From positions 66,427,940 to 66,491,939 of the forward strand of contig CM055095.1 of assembly GCA_029204225.1 (NCBI GenBank): 64,000 nucleotides of DNA. The letters run 5' to 3'. Numbering within the stretch: the stretch's first letter is position 1; each line of letters opens with the position of its first letter. Shown one piece after another: positions 1 to 64,000 of this stretch. The notes under the pieces are model-generated. The model did no database searches. It had not been told where the DNA came from and was given only the letters and a program-made list of their open reading frames with translations. Made by a program: the position numbers and the translations under genes. The DNA comes from Diphasiastrum complanatum (taxonomy: Eukaryota; Streptophyta; Lycopodiopsida; Lycopodiales; Lycopodiaceae).

Positions 1-195
1 CACTAAAATTAGCAAACAGGAGATGGGATATCCACTAAGGTATTACCACAAAGATATCTTTGATCTACCTAAAATTTGTTAGCAAATCTTGTTGCAAAGT
101 TCAATTAAAAGCTGAGACCAAGCAAAGAACAATGAACAGGTATGGGAGGACCATACATTATTTCTGCACAAAACATGCATCCAAAGTGAGCTCAC
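1..195 (-). other. 5' part of intron 3 of the HflX-like gene
   Basis: On the minus strand exon 3 ends with GAG followed by GTGAGC, a good splice donor at 194-195, so everything left of it is intron. Nothing else coding is seen here. Later exons of the gene must lie beyond the left edge of the window. Confidence 0.75.
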
Positions 196-258
196 CTCAA
201 GATTTCGTTGTTGGACACCTGAGAGTGGGGCATTCACAAACACAGCATCAAGATCGTC
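196..258 (-). CDS. HFLX: HflX-like GTP-binding protein, exon 3 (63 bp)
   Basis: Reading the minus strand, a polypyrimidine stretch and TATATGCAG precede 21 codons, and GTGAGC follows. The peptide contains DAVFVNAPLSGVQQRNLE. In plant HflX-family GTPases (bacterial HflX, human GTPBP6, which act on ribosomes) the N-terminal domain has a segment of the form 'DAVFVN..L.G.QQRNLE' just before the conserved 'DR.GLI..IF..RA' block; that match is from memory of the family. Exon length is a multiple of three, phase 0 at both ends, and it joins in frame to exon 2. The GTPase domain itself would be encoded further left, outside the window. Confidence 0.85.
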
Positions 259-1350
259 CTGCATATAAAAACCCCAGTTATCAGCTCGGTCCAAACCATC
301 TTCACCCGTATAAATCCATTGCATGACTAGAAGAAACTCTATCATTAATATTCTCATAGGCTTGTTTACACAAAACAATCAAGAAAGTATAAAATGGATG
401 AAACTCAATTGGTGATGCTCTCATGAACTTGTTTACCCAAACCAATTAAGAAAATATTTCTAGTTAGAGTCTGCAATGGCTTCACTTTTGGCAGGTCAAA
501 ATGGACAGGAAATGGATCTTAATGATTTTAGAAACAGTAGAGAAGAAGTACATCACAAGGTTGCACAAGATAGTGATGTACATAAAATGTAGAAGTATCT
601 CCTTTGACCCAATTTTTTACCTTTGCAAAGAGAACCCCGAACAAACTGTCATCTATCCTATATGTGTGCCCTCATCCAAAATTCCCAAGAATTGTAGTTG
701 GTTCCAACTTCCATCCCAAAAAACATGAAAGGGATGACTTTAACCAAAGCTGGAAAATTAAATAGCCAGAGAAAAATGATGTTTCCTTGGACTATTTCAT
801 GTCGGAAATCTATAGCAACTGTCAAACTAGAATTTGAATCACTGGAGAGAAAGTTATGGCAAAAAATTCAAAAAATATTAACTGTCTGTTACACCGATCT
901 GGAAAAGTCCTGTCATCCCATGTATCGAACTTTACATATTTGGTATCACATAAGAACAATTGACCATAAAAGATGAAGCAACTAGCATCCTCCAACTAAG
1001 AACATTGAAAGAACATCAAATATAGTCAATAGTTGATTCCCCACAAGGAAGAGCAATAAGTTTCCCACAAATAAACCGGGAGTAATCAAAATTCTCACCT
1101 GTTGAATGAATTTCTTATTTCTCTGCTTCCTAGTACTCCAATGAAATCAAAGCTAAAACCTTAGCACAGAAAAAGGTGTCGTATTATTCTATATCCGTGT
1201 CCCATTACAGAACATGAAAGTGTAATTATTCATTGTAAGAAAATGGTTGAAGGCACCGGCCTATGGTCATTTTGTAAATGGATGTAAATAGCACGTTCAC
1301 TAAAAAACACGATGTACGGCATAAGAGTCCAAGATCTAATCTAGAGGCTA

Positions 1351-1653
1351 CTAGACTAACTTCTTATAATGTATAAGTTGACCAGTCAAAGGGACGTGTG
1401 TCATACAATTCTCTGAGACACTTGATCAAATAAATGAGTGTGGTCTAAAAGTTTTAGCTTCTACATGCTTGCCTGTGTCAAGGTCCTCCCAAGTGGCAAG
1501 TGCTAGACTAACTTCCTAGAATGTATTAGTCAAAGGAAGTGTGTCATATGTTCTATGGGACACTTAATCAAAAACATGAGTGATGGTGGTCTAAAAGATA
1601 TAGCAACCTCTACATGCTTGTCTATGAGTCAAGGTCTTCCCAAGTGGCCAGTG
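1351..1653. repeat. 152-bp tandem duplication
   Basis: The block from CTAGACTAAC at 1351 to CAAGTGGCAAGTG at 1502 is repeated, diverged, from 1503 to 1653. Shared landmarks are GTGTGTCATA, ACACTTGATCAAA/ACACTTAATCAAA, GTGGTCTAAAAG and CTCCCAAGTGGC. No function is evident. Confidence 0.75.
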
Positions 1654-2806
1654 TTGGTGGCCGAGTTACATATACCACTTGTCATAGAAGAATGTGTCAG
1701 GGTTTTAGCGAGTAATTGACGAAGTTTATGTGTTGTGTAAAAGCATCTATGCAGCTTAGGTTGGGAGGAGACTGGAAACAAAACTCTCTTGATGTTTCTA
1801 GTATAAGACTAGAGACTATACTAGAGATCTATAAAGATTTTCAGATTGTGTGGAGGAATCACCTACCAAATGTCCATACTCCATGGACCTTCTCGCAATT
1901 TAGAGTCCAACTCCCATTTCAACTGATTTGGAAGCTTGCGCCCAATTTCTAGCTGCTCTTAAGAGCGAGTTTCAAACTTCAGCATCCTAATTGACTATTT
2001 GCATTAGCAGGCTTACCAATTTCGTGCCTTTTACTGATGTTTACAGCTGCCTAAGAGGTTTGCACACAATTTCTAGCCTTCTTGTGAGCAGAATCAGCCC
2101 CATAGAAGTCTTGAGTTTCACCTTTTTTGTTGCTAGCTTTTGAGGAATTGCTACTTCAAAGTTGCTCAGGGTCTTCTATTAGTAGGTCACAAAAGGATTA
2201 AGCATGTAGACCACTAAACTTTGTAAAACTTGCTTTATTCAGGCTAGTTTTTTAGGATCGTGACTCACTTGCTGATTTTTTTGGGGCAAACTTAGGCACA
2301 CTCTAGATTTTGTAGTAGAAGGTCAATTCCATCCAACTCTTAGAGGAACAAGAGGTTGCCAAGCTATTTCACTATTTTTGTGCACCAGTTTTGCTTGCAA
2401 CTTTGTGTGTTTAGTTTGCTGATGCAAGTTTTGCTAGTCGCTACATAGAAGCTTCCTATAGACATGCTTTTGCTTAATGCTAACCCTACTACACCAATGC
2501 CAATCAAGTATGGATGCTTCTACAGAATCTAGCCATGACTCACAAAGGTTGGATGTTCTTTTCTCTAAAGTGGATGCCATGGAAGCCACTGCTCAAACGA
2601 ATTTAAGAATAATTTAATTCTAGCAAATCTAGCAATGGACCTAGAAGAGTCATGGGAACTGTAGTGGTGGTATGAACTTTGAAGCCAATAAACTTCTATT
2701 AGTCTAGCGCCTATTGATCATCCAAAATCTAACAGACAGACGGAACATACCAACTAGTTGATGGAAGATATGCTTTGGCATATGTCTCTAGGCGACAATC
2801 AAACTG

Positions 2807-3004
2807 GGAAAAGTAACTCCCAATGGTTAAGTTCGTGTACGATAATGTTAAGCTTTCTGCCACCAGATATAGTCAATTTATGTTAATGTTTCGCTTCAGC
2901 CACATGGAAAAGTAACTCCCAAGGGTTGAGTTTGCGTACAATAGTGTTAAGCTTTCTGCCACCAGATATAGTCCATTTGTGTTGATGTTTGGCTTCAGCC
3001 ACAT
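2807..3004 (+). repeat. 99-bp in-frame tandem duplication inside the gypsy integrase remnant
   Basis: GGAAAAGTAACTCCCAA starts at 2807 and again at 2906; both copies run to CGCTTCAGCCACAT or GGCTTCAGCCACAT. The unit is 33 codons and covers the EFAYNS..SPF.LMFGF segment after the catalytic Glu. The two copies differ at several bases, so the event is old. Confidence 0.85.
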
Positions 3005-3489
3005 TCACCCGTATCCGTTACACTCAAAGGTCATAAGGTGCCAACTACAACTCATTTTTACACAATATGCAAGAAATGTTATAGTTGGCTAATGGAAGTA
3101 TAAGAACCGCTCAAGGTCAAGCCCATTTCTATATTGACCGAGGTGCTCACCTCAGAGTTTGAGGTCAAAATTTAGGTGTATCTCAGAAATCTCAAAAGAT
3201 TTTAAAGCATTCCAAATGGGAAAATGTTCGTAGTCATCTCCAAAATATAGTTGTCCTTATAAACTTGTAAAAAAATCAAATGGTTCACTTAGAGACTAGA
3301 TCTTTTGCAAGGGACTAACGTTCATGTTGTATTCCATGCTGGTTGCTTGAAGGAGTGACTAGGTGGAAAGCATAACCTTCTCTAGAAGGTGAACTAGTTC
3401 AGTTGGAGGATTTAATTCTACCCACAATTAGATGATAAAGACAGCCGGGACACCTGGGTCATAAGTCCTTGAGTCTCAAAAGGAATTTC

Positions 3490-3503
3490 TTAAGGGAGAG
3501 AGA
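3490..3503 (+). other. Polypurine tract of the gypsy remnant
   Basis: TTAAGGGAGAGAGA lies just before TGTTATGTAAC, the position expected for the plus-strand primer of an LTR retrotransposon. Confidence 0.5.
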
Positions 3504-4688
3504 ATGTTATGTAACAACGATATGGCCTCAGGTGACAACCTTGGTAAGAGGCTAAATGTTGGTCCGATGTTGTCGTGCCATGCGTCCACACTTCAAACCA
3601 CATGTGTTAGGGTACTAAAGTAGCATGACTAGTGGCTAAATTGCATGTGCACCATGTTTCATTAAGTGGCATCAAAGTTTTAAGATGCTAAAACCATCAA
3701 ACATATCCCTCATAAATTGGACCAAGTGTCCCATACAACAAAGGACATGAGTCCATTTAGAAACTCTATTTAATGCTCGTAATATCAATTTACCATCTTA
3801 TAACCACAAACCTATGGCTAACCCACTTTGATAAATGACCAATATACTTTTTTCAGGCTTACAAGGATAACAAATGTAACAACCTATAACATGCATGCTA
3901 CACAACTTGGAGCTAAGGAGTCTTGGATGTGTCAACATGAGGCTATTTCTTCATATTGAAGTTGTAGCAAATGTTGTGCATCACATAAGAAGAACTCGCA
4001 AGCTCAATAAAGCTACTATCCCTATTCCATGAACCATTAGTCCAAATCTATATGTTTCTCTTCTATCGAACGTGATTTGCCTTTATCTAGTCAAGAAAAT
4101 CGCACATAAAGGGACAACTGAATATCTATTTATGCCAATAATCGGCTCATATGATGTTTCAATCTCCTCTTGCTCTTTTAATCACTTCCCTTTGTCAATC
4201 CTAGGGCATCTATTGTAGTTGGAAACCAAGTCTATCGTAGAGTTTGGCAAGCTGCTAAGGTTCACAAGGTCAGTGATATGCCATGCATTTTTAGTGATGG
4301 TTCCATTTCTCAAGAATGATTCTTCAAGAGGAATTTACCACCCGCAAAGCTAAGAACCATAAAACTTGAGCTCTTTGTATTTTTGCTTAAGACAATGAGC
4401 TAGTAGCAAACCATACTATGGTAGGAGACTCATCACATCCTCAAGACAATTCTTCCAAGTCCATCACTCATGTCATAACAAATAAAAAAAATATATCCAG
4501 AACATCTGTCATGTTTTAGAATAATTGAGAAATAGAACCTAATTATGAACCATGATCTCTAAAATTTCCCAAATCCATAGTTTTAGGAGTAAAGTTATGA
4601 ACTAGATTTTACAACTTTCCATTTTAATAAAAGCTATGCCGAACTTCTTGAATGGTTACACAACTTTCAAATAGAACAGCATGACCAC

Positions 4689-4753
4689 CTTAGCATTTAC
4701 TGCATCAACATGGGCACGCACAATTTCAACTGTCCCTGGTCCCAAGTATGCGC
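4689..4753 (-). CDS. HFLX: HflX-like GTP-binding protein, exon 2 (65 bp)
   Basis: On the minus strand, TTTGCTGATTTGTTTCTAG (acceptor) precedes 65 bases that begin with the last two bases of a Gly codon and end AAG before donor GTGGTC. The peptide begins AYLGPGTVEIV and ends DAVNAK. Plant HflX proteins carry a matching 'AYFGPGTV' motif at this place. Exon 1 ends in phase 1 and this exon starts with two bases of a codon, so the join is exact; it then continues in phase 0 to exon 3. The phase match of three independent pieces is the main evidence. Confidence 0.85.
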
Positions 4754-5718
4754 CTAGAAACAAATCAGCAAATTTCAATTTAGATGCCACCTACATTGTT
4801 AGTACGGTACTACTTTACTTCAACTATGGAAGAAAATCATGCATAGCTACCTAGATTGTTCATAAACGCATGTTATTCCTCACTAAAAGTTACTCATTGA
4901 GAACTGAGCAACCACACTAAGAGTTTTACGAGACAAAATAGTTGGTAAATACTAGCATTTTCTTTTCAAAAATACAGACTTCACAAGAATAATCTCAATA
5001 AAGCTTATTGACCATATTCTTTCTAGACAACAAAACAACCTTTGAAATACATTCATCAAATATAAAAATTTGCACAATTACAAATAACATAGACAATTAT
5101 ATTGTCAACGGACACTATTGAACGTTACCTTTTGATTGTAAGACAAAAGTCTCAAAACAAAGACCTATACACAGAAATCACAAGAACTATCACCGAGCTT
5201 TACCTTCAGCTGTATCCAATAACTCAAGACCCAAACAAAGATTTAATCAAACAGCAATAGGCGTCCTTTAGAGTGACCTTAGCCTTATGTGCCAAAGAAT
5301 GGCTAAGTCCGAACCCTAGACATAATAGCAGGGTGCGTGACTACGTACTATTCAAGAATCTCCTTCGTTAAACTTTAGGATTTGACAGAAACAATGATTC
5401 TAAGAAATTATTATGATTCTAGAAGAATCATGGAACCAAAAACTTTAATGATATGAGATCAAGAACTCAAGAATTCCAAGAATGACATACAAACAAGAAG
5501 ATGGTGCATCCTGCAGCAGCTTACAATCCAAGTAGTTGGGTGGAATCAAGCCTAAGAAAGGAAAGGAAAGATGATTACAATCAAGTTCAAACTTTTTGCA
5601 TGGCTTGAGAGCACACTTCCATAAACCAACCTCATCGTTTTATTTGCAAAAGAATCTTTAGATGCACGTGAAGGTGTACAAGACCCCAAGCTAGTTTTCT
5701 TACATGCAAAAGCCCACA

Positions 5719-5724
<6 letters not shown>

Positions 5725-5776
<52 letters not shown>
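5725..5776. repeat. (CT)n tract before LINE A
   Basis: About 26 CT units separate unrecognised intron sequence from the 5' end of the first LINE copy. Long Arg-Glu open frames across this and similar tracts are artefacts. Confidence 0.95.
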
Positions 5777-5780
<4 letters not shown>

Positions 5781-5860
5781 AGCGATGGTGATGGCGTCCT
5801 GATCCGCCCTGCCCTGGTCCGCATTGCCTTGGTCCTCCCTGCCCTGGTTCTCCTCTCCCG

Positions 5861-6640
5861 TTGACTCCTTCTCCAGCGCTGCCCCTTCCATTGCTATGGC
5901 TTCAAACAAAATGGGGGGGCCTCCATCACCCACCTCTTCTCCTACTTATGCTGGCCAGTCACCTGCTTCTGCTGGCCAGTCAGTATCTATCCGACTTTGA
6001 ATCTCTTAACAGCTATTTACAACATCAGTTCAAAGAAGTGCTACAATTTATCGAGAAATTGCAACTACAGAATCAGACGCCTCATGGAGAAATGATCAAG
6101 GTCAGTCTTCAAAATAAGGACTTACAAAGAACTGTTGACATGATGAAAGTGAAAGGGGTGCAGGATCTTCATTCGCAGCAAGATGTGGAAAGTAAAATCT
6201 CGTCTTTGGCAAAGGACGTGGAAGAAACTCATACTTGGGCTTCGGTTCTTAAGCAAGATGGTAATATTTCCTCCAACCAAGTTCAGCCCTTTTTCGTGAA
6301 TTCTACTTTGGAGAATGTTTTTACAGAACAAGAGAAAGGAGCCAAGAAGGCTCTTAATATCCGAGTTAGGGGTATTCCTAATGGAAACTAGGCCCTTGAG
6401 AAGGCAAAAGACCTTCTTGTATCTAAACTTTCACATCATATTGAGGGATTTGACACTGCTTGGCGGAGCAAATTTGATGATAAGGTCTTATTCATAAAGT
6501 TTCGTTCCATTGAACAACGCAATGCTGCTTTACGCCTTAGAGCTAAGCTCAAAGGTACTTTTATTTTTATGGATGAAGATCTAACACACACAATGGCAAG
6601 CGAGGAAAATGGTCATTCATGAGGCCTATGGTAGGAATCA
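5861..6640 (+). pseudogene. LINE A ORF1 (coiled coil plus RNA-binding-like domain), frameshifted
   Basis: An open frame of 176 codons begins at 5861. After a Pro/Leu-rich start it shows a probable coiled coil (SLNSYLQHQFKEVLQFIEKL and following) and a segment HTWASVLKQDG shared with the other LINE copies. The RNA-binding-like part begins ALNIRVRGIPN, then a TAG at 6389 and frame changes follow; KVLFIKFRSIEQRNAALRLR and GTFIFMDED lie downstream to about 6590. The copy in LINE B shows the same order, supporting one ORF1 protein that would bind element RNA. Nonfunctional as read. Confidence 0.7.
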
Positions 6641-6739
6641 AAGAGTGGTCCTTATTGAAGGCAAGCCTAAATTCTACGATAAGATTTCACAATAGGAAGT
6701 CGAGGATCCCGAGCATAGGAACAGCCCGAGATCCCCTCA

Positions 6740-9680
6740 GCCATTACAAATTGGTTTTTGGAATTGTAACGGTGTGCTTTCATCTTCTTCAGCATGGGAT
6801 TCACTCTTTTTTGCAGAAATGTGATAGTTTGCTCTTAGCAGAGACCCATGAATCACTGTATCGACCTCTTCCAGCTATTCAGGATTATTCATGGCATTCA
6901 GCATACAGGCCTTTCCTGAGAGGAAAAACAACGCGTGGCTCTGGTGGTGTAGCATGTCTTACCAAGGAGGCTTATCGTACTCATTTTAAGCTGCTCAAAA
7001 GTGATCCATTTGCGAGATTTATTTGGTTACAGTTCTTTGGTCGCTACTTGGGGTTACCTCGAGATCTCTTTCTAGCAGTTTGTTATTTTGCACCTCAGAC
7101 ATCAGCTTTTGCAGACTATGGTGGTGACCCATTCCAGGCTTTCTCAGACGATATAGTCAGCTTTGCACAACAGGGCCTTATTCTACTAGCAGGAGATTTC
7201 AATGCTCGCACCAGCACCCAACAGACAGAGTTTCATGCAGATAGTGATTTCCTACAGATCCAGGCTTTGGATGTGGGTTTGGACAGGACCTCTCAAGATG
7301 CAGATACCCCAGCTACACACTTTGGAGAACAATTGATTGGACTAGCAGAAGCTCATTCTTTAGCCATTCTGAATGGCCTATCTCGATGGCCATCATCATT
7401 AGTCTTTACTTGCCATCCACACGGAGGTGGACACAGCGTTGTTGACTACATTGGTTCACCAGCCTTGATTCCATTTCTTCATACTTTTCATATTATACAC
7501 CCTACCATCTCTGAGCACTCTCTATTGCTCCTGTCCCTTGGCCATGCTACTCCTGGTACTGTTACGACACCTCATTCCACCCGTACTTTGCGGAAAAAAT
7601 TGCTTACTTTCAGTCTCTGGCACAGAAACTCATCGATTCCTTGGACCTTCTTCCACCTTCTTCTGGAAGATGTTTTCTAAAAACTCATGTAAGCCAGCTC
7701 CTATTTCCATAGAATCTTGGATTGATTATGCTGCAAAACTTTATACAGTTGACTCTCCTCCCATCTCTCTCTCATCGCGACCATCAGAATTCACCCTTTT
7801 CACTCCGTCTATGATTGGAAACGCCATAAAAAATGGTCTAAGTATGGACTTTCTAGAACCTATCGCCCATATTGTTGCTCCATACATCTCCCACATTTTT
7901 AACCAATCTGTTATTTTTGGCCTTCCCACACCTTGGTGTGCTAACCTTCTACACCCTATACTTAAGGGTGGTGATCCTCTGAATGTAGACAACTATCGCA
8001 CTATTATGATCAGCCACACTATGGCTAAGCTCTATGGTTCGGTTATGCAATCTATCATCAACTCTCATGCGGAGACAGAGGAGTTACATGCTATGGGACA
8101 GGCAGGTTTTAGAGCAGGCTACTCCACAGCTGACCAGATATTCATATTGAGATGTATCATTGAGGCGGCGAAGTCCAGGAAACAGAGAGTCTATTGCTGC
8201 TTTGTGGACTTCCGCAAAGCATTTGATTTGGTTTCGAGACACTTGTTGCTCCAGCGTTTGGCGTCTCTTGGTTTCTCACAGGAGGTCATTGCTGCTATCA
8301 TCACATTATATGAAAGAGTTTTGGCCCGTTTCCGTGATGGAGATGGATGGTCTTCATATATTCATAGTACGATAGGAGTAAAGCAGGGGTGTCCTTTGTC
8401 ACCCACCCTCTTTGCTCTATACATTGACGACCTTGAGCAAATCATTCGGGAAGAAGGTGGAGATGGCAGTCCTCTAGCAGATATTATTATCCCTATCCTT
8501 CTTTATGCAGATGATGTGGTTCTATTATCTAGTTCAGCTGCAGGACTTCAGCGACATCTAGATGCCTTGTATACTTTCTGTCAAATATGGGGGCTGATGG
8601 TGAACATTGGTAAGACTAAGGTTATGGTGTTTAACACCAACAGACAGCATATGAGAGACACTATGTTCTATTATGATGGACAGCTTCTTGAGATAGTGGC
8701 GTCTTACACATACCTGGGCGTTCTCTTCTCTGGTCCATTGCTTTCTTTTAGACCAGCTGTATTGGCTAGGCTCCGCAAGGGGCGCTCTGCTCTTGTTCAG
8801 ATGGAGAGGTTTTCCTCTACTTATTATGTGCATGACCCGGATACACGTTGTCGCCTTTTCTCCTCGACTGTTTCTCCAGTTGCATTGTATTCATCAGAGA
8901 CATGGTGTCCAAGCTTATCTAGAGACACTTGGAGTGGCATCTCACGTTTGCAGATTCACGTGCTTAGCCGGATGATTCGGGCCAAGCGGTCAGTTCCTCA
9001 TGAGATTATTTTGGTGGAGTTTGCTTCTCCTCCACTTCCACTGATTGTAGAGGCTATTTTCAGGATCATCACATTCATTCACAAAGTCTCAAAGCTTGAT
9101 TCTTCCACATACGTGGTAGCGGCTTTTACATCTTCTCGCACTTTGGCCGAGCAGCGGGCTAAGTCCTCATGGTTTCAATATGTTTTGGACTTTCTACATA
9201 GTTGGGGATTATCTATGTCTGACCTCCCAAATGGGACTCATGCCTTCATTCATCGACAGATCTGCAAAGCCATATACACTGTCTGGTCTCACCTGGAACC
9301 ATCACGAGTTAAGCTTCAATTCTATCACATTCACTTTCTTCACCTTGATGCTTCAGGGCTTCCCGTCACACCGAGTTATCTCTCTCAAGCGCTATCTTTT
9401 GGCCTGTGCTACCGCATTGGTCAGCTTCAGGTCTCTTCTCATCAGCTCACTATTGAGACAGGCAGATAGATACACAGACATGCCACGACCCCTACGGATC
9501 TGTCAGTGTTGTACACTACAGGAGGTTGAGGATGAGTTTCACTTTATTTTCAGATGTCTAGCTTACTATGAGATTAGAGGTAGATACCATTGTCTCTATC
9601 GTGACATTCCACTCACACTTGGTTCCTTCTTTGCCTATCCGAGAGATCTTCTCTTTGAGATCTTCTCTTCTATCGAATGA
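6740..9680 (+). pseudogene. LINE A ORF2: endonuclease and reverse transcriptase
   Basis: APE endonuclease motifs: FWNCNGV (about 6757), LLLAETHES (6826), GSGGVACL (6937), LLAGDFNART (7180), HPHGGGHSVVDYI (7412) and SEHSLL, where SDH is usual. Reverse transcriptase in the 643-codon frame 7538-9469: NYRTIM, GQAGFRAGYSTADQ, CCFVDFRKAFD, GVKQGCPLSPTLF, LLYADDVVLLS near residue 323, and GKTKVMVFN. The finger C-x2-C..H-x4-C (ICQCCTLQEVEDEFHFIFRC) lies in another frame near 9500-9560. Frame changes occur near 6815, 7560-7680 and 9465. The catalytic residues of endonuclease and polymerase remain visible; the protein cannot be made whole. Confidence 0.85.
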
Positions 9681-10080
9681 TCAGGATGTTGACCACAGTC
9701 AGCCACATATTACACTTTTCTTTCAGAAAAGAGTTAGGGAGGATACTTTGGACAGTGAGATTGACATCCCAGCTCGACGACTAAAGCTCCGGCGTCTTCC
9801 TCGACCATCCAGATCCAAAGTTCGTATCATGTGCCTCACGCCAGATCACACAGTTTTTCTCTCTCAGTTAGTAAGTTTTTTTCCTCCGCGTAGCTGGTGG
9901 TTAAGCTACTGCATTTGTACCCTCACCATAGCTAGAGGTTAAGCTTTGGTTTTATTTCCGAATTATTTCTCTTTTATTCTATGTTTTGGTTGATAGAAAT
10001 AAGTCCGGCATGGACAATGCTCCTTTATGATGTACTTTTTCTTTGGCTTATGTGCCCAAGGGCACTCTGTAGACATTAAT

Positions 10081-10101
10081 CTATTCTATTCTATTCTATT
10101 C

Positions 10102-10168
<67 letters not shown>
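10081..10168. repeat. (CTATT)5 followed by (CT)n: tail of LINE A
   Basis: Five CTATT units (10081-10105) follow GACATTAAT and pass into about 31 CT units. The same arrangement, with different short units, ends each LINE copy in this array. Confidence 0.95.
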
Positions 10169-10172
<4 letters not shown>

Positions 10173-10640
10173 GGAACATCATACGGCCATCCATCATGGG
10201 CAGATGTACTTAAAAGTTCGACTATTGCTATTCTTCCACCCCCTCCTCCATCTTCATTTATTTCAGCCACGTTCATTAATAGCCATCTGCGAGTTACTTG
10301 GACGAAAACCTTACCTTCATCCAAGTGCAAGAACAAAAAAGGCAAGACAAGAAGCAACCGAAAAGTGGCTTCTCTACCATAATGGCATTATCTAATTTGT
10401 AGAGTGTGCACCTACTGCTATTAACGAGAGTTTGAATTCTAAGATAGAATCAGAGTTAGAGAGGTGAACAGATGTCCAGTTGACTTGTAAATCTATGTAC
10501 CATACCTGGTTATAAAATCTCTTCGTAGTTAGATTTGTTTTAGTTTTGTTGCTCTAACGGCATTGATTTGTCTGGTTGCCATTTTGTGTGATGTACTGGT
10601 TCATCTTATATGCCTATTGGCATGGAAAAGACGTTAATAA

Positions 10641-10642
<2 letters not shown>
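10169..10642 (+). mobile_element. LINE A2: short, 5'-truncated copy
   Basis: The 474-bp segment between two (CT)n tracts ends ATGCCTATTGGCATGGAAAAGACGTTAATAAAC, closely similar to the 3' ends of LINE C and D (catggaaaa-cattaataaagc). No ORF2 motif is visible, so only 3' untranslated sequence and perhaps unrelated DNA are present. Confidence 0.6.

Positions 10643-10695
<53 letters not shown>
10643..10695. repeat. (CT)n tract between LINE A2 and LINE B
   Basis: About 26 CT units directly after TTAATAAAC; GTGGAGATGGCGCC, the start of LINE B, follows at once. Confidence 0.95.
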
Positions 10696-10698
<3 letters not shown>

Positions 10699-10814
10699 GA
10701 GATGGCGCCTAATCTGTAGCGGGTGTTCCTTCAGATGTCTATGGCCAAAAAAGGGAAGGGGAGCCCACACTCCCTCCCCCACGCACATCTGCCCGTGTCC
10801 ACGCTCCCTCAGCG

Positions 10815-11676
10815 TTGGCCCAACCTTCTCCTCCACCGATGGCCCCTCCTTCACCATCGCTGGTCTCGCTCACCACCTCTTCATCGCTGGTCTCGCTCAC
10901 CACCTCTTCATCGCTCACCACCTCATCTACCCCATCGCTGGTCCAGCATCCCTCCACATCGCTGGTCCAGATCCCTCCCTGCACATCGCTGAATGCAGAT
11001 TCACCCACCAGTGACCCCCTGTCCACCAGCGACCCCCTGTCCATCAGCGCTACTGACAAGCTGTCCATCAGCGCTACTGACAACTTGCTCTCCATTAACG
11101 CTCCAGAATCTATCATCGCTGCCACTTCCCTCGGTTGCTTTGAGCCATAGTGATGGTACTGCTGATACAGATGGAGTCGTACGTAGGGTGAAGATTGAGT
11201 CAGCGTTGCCTACCAATCTAGTCCACACTCCCTGCCCTCCACCTGCTCACCCATCTTTCGTGATACCTGAGATTTATACACCTGCCAAGTCATTTGAACA
11301 GTACATTCTTTCCTACATCGAGCAGATCAAACACGAATCCACCTCTCTACGAAAGGAAATGAGACAGCTTCAAGGGATCATTCAATCTATGTCCGCTGAG
11401 CGGGTAAGTAATCAAGGAGAACCTACCAAGATTCAAGAATTGGAAGAGAAGATAGAGTAGCATAAAGCTGAGACGAAAACGTGGGCCTCTCTTTTCAAGG
11501 AAGATGTTATGGAAGGTACACCCTCCTTCAACCGAGGCATTTCAGCCACCATATCCAAAGCGAATGCGCGAGTACAAAACCCTGAATATAAGGGTCTGCA
11601 GAGTTGAAGACACCAATGATCCAAAGACTGAAGCAACCAGCTTTCTTTCAAGCACACTCTCCCACCACTCCGAAGG
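10815..11676 (+). pseudogene. LINE B ORF1, 5' part
   Basis: The N-terminal region is low-complexity Ser/Thr/Pro with internal repeats (a 27-bp unit twice near 10857-10911, and a unit containing TGTCCATCAGCGCTACTGACA twice near 11040-11085). A 155-codon frame (10993-11460) ends in a probable coiled coil (FEQYILSYIEQIKHESTSLR). A TAG at 11458 stops it; HKAETKTWASLFKEDV continues the same frame. A shifted frame then reads LNIRV.RVEDTNDPK, the start of the RNA-binding-like region, up to the LTR-element insertion. Confidence 0.65.
11672..11676. repeat. Target site duplication GAAGG, left copy
   Basis: GAAGG lies directly before the left LTR (TGTTGTAAAG) and again at 16416-16420 directly after the right LTR. 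The identity of both copies confirms a single transposition into LINE B ORF1. Confidence 0.9.
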
Positions 11677-12750
11677 TGTTGTAAAGCTACCTTTACAAGC
11701 TTTACTTCCGGTGCCATTGGCGCCAGCTATGTCCCCGGCGCCAGCAGCGCCCCTGCTGCTCCCGGCGCCGCTCCCGGCGCCACTGTGACCAGAATCCAGC
11801 CGGCGCCAAGTTCCTATGGCTGAAAATCTTTGATCGGTTCTAGCGGAGTCCAGAGAGCTCAGATCGATGTGCAATCACCTCACACGATCTAGGCATGATT
11901 AAAGGAAGCCTGGGGATCAATAAAATCTAGAGAGAGAAAATGACTTTCTAGAAAGAGAAAATCCTAGAGAGAGAAAAACGTGCTTTACCAGCTTAGGTAG
12001 AGTGCTTGTTATGAGGGGAGGTGCCGAATCACACCAATACTATAAGGGAGTGCGGGTTGCGACTCAGGGCGAGCTCCAACCAAGTCTCAGCCTCCCTTGC
12101 TGGAATGTTGTCATGGCTCTCGCCTTGGCATGCTAGCGCCCCGGAGACTAGGGTCGTATCCCGGGACGCCAGCGGTATGCCGTCGGGACCATTCGGTCCG
12201 TGACGCCAGCGGTATGCTGTCGGGACCATTTGGTCCAGGAACTGGTTGTTTCCATATCTGTCGCGGCTTGTGGTTCTGAGTGTTCCTTGCATGAACGTGA
12301 ATGGGTTAAGCTCTTGGGGAACGGGCTCTAACCTGTCGGCTGAGTTGGATGGCTTGCTTGGGTGGATGTTACCTGTTTATGGCTGTCCAGTCTGGCGTGG
12401 CGCCAGGTTGGCTTCCAGCGCTCGTGACGAAGCTTTCAGTTGGTTAAGTCTGATGTAAGTCAGACGGCTTGCTTGGAATGGATGTTACTCGTTGGTAACG
12501 AAGCTTCGAGTTGGTTAAGTTTGACGTATGTCGGGCGGCTTGCTTGGAGGGAAGTCACCCACGTCGGGACTCCCGATCTGGCATGGCGCCAGGTTGGATC
12601 TCAATGTTGGTTTCGGAACTTCAAGTTGGTTAAGTCTGATCGTTGTTGGCGAGTTGGCTGCTTGTATGTCGAGTGGGTTTGGATGGCAAGAGTTGAAGGC
12701 TGGGAAGCTAAGTCGTGGTTCCCGGCTCCCTTTGGGATGCCTGCGCTACA
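11677..12750 (+). repeat. Left LTR (1074 bp) of the LARD-like element
   Basis: Runs from TGTTGTAAAG to GCCTGCGCTACA. It contains a GC-rich stretch with at least five GGCGCC boxes (about 11716-11806), a 38-bp unit repeated near 12158-12235 (CGCCAGCGGTATGC), and repeated modules GTTGGTTAAGTCTGA and GGCTTGCTTGG between 12290 and 12640. Open frames here are not genes. Confidence 0.95.
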
Positions 12751-12751
12751 T

Positions 12752-12765
12752 GTGGTATCAGAGCC
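12752..12765 (+). other. Primer binding site for initiator tRNA-Met
   Basis: TGGTATCAGAGCC lies two bases after the left LTR and is complementary to the 3' end of plant initiator tRNA-Met, where minus-strand DNA synthesis starts. Confidence 0.9.
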
Positions 12766-12840
12766 GACTGGCCGGTCAGCTATGCGGATCTCACGGAAAT
12801 GGCCACGGTTTGGGGTTCATCAAGACAACTGTTGTGCAAG

Positions 12841-13228
12841 GTGCTGCCCACAGTGTAAGCACGGGTGCGTCCACGGTCGGGGTGGTCGGCAGAACGGGGG
12901 ACTTGATGAGTCAAGGTGCTGCCCTTGAGGTGTAAGCACGGTCAGTTCTCGCGGTTCGGGCCTGGCGCTGTCTGCACGTAGGACGGATGAGGCAAAGTGC
13001 TGCCTAGGTAGGTGAAAGCACGGTCTGTACCTTGTGGGGTGCGGGGCGACATATTCGAACTGTACGGGTTAACCATTGAGACAGAGATGCTGCTCGAATT
13101 CGGGTGTAAAGCACGGGTGGTTAGCTGCCGGTGCGGGATAGCTGCCGATCGTTTAGCTATAAGGGCTATCGACCAAAAAGTGGTGGGGCGTGACTGAGGC
13201 AATGTACTGCTTAATGGTGAAAGCACGG
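12841..13228 (+). repeat. Five imperfect hairpin units GTGCTGCC...AGCACGG in the leader
   Basis: Units at 12841-12864, 12916-12941, 12997-13023, 13087-13116 and 13204-13228 share GTGCTGCC (last two variant), a spacer of 9-15 bases and GTGTAAGCACGG or GTGAAAGCACGG. GTGCT pairs with AGCAC. They start about 90 bases after the primer site, where retroelement RNAs often carry packaging or dimerisation signals; that role is inference. Confidence 0.75.
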
Positions 13229-13502
13229 ATGGTTGGAGGGGTGTCCTATGTGGGCTGATTCTGTGATCGATTTGTATGGGCGCGGCCAGGCAAAGGTCCG
13301 TTGGCAGGACCATCTCAAAGGGGGACCTTGTCTTTGTTACTTGTTAGTAAACCTGCCTGAGTGTCTTACTTGTACGTATTCGTGGTGAGTCTTAGTACTC
13401 GTGCTTTGCCTGGTTTGCATGATTGCTTGTGATACAAGGAGCTGATGGCTCGAGAAGGAACCTTTTCTTTTGAAGGCTGATACCATCAAACAAAGAGGAC
13501 TA

Positions 13503-14005
13503 CAGAATCTGTGGGGCGGATTTGCAGTTCAAGTACTCACACGTGAACGACAACGAAACGACTCAATGTTTGCAAAGGATGGATGGCTAGCCTGTTTCTT
13601 AGGTTAGTTTCATTTGCGACAACGCCCACCAGACGCAAGCAGGAAGTCAAAAGTTGGAAAGGGCCATTTCAGGGGAGATCTTCTATGGAGCAGTTGGTCT
13701 TCATTTTGGGACGGCCACCTTCGGAACTGAAACTCACTGAGCATGAGCGATATCCAGAATCTGTGCGGCGGATTTGCAGTTCAAGTACTCGCACGTGAAC
13801 GACAACGAAATGACTCAATGTTTGCAAAGGATGGATGGCTAGCCTGTTTCTTGGGTTAGTTTCATTTGCGACAACGCCCACCAGACGCAAGCAGGAAGTC
13901 AAAAGTTGGAAAGGGCAATTTCAGGGGAGATCTTCTATAGCAGTTGGTCTTCATTTTGGGACGGCCACCTTCGGAACTGAAACTCACTGAGCATGGGTGA
14001 TATCC
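13503..14005 (+). repeat. 252-bp tandem duplication inside the LARD-like element
   Basis: The block beginning CAGAATCTGTG at 13503 recurs at 13755 with few changes, including a three-base difference at CTATGGAGCAG versus CTATAGCAG. A third start (GATATCCAGTATC) follows at 13999 but does not continue. Confidence 0.9.
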
Positions 14006-15327
14006 AGTATCAGTTGGGTTTTTCCTCAAAGGGGAAAAGACTAGGATCCTCTTCAGAGATTGGCAACAAGTTGGATCGAGCCATAATCCTAGCAGATGGG
14101 AAGCAAAGTGTTGGAAAGGCTTTTTGTCCGAAGAACTCTACTCTAAGTCCGATCAGCTGATTTATTAAGTGGAGGGGAACTATCACACACACCTCTCTCT
14201 TGGGGCAAATTTTGAATGAAAGTTGATCAAAATGGGGGCAAATTCAAGGTGACCTAGCCATACTCACACGAGGAGACTGGCGAACTTTGGACCTAATAAG
14301 TTGACAAGTTTTTGTTGTGGAAAGGAAAGTTTGTTATAGGCTTTCTCTGGACCAGCAATGATGAGGAAACATATGAGTACGCTGGCTTGTGTTACGTGTA
14401 AGGCAGCTGATCAATGAAGGAACTGTGAAAGTTGAGTCTTGCATAGAGACTTGGTATTTCGAACGGACGCTAAGGGATAGTTCGCGTTGAGATCGGACTA
14501 GTGCAAACTCTGGGTGCATGTTTCTGATTCAAAGAGAGCTACTTGAAGCTAAGCTCGATGTACACTTCTTGTTTTGACTGTGAGGCAACTAACCAGTGAT
14601 GGAATTGTGAAAGTCAAGTTTTGCGCGACGGACATGGTGCTTCAAACAAACGCGAAGAGATAGTTCGGATGCGGATCAAACTGGTGCGACCCTTTGGCTT
14701 TCCACGAGGTCAATGGTTACATTTGGGCTGATTCAAAGAGCTACTTCAAGCTAAGTGAGAGGTGCATTGCGGAGTACTCAATCTTTGCCTACCTTAAAGA
14801 GCCAAGATGGAAAAGTATCAAGATCAGGCTGGGACAAGGAGAGAAATCAAGGTGGAGAAGCAACAAGGCACGGAGTGGACCAATAAGTGGGCAATCAAAC
14901 GATAAATCCTTCGGCTCAGGGAGCCTTGATACCTGTGCGGAACCCGAACAAATCTAGAGCTCAGGGAGCTCAACACAAAGTGCATCAAGGACAAATCAGG
15001 AGCTCAAAGGAGTTCCAAAGTCGAAAGTCAGAAGCGACAGGGGCGAACATTTCAAAGAAAGGCCTCTGTCACCAGTTAATAAGGCTCTCGGGTTTTACGA
15101 AAGCGATATCAAATCTACGCTTTTCCCAGACAAAGATATTTGTTTCAAGTTATGTAATTTTTCAGTACAAAGAGCTGAGCCTCCGACTTGTGGTGTGCCA
15201 GCTTCAATGTTAATAAAAAAGTGGCCAGTAAATTGAGTACTGTGCCAAGTAGCATAAATGTATAGTCATTTTAATTGGGAGACACCTTTACTTTAATCTG
15301 ACATCTGATGAGGACATCAGATTTTAT

Positions 15328-15341
15328 AAAGGTGGGGTGGA
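15328..15341 (+). other. Polypurine tract of the LARD-like element
   Basis: AAAGGTGGGGTGGA directly precedes the right LTR, as expected for the plus-strand primer. Confidence 0.8.
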
Positions 15342-16415
15342 TGTTGTAAAGCTACCTTTACAAGCTTTACTTCCGGTGCCATTGGCGCCAGCTATGTCCC
15401 CGGCGCCAGCAGCGCCCCTGCTGCTCCCGGCGCCGCTCCCGGCGCCACTGTGACCAGAATCCAGCCGGCGCCAAGTTCCTATGGCTGAAAATCTTTGATC
15501 GGTTCTAGCGGAGTCCAGAGAGCTCAGATCGATGTGCAATCACCTCACACGATCTAGGCATGATTAAAGGAAGCCTGGGGATCAATAAAATCTAGAGAGA
15601 GAAAATGACTTTCTAGAAAGAGAAAATCCTAGAGAGAGAAAAACGTGCTTTACCAGCTTAGGTAGAGTGCTTGTTATGAGGGGAGGTGCCGAATCACACC
15701 AATACTATAGGGGAGTGCGGGTTGCGACTCAGGGCGAGCTCCAACCAAGTCTCAACCTCCCTTGCTGGAATGTTGTCATGGCTCTCGCCTTGGCATGCTA
15801 GCGCCCCGGAGACTAGGGTCGTATCCCGGGACGCCAGCGGTATGCCGTCGGGACCATTCGGTCCGTGGCGCCAGCGGTATGCTGTCGGGACCATTTGGTC
15901 CAGGAACTGGTTGTTTCCATATCTGTCGCGGCTTGTGGTTCTGAGTGTTCCTTGCATGAACGTGAATTGGTTAAGCTCTTGGGGAACGGGCTCTAACCTG
16001 TCGGCTGAGTTGGATGGCTTGCTTGGGTGGATGTTACCTGTTTATGGCTGTCCAGTCTGGCGTGGCGCCAGGTTGGCTTCCAGCGCTCGTGACGAAGCTT
16101 TCAGTTGGTTAAGTCTGATGTAAGTCAGACCGCTTGCTTGGAATGGATGTTACTCGTTGGTAACGAAGCTTCGAGTTGGTTAAGTTTGACGTATGTCGGG
16201 CGGCTTGCTTGGAGGGAAGTCACCCACGTCGGGACTCCCGATCTGGCATGGCGCCAGGTTGGATCTCAATGTTGGTTTCGGAACTTCAAGTTGGTTAAGT
16301 CTGATCGTTGTTGGCGAGTTGGCTGCTTGTATGTCGAGTGGGTTTGGATGGCAAGAGTTGAAGGCTGGGAAGCTAAGTCGTGGTTCCCGGCTCCCTTTGG
16401 GATGCCTGCGCTACA
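15342..16415 (+). repeat. Right LTR (1074 bp) of the LARD-like element
   Basis: Same length and ends as the left LTR. Differences seen: A/G in ACTATA(A/G)GGG, G/A in CTC(A)(G/A)CC, A/G in CCGTG(A/G)CGCC, G/T in GAAT(G/T)GG and G/C in CAGAC(G/C)GC. Directly followed by GAAGG and by the rest of LINE B ORF1. Confidence 0.95.
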
Positions 16416-16667
16416 GAAGGGTTGGATAGAGCTTGGAGAACCAAACGAGACCCTTCTACACTCATTGTTCGCTTCACGAATTTGGAAGAGAGACGGGCAA
16501 CCCTCAAACTGCGGGCTAAGCTTAGAGGTACACTTATATTTATGGATGATGACACGCAGGTTGCGGATCGCAAAAAGGCATTCAGTGAGGCAAAAGCGTT
16601 GGGGAAGAGGGTAATTTATCGGGATGGCAAAGCTCGATACATTGATCCTCCGAATCCTGACAAATAG
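16416..16667 (+). pseudogene. LINE B ORF1, 3' part
   Basis: Continues ORF1 after the LTR element. The frame reads STLIVRFTNLEERRATLKLR and GTLIFMDDDTQ, matching KVLFIKFRSIEQRNAALRLR and GTFIFMDED of LINE A, then a basic stretch KRVIYRDGKARYIDPP, and stops at TAG 16665. This is the RNA-binding-like C-terminus of the ORF1 protein. Confidence 0.8.
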
Positions 16668-16697
16668 GGAGCATGGCCCTCCGGACTAGGTAGCGGT

Positions 16698-18348
16698 TTG
16701 GGGGCTCTTTCTAGAGCATTGAGATTATGGAACTGCAATGGCATTCATTCTTCAGCTACCGCCAAAGATTTTAGAGATTTTTGCACTAAGGGTGATATCT
16801 TACTACTTACCGAGACACATGAGAGTCCTGAGAGAGGTCTACCGGCTGTTGCGGGTTTTTGTTGGTTCTCTGCACATCGGAGGGCGACAAGAGCATTGAC
16901 AGATCGGGGTTCTGGTGGGGTGGCTTGCTTAGTCCGCGACTTCATTCGGCCCTGGGTCGAGTTGGTGCATACTGACGAGCGAGCTCGCTATATTTGGATT
17001 CAGGTGGACCGGACTTTGACGGGACTGAACCGAGACCTTTTTCTAGCCGTTTGCTATTTTCCACCAGACACATCAGTTTTCACATCAGATGAGGAGTCAC
17101 CTTACTTGGATATCTCTTCAGACATTATCAGATACGAGGAGCGGGGTTATATTCTCCTAGCTGGCGACTTTAATGCCAGGACTGGATCCAGGCAGACAGA
17201 GTTTTATAGAGCAGAGGATGATCCATAGCGGATACATGCTTTAGACTGGGATGATCTTGGCCTCTGGCAACAATCAGCAGATGCAGAGGGTCCAGTTACT
17301 GCATATGGAGAGCTGATGCTTCAGTTGGGCGAGGCTCACGGATTGGCCATTTATAATGGCTTACTGCAGTGGCCTGATTCAGGTGACTTTACCTATTTTC
17401 CACATAACGGAGGGAGTAGTGTTGTTGACTATTTCATGGGATTGTCGTCTCTCCTCCCCTACATTTCATCTTTCTTGGTCCACCGCACCACTTGTCTGAC
17501 CACTCATACCTCTCTCTCTCTATTGGCCTTCTTCACACCCCCTGTGCTAGTACATTCACCCCTAGTGAAAAGACCGTCTACCGCTATAACCCTCAAAAAA
17601 CCCCTCTGTACAAGGAAACCTTATCTGATCTCCTGACTCATTTTCCCTATGTAGCTACTTTGGCATACCAGTCTCTTTTTCTTGTCCGGACCCTGCATAC
17701 CTCTGCATCCCTTGCTTTTCCATCCCCACGGCCCAAGCACTTACGACATAGACCGCATAACCCCTGGTATGACCACGAATGTAACCAACTTCATCTGAAC
17801 TTGATTTATGCACGCTGCCACCTCCCTCATCTTGCAAAGGACTTATCTCGTGTATATCGTAGAACCACCCGCAAAAAGAAAATTGCATATGAAACTTGCC
17901 AGGGGAAGAAGATGATGGACCTTTTCTTTAGCTCCTCGTCGCGTTCTTTTTGGCAAATGTGGCCAAAACCAAAGTTATGGTGTTTAACACCTCTAGATCC
18001 TTCATGATGCGACAGGAGCTTCTGTGGGAGGAACATCCACTTGAGGTAGTTGACTCTTACACATACATGGGCGTGGTATTCTCTGGTCAGACGGCAGAGA
18101 CAGTGTCGGCGACTAGAGGGACAGGCAACCCGCAGGCCACGATCTACAACTTCACGGCAGCAGAGACGCCACCGACCATCCACTCAGAGATGGAGAGACA
18201 CAGTTCGTTCAGCGACAGTGTCTCAACATACTTTACATCACTATTTCATAGGCGGAGAGACATTTATATGATGATAAGGCTCTCCTTGTCTATCATCATT
18301 ATTTCCTGTTTACCTGTAGTCTTGTTTCTTTGTTCTTTTAGGTGGTAG
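16698..18348 (+). pseudogene. LINE B ORF2: endonuclease with polymerase core deleted
   Basis: Endonuclease motifs are well kept: LWNCNGIHSS, LLLTETHES, RGSGGVACL, YILLAGDFNART, and further on GGSSVVDYF and SDHSYL. A TAG lies at 17226 and a frame change near 17490. The linker PHNPWYDHECNQL and KKKIAYETCQGKKMMDLFFS leads to SSSRSFW at about 17950, where the sequence jumps to KTKVMVFNTS, which follows the YADD region in other copies. About 500 codons' worth of polymerase (fingers and palm) are missing or reduced to a junction. The tail SYTYMGVVFSG is followed by noise. Confidence 0.85.
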
Positions 18349-18434
18349 AGCTTTCATGCTCCCACCGTGCATACTTGACATGTACCTTTTTCAGTCCTAT
18401 GTACCTTAGGGTATGTCATGGACATTTATAAAGA

Positions 18435-18438
<4 letters not shown>

Positions 18439-18516
<78 letters not shown>
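18439..18516. repeat. (CT)n tract between LINE B and LINE C
   Basis: About 39 CT units after TATAAAGATCTTT; LINE C begins at once with GCGTGCGCGCC. Confidence 0.95.
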
Positions 18517-18518
<2 letters not shown>

Positions 18519-18586
18519 GTGCGCGCCATGGTTCCTCGTGCCATCTCTATCCATAGCAGGTCTCGATCATCCTGTACCTCCACCTC

Positions 18587-18826
18587 ATGCTACAGTCCAA
18601 AGTTGCATCGCTCGAACAATCCATCGGGACCAAACAGGCTGTGGCTTCGGTGTCTACCACCAATATGATACGGGAACTGGAGACAAAGATTGAAAAGCAG
18701 CAAGAGGCCCTTTTTTGGGCATCAGTTTTGAAAAAAGGCACCAAACCAAGCGCTCCCATCTCTTCGGTTATCTCAGCCACCATCTTGGAAGAGAAATCAC
18801 GAGACCAAAAAAGTGCACAACATTAG
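18587..18826 (+). pseudogene. LINE C ORF1 remnant
   Basis: The 79-codon frame carries a coiled-coil-like segment (MIRELETKIEKQQEALFWAS) and the ATILEEKSRDQK block that precedes the RNA-binding-like region in this family. HNIRVRGIPDTQ follows in another frame, then the sequence passes directly to polymerase. Confidence 0.6.
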
Positions 18827-19736
18827 AGTTCGTGGGATCCCAGATACACAAGTTACTCATCTAGAGACTCCGCGACCTCGGCTTCTCCACTGACATCGTT
18901 CTTGCTGTTATGGCACTTTATGAGCGTGTTCTGGGATGTTTCCGACATAGCAATGGCATATCAGATCACATTTGGAGCACTATTGGGGTGAAGCAGGGTT
19001 GCTCCCTCTCACCAATCCTCTTTTTACACAGTGTGGTGGTGCTGGTTGCAGGCTTGGGGACATCTTGATTGCTTTCCTCCTTTATGTTGATGATGTGGTA
19101 TTGGTCTCACCTACCAGAGAGGGTCTACAGCAACAGTTGGATTGCTTGCATGAGTTTTGCACCAGATGGGGCCTAGGGGTGAACATTGGGAAGACTAATT
19201 TTATGGTCTTCAAAACTAATGCCTTTTTTGGGCATCAGTTTTGAAAAAAGGCACCAAACCAAGCGCTCCCATCTCTTCGGTTATCTCAGCCACCATCTTG
19301 GAAGAGAAATCACGAGACCAAAAAGTGCACAACATTAGAGTTCGTGGGATCCCAGATACACAAGTTACTCATCTAGAGACTCCGCGACCTCGGCTTCTCC
19401 ACTGACATCGTTCTTGCTGTTATGGCACTTTATGAGCGTGTTCTGGATGTTTCCGACATAGCAGTGGCATATCAGATCACATTTGGAGCACTATTGGGGT
19501 GAAGCAGGGTTGCTCCCTCTCACCAGTCCTCTTTTTACACAGTGTGGTGGTGCTGGTTGCAGGCTTGGGGACATCTTGATTGCTTTCCTCCTTTATGTTG
19601 ATGATGTGGTATTGGTCTCACCTACCAGAGAGGGTCTACAGCAACAGTTGGATTGCTTGCATGAGTTTTGCACCAGATGGGGCCTAGGGGTGAACATTGG
19701 GAATACTTATTTTTTGGTCTTCAACACTTCTCGAGC
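18711..19736 (+). repeat. 513-bp tandem duplication in LINE C
   Basis: TTTTTTGGGCATCAGTTTTG occurs at 18711 and 19224. The unit spans the end of ORF1 and the polymerase active-site region, so ORF1 tail and active site each occur twice. The copies differ by a few bases and single-base indels. Confidence 0.9.
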
Positions 19737-20848
19737 ATTCATGCAGCGCTGGAGCTTACTTTGGGTGGACAGGTTCTAGAGGTGGTCCCCTCCTACACAT
19801 ACTTGGGGATCCTTTTCTCAAGTCCTACTTTTAGCATGAGACAGGCCGCTACCACTCGACTGGGGAAGGGACATGCCTCCCTTGTTCAGCTAGAGAGATT
19901 TTGTTTCCGGAAGTCCATCCAGGATGCTCGCAGTAAGTGTCGCCTCTTTGATAGCATTCACCCCCACGGCTCTATATGCGGCAAAGGCATGGTGTACAGG
20001 TCTTCCCTTTTCACACTGGGCCAATCTTTCACAACTACAAACCACTCTAGCTCGACTGATCCAAGCGAAGCCTTCTGTTCCACATGAGATTCTCCTGGCC
20101 GAGTTTGCAGTCCCACCTATTCAAATCGAGGCAGCTCTTCAACTCATTACCTATACACAAAGGATACAGGCGTTACCAGAGATAGACAGACGATACATAC
20201 AGACTGCACTATCCTCCTCACAACGTCTTCATGGTCAGGGCTACAAATTATAATGGTTCTCTCAGGCATCCCACCTCCTACTTGAGTCATTTGGTATATC
20301 CATCACAGAGCTTCCCTCGGGCACCCATCATTATATCAGACGATTCCTCTATCGAGCATATTTAGAGCGGACTTGGCGTAACCAGCTAGGGGTTAAGCCA
20401 GCTTTCTACCAGACACATTTCTTGGACCTGGATGCATCTGGGAGCCCAGTCATGCCACGCTACTTGGAGTCGGGACTCACATTGCCTCAGATTCACACTG
20501 GGACAGCTCAGGGTATCTTCTCATCAGCTAGCTATTGAGACGGGGAGGTTCCATGGTATTCCTAGAGAGGATCAGATTTGCCAGTTATGCTCCCTAGGTG
20601 AGGTGGAGTCTGAGGGGCACTTTATCTTTAGATGCCCAGTACACTATGAGATCAGAGGGCGATATCATTGCCTGTTTCGAGACATGCCTACCACTCTACG
20701 CTCCCTCATAGCCTATGAGGACCCACGATGTGTCGCTTTGTTGGTATGCGAGATGTTCATACTACGGAGAGACTTATATGGGACATCCCAGCATTTTACC
20801 TCACCATTGATTACTTATTCTTTACTAGGCGGAGATCGCATGATTTAG
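18840..20848 (+). pseudogene. LINE C ORF2 remnant (duplicated palm, thumb and C-terminal finger)
   Basis: Both duplicate units encode GCRLGDILIAFLLYVDDVVLVS, with YVDD where other copies have YADD, then CTRWGLGVNIG. After the second unit the frame shifts and reads SYTYLGILFSSPTF, ARLIQAKPSVPHEILLAEFAVP, and the C-terminal finger ICQLCSLGEVE..GHFIFRC followed by YEIRGRYHCLFRD. Frame changes and stops occur near 19740, 19970, 20250 and 20500. Not functional. Confidence 0.8.
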
Positions 20849-21255
20849 TGCCTGAGAATGAGGATTATGACGACGACGAGGATGATAGCCGCTCACATGC
20901 TCATAGAGATCAGAGGCAGTGTACCCCCCACCATCACGTTACTACCAAGATCACCAGACATCCTATGCAGAGACGTTACTACACATGCTCATGCTCACAG
21001 ACGACGCCAGCAGGCTCCAGTGATCTCTCATGCCATAGCTCGTATTACATCTTTTTACAGCAGCAGCAGCAGCAGCATCATAGGCTTGACACCTTGACAT
21101 GGATACAGATGATCTATTTGAGTTTTTAGTTTGTACTGGATGTTTTCTTAATTACAATTTTGGAGACGTTTTATACGCTCCCATGGTTACCACATACTTG
21201 ACATATACTTCATTAGTCTTATATGCATTTTGGCATGGAAAATACATTAATAAAG

Positions 21256-21270
21256 CTTTCTTTCTTTCTT

Positions 21271-21336
<66 letters not shown>
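21256..21336. repeat. (CTTT)n then (CT)n: tail of LINE C
   Basis: About four CTTT units follow ATTAATAAAG and pass into about 33 CT units; GTGGAGATAGC of LINE D follows at once. Confidence 0.95.
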
Positions 21337-21339
<3 letters not shown>

Positions 21340-21559
21340 GAGATAGCTCCACGCGGATCTGCTCCTGCTGTCCCTCGCGCCATCTCTTCACTCCCTCCAC
21401 GTCGGACCACCCGCTCCCCCCTCGCTACTATCTCCTCCCCCTCCCGCGCTGAAAACAGCTCCTCCATCGCTGCTGAAAACACCTCCTCCATCGCGGCTGA
21501 AAACAGCTAACCCCCCCTCTTTGCAAGCAATACCTCCTTCGCTGGAAACACCCCCTTCA

Positions 21560-22363
21560 TTACAGGCAGGGATATATTATTCTTCATGGAGACACACGAG
21601 AGCCCAAAGCGAGGACTTCCTTCTTTTCCTGGATATAGATGGGATTCAGTATTCCGACGAGAGACTAGATCTGCTAGTGGACGTGGTTCAGGTGGGGTCG
21701 CCTGCTTGTACAGGGAGGCTCTTCACTCGAGTATTGACTTCATCCGACGTGACGAGTAGGCCCGCTACACCTGGACTCGCATTGTGGGTCAGGATATTGG
21801 CTTGGATAGAGATCTTTTTATTGCGGCATGTTACTTTCCACCAGAGTCCTTGTCTTTTGCTGAGGGTATTGGATCTCCATATCATGACCTCTCACCAGAT
21901 ATTATCAGATTTTCAGAGCGGGGGCATATTCTCCTCACGGGATTTTAATGCCCGGACATCTTCGCGACAGATAGAGTTCTTCGACACCACTGATGAGCTA
22001 CGTGTTCGTGCCTTGGACAGTGATATGCTTGGAGTTACCAGGACCTCCGCGGATAGTTTTGGACCTACTTCTTCATATGGTGAGCACTTATTGCAGTTTG
22101 GAGAGGCACATGAGCTAGCCATTTATAATGGCTTACCCTGCTGGCCACATTCAGACAGTTACACATGCCACCCTCACAGTGGAGAACATAGTGTCGTTGA
22201 CTATCTCATGGGGTCACCATCCTTTGTACCCACAGTTTCTGACTTCCACATTTTCCCCACCACCCTTTCTGATCACTCATTTCTCTCCTTCGATATCGGC
22301 CACCTCCCACCCTCATCCATCTACACTACCCACGCTTACCCGAGCACCCACGTACACATTTGA
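21560..22363 (+). pseudogene. LINE D ORF2, endonuclease part
   Basis: ILFFMETHESPKRGLPSFPG, GRGSGGVACL and RDLFIAACYFPPES read in one frame with a TAG near 21750. At 21940-21944 the expected GGAGATTTTAAT has lost two bases, so the catalytic GDFNAR motif is broken (the frame reads SRDFNART). The remainder, GEHLLQFGEAHELAIYNGLP, HPHSGEHSVVDYLMG and SDHSFLSFDIG, lies in the 21521-22363 frame. Confidence 0.8.
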
Positions 22364-22399
22364 TCCCACTTACATGCCGCTATACCGGCAGTCCTTAGC

Positions 22400-23509
22400 T
22401 TCACTTTTACACTCCGTAAGAAACGCTCCCATGATGATTCTGAAGGGAAACGTCTCATTGACCTTCTTTTCAGCTCTTCTTCGGGCGCTTTCTGGCGCGA
22501 GTTCATTCCTCGCTCTCCACCACCTCTCTTGGAAGACCTCCGCATATGGACTGATTATGCTACTAGCCTGTACACGGTTCCTACCGACTCACCTATCGCC
22601 ATATCTCCACGGCCACCTGAGTTCTCCTTTTTCACATCTGACATGGTACTTGCAGCCATTAAGAAGCTGAATTCCCACAAGGCCAGAGATATCGAAGACC
22701 TTGAATCTGAACTCCTTTCCCATGCCTCCGACTTACTCACCCCCATTATAGCCACCCTTCTTAACTCTGCGGTTGTCTCTGGTTTTCCGTCCTCCTGGTG
22801 CACTAACATCATCCAACCCATCCATAAGAATGGTGACCCCATGATTCCGAGTAACTACCGCACCATCATGATTGGGCATGTCCTGGCGAAATTATATGGT
22901 ACTATACTGCAGTCTGTTGTGAGCTCAGAGGCGGAGACTAGGAGACTACATGCCATGGGTCAGGCTGGTTCCCGAGCACATTATTCTACGGCATATCACA
23001 TCTTCACATTGCGAGCCTTGATTGAGGAGGCTAAGCACAGGAGAGAGAGGGTTTACTGTTGTTTTGTGGACTTCAGGAAAGCCTTTGATTCTGTTCCTCG
23101 CTCATTGCTCATTCAGAGACTCCGAGCACCGACATTGTTCTTGTTGTGATTGCACTTTATGAGCGTGTCCTTGGTTGTTTCCGGCATAGCAGAGGCATAT
23201 CTGAGCACATCTGGAGCACTATTGGGGTGAAGCAGGGTTGTTCCCTCTCACCAGTCCTCTTTGGCTTGTATATTGATGAGTTGGAGAGAGCCATTACACA
23301 AGGTGGTGGTACTGGCTGCAGGCTTGGTGACATCTTGATTGCTATCCTCCTTTATGCTGATGATGTGGTGTTGGTCTCACCGACCAGAGAGGGTCTACAA
23401 CGACAGTTGGATTGCTTGCATGAGTTTTGCACCAGATGGGGCCTAGGGGTGAACATTGGGAAGACCAAGGTTATGGTCTTCAACACTTCGAGGGCATTCA
23501 TGCAACGAC
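22400..23509 (+). pseudogene. LINE D ORF2, reverse transcriptase part
   Basis: Frame 22529-23149 carries IWTDYATSLYTVP, NYRTIMIGHVLAKLYGTIL, LHAMGQAGSRAHYSTAYH and CCFVDFRKAFDSVPRSLLIQ. A deletion near 23125 shifts frame; 23146-23547 continues IWSTIGVKQGCSLSPVLFGL, LLYADDVVLVSP and VNIGKTKVMVFNTS. The LTR element is inserted right after FMQR. Apart from the one deletion the core looks well conserved. Confidence 0.85.
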
Positions 23510-23964
23510 TGTTAGAAGTAATAAATGATAATGTTAGTTTCCCATAGGTTACTTTGACCCAAAAGGTCGAGACTTGTGTAACCATGAGTTAAGTTTATTA
23601 TTTAGACCATGTTAAGTCAGTTTTAGTTGAGTTGGACCCAATTTTGGTCCAATAGTAATTCGTGGGTCCAAGTAAAGTCTAATTATGTTAAGGGACCCTA
23701 TCTTGACTTTTGGGGGTGCCCTATAATTAGTAGTGGGTCTTGGAAGGTTCTAGAACTTAGGGTTTGGAAGAGTCTAGGCCCTTGGAAGGCCTATTTATAT
23801 GTACCCAGTGTTCATTTGTAATTCATTCCCTTTCAAGCATTGCTACTACTTTCTCTCTCCTTGAGGGCGCCTAACCCTCTCCCTCTTCTTCTTCTTCCTC
23901 TTTTTCTTCTTCTTGTATATGGAGATTGAATGTTAGAAGGATCTTGGCACTTTGATTTCCTACA
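23510..23964 (+). repeat. Left LTR (455 bp) of the copia-like element
   Basis: From TGTTAGAAGTAATAAATG to GATTTCCTACA. It includes CCTATTTATATG as a possible TATA box near 23790 and a pyrimidine-rich CTTCTTCTTC stretch near 23885-23915. Confidence 0.95.
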
Positions 23965-23976
23965 TGGTATCAGAGC
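23965..23976 (+). other. Primer binding site for initiator tRNA-Met
   Basis: TGGTATCAGAGC lies flush against the left LTR. Confidence 0.9.
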
Positions 23977-24046
23977 CATGGATCTTCTATGCTTGATTTA
24001 GGGTGCCCTACCAAAAGAGATCGTCTTCACTTAGGGATCACAAAAA

Positions 24047-24399
24047 TTCAGCACCTTTGCTGATTTTTTGGAGTGAAGATCCAACAAGCAATTTCTACTC
24101 TTCTGATTGGGCTGAAAAATCAGCACATTTACAAAGTGAAGATCCGCTTCTTTTTGCTTGTTTCCAGGTGTGGAAGAAGGCGCTAATTTTTTTGTGATGA
24201 TCCGATCACATTCCGAGGCTGAAAATTGGATAGCATATTACCATTTGTAGGGTGTTGCAATAGCCCTATCCGTGTGTGTATTGTTCACACTTTTTGGCAA
24301 GAAAGAAGGGTTCCGAAAAAAGCTTTGTTGGAGGCTAACCTGATTCTTTGCATGTTGGTTTTTGAGTTTGTAATGCAATTTCAGGCTGAAATTTTCAGC
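24047..24399 (+). repeat. Scattered GCTGA...TCAGC hairpins in the leader
   Basis: TTCAGCACCTTTGCTGA (about 24048), GCTGAAAAATCAGC (24111-24124), GGCTGAAAATTGG (half site, about 24217) and GCTGAAATTTTCAGC (24385-24399, perfect) are short inverted repeats between primer site and the open frame. A structural role in the RNA is inference. Confidence 0.5.
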
Positions 24400-24554
24400 A
24401 CACAAGGCTTGTAGGAGGGTGAGTTCCTACATCCATCTAATGTGTGGTTTCGACACATTCCGGTGTTGATTTGTCAGATTTGATACTTGCTGGTTTTTGT
24501 GTCTTTTAGGGTACATTTAGGGTTTGAAAAAATTTATCTTCTTGGCTGGTTCTT

Positions 24555-25718
24555 ATGGCAAGAGATTTGGGAGCGATTCGTACTTGTTCAGGTGAAGATA
24601 TGTTGGATTGCACCAACTTTTCTTCATGGAGTTGCAAGCTGAGATTTTGCATCGACTTGATGATCAAGATTTTATCGGTAACAAGATCTATCTTATATCA
24701 TTTGAGATTTTGCAAGACCTCTAAAAGTGCTTGGGAAACACTTTTAAAGATGTACCGAATAAAGGATTCATCATCATGCTTTCTCCTCTCTACTTCATCC
24801 TCTTTGAAGGTAGAAGAGCAAAGTCATGCAAAGTTTGATCATTGTCTTTCTACAAGTACAAGTTTGCATCGAAATGTTGGTATGGTAAAGCATTCTTCTT
24901 CTCTTGAGCCATTTGTAGCAAATGATGGATGCATTAGTGAAGAACTTCATGAGCAAGCTTCTCAAGATAATGTTTTAGAAAAGGCTGAAATCAAGCATTC
25001 TTTGAAGCCATTTTGTACTAATGGAGGAGGGGAACAAATCATGTCAATTAGTACATTGGTTCAAAGTGGCGTGTTGCTGGATTTTTTGAGTGTTCAAAGT
25101 GGCAAGCTGTTGGTTTTTTTCTTGAAGATGGTGGACACCAGATTCAGCCATAGTTTATTGATCATTTTCAGTCTATGTTACATCGTGAGCATCCTATTAT
25201 GCATCGGGAACGGCCTGCGGAAGGTTTTTGGACAGCAAGGTCCACATTTGGAACACTTTGGAGAGCAAAGTGTTGGTGATTTTGTGGCTGTTGGACAGCC
25301 TGCTACAGCCTCTTGTTGGTTGTCCGAGTCTTTGCGGGATAGCAAAGCATCTTTTTACCTTGGAGGAAACACACATGCCTCACCAAAATCAGTACCTTAT
25401 GCTGATTTTCATGTTTTGATGCTTACTTCTTATGATGACGGTGTTGTCTTACCTAGTGTTGGTGAGCAAATCATTGATAGTAAGATTCGGGAGGATGTGA
25501 TGGTAAAAGAGTATCATATTCTTCTTTATGTTTCTCGTGGTAAGAAGACTTATGGAATCATGTGGGAACCATTGATGGATTGCAAATCCATATTTTGGCT
25601 TGTGGTTGGTTTTTTAGTTACTTACTTTGGATGGAGCATGCTTGTCTTCACTCTTCGACTTGATGCTATTGCACTTCGTATTCTACATCTCTTCTACATC
25701 GGGCATGATTGGGGCTGA
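24555..25718 (+). CDS. Open frame of 387 codons in the copia-like element (gag-like start, two hydrophobic segments)
   Basis: Residues about 15-75 (LDCTNFSSWSCKLRFCI ... KSAWETLLKMYRI) resemble the start of copia gag ('Y..W......L' and 'AW..L...Y'). There is no zinc knuckle. The remainder is not recognised. Two hydrophobic stretches could span a membrane: SLLIIFSLCYIVSILLCIG near residues 197-215 and IFWLVVGFLVTYFGWSMLVF near 345-365. The frame fills most of the interior and is uninterrupted, whereas autonomous copia genes are absent. It may be a chance or chimeric frame, or a protein with an envelope-like layout; I cannot decide. Confidence 0.45.
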   Translation: MARDLGAIRTCSGEDMLDCTNFSSWSCKLRFCIDLMIKILSVTRSILYHLRFCKTSKSAWETLLKMYRIKDSSSCFLLSTSSSLKVEEQSHAKFDHCLSTSTSLHRNVGMVKHSSSLEPFVANDGCISEELHEQASQDNVLEKAEIKHSLKPFCTNGGGEQIMSISTLVQSGVLLDFLSVQSGKLLVFFLKMVDTRFSHSLLIIFSLCYIVSILLCIGNGLRKVFGQQGPHLEHFGEQSVGDFVAVGQPATASCWLSESLRDSKASFYLGGNTHASPKSVPYADFHVLMLTSYDDGVVLPSVGEQIIDSKIREDVMVKEYHILLYVSRGKKTYGIMWEPLMDCKSIFWLVVGFLVTYFGWSMLVFTLRLDAIALRILHLFYIGHDWG

Positions 25719-25886
25719 GATTTTGGCTACTTCGACTACTTCAAGCGAAGTTTTTTTTGGCAGCATTAAGCTTGGACAGCAGCTACATCTTTTCTTTTTC
25801 GGCTACATGGAGTTTTGGGCAGCATGCAACACTTTGCATTTTTGTTGCAATTTTTCATACTTCATGTTATGTTTTTTACATTATCA

Positions 25887-25897
25887 TTTAAGGAGGG
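25887..25897 (+). other. Polypurine tract of the copia-like element
   Basis: TTAAGGAGGG directly precedes the right LTR (TGTTAGAAG). Confidence 0.8.
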
Positions 25898-26352
25898 TGT
25901 TAGAAGTAATAAATGATAATGTTAGTTTCCCATAGGTTACTTTGACCCAAAAGCTCGAGACTTGTGTAACCATGGGTTAGGTTTATTATTTAGACCATGT
26001 TAAGTCAGTTTTAGTTGAGTTGGACCCAATTTTGGTCCAATAGTAATTCGTGGGTCCAAGTAAAGTCTAATTATGTTAAGGGACCCTATCTTGACTTTTG
26101 GGGGTGCCCTATAATTAGTAGTGGGTCTTGGAAGGTTCTAGAACTTAGGGTTTGGAAGAGTCTGGGCCCTTGGAAGGCCTATTTCTATGTACCCAGTGTT
26201 CATTTGTAATTCATTCCCTTTCAAGCATTGCTACTACTTTCTCTCTCCTTGAGGGCGCCTAACCCTCTCCCTCTTCTTCTTCTTCCTCTTTTTCTTCTTC
26301 TTGTATATGGAGATTTAATGTTAGAAGGATCTTGGCACTTTGATTTCCTACA
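25898..26352 (+). repeat. Right LTR (455 bp) of the copia-like element
   Basis: Same length and ends as the left LTR; six substitutions seen, for example CAAAAGGTCGAG versus CAAAAGCTCGAG. Followed by GCGACAGGAGC, where the LINE resumes. Confidence 0.95.
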
Positions 26353-27747
26353 GCGACAGGAGCTTACTTTGGGCGGGCAGATTCTGGAGGTGGTCCCTGC
26401 CTACACATACTTGGGGGTCCTTTTCTCAGGTCCTACTTTTAGCATGAGACAAGCCGCTACCACTCGACTAGGGAAAGGACATGCCTCCCTTGTTCAGCTA
26501 GAGCGATTTTGCTTCCGAAAGTCTATCCAGGATGCACACAGTAAGTGTCACCTCTTCGATACCATTGTTACCCCCATGGCTTTATATGCGGCAAAGACAT
26601 GGTGTGTAGGTCTCCCTTCTTCACACTAGGCCAGTCTCTCACGATTACAAACCACCATGCTAGCTCGGTTGATTCGAGCGAAGCCTTCTGTTCCACATGA
26701 GATTCTCCTGGCCGAGTTGCAGTTCCACCTATACAGATCGATACAGATCGAGGCAGTTCTTCAGCTTATCACCTATATACATAGGATACAGGCGTTACCA
26801 GAGATAGACAGGCGATACATACAGGTTGCACTATTCTCCTCACAGCATCGTCACGATCAGGGCTACAGGCTATCATGGTTCTCTCAGGCCTCTCACCTCC
26901 TACTTGTATCATTTGGATCTCCATCACAGAGCTCCCCTCTGGCACACATCAGTATATCAGACGCTTCCTTTATCACACATATCTAGAGCGGACTTGGCGT
27001 AACCAGTTAGGGGTTAAGCCAGCTTTTTACCGCACTCATTTCTTGGAGCTAGATGCATCAAGGACCCCGGTCATGCCGCGCTACTTGGACTCGGGATTGT
27101 CACATTGCCTCAGATTCACATTGGGGCAGCTCAGGGTGTCCTCTCATCAGCTAGCTATTGAGACTGGGAGGTTCCACGGTATTCCCAGAGAGGAGCGGAT
27201 TTGCCAGTTCTGCTCTCTAGGTGAGGTGGAGGTTGAGGAGCATTTTATATTTAGGTGCCCTGTATATTATGAGATTAGAGGGCGATATCATTGCCTGTTC
27301 CGAGAGACGCCTACCACTCTACGCTCTCTAATAGCTTATGAGGACCCACGGTGTGTCGCTCTGATGGTACACGAGATGTCCAGACTATGGAGAGATTTAT
27401 ACGAGACACCCCAGCATTTTACCTCACAGCCATTGATTACTTCGTTCTTTACTAGACGGAGATCGCGTGATTTAGTACCTGAGGATGAGGATTATGATGA
27501 GGATGACGACGAGGATGTTGGCCGCTCTCATGCTCATAGAGATCAGAGACAGTGTACCTCCCACCATCATGTTACCACCAGGATTACTAGACATTCTACG
27601 CAGGGGCGTACTACTACTACTACACATGCACGTGCTCATGCTCACAGACGCCGCCGGCAGGCTCCAGTGCTTTCCCATTCTGTGGCTCGCATTACATCTT
27701 TTTACAGCAGCAGCACAGCCTTGACATCTTACCCTAGATACATATGA
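26353..27747 (+). pseudogene. LINE D ORF2, thumb and C-terminal part
   Basis: Continues with LTLGGQILEVVPAYTYLGVL, then ARLIRAKPSVPHEILLAE. Frame 26875-27747 (290 codons) carries LRFTLGQLRVSSHQLAIETG, the finger ICQFCSLGEVEVEEHFIFRC (C-x2-C ... H-x4-C), YEIRGRYHCLFRE, and a tail with an acidic run (EDEDYDEDDDED) followed by an Arg/His-rich run. Frame changes near 26620 and 26870. Confidence 0.85.
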
Positions 27748-27912
27748 TTATTATTATGCGCATTCTCGCATACGTGTCTATTTTAGTTTGCAGTAGATGT
27801 TTTCTTTATTACAGTTTGGAGACGTTTTTATACGCTCCCATGGTTACCACATACATGACATGTACTTCATTAGTCTTATATGCCTTTTGGCATGGAAAAG
27901 ACATTAATAAAG

Positions 27913-27927
27913 CTTTTCTTTTCTTTT

Positions 27928-27985
<58 letters not shown>
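27913..27985. repeat. (CTTTT)3 then (CT)n: tail of LINE D
   Basis: Three CTTTT units follow ATTAATAAAG and pass into about 26 CT units; LINE E sequence begins directly after. Confidence 0.95.
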
Positions 27986-27987
<2 letters not shown>

Positions 27988-28450
27988 ACCAGGGTTGGAT
28001 TGCTTACAAGAGTTCTGCACCAGATGGGGCCTAGGGGTGAACATTGGGAAGACCAAAGTTATGGCCTTCAACACTTCTCGAGCATTCATGCAAGGACAAG
28101 AGCTCACTTTTGATGGACAGGTTCTAGAGGTGGTCTCTTCTTATACATACTTAGGGATCCTATTCTCGGGTCCTACTTTCAGTATGAGACAGGGTGCTAC
28201 CACTTGACTTGGGAAGGAGCATGCCTTCCTGGTTCGGCTAGAGTGTTTTCGGAAGTCCACCCAGGATGCTCGTAGTAAGTTTCGACTTTTTGATACCATT
28301 GTCACCCTCACAGCTCTATATGCGGTAGAGACATGGTGTACAGGTCTCCCCTCTTCACACTGGGCTAGTCTTTCACGATTACAGACCACTGTGTTAGCTC
28401 GGTTGATTCTTCTGAGATTCAAATCAGCATGAGATTTCTAATGGCTGAGT
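27986..28450 (+). mobile_element. LINE E: 5'-truncated copy, left half
   Basis: Begins just after (CT)n inside the polymerase: LDCLQEFCTRWGLGVNIGKT, VMAFNTSRAFMQ, SYTYLGILFSGPTFSMRQ, then YAVETWCTGLPSSHWASLS. It stops at TGGCTGAGT (28450) where a copia LTR begins. Its continuation, starting CGAGTTTGCAATTCC, is found inverted at 37963-38433. Confidence 0.8.
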
Positions 28451-28687
28451 TCTTATAGATTGAAAATAGAGATAGCTCGGATCTTTAAATCAAGGTTTAC
28501 CAACCCAGGAATCCTTGATGGTCTTCTACAACTCAAAATAGCTCAAAACTAACAACATGCAAGCAAACTGAAAAATTCTAGAGACATGCATGGACTAATA
28601 CTTGCACATGAAATAGTAGATTGGTAGCAAATGATGAGTTTGTTGACATGCAATGAATTGATCAAACTTATGTAGTAGTTGGATCTT
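28451..28687 (-). repeat. Copia-1 3' LTR (minus strand), outer part
   Basis: Aligns without gaps at its end with the reverse complement of the plus-strand LTR at 39177-39408 (TCTTATAGATTG versus TGTTATTGATTG). Target duplication: TGAGT at 28446-28450, and CGAGT in the inverted LINE piece next to the partner LTR. Interrupted at 28687 by the chromovirus. Confidence 0.8.
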
Positions 28688-29045
28688 TGTAATAGATCCT
28701 AACACCACAGTAGGGCAAACACTAACTGATCCACCCAACCTTGCCTACTCCCTGATATAGAGTAAGCCCCTCCTAGCCCAGTGTGAGGACTGGTAGCATG
28801 CTACTGCCAAGTGTCGGCCACGTGGCACTGACGTGGCCAACTGCACGTCGGGACCCAACTGGGGGCCCTATCATGCTGACAGGGTCCCTAGGTTGTGTTA
28901 GGCCCGCCATGGCTATGGACCGTGCTGGGGCACACTACTCACATTGTCTTGCCCTGTTGGTCATGTACGCTGGACACGACCCTGACTGTGGTATCTGACC
29001 TATCTGTGTTCTCTAGGGTTTGGCACTGGTTACGAGCTCGTAACA
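28688..29045 (-). repeat. Gypsy-1 3' LTR (358 bp)
   Basis: On the minus strand it begins TGTTACGAGCTCG and ends GGATCTATTACA. Flanked on the left by ATCTT. Confidence 0.95.
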
Positions 29046-29060
29046 CTCCCTCCCCCTTAA
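29046..29060 (-). other. Gypsy-1 polypurine tract
   Basis: Minus strand AAGGGGGAGGGAG lies flush against the 3' LTR. It overlaps the end region of the pol frame. Confidence 0.85.
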
Positions 29061-32000
29061 GAACCGTCTTGGTCCTCTAAGACAAAGTCTGGAAAAATCT
29101 TGCGAAGGACGCTGCCTCTTTCCCAAGAGGCATTCTCAACAGGCTGATCATTCCACTTAACCAGATATTCTCGGTATAGAGTATGACGAGTCTGCGTCTC
29201 TCTACTATCAAGAATCTCCTCTGGTTCATGTGGAGGTTGTTGAGGATCCAATGGGAGAACTAGAACACTGTCCCCTACCAGATTATCTGATCTGGTTAAG
29301 GCTTTTCGTAACTGACTTACATGAAAGACTGGAAAAACCTTACTGCTGTGTGGGAGTTCTAGTTCATAGGTGACCTCGCCTAGTCTCCTACTGATGGTAA
29401 AGGGACCACAATACCTTGGAGACAACTTAGCACACACTCCTGATTTGAGGGTTTTAGAGTCAACTGGGACTCCCAAGTAGACTTTCTCACCAGTGGAGAA
29501 CTGCACATCCCGTCTGTGTGGATCTGCATAATGCCTGGCTCGATCCTGGGATTGTCTAATGCTACGCTTAGCATGTTCTATCATCTGGTTTAGGTCTTCT
29601 AAAAAGTTTCTGGCTGCTTCAACTTTTTCTTGTTTAAACCCTACAGCTGTGGGTGAGCGTGGCTGAAAACCGTACATCAACATAAATGGGCTGTATCCCG
29701 TAGCTCAATGTTTGGTACTGTTGTAAGCAAACTCTAATATCGAGAGATACTCCTCCCAATTAGTCTGCTTCTTGCTGACGTATGCACGAAGCATATCCTC
29801 CAGCACTTGATTTACCCTTTCTGTTTGACCGTCCGTCTGTGGATGGTCGGTGGTACTCATATTAAGTTTAGTATGGAGATGATGGAATACTGCCCTCCAA
29901 AAATTTCCAGCAAACTTATTGTCCCGGTCGCTGACTATGCCGGAAGGTAGACCGTACAATTTAAATAGCCCGTCTACAAACAACCTCGCTAACTCTGGAG
30001 CTCTAACGGTTGTTTTGGTCGGAATAAAATGAGCCATTTTGGTCAGACGGTCAACTGTGACCCACATAGCGTCATTACCCTTTTGGGTTTTAGGCAGGCC
30101 TACTATAAAATCCATGGAGATACTCTCCCATTTACCAGCTGGTATTTCTAAGGGATGCAACAACCCTCCTGCCTTTAAACGCTCTGCTTTATTTACTTGA
30201 CATTTCTGGCAACTGGTTACATACTGGTGGACGTCCTTTTTCATATTGGGCCAGAAAAATTGCCTACGAAGAAGCTCATAGGTCTTCTGTATGCCTGGGT
30301 GTCCCGCGCTAGGATTGTCATGACATTCATATAGGACCTGCTGCCTATAATCCTCTGAATTGGGGACACATACTCTATCTCTATAGAGCAAGTACTCATC
30401 CTGAATGGAATACTGTTTCCATTTGAATCCTTGAGTCAACTGACCCTCAACCCCTAGGGTTTGCTTGGGTAATACAGGCTCAGAATCCTCAACGTCATCT
30501 GACGACGTATACTCGGACTCATCATCATCCTCAACGGAAGCTGCCGTATTCTTGGATGAACTGGCACCAGCCCCGGGAACTGGTTCTGGAGTCTGTAACT
30601 GTCTGTTCTGGACTGAGTTCCAGATAATAGAGAAGAATGCATCATGCTGGCATTTCCCTCTCAAGGACTCGAGTAACTCATTACGAATCTGAGTAAAACT
30701 CAGCTCGTTTATCATAGGCATTCTGCTAAGGGCATCTGCTACTGTATTGAATTTTCCACGCCTATATCTGATAGACATGTCAAACTCTTGCATCAACTCT
30801 GCCCAACGAGCTTTCCGACCTCTAAGCTCAGGTTGATTGCAAAGGTATCTGAGACTCTCATGGTCTGTCAGGACCTCAAAGTTGGCACCATACAAATAAT
30901 GCCTCCAAGTCTTAAGGGCATGGACTATAGAAAAGAGTTCCTTTTCATAGGCACTATATCTAGTCTGTGCTGGCTCGAGTTTTTTACTCTCGAACGCAAC
31001 TGGTCGTCCACCCTGAGTTAGCACAGCACCTATTGCAAAGTCGCTAGCATCTGTTTCGACCACAAATGGCTGATTGGGGTCGACGACTTTTAAAACTGGT
31101 GCTGTAGCTAAGGCTGTTTTGAGAGCATCAAAGCTCTCCTGTTGTGCGGACTCCCAAATGAACTCCTTTCCCTTCCCCTTAAGGAGATTTGTCATAGGGA
31201 CTGCTATCTGAGCATATTCCTTGACAAATCGTCTGTAATATCCCGCCAGACCAAGAAAGATTTGAAGTTCCAAAATATTCTGAGGTCTCAGCCAACTGAG
31301 TATGGCTTTAACCTTATTTGGGTCCATCTTAATCCCATCTGAAGAGATAATGTGACCCAAATATGCTACTTCTTCAATGAAGAATTCACACTTGGATTGT
31401 TTAGCATAAAGCTTATGCTTTCTGAGCAGTCGAAACACCTTTCTGAGGTGTTTTAGATGCTCCTTCCTCGTTTTGCTGTAGACGAGGATGTCGTCTAAAA
31501 ATACGACTACAAACTTACCCAAGTATGGTCTGAGGACACTGTTCATCAAGGTCATAAAGGTAGCTGGAGCATTTGTGAGCCCAAATGGCATCACCTTAAA
31601 CTCATAATGACCGTGACGAGTCCTAAAAGCTGTTTTCGAGACATCTTCCGATTTTATACGGACTTGATGATATCCCGATCTGAGGTCTATTTTGCTGAAA
31701 AACTTAGTCCCGTCGAGTTGATCAAACAACTCGTCTGCCCGAGGCATAGGGTATTTATTCTTAATTGTGACTTTATTGAGGGCTCTGTAATCTACGCAAA
31801 GACGCATAGACCCCTCTTTCTTTTTCACCAATAGGACTGGTGAGGCCCATGGTGAACTACTGGTCTGAATTTGGCCTTTCCCAAGATAGTCTGTTAACTG
31901 CCTAGTTATTTCTTCATCCTCTGTTCGGCTGACCCGATACGGAGGTTTAGAAACAGGTGCTGTACCTGGTACTAGGTTTATTACATGATCTACCTCTTTG

Positions 32001-33844
32001 CTAGGTGATAAACCATGTGGCAAATCTTCAGGAAAAACATCTTTAAATTTAGACAATAAAGTTTCTAATTTACTGATTTTCTGCTGAATAGAACTGGAAA
32101 GAGAAACTTCAAGAATAAACTGAAAGTCACATAAGAATACCTGATGGTCTTCGTCTCCGATTAGCTGACAGAGCTCTGAACTGCAGACCATAGGGCTGTT
32201 GGGAACATCATGCTCCCCATGCAACTGGATCTCTCGGCCTTTATACTGAAAGCTGAGGGTGTTCTCCTGATAGTTTCTGTGGAGGGAAGGTCCTAAACTG
32301 TAGAGCCAATCTCTCCCGAGAACAATGTCTGTTCGATCCAGGTGCATTATCTGAAAGTTTATTTCATCTTGGTACCCCTGAATACCAAGATTTAACTTAC
32401 TTACCATAGTTTCCCATATTTTTTTATCTTCACCCTTAGCTAATGAAACTATGTACCTATGCTGACTAGGTACTTCTGGTAGTTTAAGCTTTTTAACCAG
32501 GGTGTGGTTGATGAAATTATGGGTTGCCCCATCATCAACCATGACTCTTACTGACTGGTTACCAACTTTCCCATGCATACGTACTAGGTCATGCGGCCCA
32601 AAGCTGAAGGGTCTCGCTAGCATTGCAGAGGTGAGCTGGCAACAGTGTTCATGATCTTCATGATACACTTTGATCTCGGAAGCTGCCGAGTCACTGGGGA
32701 AACATACAGCCTGAACAAGATGAACTTGTTTTTTATCTTTCTTATCTTTTTTAGTGAAAGGCCCCTTGGGACACTGTCTGACTGTGTGTCCCTTGCCCAT
32801 ACACACAAAGCACAAACGTTCTTGTTTGGCTTTCTCAAAATCATCTGGTTTTAAGGGCTGTATGAGTGAAGGGCGTTTCTGAGGAGCTTCACTTTTAAAT
32901 TTGTCTTCTTTCTTTCTTTTTAAAAATTTCTTTTTAAATTGAAAGTCTTTATGAGGAGGCTGCTCAGAAAGTGGTTGTTGTCTCGCCCTCTTCCTACCCA
33001 CTGAATCATCATAGATTTGAGCATATCTGAGAGCTTGCTCAAGGGTAGTAGGCGAGTTTCTCTGGACCTCTACTTTATATTCATCTTTGAGGCCACGGAC
33101 AAATCCCTTAATTTTTTGATAGTCATCCATATTTTTAATCTTTGAAATTGCTTCTCGATACTGCGAGATATATTGGATGAGGGACTTGTCCATTATTGTT
33201 CTTTCCCAGGCTTCCCAGGCTCTATCCAGTTCATTTTCTGGTAGAAATTCTCTTAGGAAAGCTTCTTCAAAAGCTTTCCATGACCGGGGAGTCTGCCCAG
33301 TCTCCTGGAGATTTAACCACCACTTATAGGCCATAGGCCCTAAAGAAAGACCGGCCTCAATTGCTTGCAAATGGTTAGGGGTCTGTTTAAGAGCATGAAT
33401 GTTCTTCCATTTGCTGAGGAAGGTTTGTAGAATATCTGCATTTCTATCCTTCTCTTCCCCATTAAAAGTAGGAGGCTTTAAATCTTTAAAAACACTGGGG
33501 TGAGACCGTAAAGTCTCACCCGAAACTGATGGAAGTGGAGAAGGGGATAACTAAGAAGTGGAGGGAAGGCTTCCTTTCGCGGAACTCAAAATCAAGTTTT
33601 TGAGTTCAGCGAACGAGTCGTCCACACTGGACTTGAAATTGGCTAATGCCAACTTCAGTTCATCCACTTCTGTTACCAATTGGAGGAACTGCTCCTTGGT
33701 AACCAGTTCGTCGAGTTCTTCGGCGAACTGTTCCTGTTCTTCTACTTCCATGGGTTCCTTCCCTTTTCTGTAAGCCAAGGCTTCTGTTTCAAGTTCGTCG
33801 AAGCCTCTCTCCGGGGGTTGATCAGGTCCCTGAGGAGTGGTCAT
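29057..33844 (-). pseudogene. Gypsy-1 gag-pol polyprotein, two in-frame stops
   Basis: One reading frame of 1596 codons from ATG 33844. The first stop (TAG 33551-33553) follows 97 codons of an acidic gag start; the second (TGA 29705-29707) lies after FAYNSTKH, where related elements read Ser. Between them an uninterrupted frame of 1221 codons from Met 33370 has, by its own residue numbers: capsid-like gag 1-130; knuckle [14 protein letters not shown] about 187-200; protease [13 protein letters not shown] about 276-288; polymerase [19 protein letters not shown] and FLDDILVYS; RNase [14 protein letters not shown]; integrase HHCC ([16 protein letters not shown]), then [16 protein letters not shown] and GQTERVN (D, D, E). 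After the second stop: SPRYCGPFTI (GPY/F module) and chromodomain YREYLVKWNDQP. All catalytic residues are visible; Asp-Asp-Gly in the protease replaces the usual Asp-Ser/Thr-Gly. Confidence 0.92.
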
Positions 33845-34129
33845 CTTCGGAACTGGAAGAGAGCTACCTTAACTTCTGATGAAAAAAAGTCAAAAGACTA
33901 ATTTACAACTGTACAAGGTAAAGGAAAGATGACTTAGCTGTTTCTGAGGACATACATCCAAAGAAATTACGAAGAAGAACCCTCTCAGCTCTTTTACCCA
34001 CGATTTCAGACCTGCTGTCCCGGAAAATCCCAGCTTGAAGCTTCAAAATGGCATCCAACTTTCCCGGTTCTTGAGTGAAGTAGCCCGTTGATCTGATTTC
34101 AGATGTGGGGCTCCAACAAACCGAGTAAA

Positions 34130-34700
34130 AAACGGAAAAATACAAAAAGGAATCCGGAATTTTGAAGTCCCTGCCCTTGCTGATTGGACAGCAACCTGTC
34201 TGGCCCGATTTGTCCAAATTTAGACTCAAAAATCCGCTTGAATCTCTGATTTGACCTCAGCTGGTAGGTCGCTGGTCTGTGACAAGCAAGTCTGAAGCTC
34301 AGACTTCTAGAAAACCTTTGAAATACAAGGATAAATTCTAAAATTTGTCCCCTACTGTCCAGCGCTGAACCTGCTGTAGAAATCCGCTTCAAATCTTGCT
34401 TAATTTGTCACTGATTTCCACTCAATACTCAAGGAAGGAGGCTGCTCTGACAGCGCTGGTCTGCATCAAACTTCCTGACTTGAAAACGCTCCAAAATCCG
34501 GAATTTCCACTCCAAAATCGAAGTTTAAACCCTGATTGGCAGCGCTGGACCTGGCCTAGAAAGCTGATCCAAATTTTACTGTAAAAACAAGTAATCCTAC
34601 GGAGATTTCCACCATAGATAGCTGGTTCTCCAGCGCTGACCCTGCTCTATCTATCTTTGCATATTAACCATAGTTGCTATGCACTCTGATGGATTTCTCC
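34130..34700 (-). repeat. About 90-bp tandem leader repeats with CAGCGCTG palindromes
   Basis: CAGCGCTG occurs at 34360, 34451, 34540 and 34631 (spacing 91, 89, 91), and weaker copies at about 34189 and 34267. Each sits in a diverged unit that also has GGAATTT/GATTTCCAC and CCTG..TAGAAA landmarks. The array fills much of the 890-base leader between primer site and gag start. Confidence 0.75.
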
Positions 34701-34732
34701 CCTGCTGAAACTGAGCTCCCAAAGAAGGAGAT

Positions 34733-34745
34733 GGCTCTGATACCA
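34733..34745 (-). other. Gypsy-1 primer binding site (initiator tRNA-Met)
   Basis: Minus strand TGGTATCAGAGCC, one base from the 5' LTR. Confidence 0.92.
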
Positions 34746-34746
34746 G

Positions 34747-35104
34747 TGTAATAGATCCTAACACCACAGTAGGGCAAACACTAACTGATCCACCCAACCT
34801 TGCCTACTCCCTGATATAGAGTAAGCCCCTCCTAGCCCAGTGTGAGGACTGGTAGCATGCTACTGCCAAGTGTCGGCCACGTGGCACTGACGTGGCCGAC
34901 TGTACGTCGGGACCCAACTGGGGGCCCTATCATGCTGACAGGGTCCCTAGGCTGTGTTAGGCCCGCCATGGCTATGGACCGTGCTGGGGCACACTACTCA
35001 CACTGTCTTGCCCTGTTGGTCATGTACGCTGGACACGACCCTGACTGTGGTATCTGACCTATCTGTGTTCTCTAGGGTTCGGCACTGGTTACGAGCTCGT
35101 AACA
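34747..35104 (-). repeat. Gypsy-1 5' LTR (358 bp)
   Basis: Identical in length and ends to the 3' LTR, with five substitutions seen. Followed on the plus strand by ATCTT. Confidence 0.95.
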
Positions 35105-35109
35105 ATCTT

Positions 35110-35935
35110 CCCGGCTATGGTGGATAGCAGAGAAAATAAAGAGAACGTGAGTAGAAAATTACATAATACTCACAAAAGAACTCGCTACAAGATCTAGAAT
35201 GATGGTGGATGCTATAGAAAGCATTCTAGCATCAAAAACTATGATATTGCTCCTTCAATTAGGCCGAATGGATCTTGAATACTTGCTGCCCACAAACTTT
35301 CAACACAAAGAACATAAGGTTAGCAAGATTACAATGAAAGAAGCAAGATCCATCACCCATCAATCTAGAAAAATAATTGGATAGCATAACACTAGCATAA
35401 ATGAGCAAGAAACTTCACCATACAAGAAAGCAAAGACCTCTAGCATATGTGAGAAAGACCTCTCCACAAGAAGTGCACCCATTGGGAGTAGGAGGGTCTC
35501 TTTTATAGTTTAGAACAAATGATTTGTGATGTACATGGCTTCTAAGATTAAGTGTAGGTTTCCCACATGCTAAGACTCAAGCTTGCACATTCTATGCATG
35601 GGTTTTCATATTCTCTCTTCATGCAATGATTCTTGGCATGATTTGCCTTGGTCCACAAGTTTCCATGCTAGGAAATGTGCGCCCCTCTTCAACATTAAAA
35701 TTGATAAAGTTCCAACATATAGTTGGTAGCATGTGAAATTGCCCCCTAGGGTCCCATTTACAATCCTTTTTGGGCCTACTCAAGGTTAAAACCTCTACAA
35801 TAATTTATATTATAATGTTTTACAAACTTGGAAAGCCTATTTAAACTTTGAGAGAAAACAATGTTGCGTGGCGCAAATTAATATTGTGTGGCACCAAAAT
35901 ACATGGTGAAATTGACCCAAACTTAAACCATAACA
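35110..35935 (-). repeat. Copia-1 3' LTR (minus strand), inner part
   Basis: Continues the LTR interrupted by gypsy-1; on the minus strand it starts TGTTATGGTTTAAG. It matches 38434-39176 in inverted orientation but holds about 88 extra bases (near 35490-35600) that the plus-strand copy lacks, so the plus-strand copy probably has a deletion. Confidence 0.85.
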
Positions 35936-36045
35936 TCTCCCTCTTAAGTTTGGTCAATTTTACATACTCCAAGCTTCTTTCTATGACGATGAAATAATTT
36001 TGCATGGAGTGCCTTCGTAAGAATATCCACAACCATGTCAATTGA
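35936..36045 (-). pseudogene. Copia-1 RNase H end and polypurine tract
   Basis: On the minus strand the frame reads VDILTKALHAKLFHRH, the typical end of plant copia RNase H, then a stop and AACTTAAGAGGGAGA, a purine tract next to the LTR. The rest of the polymerase is missing; the sequence breaks at 36046. Confidence 0.8.
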
Positions 36046-36099
36046 TGTTGGAAGTTGTGAAATCAGAAACGACACGAATTACGCTCGCTCTGATACCAC
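36046..36099 (-). other. Copia-2 leader fragment with primer binding site
   Basis: Minus strand TGGTATCAGAGC at 36087-36098 lies one base from the LTR at 36100. After about 30 bases of leader, AACTTCCAACA (the LTR end) appears again at 36046-36056, at the junction with copia-1. This small repeat may mark a recombination junction. Confidence 0.6.
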
Positions 36100-36965
36100 T
36101 GTTGGAAGTTAGAGAGTTTTGGCCCGGATGGAATTCGAGACTGACTGCTGGACACTGCCGGCTATATCAGACCTACAAACCTCCAGAGTGTAGACAGACA
36201 CTGCTGACCTACGTTTTAATTTATTTCAGCATTTAACAAGATTGAACCAGGGTGCGAAATAAATAAGAACAACTGAATCGGATACACAAACAACAAGCAG
36301 ACATAAAAACATTTGAGATCAAACAACTTAGAACAACTTGTGCTTAACAGCTACAACATCATCTGTTGATCATCTTTCTTCAATGCACTACGTGAAGTGT
36401 CCGGGCAGCATGGACGTATCCCATTGGTTTCTTCTTCCTGCCCGACACGTGCTAATCTGTCCAACGTCACACAGCGCGTCAACGTGAGAGAAAAACTCTC
36501 TCACGAACTATGTCTCACTTACTAGCGGACTTCTTGGATCTCTGCGGATCTCACTCTGATACTTGATACTTGCTTGTATATTCTTCTTATGACTATTTTC
36601 ATATATTCAGAATAACGTCTGGATTGATAGATTGAGCAATCTAAAACTAATCACAGATTACAAGAACGGCTGATTAGGCACGTTCTAACGTTCCTTTGGA
36701 TGACATCAGTAGAATCAGATCAGGAGATAGTACTTTATGGTACCTCTTTGATTTCCCTGTACTTGGATCATGAAGAATCGAAAGTATTCGGTCTTCGGGT
36801 GTCCCAAACATCAGATGTTCGTCATTCGGTCTTCGGGTTGGTCCCAACAGTTTTTCCTTCGTCCGTCGTCTGACCTTCAGCCTTTCGGTTAAGCTCCTCT
36901 TGTCAGCGAACATTTCTCCTTCGTCTTCGAGGGATTCAGCTGTAACCATTAAGTTGGCTGTTACA
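36100..36965 (-). repeat. Copia-2 LTR (866 bp)
   Basis: On the minus strand from TGTAACAGCCAACTT to AACTTCCAACA. RNase H lies upstream of it and a primer site downstream, so this single LTR has internal sequence on both sides. Short open frames inside are not genes. Confidence 0.7.
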
Positions 36966-37011
36966 CCCTATGGATAGACTCTTCGGGTTTCGATAGCCAG
37001 AGAGCCGAGAG

Positions 37012-37962
37012 CTAGCAAAGCTTTGGAGACAAACATTTTGTTTCTTCAATTGAGTCAATGAAGATAGGGAAGATAATCTTCTTCTTGACTAGATCTCTCA
37101 AATGATGATACTTGATATGAATCTGTTTGGTCCTCCCATGAAATACGGTGTCTTTCGAAAGTATAATAGCAGAAGTGTTGTCAATAAATAAAGAACTCGG
37201 GCCTTCATGAAGTTGATGTCGATGTTCAAGCATGTAATGCAGCCAAACTATATCATTAGAAACTCTTGATGCTGCAATGTATTCCGCCTCGCAAGAGGAT
37301 TGAGCAACAAAAGATTGCTTCTTGCATACCCATGTGATGGCTGCTCCTAAAAGTATACTACATCCTCCTGTAATGCTTTTATAATCATCCATATTAGAAG
37401 CCCAACTGGCATCACTGTATGAAGCAAGTGACAGACCATCTTGCTTTGAGAAAACAAGTCCATAATCGGAAATAGCTTTCAGATATTGTAAAACATATTT
37501 AGCATGCTTCCAATGAATAACACCAGGGTTAGTAGCAAATTGACTAAGAGTATGAACTGCATATGCAATATCAGGCCACGTCCAAGTAATGAGATACATT
37601 AAAGATCCAATCAAGTTGTGATAAGGAATCTTGGACATTTCTTCATGTTCCTCTTCAGTCTTCGCTCCGTCTTCCTTGGATAATTTTACTCCAGGTAGCA
37701 TGGGAATGTCTTTGCCTTTGCACTCCAACATATTGTAGTCCTTCAGGATCTTCAAAATATAATGTTGTTGATGAAGTGCAATAGTGCCTTTTACCCTGTC
37801 ATGGTGAATTTGAATTCCAAGGCAAAACTTTGCCTCTCCAAGGTCCGAAACATCAAAGATAGAGCCAATTAACTTCTTACAATGATTGACGAAAGGAGTA
37901 GAATTTCCTATCAGCAGTGAATCATCAACAGAGACTGTCAGCAATACATAATATTCATTCAC
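37012..37962 (-). pseudogene. Copia-2 reverse transcriptase C-terminal part and RNase H
   Basis: Open frame of 316 codons. It begins within polymerase: YYVLLTVSVDDSLLIGNS corresponds to the active-site strand (usually Y-V-D-D; here S-V-D-D). Then LGEAKFCLGIQI, YHNLIGSLMYLI, PDIAYAV, RNase H with YSDASWASNMDDYKS, SSCEAEYIA, LFIDNTSAI and HIKYHHLRD. The N-terminal polymerase, integrase and gag are missing; the frame joins LINE G sequence at about 37963. Confidence 0.88.
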
Positions 37963-38433
37963 CTAAAGAGCATAACTGGCAAATCTGCTCCTCTCTAGGA
38001 ATGTTGTGGAACCTCCTAGTCTCAATAGCTAGCTGGTGCGAAAACACCCTGAGCTGGCCCAATGTGAATCTGAGGCAATGTGATAGGCCTGAATCCAAGT
38101 AACTGGTAGAACCGGAATCCTTGCTGCGTCTAGCTCAAGAAAGTGGGTCTGGTAGAAATCAGGCTTAGCCCCTGACTGGCGACTCCAAGTCCGCTCTAGA
38201 TATGCTCGTTAGAGAAATCGTCTGATATTTTTTGATACCAAATGACTCCAATAGGAAGTGAGATGCCTGAGAGAACCATCATAGTCTATAGCCCTAATCA
38301 TGAAGATAATGTGAGGAGGATAGTGCAATCTGTGTGTATCGTCTTTTTGTATCTGGCAATGCCTGTACTCTTTGAATATATGTGATGAGCTGGAAGAACT
38401 GCCTCGATCTATAGAGGTGGAATTGCAAACTCG
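37963..38433 (-). mobile_element. LINE G: inverted continuation of LINE E
   Basis: On the minus strand it starts CGAGTTTGCAATTCCACC and reads QLITYIQRVQALPD, WFSQASH, LRFTLGQLRVFSHQLAIE and ICQLCSLGE, with several stops. In LINE numbering it begins exactly where LINE E (28450) stops, and the shared (C/T)GAGT is the target duplication of copia-1. It therefore appears to be the other side of the same insertion site, now on the opposite strand. Confidence 0.8.
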
Positions 38434-39408
38434 TGTTATGGTTTAAATTTAGGTCAATTTCACCATGTATTTTGGCGACGAAATATTAATTTGCGCCACA
38501 CAACATTGTTTTCTCTCAAAGTTTAAATAGGCTTTCCAAGTTTGTAAAACATTATAATAGAAATTATTGTAAAGATTTTAACATAGGCCCAAAAAGGCTT
38601 GTAAATGGGACCCTAGGGGCAATTTCACATGCTACCAACTATATGTTGGAACTTTATCAATTTTAATGTTGAAGAGGGGCGCACATTTCCTAGCATGGAA
38701 ACTTGTGGACCAAGGCAAATCATGCCAAGAATTATTGCATGAAGAGAGAATATGAAAACCCCTACATAAACTATAAAAGAGACCCTCCTCCTCCCAATGG
38801 GCGCACTTCTTGTGGAGAGGTCTTTCTCACATATGCTAGAGGTCTTTGCTTTCTTGTATGGTGAAGTTTCTTGCTCATTTATGCTAGTGTTATGCTATCC
38901 AATTATTTTTCTAGATTGATGGGTGATGGATCTTGCTTCTTTCATTGTAATCTTGCTAACATTATGCTCTTTGTGTTGAAAGTTTGTGGGCAGCAAGTAT
39001 TCAAGATCCATTCGGCCTATTTGAAGGAGCAATATCATAGTTTTTGATGCTAGAATGCTTTTTATAACATCCACCATCACTCTAGATCTTGTAGCGAGTT
39101 CTTTTGTGAGTATAATGTAATTTTCTGCTCACATTCTCTTTATCTTCTCCGCTGTCCACCATAGCCGCGGGAAGATCTAATTGCTACATAAGTTTGATTG
39201 ATTCATTGCATGTCAACAAATTCATCATTTGCTAGCAATTTACTATTGCATGTGCAAGTATTAGTTCATGCATGTCTCCATAATTTTTCAGTTTGCTTGC
39301 ATGTTGTTAGTTTTGAGCTATTTTGAGTTGTAGAAGACCATCAAGGATTCCTAGGTTGGTAAACCTTGATTTAAAGATCCGAGCTATCTCTATTTTCAAT
39401 CAATAACA
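38434..39408 (+). repeat. Copia-1 5' LTR (975 bp), inverted partner
   Basis: From TGTTATGGTTTAAATTTAGG to TTTCAATCAATAACA. It matches the minus-strand LTR at 28451-35935 (minus gypsy-1) throughout, less an 88-base deletion. Confidence 0.88.
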
Positions 39409-39410
39409 AG

Positions 39411-39422
39411 TGGTATCAGAGC
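39411..39422 (+). other. Copia-1 primer binding site (initiator tRNA-Met)
   Basis: TGGTATCAGAGC, two bases after the LTR; it overlaps the approach to the gag start at 39424. Confidence 0.92.
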
Positions 39423-39423
39423 A

Positions 39424-40410
39424 ATGGCTTCTACATCTACTTTTCAAGCAAAGATAACGATCCTAGATGGATCCAACTATCTTGCATGGAGATCAAAGAC
39501 ACGACTGATCCTGCAAGCTGAGAAGTTGTGGCCTTCTGTTGATGGGACCACTCCCAAACCAAGTGTACCTAATGGAACGGATACTAGAGCTTATGAAGGA
39601 GATTCGAAAACCTTTCAAGCCTGGTTGGATGCATATTCAAAAGCTAAAGTAATTATTTCACAAACCATTTTGGAGGATATCTTTCTCACTGTTGCCGAGT
39701 TTGCTACAGCAAAGGAGATGTGGGATGAACTTGCTCGAAGATTTGAGTCCAAATCACAAACTTAAATCTTATATCTTTTTGACCAACTTACTAGTTTAAA
39801 GTGGGATGGAATTTCAGATTGTGATATTTTTCTTTTCGAATTGCAATCTTTGTTTGGTGCTCTACAAAGTGCAGGAAGAATAACTCCCAAGGAAGAAAAG
39901 CTCACGTACCTGCTGCGAGCGCTTCCACCCTCCTACATCTACGTGCGACTTGTTCTTACAAGAAAATCCTTTGAAGAGGCCATTCAAAGCCTTCGAGAGG
40001 AGTATTGCATGCGGCAAGGAGGTTCACCTTCTCAAGGAGGAGCTAAAGCTTTATATGCGAAGAAAGGAAAGGGCAAGGCAAAACGACGCGGAAACCAATT
40101 TCAAGCTACTAGCATGCATGATCCAAACAACAAAGATTCCAAAGGGGAATCATTTGAGCCTAAATCAAAAAAGTCTTTTTGCAACTATTGTAAAAAGCCT
40201 GGACATACGCTTGATAAATGTTGGACTAATCCTAGAGTGGCTTGTAGATATTGTGGTAAAACTGGTCATTCATCTTTCAAATGCTATTCTAAGCCTAACA
40301 ATAGTAAAGCCAATGTTTGTCAAGAGGAACAACCTTCTTCTAGCACTAGCAAAGAAGAGAATGCTCAAGCTGTTGCTTTTGTTTGTGTAGAAGATTGTTT
40401 TAAGTTGTAA
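39424..40410 (+). pseudogene. Copia-1 gag, one in-frame stop
   Basis: Starts MASTSTFQAKITILDGSNYL next to the primer site. Copia gag features follow: YLAWRSKTRLILQ and AKEMWDELARRFE. A TAA at 39763 breaks the frame, which resumes in the same phase (139 codons from one ATG to the next). Later: LTYLLRALPPSYIYV, a basic linker, and two zinc knuckles CNYCKKPGHTLDKC and CRYCGKTGHSSFKC (C-x2-C-x4-H-x4-C). The protein would form particles and bind RNA. Confidence 0.88.
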
Positions 40411-41019
40411 TAAATTCTGGACCTACTGCTCATATCATCTCTAACAGAGCTATGTTGTCTAGTTATTCTCCTTGTTACACTCCGAGATATGTCATTTTAG
40501 GAGATGGTAGTCAACATGATGTTTCTGGAATAGGCAGCTTGAGTTTACTCACTAGTGAAGGTTCTAAAGTTCTTTGAAATGTATTGCATGTACCATCCAT
40601 GCAAAAGGATTTATTGTCAGTAGCCCGCATGACAAATGTGGGCATCCAAGTTTTGTTTCTTGACAATGATTGCATGCTGATGGACACAAAAAGTGGAAGG
40701 CAGCTTGCAACAGGCTTGAGGAAGGAGAACTTCTATCATGCAAAGGTTCTTATTGCATGTGACAAAGTTTCAGCCGTGGAAGACAAGATGCATGCATTAT
40801 GGCATGCTAGGCTCTATCACATGAGCATGTGAAGCATTCTAGATGCAGTAAAGAGGAAGTTGTTTGAAGGGGTTAATCTCCACATCAATATTCCCACTTC
40901 ATATCATCCATGTGATTCTTGCATGCTGGGCAAGATGACTTGCTCTCCATCAAGGAGGGCTACAAAGCTAAGGAGATTCTTGAATTAGTTCACTCAAATG
41001 TTTGTGGTGTCAGAATTTG
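40411..41019 (+). pseudogene. Copia-1 protease and integrase N-terminal remnant
   Basis: After gag: SGPTAHIISNRAML (protease, with Asp-Ser-Gly lost), ILGDGSQHDVSGIGSL, and the usual NVLHVPSMQKDLLSVARM block. The integrase zinc finger HALWHARLYHMSM ... CDSCMLGKM (H-x3-H, C-x2-C) carries a stop. The element is cut at 41019 by a minus-strand copia LTR; integrase core and polymerase are absent. Confidence 0.8.
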
Positions 41020-41440
41020 TGATACAAATTCTAGATGGAGATACTAGTCCTACTAGCACTCACACAAAACCAAGCATAGAGAGAATTCAGATCATAGGAG
41101 AATTGAGCAATTGCTCTAGCATAATAGAATTGAATGGAATAGTTGTGGTGGGGCGCCAGCCTTCTTATATAGTTTCTCTAATGATTGATAAAAGCTAATG
41201 AGCCTAAAGTAAATAGCAAAATAACAAAAGCTATTTACTAATAATACAACCTATATATGGTAAGAACCAAAAATGAACTTCTAAGTACTAAATAGATCCT
41301 AATCCATTTGTAGTGCACCCACCTACATGCATAAGCCTTAAAAAAACGAATTTACTATAAATAGAATGGCCCCTAAAAATAGCACGCAGGCATGGCCAAA
41401 CCATCATTAAGGGGTATCAAATAAACCTTAATTCCTAACA
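41020..41440 (-). repeat. Copia-3 3' LTR (about 421 bp)
   Basis: On the minus strand it begins TGTTAGGAATTAAGG, directly after a purine tract AATGGGGAG, and seems to end GAATTTGTATCA at the junction with copia-1. No second copy was found, so the outer end is approximate. Confidence 0.65.
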
Positions 41441-41932
41441 CTCCCCATTGATGTTTACTTTGTTATCTATTACTCCTAGAAGTTCTCTAAACTTCTGAAA
41501 TTTTTCTTTGCCAAGACCTTTGGTAAAGATATCTGCGACTTGTTCTTCCGTAGGGCAATAGATAAGCTCCACTTCATCACTTTGAATTTTCTCTCTGATG
41601 AAGTGTTGTTGTACTTCAATATGCTTTGTCCTGCTGTGAAAAACTGGATTTTTCGCCAATTTAATACAACTCTGATTGTCGCATTGAAGTACCGTAGGTG
41701 AAACTTGTACCATATGTAGATCATGTAGAATCCTTCGCAACCATATTGCTTCACATGTTGCACTTGTAGTAGCTCGATATTCTGCCTCTGTAGATGATAA
41801 AGCAATAGTATGCTGCTTCTTTGAACTCCAAGAGATAGCACCAGAACCAAGATTAAAAACATAACTTGTAGTAGATCTTCGGTCTTCCGCATCTCCAACC
41901 CAATCAGCATCCACATATCCCTGTAACTTCAA
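41435..41932 (-). pseudogene. Copia-3 RNase H
   Basis: Frame of 165 codons: [72 protein letters not shown] and [14 protein letters not shown], the standard copia RNase H blocks with Asp and Glu residues in place. Directly followed by the purine tract. Confidence 0.88.
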
Positions 41933-42007
41933 ATCATCCTATCTACCATAGAGAATACCAAATCTCAAAGTGCCCTGGATATATCTGAGTATTCGCTTAG
42001 CAGCTTT

Positions 42008-42544
42008 TCAATGAATCTGCTTAGGTTCTAGAAATCCATTCAGGAATGCACTCTTTACATCCATTTGTTGAATATCCCATCCAAACTGAGCTGCCAATGA
42101 TAAAACAGTCCTCATAGTAGTAGACTTAGCAACTGGTGCAAAAGTTTCCTCATAGTCAATTCCTTCCTGTTGAGCATAACCTTTTGCCACCAATCTTGCC
42201 TTATGTTTATTTATAGGACCATCTGATTTGTACTTAGTTCTATAGACCCACTTGCATCCAATGGCCTTTTTACCTGTAGGTAACTGAACATGTCTCCAAG
42301 TCTTGTTCTTCATGATTGAGTCGTACTCCTCATCCATAGCTTTCCTCCAAATATCCTCTTTATCAGCCTCTCTGAAAGTAGATGGATCCTTGGTTTCTAA
42401 TACTGTGGCCATATATGCAAAATGTACATCCCCATCTTCATGATGATCCTCCTGTCGAACCTCCTGTCGATCTTGATCTTCATGTTGCTTTTCAAGTCTA
42501 GTTGATCTCCTAGTTCCATGTGTATTGGATTCTCCCTGTTCCAT
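42008..42544 (-). pseudogene. Copia-3 reverse transcriptase N-terminal part
   Basis: Frame of 178 codons with WRKAMDEEYDSIMKNKTW, GCKWVYRTKYKSDGPINKHK, ARLVAKGYAQQEGIDYEET and DVKSAFLNG. It then jumps, at about 42010-42020, to AAKRILRYIQGTL, which lies just before RNase H. The YVDD segment is gone, so this copy cannot make an active polymerase. Confidence 0.88.
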
Positions 42545-42551
42545 AATAACA

Positions 42552-43886
42552 CTATCCTTGATACCACCTAGGCAATCTTCTAGCTTCTAATGAAGGATGC
42601 TTCCTGCCTGGTGAAGTAGGAGGTGAATAAGTATCCCATATACTTGACCTCTCCTTCCTCTTTCCTATCTCAACCAAAGTCACTCTAGGTTCTTGAATTG
42701 GCGTACACGATACATGTATCGATTCAGGTTCTTGTAATAACCCATCACATAATATAGGGATTCCTCCATCTTGATCCTTATCAAAATATATCTCTGTATC
42801 TTTATGAGTTGATTCCTCATCAAAGACTACATCCCTACGTATGATTATTTTCTTACCCTCGAAGTCATATAACCTGTATCCCTTCTCTTGATTATCATAA
42901 CCAAGAAATAAACACTTGGTCGCCTTAGAATCCAATTTGCTCCTTGAATCCTTAGGTATGTAAGAATAAGCAATACTCCCAAACACTCTCAAATGACTTA
43001 CATCTGGCTTCCGACCCGTGTAAGCTTCCTCTGAAGTTCGATTCTCTACGACCTTTGTAGGACTTTGATTCAAAAGATAAACCGCCGTCTTAACTGCTTC
43101 ACCCCAAAACATATTTGGAAGATTTTTACTCTTGAGCATACTCCTTGCAGTTTCTACTATAGACCGGTTCTTTCTTTCTGCACCTCCATTTTGTTGAGGC
43201 GTGTCCATATTTGCAAATTGTCTCTTTATACCTTGATCCTTGCAAAACACCTGAAATTCCGTAGAAAGATACTCTCCCCCTTTGTCCGAGCGAAGTATCT
43301 TAATTTGTCTATCTGTTTCTTTCTCCACCTGTGTCTTAAACCATGTGAAATACTTGAAAGCTTTACCCTTATTCTTCAGAAGATAGATCCATGTCTTCCT
43401 AGAATAGTCATCCACAAACACCATAAAGTAACTTGCTCCCCCATAAGATTGAGTCCTCATAGGACCACACAAATCTGTATGAACAAGTTCTAGAACATTT
43501 TTCGCCCTGAATGTACTAGGCAAAAATTTCTCCATATGATGCTTGCCTAAGACACAGCCTTCACAAACCTTGTGATCAGAAACGACTTGAGGTAAACCCT
43601 TAAGCATGTTAAATTTCCTCAAGACTTGTAGACTTTTGTAATTCAGATGTCCAAACCTTTCGTGCCACAACTTACTCAATGATCCAATATCCGCAACACT
43701 TGCATGATGATCCATCACCTGAGCTTGAAGTTTATACAACCGCCCTGCAAGTATGCCCTCAGCTACTACTTCATTATTATTCCTCTTGATGAGACACCGT
43801 TGTTCATCAAACTGCACCACAATGTGTTGCTTTGCAATAGCTGATACTGAGAGTAAATTTTTCTTGATTCCTGGTACATAAAGCAC
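42552..43886 (-). pseudogene. Copia-3 integrase
   Basis: Frame of 444 codons: LYVPGIKKNLLSVSAIAKQ; zinc finger LWHERFGHLNYKSL with CEGCVLGKH; catalytic core HTDLCGPMRTQSYGG (first Asp), KILRSDKGGEYLS (second Asp) and PQQNGGAERKNRS (Glu); then TSEEAYTGRKPDVSHLRVFG and LFLGYDNQEKGYRLYD. The core residues are intact. The frame ends shortly before the polymerase frame begins, one frameshift apart. Confidence 0.9.
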
Positions 43887-43950
43887 ATCATTTATGTTTC
43901 CAATCTTCCCTGAAGGTAGTTGTACTTGTACTTTTCTAACTCCCTTTATA

Positions 43951-44148
43951 TCATGTGTAGTTGTCCCCCAACTTCACATTTGACCCATCATCTAATTTCT
44001 GAAAATTAGATAGCCAGTCTCGCCTAGATGTCATGTGCTTCGAAGCTCCTGAATCAATAAAACAATAGTCATCTTCCTTCGAGAAGCCACCACCAGAAAA
44101 TGTCGATGCCGAAAACAACTCATAGTCTTCAAGGTCCAAAGCACTCAT
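43951..44148 (-). pseudogene. Copia-3 protease
   Basis: FIDSGASKHMTSRRDWL (Asp-Ser-Gly-Ala) marks the aspartic protease. It starts at an ATG that overlaps the gag stop (ATGA), in another frame, and is shifted again at about 43951 before the DIKGVRKVQVQLP block. Confidence 0.85.
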
Positions 44149-44849
44149 TTTGCATTAGATGTTTCTTCTTCTTCAGCAAAATTCTTGTCCTGCTTTTTCT
44201 TGGATTTGTTGTGCCAGCACTCCTTTGCATAATGTCCTAATTTTCCGCAGATAAAGCAATTTCCTTTTCGAACCATTTTCTTTCCATCTTCTGATCGATT
44301 CGATTGATTCTCCTCCATATCTTGCTTCTTCTTCTTCTTCTTCTTCCCTTTGCCACCCTTCTTGGAACTTTGCTCTTGCTTCTTTGCCAGGAATGCCTGT
44401 TCCTTGAAATCGTCCATGTTGACAATATTTTGTCGTCTCATTTCTTCCTGTAGTAAGATGGGATTTAGCTCATCGAAAGAAGGCCTCGTTTCTCTTAACG
44501 ATAGAATCATTACAAAGTTCTGATAGGCCAAAGGTAGACTATTAAGTACAATGGATACCAATACTGAATCTTGAACACTTTTTCCAACTACAATAAGTTG
44601 GCCTCTCAGATCTTTCACTCGAGTACAGTAGTCCGTTACTGATTCACCTGTACCCATCTTCAACGTGTGAAGCTTCTTAGTCAAGAACAAGATCCGTGAC
44701 TGATTTACCGTCTCATACAAGTTCTTCAGTATATCCCAAGCCTCCTTGGGTCCAGTAGCATCTCTGATATGAGGTATAATCATATCTCTTACTGATAAGT
44801 TGATGATATGATGATCCCGGCAGTTATCCCTCCGTCCGTGCATGTTCAC
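44145..44849 (-). pseudogene. Copia-3 gag, 5'-truncated
   Basis: Reads HHIINLSVRDMIIPHIRDAT, AWDILKNLYE, LKMGTGESVTDYCTRVKDLR, a lysine-rich linker and the knuckle CFICGKLGHYAKEC. The first dozen residues come from neighbouring gypsy sequence across the junction at about 44821. Confidence 0.85.
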
Positions 44850-45226
44850 ATGGATAGTATGGAGAGGAACATGGCCGAGATGCAGCTTATGCTACCCTCC
44901 ATTGCCGGAACTTTGCCTCTTCTTCACAGTATCCTTCATAGTTTCCTTCCCACATGTCACCCCAGTTTCCCACTCCACCCATCGAGCGACCTGTTTATGT
45001 CGATTCCCCAGTCCAGTTCCTGGATGATAAAGACATAAAACCTACTAAATATGTTGGAAATAGAGAACCACTGATGTGGTAGATCAGTGGTTGCACAAGT
45101 GGGAAGAATATTTTGTTTTTAAAAGAGCTCCAACTAATGAGGGTTGGAGAATTCGGAAAGCGGCTTATCACTTTACTGATTTTGCTGGCAGGTGGTGGCG
45201 GAAATTGCTCAAGTCAAACCCACCTG
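44822..45226 (+). pseudogene. Gypsy-2 gag, first part
   Basis: Degenerate N-terminus, then DVVDQWLHKWEEYF and RKAAYHFTDFAGRWWRKLLK, typical of Ty3/gypsy gag. It stops at NPP (45226), where a minus-strand LTR starts, and continues at 48092 with TWVEFK-like sequence (one stop) in the same order. No 5' LTR or primer site is left. Confidence 0.75.
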
Positions 45227-45616
45227 TATTAGGATCAATGGACAAAGACCACACACTCTGGATCTCCACCCACTATCCTGTACCTGGCTCTACACCCATA
45301 GGCCACCATATAGATTGGAGGACCAGCGCTTGACCTCCAAGAGATCATGCACACCTTTCACACTATGCATGTGGATGCCTCTCACATGCCTAATGTGCAT
45401 GTGGGCACATAGGTCCTACCTAACCTTAGGGATCCACCCTTAGTTACTAAGGCTGCCCTCCACTTAGGGGCACTCCCTATGGATATAGACCAAGCCCTCT
45501 AGATCCTAGTACCTAAGGGTTATTGTCCCAAACTACGAGGCTGAGTGTCAGCCCGTCGGGACCCCTTAGGGAGTAACGAGTCACATGTACCCTTGTGTTT
45601 GCCAATGGCCATAACA
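45227..45616 (-). repeat. Gypsy-3 3' LTR (about 390 bp)
   Basis: On the minus strand it begins TGTTATGGCCATTGGCAAAC; the same start is seen in the 48014-48091 fragment. The inner end is set by the target duplication and would read ...CTAATA rather than CA, so it is approximate. Confidence 0.65.
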
Positions 45617-48013
45617 ACTCCTAAAAGGAGCTTTCGTCCTCGAAAGCGAAATCTTCAAGGATGAAATCAGGATACCTCTTGCGAAGATTGTTTACAGACT
45701 CCCAAGTTGACTCTTCTTAGGACCCATCCTTCCACTTGACTAAAACTTCTCGAAAGACCGCATGACAAGTCTTGCGGTTTCAGATATTCAGAATTTCCTC
45801 TGGTTCGTGTGGCAAGGAATTAGGTTCCTCAAAGTCTGTTAGGGTTTGTTCAATATTGTCTCCTTCTCGCATCACCCGCTTCCGTTGACTGACATGAAAG
45901 ACCGGAAGTACTTTTGTGGATTTTGGTTAAGCCAGCTGGTAAGCAGAACTTCCAATTCTCTTGAGTATTGTGAATGGACCACAATACCTCGGGGACAACT
46001 TAGGACACTTGCCTGTGCTTAGAGTGGTAGAGTCTTCAAGAATTTTTGACCCGATCACCTTCTTGGAAGGTAACATCCCTGCGCCTTAGCTTGCGCTTGC
46101 GCTTGCGCTTGCTTCACATTAGCCTTAGCTATCTTGATCATGGTTTCCATATCCTCAAGAAACTCTCTAACACTCTGTACTTTCTTTGTCCTAAGCCCTA
46201 CGGCCATGGGGACTCTAAGTTGAAATCTATACATTAACATGAATGGGTTGTACCCTGTAGTGGAGTGTTTGGTACTGTTATAAGCAAACTCCAAAAGCGG
46301 AAGATACTCTTCCCAATTGGTTTGCTTCTTACTAACATATATGCTCGTAGCATATCTTCTAGAACCTCATCGACCCTTTTCGTCTGACCATCCGTTTCAG
46401 GATGATCAGTGGAGCTCATAGACAACTTAGTTTCTAACTTGTTAAACAGCGCCCTCCAAAAGCTACCTGTAAATTTTGGATCTACATCACTGACTATATT
46501 GGTGGGAAGCCCATATAGCTTATAAATATTTTCTACAAAAAGCCTGGCAACTTCTGGAGCTGTAACAGTTTTCTTGGTCGGGAGAAACCGCACCATCTTG
46601 GTCAATCGGTCTACAACTACCCAGATCAAGTCATGGCCTTTACTCATTCTTGGTAACAAAACTATAAAATCCATGCTGATACTCTCCCATCTACCACCGA
46701 ATATCTCTAGTGGCTGGAGGAGCCCGCCTACCTTGAGACGTTCAGCCTTTATGGCCTGGCATGTGGTGCACCTTAACACGTAGTCCTGTACGTCTTTCTG
46801 CATACTAGGCCAATAAAACGTATTCTTTGCAAGAGCATAGGTCCTCTTTATCCCGGGATGCCCTGCACTGGGACTGTCGTGACTTTCCTCAAGAATTTGG
46901 CGCCCGAAGTCACCACCCTTGGGTACACATACCCTTCCTTTATAAAAGAGGTACCCGTCCTCAATGGAGAAATTCTTCCATCGAGCATCCGCAACACCTG
47001 TTGATGGCACATCCACTTCGGATGTTTCCGCAACATCTTCAGGCGGCGTGTCCCGTCCCGACGCAACTGCAACATCTTTCGATGGCCCTGCAACACTCTC
47101 TGATGGCGCTAGTGTGATTGTGGAATTCCTTTGCTCAATAGCCTGCCACACAAGTGCGTAGTGAGAATCACTAACACACTTTCCTCTGAGTGATTCTAGG
47201 AATTCACTCCTGAATGCCATAAAACTTAGCGCACTTACCATGGGCATTCGACTCAGGGCATCTGCTACCACATTGTACCGCCCTTTCCTGTTACATCCTG
47301 TACCTTAGTTGATAGTCAAACTCTTGGAGAAGTTCGGCCCAATGAGCTTTCCTTCCTTTCAAGTCGCTTTGAGAGAAAAGCCACTTGATACTTTCTTGAT
47401 CAAACACAATCTCAAACTTAGCTCCATAGAGGTAATGCCTCCATTTCTTAAGAGCATAGACTATTGCAAACAACTCCTTCTCATAAGTGGAATAATTTAA
47501 CTGGTGTTTATCCAGTTTCTTACTTTCAAACGCGACCGAGGACTGTCGTGTTGAGTGAGAACAGCACCAACTGCCTGATTACTGGAATCAGTTTCTACCA
47601 CAAATGCTTCATTTGGATCCACTAAACTTAAGACAGGAGCAGACTAAAGTACTTGCCCTTACCCTTGAGCTGACCCGTCAAAAGAGCAATCAAGCGGGCA
47701 TACTGAGGGATAAACCTCCTGTGGAAACTAGCCAATCCGAGGACGATCTGCAGCTCTTCCATCGAAGTTGGTACTAGCCATCGCATAATTGCGGCTACCT
47801 TTTTAGGATCCATCTTGATCCCCCGGAGATAATATGTCCGAGGTAGTGAATCTCTTCCTTGAAGAATTCATATTTTGATTCCTTTGCATAGAAGGAATTC
47901 TCTCTCAGGACCTGGAACACTTGACGCAAAATGATCAAAGTGTTTTTCTTTAGTACGACTAAAGACTAGGATATCATCAAGGTAGATTAATACAAACTTG
48001 CCCAAGAGATGTC
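45617..48013 (-). pseudogene. Gypsy-3 pol remnant
   Basis: From right to left: polymerase GKFVLIYLDDILVFSRT; MDPKKVAAIMRWLVP; RNase [18 protein letters not shown]; integrase frame 46234-47271 with EESHDSPSAGHPG and CTTCQAIKAERL, SMDFIVLLP, SDVDPKFTG and TDGQTKRVDEV. In the last box Lys replaces the catalytic Glu (usual TERVN). Then [30 protein letters not shown] and chromodomain REVLVKWKDGS with a stop. Several frameshifts. A repeated Asp-Val/Thr linker lies between RNase H and integrase. Confidence 0.85.
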
Positions 48014-48091
48014 TGACAGGGCTGAGTGTCACCCCACCGAGATTAGGGACTAACGAGTCACATGTACCCGTGTTTGCCAATGGCCATAACA
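48014..48091 (-). repeat. Gypsy-3 5' LTR fragment
   Basis: Seventy-eight bases match the start of the 3' LTR (shared: CGAGTCACATGTACCC, TTTGCCAATGGCCATAACA), ending abruptly against polymerase sequence. Confidence 0.75.
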
Positions 48092-48760
48092 ACCTAGGTC
48101 GAGTTCAAGTGAGCCCTCAGGGCTCAGTTTATTCCTCCACATGAGCATGTACGTGCGACGGATACATGGTTTCTGCTCCGTCAGAAACACTATAGTGTAC
48201 AGGAGTATGTTAATAGGTACAGGGAAGTACCTATCAAGTTTCCATAAGAGATTCCTGAATGGCTGGTCGTACATAAGTTTGTGTTTGGTCTTCGAGAAGA
48301 GTTGAGGCCCCATGTTTTGAACAAGCATTGTAAGCCATTGGAAGAGGCAGTTGCTACGGGCCTCGACTACGAAGGCAATATTAGAACCAAGCCTAATTCT
48401 GGAGTGCCTTTTGTGCACAAGAAGAAGGGGTCGTGGAAGGTTGGCCAGCAGAGCCACAGAAGTCTTTCGTAGGGACACCCTATCCAGATGCAACAATCTC
48501 TAAAGCGCAAGCCAACACTTTCCTTGCCAAAGCGGTTCTACAGCAAGTCTCCCCTCACAGCGGAATAGAAGGAAAAGGCCAAAAAAGAAGGATTGTGTTT
48601 CTTTTGTCTTGGCAAAGCATTTGTTCAAGGAATGTCCTCGGCGCACGGGCAAGAAACTTCATACCTTACAGTCGCACTAGGAAGAGGGCAATGATGAGAA
48701 TATTTTGGAGGATCTGCTGGGGAGCAATGATGATGATACCAAGTGGCTCATAACCCTTAC
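48092..48760 (+). pseudogene. Gypsy-2 gag, second part
   Basis: QKHYSVQEYVNRYREV, IPEWLVVHKFVFGLREELRP and, after frame changes, a damaged zinc knuckle near 48595 (CFFCLGKAF, with the His and last Cys shifted out). Confidence 0.75.
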
Positions 48761-48879
48761 GGTGCAGAGGCTAATCTCTAGGGCACCAGTTTGTTTTCTA
48801 TCCACCAGGGACATGATGGCTATCAGTTTCGTGATAGTGAGCTGATACGGATGAGGGGGACGCTGGAGGGTTGAGATGT

Positions 48880-49324
48880 TCTTGTTTTATTCGACATCGG
48901 CTCCTCGCATAACATTATCAATTCTCATGCGGTGAAGAAGCTGAACTTGGCTACTGTGCCTTCAGATTACCGGTATACAGTTGAGATGCCAGATGGTAAG
49001 GGCACAGAAGTGTGGGATCAACAAGTCTCTCATGCGCTATTACCTATTCCTACTTATTCTGAGAAGTTAGACTTTGAGAACACAAAATTAGCCAAGTTTG
49101 ATATTGTATTAGGTAAGCGGTGGCATGCGAGTAAGCAGCCCGCTATTGACTTTCTTGCACATGAGTATGTTTTCAGGCACCTGGTGGGGGAGAGGCCATC
49201 TGCACCTGGTGGGGGAGAGGCCATCTGTACAGGGTCCTCTTATCACGTCTATGCAAATAAAGAAGTTGGATTTCCAGTATTTATGGTTTTGTTATTTAAT
49301 AAATGTGGATTTCAGTTTTTATGA
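48880..49324 (+). pseudogene. Gypsy-2 protease region
   Basis: LFDIGSSHNIINSHAVKKLN is the gypsy aspartic protease box with Asp-Ile-Gly in place of Asp-Ser/Thr-Gly. Then [12 protein letters not shown] (the usual D..LG.DWL block). It ends in an exact 25-bp tandem duplication (49177-49226). Confidence 0.8.
49177..49226 (+). repeat. Exact 25-bp tandem duplication in gypsy-2
   Basis: GCACCTGGTGGGGGAGAGGC and the next five bases occur twice in a row, at 49177 and 49202. Twenty-five bases shift the frame. Confidence 0.95.
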
Positions 49325-49399
49325 TTCGCAAATAAATGCACATGTTAATAATTCAAAAGTAATATCATCGCATTTAACTTCTATAAATTATGTTTTGGC

Positions 49400-50760
49400 T
49401 CAGCAACTCAAGTGTGATCCAGCACGTCAGCTGGAAAAGGCCATCCGAGCTGAGTTTAAACATTTGTTAATTGATAGCATGCCAGCGGGATTGCCACCCA
49501 GGCGGAACGTGGAGCACCATATTGAGCTTGTTCGGGCAAGCCCGGTATGTCGGCCTCCTTATAGGATGAGCTTGAAAGAGGAAGAGAAAGTACGGAAAAT
49601 GTTGGAGGAATACCTCAAGTTGGGATATGTCCATCCTAGTTACTCACCTTTTGCCTCTCCCATTTTATTAGTCTCGAAAAAGGATGGTAGTTTCCGGATG
49701 TGCATTGATTATTGGGGATTAAATAAAATCACTGTAAAGCACAGATATCTGATGCCCAGGATTGATGATCTACTGGATGCGTTGCAGGGAGCAACCATTT
49801 TCAATAAGATAAATCTCAAAAGTGGGTACCATCAGATACGGATTCGCGAAGAGGACATTCTGAAGACAGCCTTCCGAACCCGTTTTGGACATTATGAGTT
49901 CTTGATTATGTCGTTTGGGTTAACCAATGCACCCGCCACGTTCATGATGCTCAATGTCCTGCGTGACTATATGGGCAAGTTTGTCGTCAACTTCATTGAT
50001 GACATACTAGTGTTCAATAAGTCGGTAGGGAAGCATAAGATTCATCTCCAGACCGTCTTTGGCAAGCTATAAAAGACTGTCTTGTATGCCAATGCTCAGA
50101 AGACCGAGTTGTGTAAGACTCATGTTGAGTATCTGAGTCATGTAGTGATGGCAGAGGGTATTTCTGTTGACCCCGCCAAGGTGGCTGTGGTCAAGAAGTG
50201 GCCAAGACCGGCCAATATTCGTCAGTTACAGTCTTTCCTAGGCTTTTGCAAGTTCTACCGACGGTTCGTTATGAACTATTCCAAGGTAGCTGCTCCTTTA
50301 ACGGATCAATTACGGAATAACAACACTGTGGTTTGCTGGGATGCTTAGGCTCAGCATAGTTTTGACAGCTTGAAGGAGGCTATTGCGACAGCCCCAATAC
50401 TCAAGATTGTGGACCCCCAGAAACCTTTCGACCTAGAGACGGATGTTGGTGGCATTGTCGTGGGTGCAGTTTTGAGTCAGGAAGGTAGACCAGTAGCCTT
50501 TGAAAGTAAGAAATTGACACCAGGGCAACAGATATATCCCACACATGAGCAAGAGCTGTATGCGATTATACATGCGCTCAAGGTGTGGCCATTATTTATA
50601 TGGCACCAAATTTTACATGTATAATGACCATCATACTTTGAAGTACCTCTGCACTCAGCCAGATTTGAAGGGCCGCTAGGCTCAGTGAGTCGAGCTGATG
50701 TAGGAATTTCATTTAGAAATTCACTTCCGAAGAGGGAAGGAAAATGTGGTCGCTGATGCA
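49400..50760 (+). pseudogene. Gypsy-2 reverse transcriptase and RNase H
   Basis: [49 protein letters not shown] (Trp where Arg is usual), [23 protein letters not shown] (Phe-Ile-Asp-Asp), then LYANAQKTELCKTHVEYL, FLGFCKFYRRFV, RNase H LETDVGGIVVGAVL and VVADALSR. Stops at 50070, 50346 and within 50600-50700. Confidence 0.88.
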
Positions 50761-50855
50761 CTATCTCGGATACTGCATCAGATGAGCTTTACGGTAGTTG
50801 ACAGTGATCTCATGGAGAAGATGAAGAGAGCTCAGCCGACACACATTGCCAGCAT

Positions 50856-52341
50856 GTGTGGCCTGATGCACACAAGGTAGTCGATCAAGCGGAAGAGTCA
50901 GTCGAGGTTGTCGCTTCCACAGAGGCACACACCAGTACATATCTAACATACACCATGAAGGATGGTATGTTATTGACAACCGGCAAGATTTTCGTGCCAA
51001 ACGTGAAGGATCTTCGTCGTAATATACTTCATGAATGCCATGATAGTCCCCGCGCAGGGCACCCAGGTATTGATAAGACCAGTGAATTGGTAAGAAGGCA
51101 TTATCTCTGGCCACGATTGTAGCGAGACGTCAGGAAGTACGTCCAGCGTTGTACGGCTTGTCAGGTGAACAAGGCCGAGCGGGTAAGTCCTCCGGGCTTA
51201 CTGCATCCATTGGAGATTCCTGCAGTATGGTGGGAAAGTATCTCCATGGATTTCATTGTTGGCTTCCCAGGACCCAGACGGGATTTAATTCCGTTATGGT
51301 ACAGGTTCTCCAAGATGACTCACTTCATCACAACAACCAAGAAGGTCACAGCTCCGCAGGTTACTAAGTTGTTTACTCGGAATGTCATCAGGTTGCATGG
51401 ACTTCCGAAGTCCAATGTGTCTGACAGAGATCCCAAGTTTAAGGGAAATTTCTGGATTGAGGTGTTCGCCAGGTTGGGAACACAGTTGCGGATGAGTAGT
51501 TCCGAACACCCTCCTCAAACGGATGGTCAGACAGAGCAAGTGAACCAGGTCTTGGAAGATATGCTTAGGACATATGTCAGTGGTACCCAAACAGACTGGG
51601 TAAAGCATTTACCGCTATTGGAGTTTGCGTACAATGACAAGAGACATGCGTCCACTGAATTGAGTCCATTTGAGCTCAATTATGGTTTTAGGCCGCTGAG
51701 TCTTGTGATCATAGGAACTCAGCGTAAGGTACACAGTGCTGCAGAGTTTCTAACTCAGATGCAGCAAAAGCTAGAGATGGCACAAGATATAACTTGTCCA
51801 GGGCTATGGCCAGGGCAGAGAGTTATAGTCGTGAGAACCGTACCTATCGGGAATTTGAGAAGGGAGATTGGGTATATTTACTAGTCCCTTCGAAGTCGAA
51901 GGAGCTATGCACAAGAAGGTGCACCAAGTTATCTCCTAGGTATTGTGGACATGGTTGATTATTAAGGTCAGCCAAGTAGCATATAAGCTACAGCTACCTG
52001 TGGGATGCAAGGCGCATCCAGTGTTTCATGTTAACAAACTTAAGAAATGTTTGCACGATGGCGATAGACTGGTGGAGGGTCTAGTTTCTCTGGAAAAGAA
52101 AGACACCACAGGTTATGGGCCAAAGAGAGTCCTAGATCAGAGGGAGCGATGATTGAGGAATCATCTCCTCCAAGAGTATCTAGTGGCTTGGAAGGGGCAT
52201 CCTTTTTCTAGAGTTTTGTCATCGAGGATCGATGACTTGCTAGAAGAGGGAAGGATTGTTAGATGCAAGTCCAGCTCTGACGTATTCCCAACACAACCAA
52301 TTACTAGGGGCCGAGGGCCAGGGTATTGGCGAGGCCAGTAA
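50856..52341 (+). pseudogene. Gypsy-2 integrase and chromodomain-like end
   Basis: Zinc finger ECHDSPRAGHPGIDKT with [12 protein letters not shown]; core SMDFIVGF, SDRDPKFKG and TDGQTEQVNQV keep D, D and E; then LLEFAYNDKRHASTELSPFE, SPRYCG and a linker KAHPVFHVNKLKKCL. The final block LLQEYLVAWKGHPFSR resembles a chromodomain. Stops at 51120 and 52150, plus frame changes. Confidence 0.85.
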
Positions 52342-52436
52342 CTAGGATGGACACCAGGGGTCCGGTTGGGTCCGGCTGACAGGATGTCAGTAGGCGGAGT
52401 TATGACTGTATGGACCCTAGTCGTCAATTGATATCT

Positions 52437-53243
52437 TTAAACTACCAGAGGGTTCTCATCAGTATATCAAGAGGGTTATTTATCGTGCATATTCTCGAGT
52501 GACATGGCAGGGGCCCTTGGGGTTCAAACTGGACTTCTATCACTCTAGTTTCCTAGAGCTAGACAATGTCGGGGTCCCAGTTTTGCCTCATTACTTGGAT
52601 AATGGGCTTTCACATTGCCTTCGTTTTACACTGGGTCAGTTTCGAGTTTCCTCACACCAGCTATATGTGGAGACCTAATTATTATCCCATCATCATGATC
52701 GGGCATTTCATTGCAAATCTCTATGGTACCATCCTTCAATTGCGATTACGGAGGCAGAGTCTAGGAGGTTGCACGCTATGGGTCAAGTGGGTTTCAGGGC
52801 TCATTACTCCACTATTGATTACGTCTTTACACTTGATTTCATCATTGAGCAGGCCATGCAGATGGGAGAGAGTTTATTGCTATTTTGTTGTATTCAGGAA
52901 AGCCTTTCACTCAATCCCACGACCCTTGCTTATTCAAAGGTTGTGAGACTTAGGCTTTTCGACAAATAAAGTTTTGGCAATGATGGCTTTATATGAGTTT
53001 GGGGTTGTTTCAGAGGTGAGTTTGGCATCTTAGATCCAGTGTTGAGCACTATTGGGGTGAAATAGGGTTGCTCCCTTTCACCTATTTTATTTGGACTATA
53101 CATTGACGAGCTTGAGGAGGTTATTGGTCGTGGTGGAGATCTAGGTTGTAGCCTTAGTGATATATTGATTGTCATACTGTTATACGCTGATGATGTAGTT
53201 CTATTATCACCAACCAGGGAGGGACTACAAAAAGACATTTGAA
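52437..53243 (+). mobile_element. LINE F: rearranged fragment, C-terminal region before polymerase
   Basis: 52437-52673 encodes the late part of LINE ORF2 (LPEGSHQYIKRVIYRAYS, HCLRFTLGQFRVSSHQL). It is followed at 52674 by early polymerase (NYYPIIMIGHFIANLYGTIL, AMGQVGFRAHYSTIDYVF, FRKAFHSIPRPLLIQRL, LLYADDVVLLSP to about 53210). No (CT)n tract lies between. Several frameshifts. Confidence 0.8.
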
Positions 53244-54299
53244 GCTTGAATACATTAAGCTTCCCTTCACAAGTTTGGAGCTTGCCATTGTTTGCATGCG
53301 TTGTTGTTACTTTTCCATTGCAATCTCAAAAAGATTACTGAATGCCAAACACAAGCTTGGAACTTTTGCATGCTTCAATGCTTGCCAAGAATAATCCCTT
53401 CCACTCGAGAACTCGGCACCCTTTTCTTAGTACGTAGGTCCCCACCCTCTCTAAAACACTCAAGTCCCTTTTTTGTTACCAGTCAAGTCCCCACCCTTGT
53501 TGCTAGCGTTCAATTTCCTATCCCTTTTTGCTAGCACTCAGGACTCCACCCATCTTGATAGCATGCACGTCTCTATCCCTTCATCAGGCACTCCAATCCT
53601 AGTCCTTTTTCAAGGACTCAAATCCCTACCCTCTCTACCACCGGCAATCGGGTCCCAAGGGCCTCTTACTATTGGGTGCCTCCTTGCTTTGGGACCTCCT
53701 CTAGCTTAATCCCCCATCATTCTAGTGGGTTTGCTCTTATTAAGGCATGTGCATTGGGAGTTCACCATTTTTGTTCCCTACCTTGTTAATGGATTTGCTT
53801 GCACTTGCTTTTGAGTCAAGAGATTGACATCTTTTCATATCTTACATTTGCAGTCTATAGGGCATAAGCATTTGTCCATTGAGAAAAATATCAAGCAAAG
53901 TTCTATCCAGAAAAGTTCTATAGTGCTTAAAAGCCCCTTAGTATTACTTACTGAAAAGAAATCCATATTTTGGCTAAGTATTGTGAGCAGATTTGATTGA
54001 GAATTTGATCAATGGCCATTGTACATCAATAAAGATTCCCCGGGGGGTGGCATCCCCTATGCGTGTATTGACATGATGACAATGTGACGAGTTCTCTAAT
54101 CAACTATTTTCAATCAGTCGCTTTTGATATCTTCATTTGAAGTTTGTTTCATTTTTCAGTATGGTCATTTATTCTATCTCTCTTTCAAATTAAAGGTATA
54201 TTCTTTGAAACTACTATTGCTACTACAATTTCTATTTTTGCTACTATTGTTGAGGCATAATCGATTCATGTTCCAATTTCTATTCCACTTATCTCAATA
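53244..54299. other. Unrecognised sequence (intron 1)
   Basis: About 53290-53710 repeats loosely similar phrases (AGTCCCTTTT, CACTCAG, CCACCCTT), possibly a degenerate pyrimidine-rich repeat. No gene, RNA or element was recognised. Confidence 0.4.
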
Positions 54300-54570
54300 G
54301 TCGCAAGACGTCGGCTGCCCTTAATTTCAAGGATAAAGTACAAGTTGGTGTATAGTCTAGTTCGCCGAATAGCAATGGACTAGGAAACTTGTCAAATAAA
54401 CTTGAAACATATTTTGAGATGTATCCTAAAAGCTATGCCCCAAAAGTCTAGTTACAAATCATATGTTTGCATAGCAAAGCTTCCACGTGGTTGAGGACTT
54501 ACAAGAAAATGCATGATAGGGACCTCCCTAATAAGATCAGCTTCGGCAACTTCTTGATATGAACATGATC
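54300..54570 (+). pseudogene. Possible gypsy gag remnant
   Basis: Interrupted frames read NKLETYFEMYPKSYAPK, ASTWLRTYKKMHDRDLP and SFGNFL, which together resemble the W/L-rich core of a Ty3/gypsy gag. Stops are frequent. No linked pol was found. Confidence 0.35.
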
Positions 54571-56140
54571 ACAATGGATTTATGAGGGCATCTATTGGCC
54601 CTTATCAAGATTTTTGTTTTTGGCCACATTCATTATTTTCAGAGCCCTCAATACATGCAATTGCTTCTTGCCACTCGTGGACTCGGAGTTTCTAGTAACT
54701 CGCACGTTCAAAATAAGGTTGCATGATCTTGGCCCTACCGTTATGTTATCGTCCTATAACTTGCCCTAAAGAGACTCCATAACACTGTAAGTAGGATCTC
54801 TAGTAGCCATTCTACAATTCATATTCTTGAGAGTTCTTACAGGAGACTCTTGTTGTAGAAGATGCTCTTAAGTCTTCCTTTGTAGGAGGCCTACACATTA
54901 GTTTATTGTTATTTGTACAATGTTATTAGCAATTCTTTTTCTATTATCAAGTGATGCTATATCTTTGATGTTGTTCATAACATACATGCACGGCCATGTG
55001 TTGTCATGTGCTCTTGATATCTGAACAATCTGCTCCTCTATTATTGCATTTTGCATGGTACTTTGTGTATAAGTCTTAAGTCAAAATATCAAACAGAAAA
55101 ACACAATTTGTTTAACAAGCATCTGAATGAGGAATTAGATCAATAGGGCCATTGCACAAAGGCGGATCATTAAACAAAGGAAAGATAATATTTCAAATAG
55201 GCCCCTACTCACAAAATGTCCTTAACTATCCCCTACAAACCAAAAACCATGCCCTAATGTTTCTCATCCTCATCAGGGGGTCCAGAGTTGCAACCTAACA
55301 GCTCCATTTACATGCTTGGTGTCCACATACATAAACCACCTCAAATAGCTGTATCCAACCTCAAGCTCAGTGATAGCTTTTTAAGGAGGTGGATCTAACT
55401 CAGAGACAACTATCTACCAGCCTGGAAAGGTTAGTTCCCAGAAAATCTCAAAAGTTTGCAAAAAAACACCAAAAAATGCACTTTTTTCATGATTTTTTGA
55501 GATCTGCCAAGAGTAGCTCTTGCAGAGAGTTTCATAGTTGTATCTGACCTAGATCTGGCTATTGTAAAAATTTTGTGAAGGTCCAATGGACATATTTATA
55601 AATATCTAAGAAAAAGTGCTGAAAAGTGCCCAAAAACTGAGTTTTTTCAAGATCTTGAAAAATCTGTCCATCAAGAACGCTCGCAGACCTCACATTACCT
55701 AGATATGGTCCAGATAAAGCTACTATAGGGAGGGTGAATATTATATTCACTTAGATAAGAAGAAATCTAAATGAAAAATCCACAAAAGACCAAGAATAGG
55801 GCTAAAATAGCAACTGAAACTGATCAGATCTTGTCACTAGGTTGCAGTCACAATATCCATCAAGATCCACCATCTCTAGACTGAACCACGTGAATGAACC
55901 TCAGATCAAGCCGATCAGTACCAAGAAAAATCAGTACCATCCATATCCGTCACCATCCATACCGTCCATCCATCACTCTTCTGTTTCATCTCCATTCCAT
56001 CTTCCACCTCCTTTTGACAGTGTAACCATCATAGTGTTCATCTGTTTTATCCATCCATTTTTTATTTTATTCTTCCATCTCTGATCAATCTCTACTTACT
56101 CTTTTCTTTTTCTGCTCACTTCAAAAAAAAAAATAAGTGG
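54571..56140. other. Unrecognised AT-rich intron sequence
   Basis: Several short open frames but no motif, repeat pair or RNA structure that I can support. Confidence 0.4.
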
Positions 56141-56144
56141 GACA

Positions 56145-57710
56145 CTACAGTTGTACAACCCTTGAAGCAATTCCGTACATCACGAGAATACTGCATTCCA
56201 GCCATGACTACCAGGTTTGTGAGATTCGCTACATTTCATATGTGTCCTGATGAGACAGTTCACCAATACACCAGGCGAATGTTCGATCTCGTAAAAGATG
56301 TTGATCTACAGAGTCCATAGACCATAATGTAGAACTTCTATTTTGGATTACTGGACAACCTCAAGTCTGGTATAAAGAAATTCGCATCTTAAACTTCATT
56401 ATCACAGATGCGGTCATTACGGAGAATTTTATCATAAAGAAGAGAGGAGATCACTCCTATCCAAACGTAGAAATATCAAATGGGGAATAAGGAAAGTCTG
56501 AAAGTTTAATGCTAGTCGAACATACAAGGGAGGAAGGCTATGAATCATTAGGGAGTGCAACAGAGTCAAGCGGGTCAAGTGCAGCAGAAGACCAAGAATC
56601 TTACAGTTCAGCTTGTCCTCAAGCTTATGCTCGCATAGTCAAGTTTCTTGAGAAAGACCAATGTACATACTGCTTCGGCGGTCATCCAAGTATAAGATGT
56701 CCAATCATGAATCCCCGCTTCTTACAATAGAGCAGCAAGTTCAATAGTCAAATCTAAGAATTCAACGATTAGAAGCAAAATCAAGCTGACAAGGAGCTCA
56801 TCCGGAGGATGGATGTCAAAGTGATCCATCTAAGTCACGAGTTTTTTCAACACCCAGTGGCAAGGTGGAAATATTGGTCATATCATCTTGCATGTCTCCA
56901 AACTCCAAGGAAGACCGCAATAGCCTACCAGTTTATTTTGTGGAAGATCCTGAGGGAAATCTATTACCAATCTATGCCTATCAACTTAGAGGTGATGGTG
57001 TATTGCACTTGGTAAGATGCAATGGATGCGGAGGAAAACATCGTCGAGCCGAATGTCCACATCGAGGGGATCCATCAACATTCGAACCCTGTTGTGCACA
57101 ATGCGGAGTCAATCATCCATGCCGAGATTGTCCGATGAGAAATTCACAAATAGCTAGGAGGCATTTGGCGTATGTAGATCAATATGCACCTATGTTGACC
57201 AATCCACCTATAGATAGAATGCACTACAAAGGGAAAATCCTAGTGCCACCGGGTTATGAAACAAGTGAGAAAGAAGACAATCTGACAAAAGTCCCAAAGT
57301 ATGCAAAGATACCCTCGAGCAGACAAGCAACAACAACATCACAGAAGACGGAGCTGGTAGAATCTATTAAGCCAATGGTAACTGAGAAAGTCAAGAAATT
57401 GGCAACCAACAAAGTCCAGCGGATTTTACCAAGTCTCTTGGCACAATCATTGCAAAGATTTTTTAGTGATGAATCTCTCAAGGAACCTGTGTCAACAGAG
57501 CAAATTGAAGATAGTTCTGTACAAGATCCCGGAAAAAGTGCAGTCACGCAGCCTTCAACTAGGAAGTACAACGATAGGGAGAAGACTAAGGTTGACGATT
57601 GCCCTTCACTGAGCAAAACTCAACCAAAGTCGGATGGTCCCACGATGCAACAAACCCTAAATCCTAAACCCGAATCCGAGTATAAAAATATAAGCCCAAA
57701 AAGTGCTTAA
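56145..57710 (+). pseudogene. Gag-like locus with three atypical zinc knuckles
   Basis: 56150-56350 reads REYCIPAMTTRFVRFATFHM and DETVHQYTRRMFDLVKDV, capsid-like, with two TAG stops. Frame 56509-56730 ends with knuckle CTYCFGGHPSIRC; frame 56865-57710 (281 codons) has CNGCGGKHRRAEC and CAQCGVNHPCRDC near residues 53-90, then a Lys/Ser/Thr-rich tail with a helical stretch (VQRILPSLLAQSLQRF). All three knuckles have C-x2-C-x3-H-x4-C, one residue shorter than the retroviral form. No protease or polymerase follows. It could be an old retroelement gag of an unfamiliar family or a host-derived gag gene; the family is not recognised. Confidence 0.5.
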
Positions 57711-58203
57711 ATTTTTCAAAATAGTAAGTTTAGAAGCTATAAAGAGCAAAAAAATTTGCTAATTTTAGCAGGTGAGCTTTGAGAACGTCTGGATGGCCTC
57801 TGTGGATGCTTTGGGGATGTTTAGGAGCATTGGAAAATTTCTATAAAATTTCAGCAGCATCCATCATGCAAATATGTGATGCTTCCCGACTGTACCTTTG
57901 ATTGGACAGAATGACCAGGTTTGTAGATCCAAATATGCATATGCCCTAATGTGCCCACAACAAAGATAAATGATTGATAGACAAATGACATGTTCCAAGC
58001 TAATACCAAAAAAAATAAGACATGCAAATAGCTTGAAGAAGACTATCTATGAAGTCTTAGTACAATTTACAACATTCCGTCAGCACCAAGAGGAAAATGC
58101 TTCCCATCAGCTTAAAAAGAAGACCTTAAACAATTGATAGCTTGTTACAACAAGAAATCCAGCTGCAAAACCGAGGAGCTTAAGAGATTGACGTGTCATG
58201 AAC
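57711..58203 (-). other. 5' end of intron 1
   Basis: No exon or element recognised between the gag-like locus and the exon 1 donor. Confidence 0.5.
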
Positions 58204-58657
58204 CTGCATTTATTTGCTTCTTCAGACCAGAAGCACTTTTTTGAGTGGATTGCACAAGCACAAAAGGAGACAATTGCCTTGGTTCTGGGTTGAGCCCATG
58301 ACCAAGGTTGCTATCATCTTCTCCTTTCCTTAACCCGTGCAACGAATCTGCAAGGCGTAAAGCCTCCAACAATCTTGCTCTCAGCAGTGGTTTGGGGTGA
58401 ATCCGAGGCTGCACCACCAGCAGCTTTGGGGGCTTGCTGGGATCACGATGGTTGACGAATCCTCTACAACTGCTGGCAAAGGCCTGTAGGCTGCTACTTC
58501 TCAACACAATGATTCTACGGAAAGTCGCCCATGTCCGGGAAACTGGAAGCTGGGTCGATGCAATTTCACATTTGAGCTCCGGAAGATGTGAATAGTTACT
58601 ATTTGCACCCACATTTTTGCGAATTAAACATGTGCCCAGATGCCGCCATCGCTCCAT
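58204..58657 (-). CDS. HFLX: HflX-like GTP-binding protein, exon 1 (start codon, 454 bp)
   Basis: Begins at ATG 58657 and stays open to donor GCAG|GTTCAT, 151 codons plus one base (phase 1). Residues 1-75 are rich in Arg and Ser with few acids (RTWATFRRIIVLRSSSLQAF), as in mitochondrial or plastid transit peptides. KPPKLLVVQPRI and LLEALRLADSLHGL follow, and PFVLVQ near the end; plant HflX proteins start their conserved part with the same pattern ('PKL.VVQPR..P...L..KL.EAL.LA.SL' and a later 'VVQ'), from family memory. Without splicing the frame would end six bases past the donor. The product would be an organelle GTPase acting on ribosomes, by analogy with bacterial HflX. Confidence 0.85.
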
Positions 58658-59759
58658 CTGCTTCCAAATGTAACATAAACTTCTCTAGGGCTTCTCAAAT
58701 GAATTGAATGCATATGCCTGTAGACCAACAAATTCAGATGCTATGAACTAATACTACTAGGAGAGCAACAAGACTCGCTGTTTGGATACATACTAGCAGA
58801 ATGCAAGGAAGTCTTCCAACAAAAGGTAGTTCAAAGGCTTACAAGACAAAACATAAAATTGAAAGCCGTGAGAATATATAGTTCGTGTGTGTGTGTGCGT
58901 GTGTGTCTGTGTGAGAGAGTCTCTTGAACTGGAGAGATGTTGCACAGATAGCCCAACTAATAGACTTACAGCTTTGGCTATGAGCTATTGCAAACACAAG
59001 CATCATCTCAAAATTGGGAACAAGTCAAAGACGAACTAATACCAAAATTAGGGTGCATTCAAGCCAAGCTAGTTGAGTTGGGTAGTAGGGGAATTCATGT
59101 GGTGGACAAGGGCTCAAACACCATCATTGCACCATTCACATCTTGATGCCATGTGCTACCTCTGTACACCCAGCCTACTACTCATGGAAGAGTGTATATT
59201 GGTGGATTAAAATTGTTAATAAAAGTAATTTTCTACCACAATACCCAACATAATGACTATCTCCGAATGAAATAAGTTTTAAGAGCTCTTTCTTTTGTTC
59301 ATGAGATGAGCAAAGATAGTCATGCAAAACTGGGCACTTTGCTCTAACATTGAGAGATCGCATAATAATCTTACAAGTAGGTATCAATCCAAAGCATTAG
59401 GCAATATATTGAAAATAGTTTCTACCAAAGATCACGAAAATCGAACCAAGCCCATTTTGTATACAATTACTTCTTGGATCATGATGGAGTATGTTATGTC
59501 CCTAATTAGCTCAATTAATCACTTACAAACCTTAAATCAGAGGAGTCTCAAGTGGCTAGAAATAAGTAATAGTAATGCTGACTAAAATCAAAGCTAACTT
59601 TTGTGGTTGATGGGGAATTATGACTATAGTTAGAGTTTACTATATGCATGGACACAAGTGTGGAAGACAACCACGTGCATTTGGGGATAGTCCATGAATT
59701 GTCGTTATATATGTAGGAGGGTGTGGCACACTTTAAGTCTTTAGATCATCCAATACATA
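58658..59759 (-). promoter_or_regulatory. Upstream region of the HflX-like gene, with a (GT)n tract
   Basis: A GT-rich microsatellite (58884-58913) lies about 230 bases upstream of the start codon, next to a TATATA stretch (58873-58880; CTATATATTC on the minus strand) that could be a TATA box. No transcription start can be read from sequence alone. The remainder, to 59759, has no recognised feature. Confidence 0.3.
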
Positions 59760-60504
59760 TGTTGGAAATCTTTGGTAGGGAGATGGGTCATGTGATGGAA
59801 AGGATGGTCTACAATCTACAATATCACAAATAATTCAAATAAATAGTACTATGATGCAAACACACAAGAAAACAAACTTGACACCAAAATGGTAGCCCTC
59901 TCTTCATTCTTAGATCGATGAAAGTTCCACGTACATGTATGTAGGTTCAATCTTCTATGCATGTAATGATAACATGCCACATCATTTAGTGACCTGCACA
60001 CCTACTATTACATCAATGTCTAGTCTAGAGGATCTAGAGTAATCCTTGACGTGATCGACCAACCCTCCAATGTTTGAGGTTATTAGTTACACCTCAAATA
60101 AATTCCAATTCAAGGCCAGTTTTGTAGTTAATAACCTTGAGGGGACCCGACACTCACAAAATGACATGTGGAGTGGTTCATGGTATGTGACGATTGTATG
60201 CTTAGAAGGAGAATCATTTGTGGCATTTCCTATCTATAGAGGTGAGCTTGGAGATGTATGTCATCATGCATAGACCCTTGGAAGCTATATGTACCTACAA
60301 TTACTTGCCCATTTGCAATTCATGTTTGACCATTCTAAATACTAGTTTCCTCTCCTTTCCTACATTCGCATATCGTGGCCCAAGGGTGAAGCCTTTGGGG
60401 TTTGATCATTAGCTTCTACTTCATTGGGCTGTTTGGCTCTACAATGTCCTCTTGAGGTGTTTGTAAGCTTGATTTTAGGGAGATATTTACATTGATATCA
60501 GAGC
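59760..60504 (+). repeat. Probable old LTR with primer-site-like sequence
   Basis: TGTTGGAAATC at 59760 and ATATTTACA at 60491 could be LTR ends; TGATATCAGAGC at 60493-60504 differs by one base from the tRNA-Met primer site. No second LTR or gag was found. Confidence 0.4.
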
Positions 60505-62778
60505 AAGGCTTGTGATTGGAGCGAAAGGTTGAGATCTATGTTGTTATTCCAAGGATTATGATATAGAATCATAACTCTATGCTACTCTTTGTCCTAGTGG
60601 AAGAACTATTTCCAAGCATGAGATTTCTTGAAGTCCTCTGTGCTTTTGAATCAATAACTCCAGAATAAAGTTCGGTGTTTGAAGCTTACAGTTGGTCATC
60701 TTGTATGGAAGAAACCTCTTTGTAGCATGTAATTGCTCATTAGAAACGGTATCTGAAGGATACTAGAGTTTGTACATCCTATCTACAATGGTTGTGATGC
60801 ATGCCAGTTTTTATTCAAGGAGTTAGTCCTTGCTTATCAAAAAATGTGAATTTTGTGCAAAATTTCATGGGTTTTGCTAAGATTTGATGCATATGACATG
60901 TAGGGGATGGAATCAATGGTCCAATAGCATGGTGATGGCACTTAAACGAATACTAATAAGAAGGTTACACGGTTGAACATCTTTTCTAAAACTGATTAGA
61001 TGGATTTCCTCGTGATCAAAATTGTTGTGAAACATTTTGGTTATGGATAGTTGAGAAGTCTGCAATAGTGTTTATAGAATTGGCATTGGAATAAGCAATT
61101 CCTGCTAAACCAAGTCTAGATGAGAGTGAAAACTGATCTAAAAGTCATGCTCTGAAATAGTTCTAGTTGTTTTAGGATTTCATTTTTTTTTCCGTATCAA
61201 ATTAAAATTGAATATTTTTTGGTTGGAGATATTATTAATTTTTCTTTATGACAATCAAGACTACCTACAACTTTTGGGTGAATACTTAGCAATTGCGAAA
61301 TTTTGACTTTTGAATTCACTATTCACTTTGTTATTGATGGACACCTATCTTTGGAATTACTCAATGTTTTGGGATGAGGTTACTAAGCTGAGAAGGTTTT
61401 CATCAAGGGTGAAAACCATGAGTTTATGTAAAGTCGTTCTTATTGTTGTTTTTTAAATATGTTTTGGATATCTATCACAGAGTTGTTATTGTGTGACAGA
61501 AGGTTGTGTCTTCTGGAATTGAATCAGTCTAAATTAAGTTTTACTGGTAACAACAATATTTCTATCACATAACCTGAAAGTTCTTTGCTTTGGCTATCCA
61601 CCATGAAGGCATACATTCTCAAGTGTGAGCTAACATCACACATAGGTTGCAAGTTTGAACTATCCATATGGAACTTACTCAAAATATATGCTACCTTGGA
61701 CAACATCAATAGTAGATTCAGTTGAGAAAGTCTCATTACCCTATATTGGCACATTGTCTCCTACATGTGGTGATAATTCTAGTCTTGTTTTATCATTGTT
61801 TATGAACAAGAAATGAATGTCGTCCATGCAGTACAAAGGGATGTCCAGCAGGGTTTTGCTTTGGACATTCGCGCTTACAGTAGATAAGGGAGAGATTGAC
61901 AAAGCATGGGCCTTGGTAGGGTCATACTCCAATGCTAACCTAGCCTCCTCTTCTTCTCCTAAAACCTCATCAACAATGAGAGCCTCTATAGCAATAGGAG
62001 TACTAGGGATTGGCAGACCTAGAAGATTTTGTCTCGTCATGGATAAGAGCATATATGTAGAAGACAAGGGCCATGCCTTCTTGAATGAATCGACAGACAC
62101 GTTTGTGTTCCTCACATAATATGACTCACTTGAACAGATCGATAAGTTTCGTGAACTTACTTACGATCATGCCTTTGCCTTGGCATTGGACTAAGCATGA
62201 GTCAAATCAATGAAATGCACAAATCATAGGCCATCCATTACCAGCATATTCTGTTGGAGGCACTCATAAAAGTTCTTATAAAATTTAGGAAAAAAATTTC
62301 TATGCTCAATGAAGAACCTCTCTATGTCAAACTTCATATCGAAGTAGGAGGCAAAACGTGTTTGTCTATCCCCAACCCCAACATCAACAAGGAAGGAATG
62401 TAGTGCTTTGTCATGAAGAGAGCTGGAAGAAGAAGATGCCATCTCGGATGAGATATCGATACCACGCGCCGATGTAAGGTGGAAATTGTTCCACAACACA
62501 AGTGGCACATGATGGCGATATGTCAGTCAGGAATGGTATATCGGCATGACGCACCTGGAGGACAGAGGGTAGCGAGGGAAATATCACAGGCACGTGGAGG
62601 CAATATTAGACTGAAGTGGAAATAAATAATGTCTGATTGTTTTGACCGTACTATTTTGGAGCATCGTATCGATACACCAGTTATCGCTTATCATCACCAT
62701 GCACTATTTCCAGTTCCTGCATTCGGCTATTGCCATCCCACGCATCATAATGATATGGGCATATGTTATGGCTTGTAT
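60505..62778. other. Unrecognised sequence upstream of copia-4
   Basis: Holds two minus-strand frames, 61741-62115 (124 codons, with an acidic VDEVLGEEEEARLALEYDP segment) and 62224-62508 (94 codons, MASSSSSSLHDKALHSFLVD). They might be pieces of one decayed gene, but no family is recognised. 60505-61500 shows nothing. Confidence 0.35.
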
Positions 62779-63541
62779 TGTTGGATTATTTTCCTAAATA
62801 TTGACTAATCATTTTTAATCTTCATCTACTACATTATCCAGCCTTATAGTTTTATGCATGACATTGTTTCTACACAGTCTGCAAAAATACTCGGGTTTCG
62901 CTCAATTTCCAGGAAGTACTAACTGGATGGATGCCAGCTCATGATGGCCAACTGGACATTAAGATCTATGACCTAATTGGCTGTCCTACTGGACTTGTCA
63001 CATTTTCGCTTAGTATAAATAGTTGATCATACTTCTATTATTTTGAATCAAGTAGCAACTCTCTCAAGCCTTCAAGCTTGAACACTCTTGAGCATTCTAG
63101 CTCAGTTCTTTAGAGTTCATTGGAGTTTTGCTATTAGTTCTTACTGCTTATTAGCGGAAGTGCAAATTTGGACAAAGATCTTCAGTTACTCAGAGATAGC
63201 TTAGAGTATGCAATTTCTATCCGCAATTGTCTTGTGCTCATCATCATCTTTTATTGCGTTCAATATTATATTAGATTGTATGTATCTCTGTGATAGTTTT
63301 GTAGCTGATAAATCTCATATTGCTTTTGTTTGATAATTCATTGTTTGGCTAGGTAATCACTATAGTACTGACGATTTCAAAGTTAGTTACTATAAGATTG
63401 AACGTGACTTTTGTTATTTTGTTTTGTTCCATATTGATAGGCATAGTCATGCATTAGGAAAGCAAGCTCCATTCCACTATGCTCGATAAGTCGTTCACAA
63501 TCTTCGACTTGTCGTTATTGCATTATCACCTCTTTCCAACA
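62779..63541 (+). repeat. Copia-4 5' LTR (763 bp)
   Basis: From TGTTGGATTATTTTCC to CCTCTTTCCAACA, with matching inverted ends (TGTTGGA/TCCAACA). AGTATAAATAG at about 63012 is a good TATA box for element transcription. Confidence 0.85.
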
Positions 63542-63553
63542 TGGTATCAGAGC
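63542..63553 (+). other. Copia-4 primer binding site (initiator tRNA-Met)
   Basis: TGGTATCAGAGC flush with the LTR. A second, imperfect copy (TGATATCAGAGC) lies at 63563-63574. Confidence 0.92.
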
Positions 63554-63768
63554 GTACTTTCATGATATCAGAGCGATCTGTTATACCAGAGCTCTAATAC
63601 TTGATATCTTTTGCGATATCGAATCGATATCATTTGACACTTTTCACAGTTTCATATTTTTCAATTTGTGGTATCAAATTTCAGTATCAGATAGTTGATT
63701 TGCAATTGTAGCGCAGGACGGTATCTCTCTCTTAACGTCATCGATATATCGACAGACTAAAGTTCCAG

Positions 63769-64000
63769 ATGGATTCTCAGAGTAAAACCGGTCTTATCGC
63801 AGACGCTGAATGGATCCAATTACTACTTGTGAAAATTAAAGATGAAAACGTTGCTAGTCGCCAATGGGTTGTGGGATGTTGTCACAGGTATAGAAGAGAA
63901 GCCTAAAGACGACACAATTGACTCAAAATGGAAGTCGAAGGATGGTAAAGCTTTTGCGCTTATTATTCTCAATATATCAAACACTCAGATTGGCCACATA
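63769..64000 (+). pseudogene. Copia-4 gag, N-terminal part, frameshifted
   Basis: Begins MDSQSKTGLIADAEWIQLLL. An extra base near 63863 shifts frame; the copia pattern continues as LWDVVTGIEEKP, WKSKDGKAFALIILNIS and TQIGHI to the window edge. The rest is outside. Confidence 0.75.

Follow-up and report, generated by a model that had tools for sequence, protein, structure and literature searches.

The window, a stretch of 64,000 nucleotides, holds the 5′ portion of what looks like an intact, probably single-copy nuclear gene that, judged by its sequence, most likely encodes a plant HflX-like GTPase of the At3g49725 type. Our confidence is high that this is a 13-exon gene which retrotransposons inserted in its introns have lengthened to 108.7 kb, and which would be transcribed whole and spliced at GT-AG borders.

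Gene structure

The gene model comprises 13 exons encoding 563 residues and spans 108,725 bp between its ATG and its stop codon, introns taking up 98.4%; all 12 introns are GT-AG bordered and in phase, the exon limits having been picked so as to satisfy both phase and GT-AG. Exon 1 (58204..58657, minus strand, 454 bp) contains the start codon, with an in-frame stop upstream of it, and a PPKLLVVQPR...LEALRLADSL block, and ends in phase 1 at the donor GTTCAT; its N-terminus is putatively organelle-targeting. Intron 1 (4754..58203, minus strand, GT-AG), which holds many retrotransposons, separates it from exon 2 (4689..4753, minus strand, 65 bp), which encodes part of the HflX N-terminal domain and ends in phase 0, followed by intron 2 (259..4688, minus strand, GT-AG) and exon 3 (196..258, minus strand, 63 bp, DDLDAVFVNAPLSGVQQRNLE), also ending in phase 0. 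Intron 3 measures 213 bp, occupying 1..195 (minus strand) in the window with its last 18 bases to the left, whilst the flank upstream of the start codon takes up 58658..64000 (minus strand).

An earlier note on this DNA had proposed that the segments 58657-58204, 4753-4689 and 258-196 of the minus strand join in phase (1, then 0) across GT-AG borders, and that nearly the whole window is two introns of one gene. The coordinates and borders were confirmed, with the introns measured at 53,450 and 4,430 bp. The GTPase-domain exons that the same note predicted to the left of the window are also present, as ten further exons were found in the 100 kb on that side, on the same strand, in order and within 50.1 kb (exons 4-13, minus strand, C4:66427921 down to 66377872), completing the 563-residue HflX protein. 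Exon 13 had two possible starts when intron 12 was scanned, and the one whose open frame reaches the matched C-terminus was kept. A separate exon candidate at ~2430-2386 in intron 2, inside a 36-codon stretch between two stops, matched the protein segment following exon 3 weakly (E about 0.9 to 9) in many homologues among the matches listed, and was rejected because the resemblance is short and exons 4 and 5, located further to the left, supply the match.

HflX identity and conservation

The product of the 13 exons scores 302.9 bits against NCBIfam TIGR03156 (GTP_HflX, cut-off 216.75), with exons 1-3 alone reaching 16.5 bits, far under that cut-off, and the same three in-window exons scoring 20.8 bits against a Pfam cut-off of 25.4, again below it. 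The HflX domains PF13167 (residues 146-212), PF16360 (215-311) and PF01926 (328-432) follow in order, all above cut-off, and the translated model has intact GYTNAGKSS, DTVGF and NKVD sequences, which we take to be the G motifs of the GTPase. Alignment with ten full-length homologues shows that the model retains 162 of the 166 residues invariant among them and is gapless at all 12 joints, the lone single-residue gap near joint 1 belonging to one homologue, with none near joint 2; an earlier alignment with 13 homologues placed one extra residue beside joint 2 in three. The exon 1 residues invariant in all 13 of those homologues include VQPR and the EA of the LEAL block.

Of the 120 listed homologues, 9 were searched by tblastn against the 164 kb and returned 96 matches at E<0.05; all lie on the minus strand, and each overlaps an exon of the 13-exon model. 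This overlap is partly circular, because the exon limits came from the same kind of matches; the independent part of the test lies in the decoys, with no matches in the reversed sequence or in any of 10 dinucleotide shuffles. The best named proteins among the 120 listed in the protein search are plant or streptophyte-alga GTPases, many of them called At3g49725, with the other named matches labelled just HflX or GTPase, and At5g57960 absent among two lists of 120 matches. The HflX-like identity put forward in the note thus stands, as the best matches are HflX and the product passes the TIGR03156 cut-off; best hits other than HflX are excluded. A near-identical protein was not found among the 120 matches listed (identities 48-67%), and the model is therefore without independent annotation support.

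The host of the gene is a land plant, most likely a lycophyte and probably a clubmoss. In a tree that contained no canonical HflX sequence, the protein falls outside the group of ferns and seed plants with support of 93/91, below the starred level, and sits in an unresolved fork with mosses and Selaginella, the latter a long branch; no starred group of the tree includes it.

Retrotransposons of intron 1

The claim that intron 1 is packed with nested retrotransposons held, with both LTR and LINE elements recovered and two LTR elements flanked by exact target-site duplications (TSDs). LTR retrotransposon A (11677..16415, plus strand) has LTRs of 1,074 bp that are identical but for 5 sites, a primer site and the TSD GAAGG on both sides, with no ORF of at least 150 aa lying wholly between its LTRs. 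A Ty3/gypsy element (28688..35104, minus strand) has LTRs at 28688-29045 and 34747-35104 (5 of 358 sites differing), the TSD ATCTT and a gag-pol frame at 29705-33550; a related site, unfilled, is present near 39.2 kb, and the element's reverse-transcriptase (RT) region has no near-identical named relative among the 120 matches listed. LTR retrotransposon B (23510..26352, plus strand), with a primer site and LTRs of 455 bp that mismatch at 6 sites, has an imperfect TSD (ACGAC/GCGAC, 4/5) and interrupts a LINE, a related LINE at 19400-21330 being continuous through the same place.

Frames for a LINE endonuclease and a LINE reverse transcriptase lie at 6577..9469 (plus strand), each scoring over its Pfam cut-off. 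Several LINE copies and fragments, interrupted by element B, extend over 16668..28409 (plus strand; endonuclease 16668-17228); among them, other related copies lie at 19738-21330 and 26345-27985, and the matches at 21347-22363 and 22364-23149 are weaker, falling under the Pfam cut-offs. Ty1/copia-type pieces occupy 37012..44891 on the minus strand (RT 37012-37962, integrase 42552-43973, gag 44145-44891), and a gag fragment of the same type, under the Pfam cut-offs, lies at 39766-40410 (plus strand). The remaining pieces are a Ty3/gypsy-type integrase fragment (46234..47304, minus strand), with its H2C2 domain above cut-off and its integrase core below, and, over 49113..51884 (plus strand), an RT fragment at 49113-50072 (above cut-off) and an integrase fragment at 51123-51884 (below). 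Neither the Rfam scan nor the tRNA scan gave any match in the window.

Proposed expression and alternative readings

We envisage that RNA polymerase II transcribes the entire locus, and that the spliceosome removes the introns of 53.5 kb and 4.4 kb in the usual GT-AG manner to join the 454-, 65- and 63-bp exons; splicing is here inferred from the genomic sequence. The intronic elements would presumably be kept as silent heterochromatin, for which CpG and CHG ratios offer no support, being no different enough between the transposons and exon 1 to tell them apart, and machinery of the IBM2/EDM2 type may prevent premature transcript ends within these elements. The protein, of a type that works on ribosomes, would enter an organelle and serve the ribosomes there. 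An improbable extension is that output of the GTPase gene depends on silencing of its intronic retrotransposons, with loss of silencing leading to early termination in intron 1 and less protein; if true, an IBM2/EDM2-like safeguard for giant introns would already have operated in lycophytes, before seed plants.

The full-length LTRs of intron 1 would suit a locus whose functional transcripts mostly start in or downstream of that intron, from an alternative or transposon-derived promoter, with exon 1 rarely used, since LTRs in general carry promoters. However, exon 1 encodes residues invariant in 13/13 aligned homologues and its start codon is preceded by an in-frame stop, and we consider such internal starts very unlikely to predominate. 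A slimmer chance still is given to a real gene whose 53-kb distance arises in part from assembly error, whether through a misjoin or through the collapse or expansion of repeats in intron 1: that intron is rich in repeats, and near-identical ones such as 18709-19217/19222-19728 can mislead assemblers, but the 164 kb examined is free of N, the contig measures 78.7 Mb in an assembly of 1.74 Gb, and the places of element A and the gypsy element look continuous because their TSDs match on both sides.

Least probable of all is that the pieces are pseudogene debris, the remains of a formerly functional gene that insertions disrupted and whose intact counterpart lies elsewhere. The very high transposon load and the lack of a near-identical protein among the matches listed are compatible with this, and very short exons of another copy would escape the genome search, which is weak for short exons, as exon 3 alone was not matched by it. 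Against it, all 13 exons are open, in phase and GT-AG bordered, exon 1 has a single match in that genome search, and debris is unlikely to have kept 162/166 invariant residues and passed the HflX cut-off. The possibility raised in the earlier note, of a separate intact HflX locus, is thereby made unlikely.

Comparison with known systems

The locus leaves the known picture of plant introns unchanged, as giant transposon-filled introns are already documented in Cycas, redwood and MSH1. It does show a conserved small gene staying intact though 98.4% intron in a genome of just 1.74 Gb, serves as a reminder that such genes may be missed or split by gene finders, and is suited to testing transcription and splicing across young retrotransposons in a clubmoss-like plant.

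The protein shares three HflX domains with the plant HflX-like GTPases (At3g49725), and the alignment runs on without a break between the N-terminal VQPR block and the G domain; relatives of this type were compared at the protein level, and the span here is 108.7 kb. An "HflX-like" clade, in which the canonical C-terminal domain is absent, is described in PMC10784650, and the database name At3g49725, which does not occur in that paper's text, presumably corresponds to it. According to PMC10487979, the introns of MSH1 in green plants are transposon-expanded, the longest reaching 101,025 bp, and the length of the gene goes up to 805,861 bp, with expansions especially in gymnosperms, orchids and Chloranthus. 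MSH1, which encodes an organelle-genome protein, resembles the present locus in being nuclear and in having transposon-expanded introns, but it codes for another protein, and the plant here is probably a lycophyte. PMC9023351 gives Cycas panzhihuaensis a mean intron of about 30.8 kb and a longest intron of about 1.5 Mb in an expressed gene, and PMC8728005 reports very long introns in genes of coast redwood, with these genomes put at 10.5 and 26.5 Gb respectively, compared with the 1.74 Gb assembly here. Finally, ibm2 mutants of Arabidopsis and rice show premature polyadenylation in heterochromatic introns, as described in PMC7145194, and the introns under IBM2 control there are long, promoter-proximal, transposon-bearing and inside transcribed genes, a likeness to intron 1 that suggests, by analogy, a similar mechanism.

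Gene structure and integrity

The three minus-strand exons at 58657-58204, 4753-4689 and 258-196, which the earlier note had attributed to an HflX-like gene, are confirmed with GT-AG borders and phases of 1, then 0, and an in-frame stop lies 5' of the first ATG of exon 1. Joined, they encode a 194-residue peptide, and a protein search with it, in which residues 66-194 were scored (720 candidates, 141 proteins at E<=1, best 120 of 141 listed) returned plant HflX-like proteins as its leading listed matches, topped by those of Sphagnum (59% identity), Calypogeia (53%) and Marchantia (57%), with ferns at 48-49%. Alignment with 13 homologues crosses both exon joints continuously, with one additional residue alongside the second joint in 3 of the 13. 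By themselves, exons 1-3 score 20.8 bits against PF13167, below the 25.4 cut-off, and their peptide had no match at E<=1 among solved structures, so that before the remaining exons were located the identification came from homologues alone.

The GTPase-domain exons expected to the left of the window are present there, with tblastn of nine of the 120 listed homologues revealing ordered, same-strand further exons in the adjoining 100 kb; the 164 kb examined (window plus 100 kb) contains no N. Exon boundaries were placed from reading frames and splice sites, giving a minus-strand model of 13 exons (454, 65, 63, 90, 113, 69, 154, 56, 51, 55, 57, 123 and 342 bp) separated by introns 1-12 of 53,450, 4,430, 213, 305, 2,402, 8,043, 23,382, 461, 1,150, 150, 110 and 12,937 bp, with GT-AG borders, picked to satisfy that rule, in all 12. 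From ATG to stop the locus covers 108,725 bp, 98.4% of it intron, and its product has 563 residues. Intron 7, between exons 7 and 8, and intron 12, before the final exon, are further long introns, and intron 2 holds two short tandem duplications, at 1351-1653 (77% alike) and 2807-3004 (90% alike).

In the 164 kb, 96 tblastn matches pass E<0.05, and every one of them is on the minus strand and overlaps a modelled exon; the exon limits derive from the same kind of match, the independent evidence being the lack of matches elsewhere in the 164 kb and the decoys, with no match at this threshold in the reversed sequence or in any of 10 dinucleotide shuffles. Each homologue matches between 10 and all 13 of the exons, and the model keeps 162 of the 166 columns invariant among ten homologues. 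Furthermore, it scores 302.9 bits against TIGR03156 (cut-off 216.75) and exceeds the cut-offs of PF13167, PF16360 and PF01926. At the level of sequence, this speaks for a gene that is intact and under purifying selection. The alternative that these exons are debris, with an intact locus elsewhere, finds no second exon 1 in its favour: when the assembly (1,744,706,496 bases, 5,176 contigs) was searched with the peptide of exons 1-3, two matches reached E<=0.001, exon 1 (335.3 bits) and exon 2 (33.4 bits), both within the window. A similar exon 1 elsewhere should have been caught; since exon 3 stayed below threshold, a further copy's very short exons might have escaped.

Identity among HflX proteins

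In a search with the full model, scoring was confined to the 7,998 candidates with the most words in common, and 7,995 of these reached E<=1e-10; among the best 120 listed, identity is 48-67% and those with names are plant proteins, many being called At3g49725. None of the 120 listed from the 5.8 billion proteins searched is near-identical, so current annotations may lack the gene or hold it in fragments, or the species may be unannotated. In a tree taken without canonical chloroplast HflX, the protein lies outside the fern and seed-plant group (support 93/91, not starred), forking with Selaginella and mosses. Most green plants are reported to have two HflX homologues; in the second, named "HflX-like", the N-terminal and G domains are retained and the canonical C-terminal domain is missing, and this protein was observed in mitochondrial ribosome fractions, with a predicted chloroplast location (PMC10784650, published in 2024). 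We infer that At3g49725-type proteins correspond to this "HflX-like"; the name At3g49725 does not occur in that paper's text.

Transposons of the first intron

Three LTR elements in intron 1 (4754-58203) have ends that can be recognised. The first, element A (11677-16415), has 1,074-bp LTRs differing at 5 of 1,074 sites and a perfect target-site duplication (TSD), GAAGG twice; with no ORF of at least 150 aa wholly between its LTRs, it is a recent, probably non-autonomous insertion. The LTRs of element B (23510-26352) differ at 6/455 sites and its TSD matches at 4/5; a 396-aa open frame (24528-25718) within it has no Pfam match. In the Ty3/gypsy element (28688-35104), LTRs differ at 5/358 sites and the TSD is ATCTT twice. 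All three share the primer site TGGTATCAGAGC, which we assign to the plant initiator tRNA-Met type. That the LTRs have diverged so little suggests that intron 1 grew recently.

The nesting proposed for this intron is borne out for two of these elements by uninterrupted related copies. An oppositely oriented copy near 39.2 kb continues through the gypsy insertion point, the related repeats forming an inverted pair (28450-28687 and 35105-35935, split by the element, against the unsplit 39409-38434), and a LINE copy at 19400-21330 continues through that of element B. LINE, copia and gypsy coding pieces occur on both strands taken together, part of their Pfam matches being below curated cut-offs, and five of the frames searched had no Pfam match. 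A tandem duplication of ~510 bp (18709-19217 and 19222-19728, 98.4% alike) overlaps LINE-related sequence and may be either biological or an assembly effect. Additionally, a plus-strand 306-aa open frame (56790-57710), ~0.5 kb from exon 1, has zinc-knuckle-like cysteines and no Pfam match, and is possibly an unclassified gag.

Expression and comparison with other long introns

The gene is open, conserved and phase-consistent, with transposon-filled introns. Such a locus would be transcribed and spliced in the ordinary way, its intronic elements presumably silenced, although CpG and CHG ratios gave no added support for silencing, and premature polyadenylation might be prevented by a guard such as the one that IBM2 reportedly provides in Arabidopsis and rice (PMC7145194).

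A search for literature on lycophyte long introns, HflX and At3g49725 found no title about the introns of this gene among the open-licence papers listed, itself weak evidence of absence; for HflX or At3g49725 the listing gave the best 20 of 320 papers, and At3g49725 appears in none of the 20. Comparable introns are reported from other plants, with Cycas panzhihuaensis having a mean of ~30.8 kb and, in an expressed gene, one intron of ~1.5 Mb (PMC9023351), coast redwood introns nearing 2 Mb (PMC8728005), and MSH1 an intron of up to 101,025 bp, its gene length being correlated with the share of transposons (PMC10487979). The observation is real, and an instance of a phenomenon already known.
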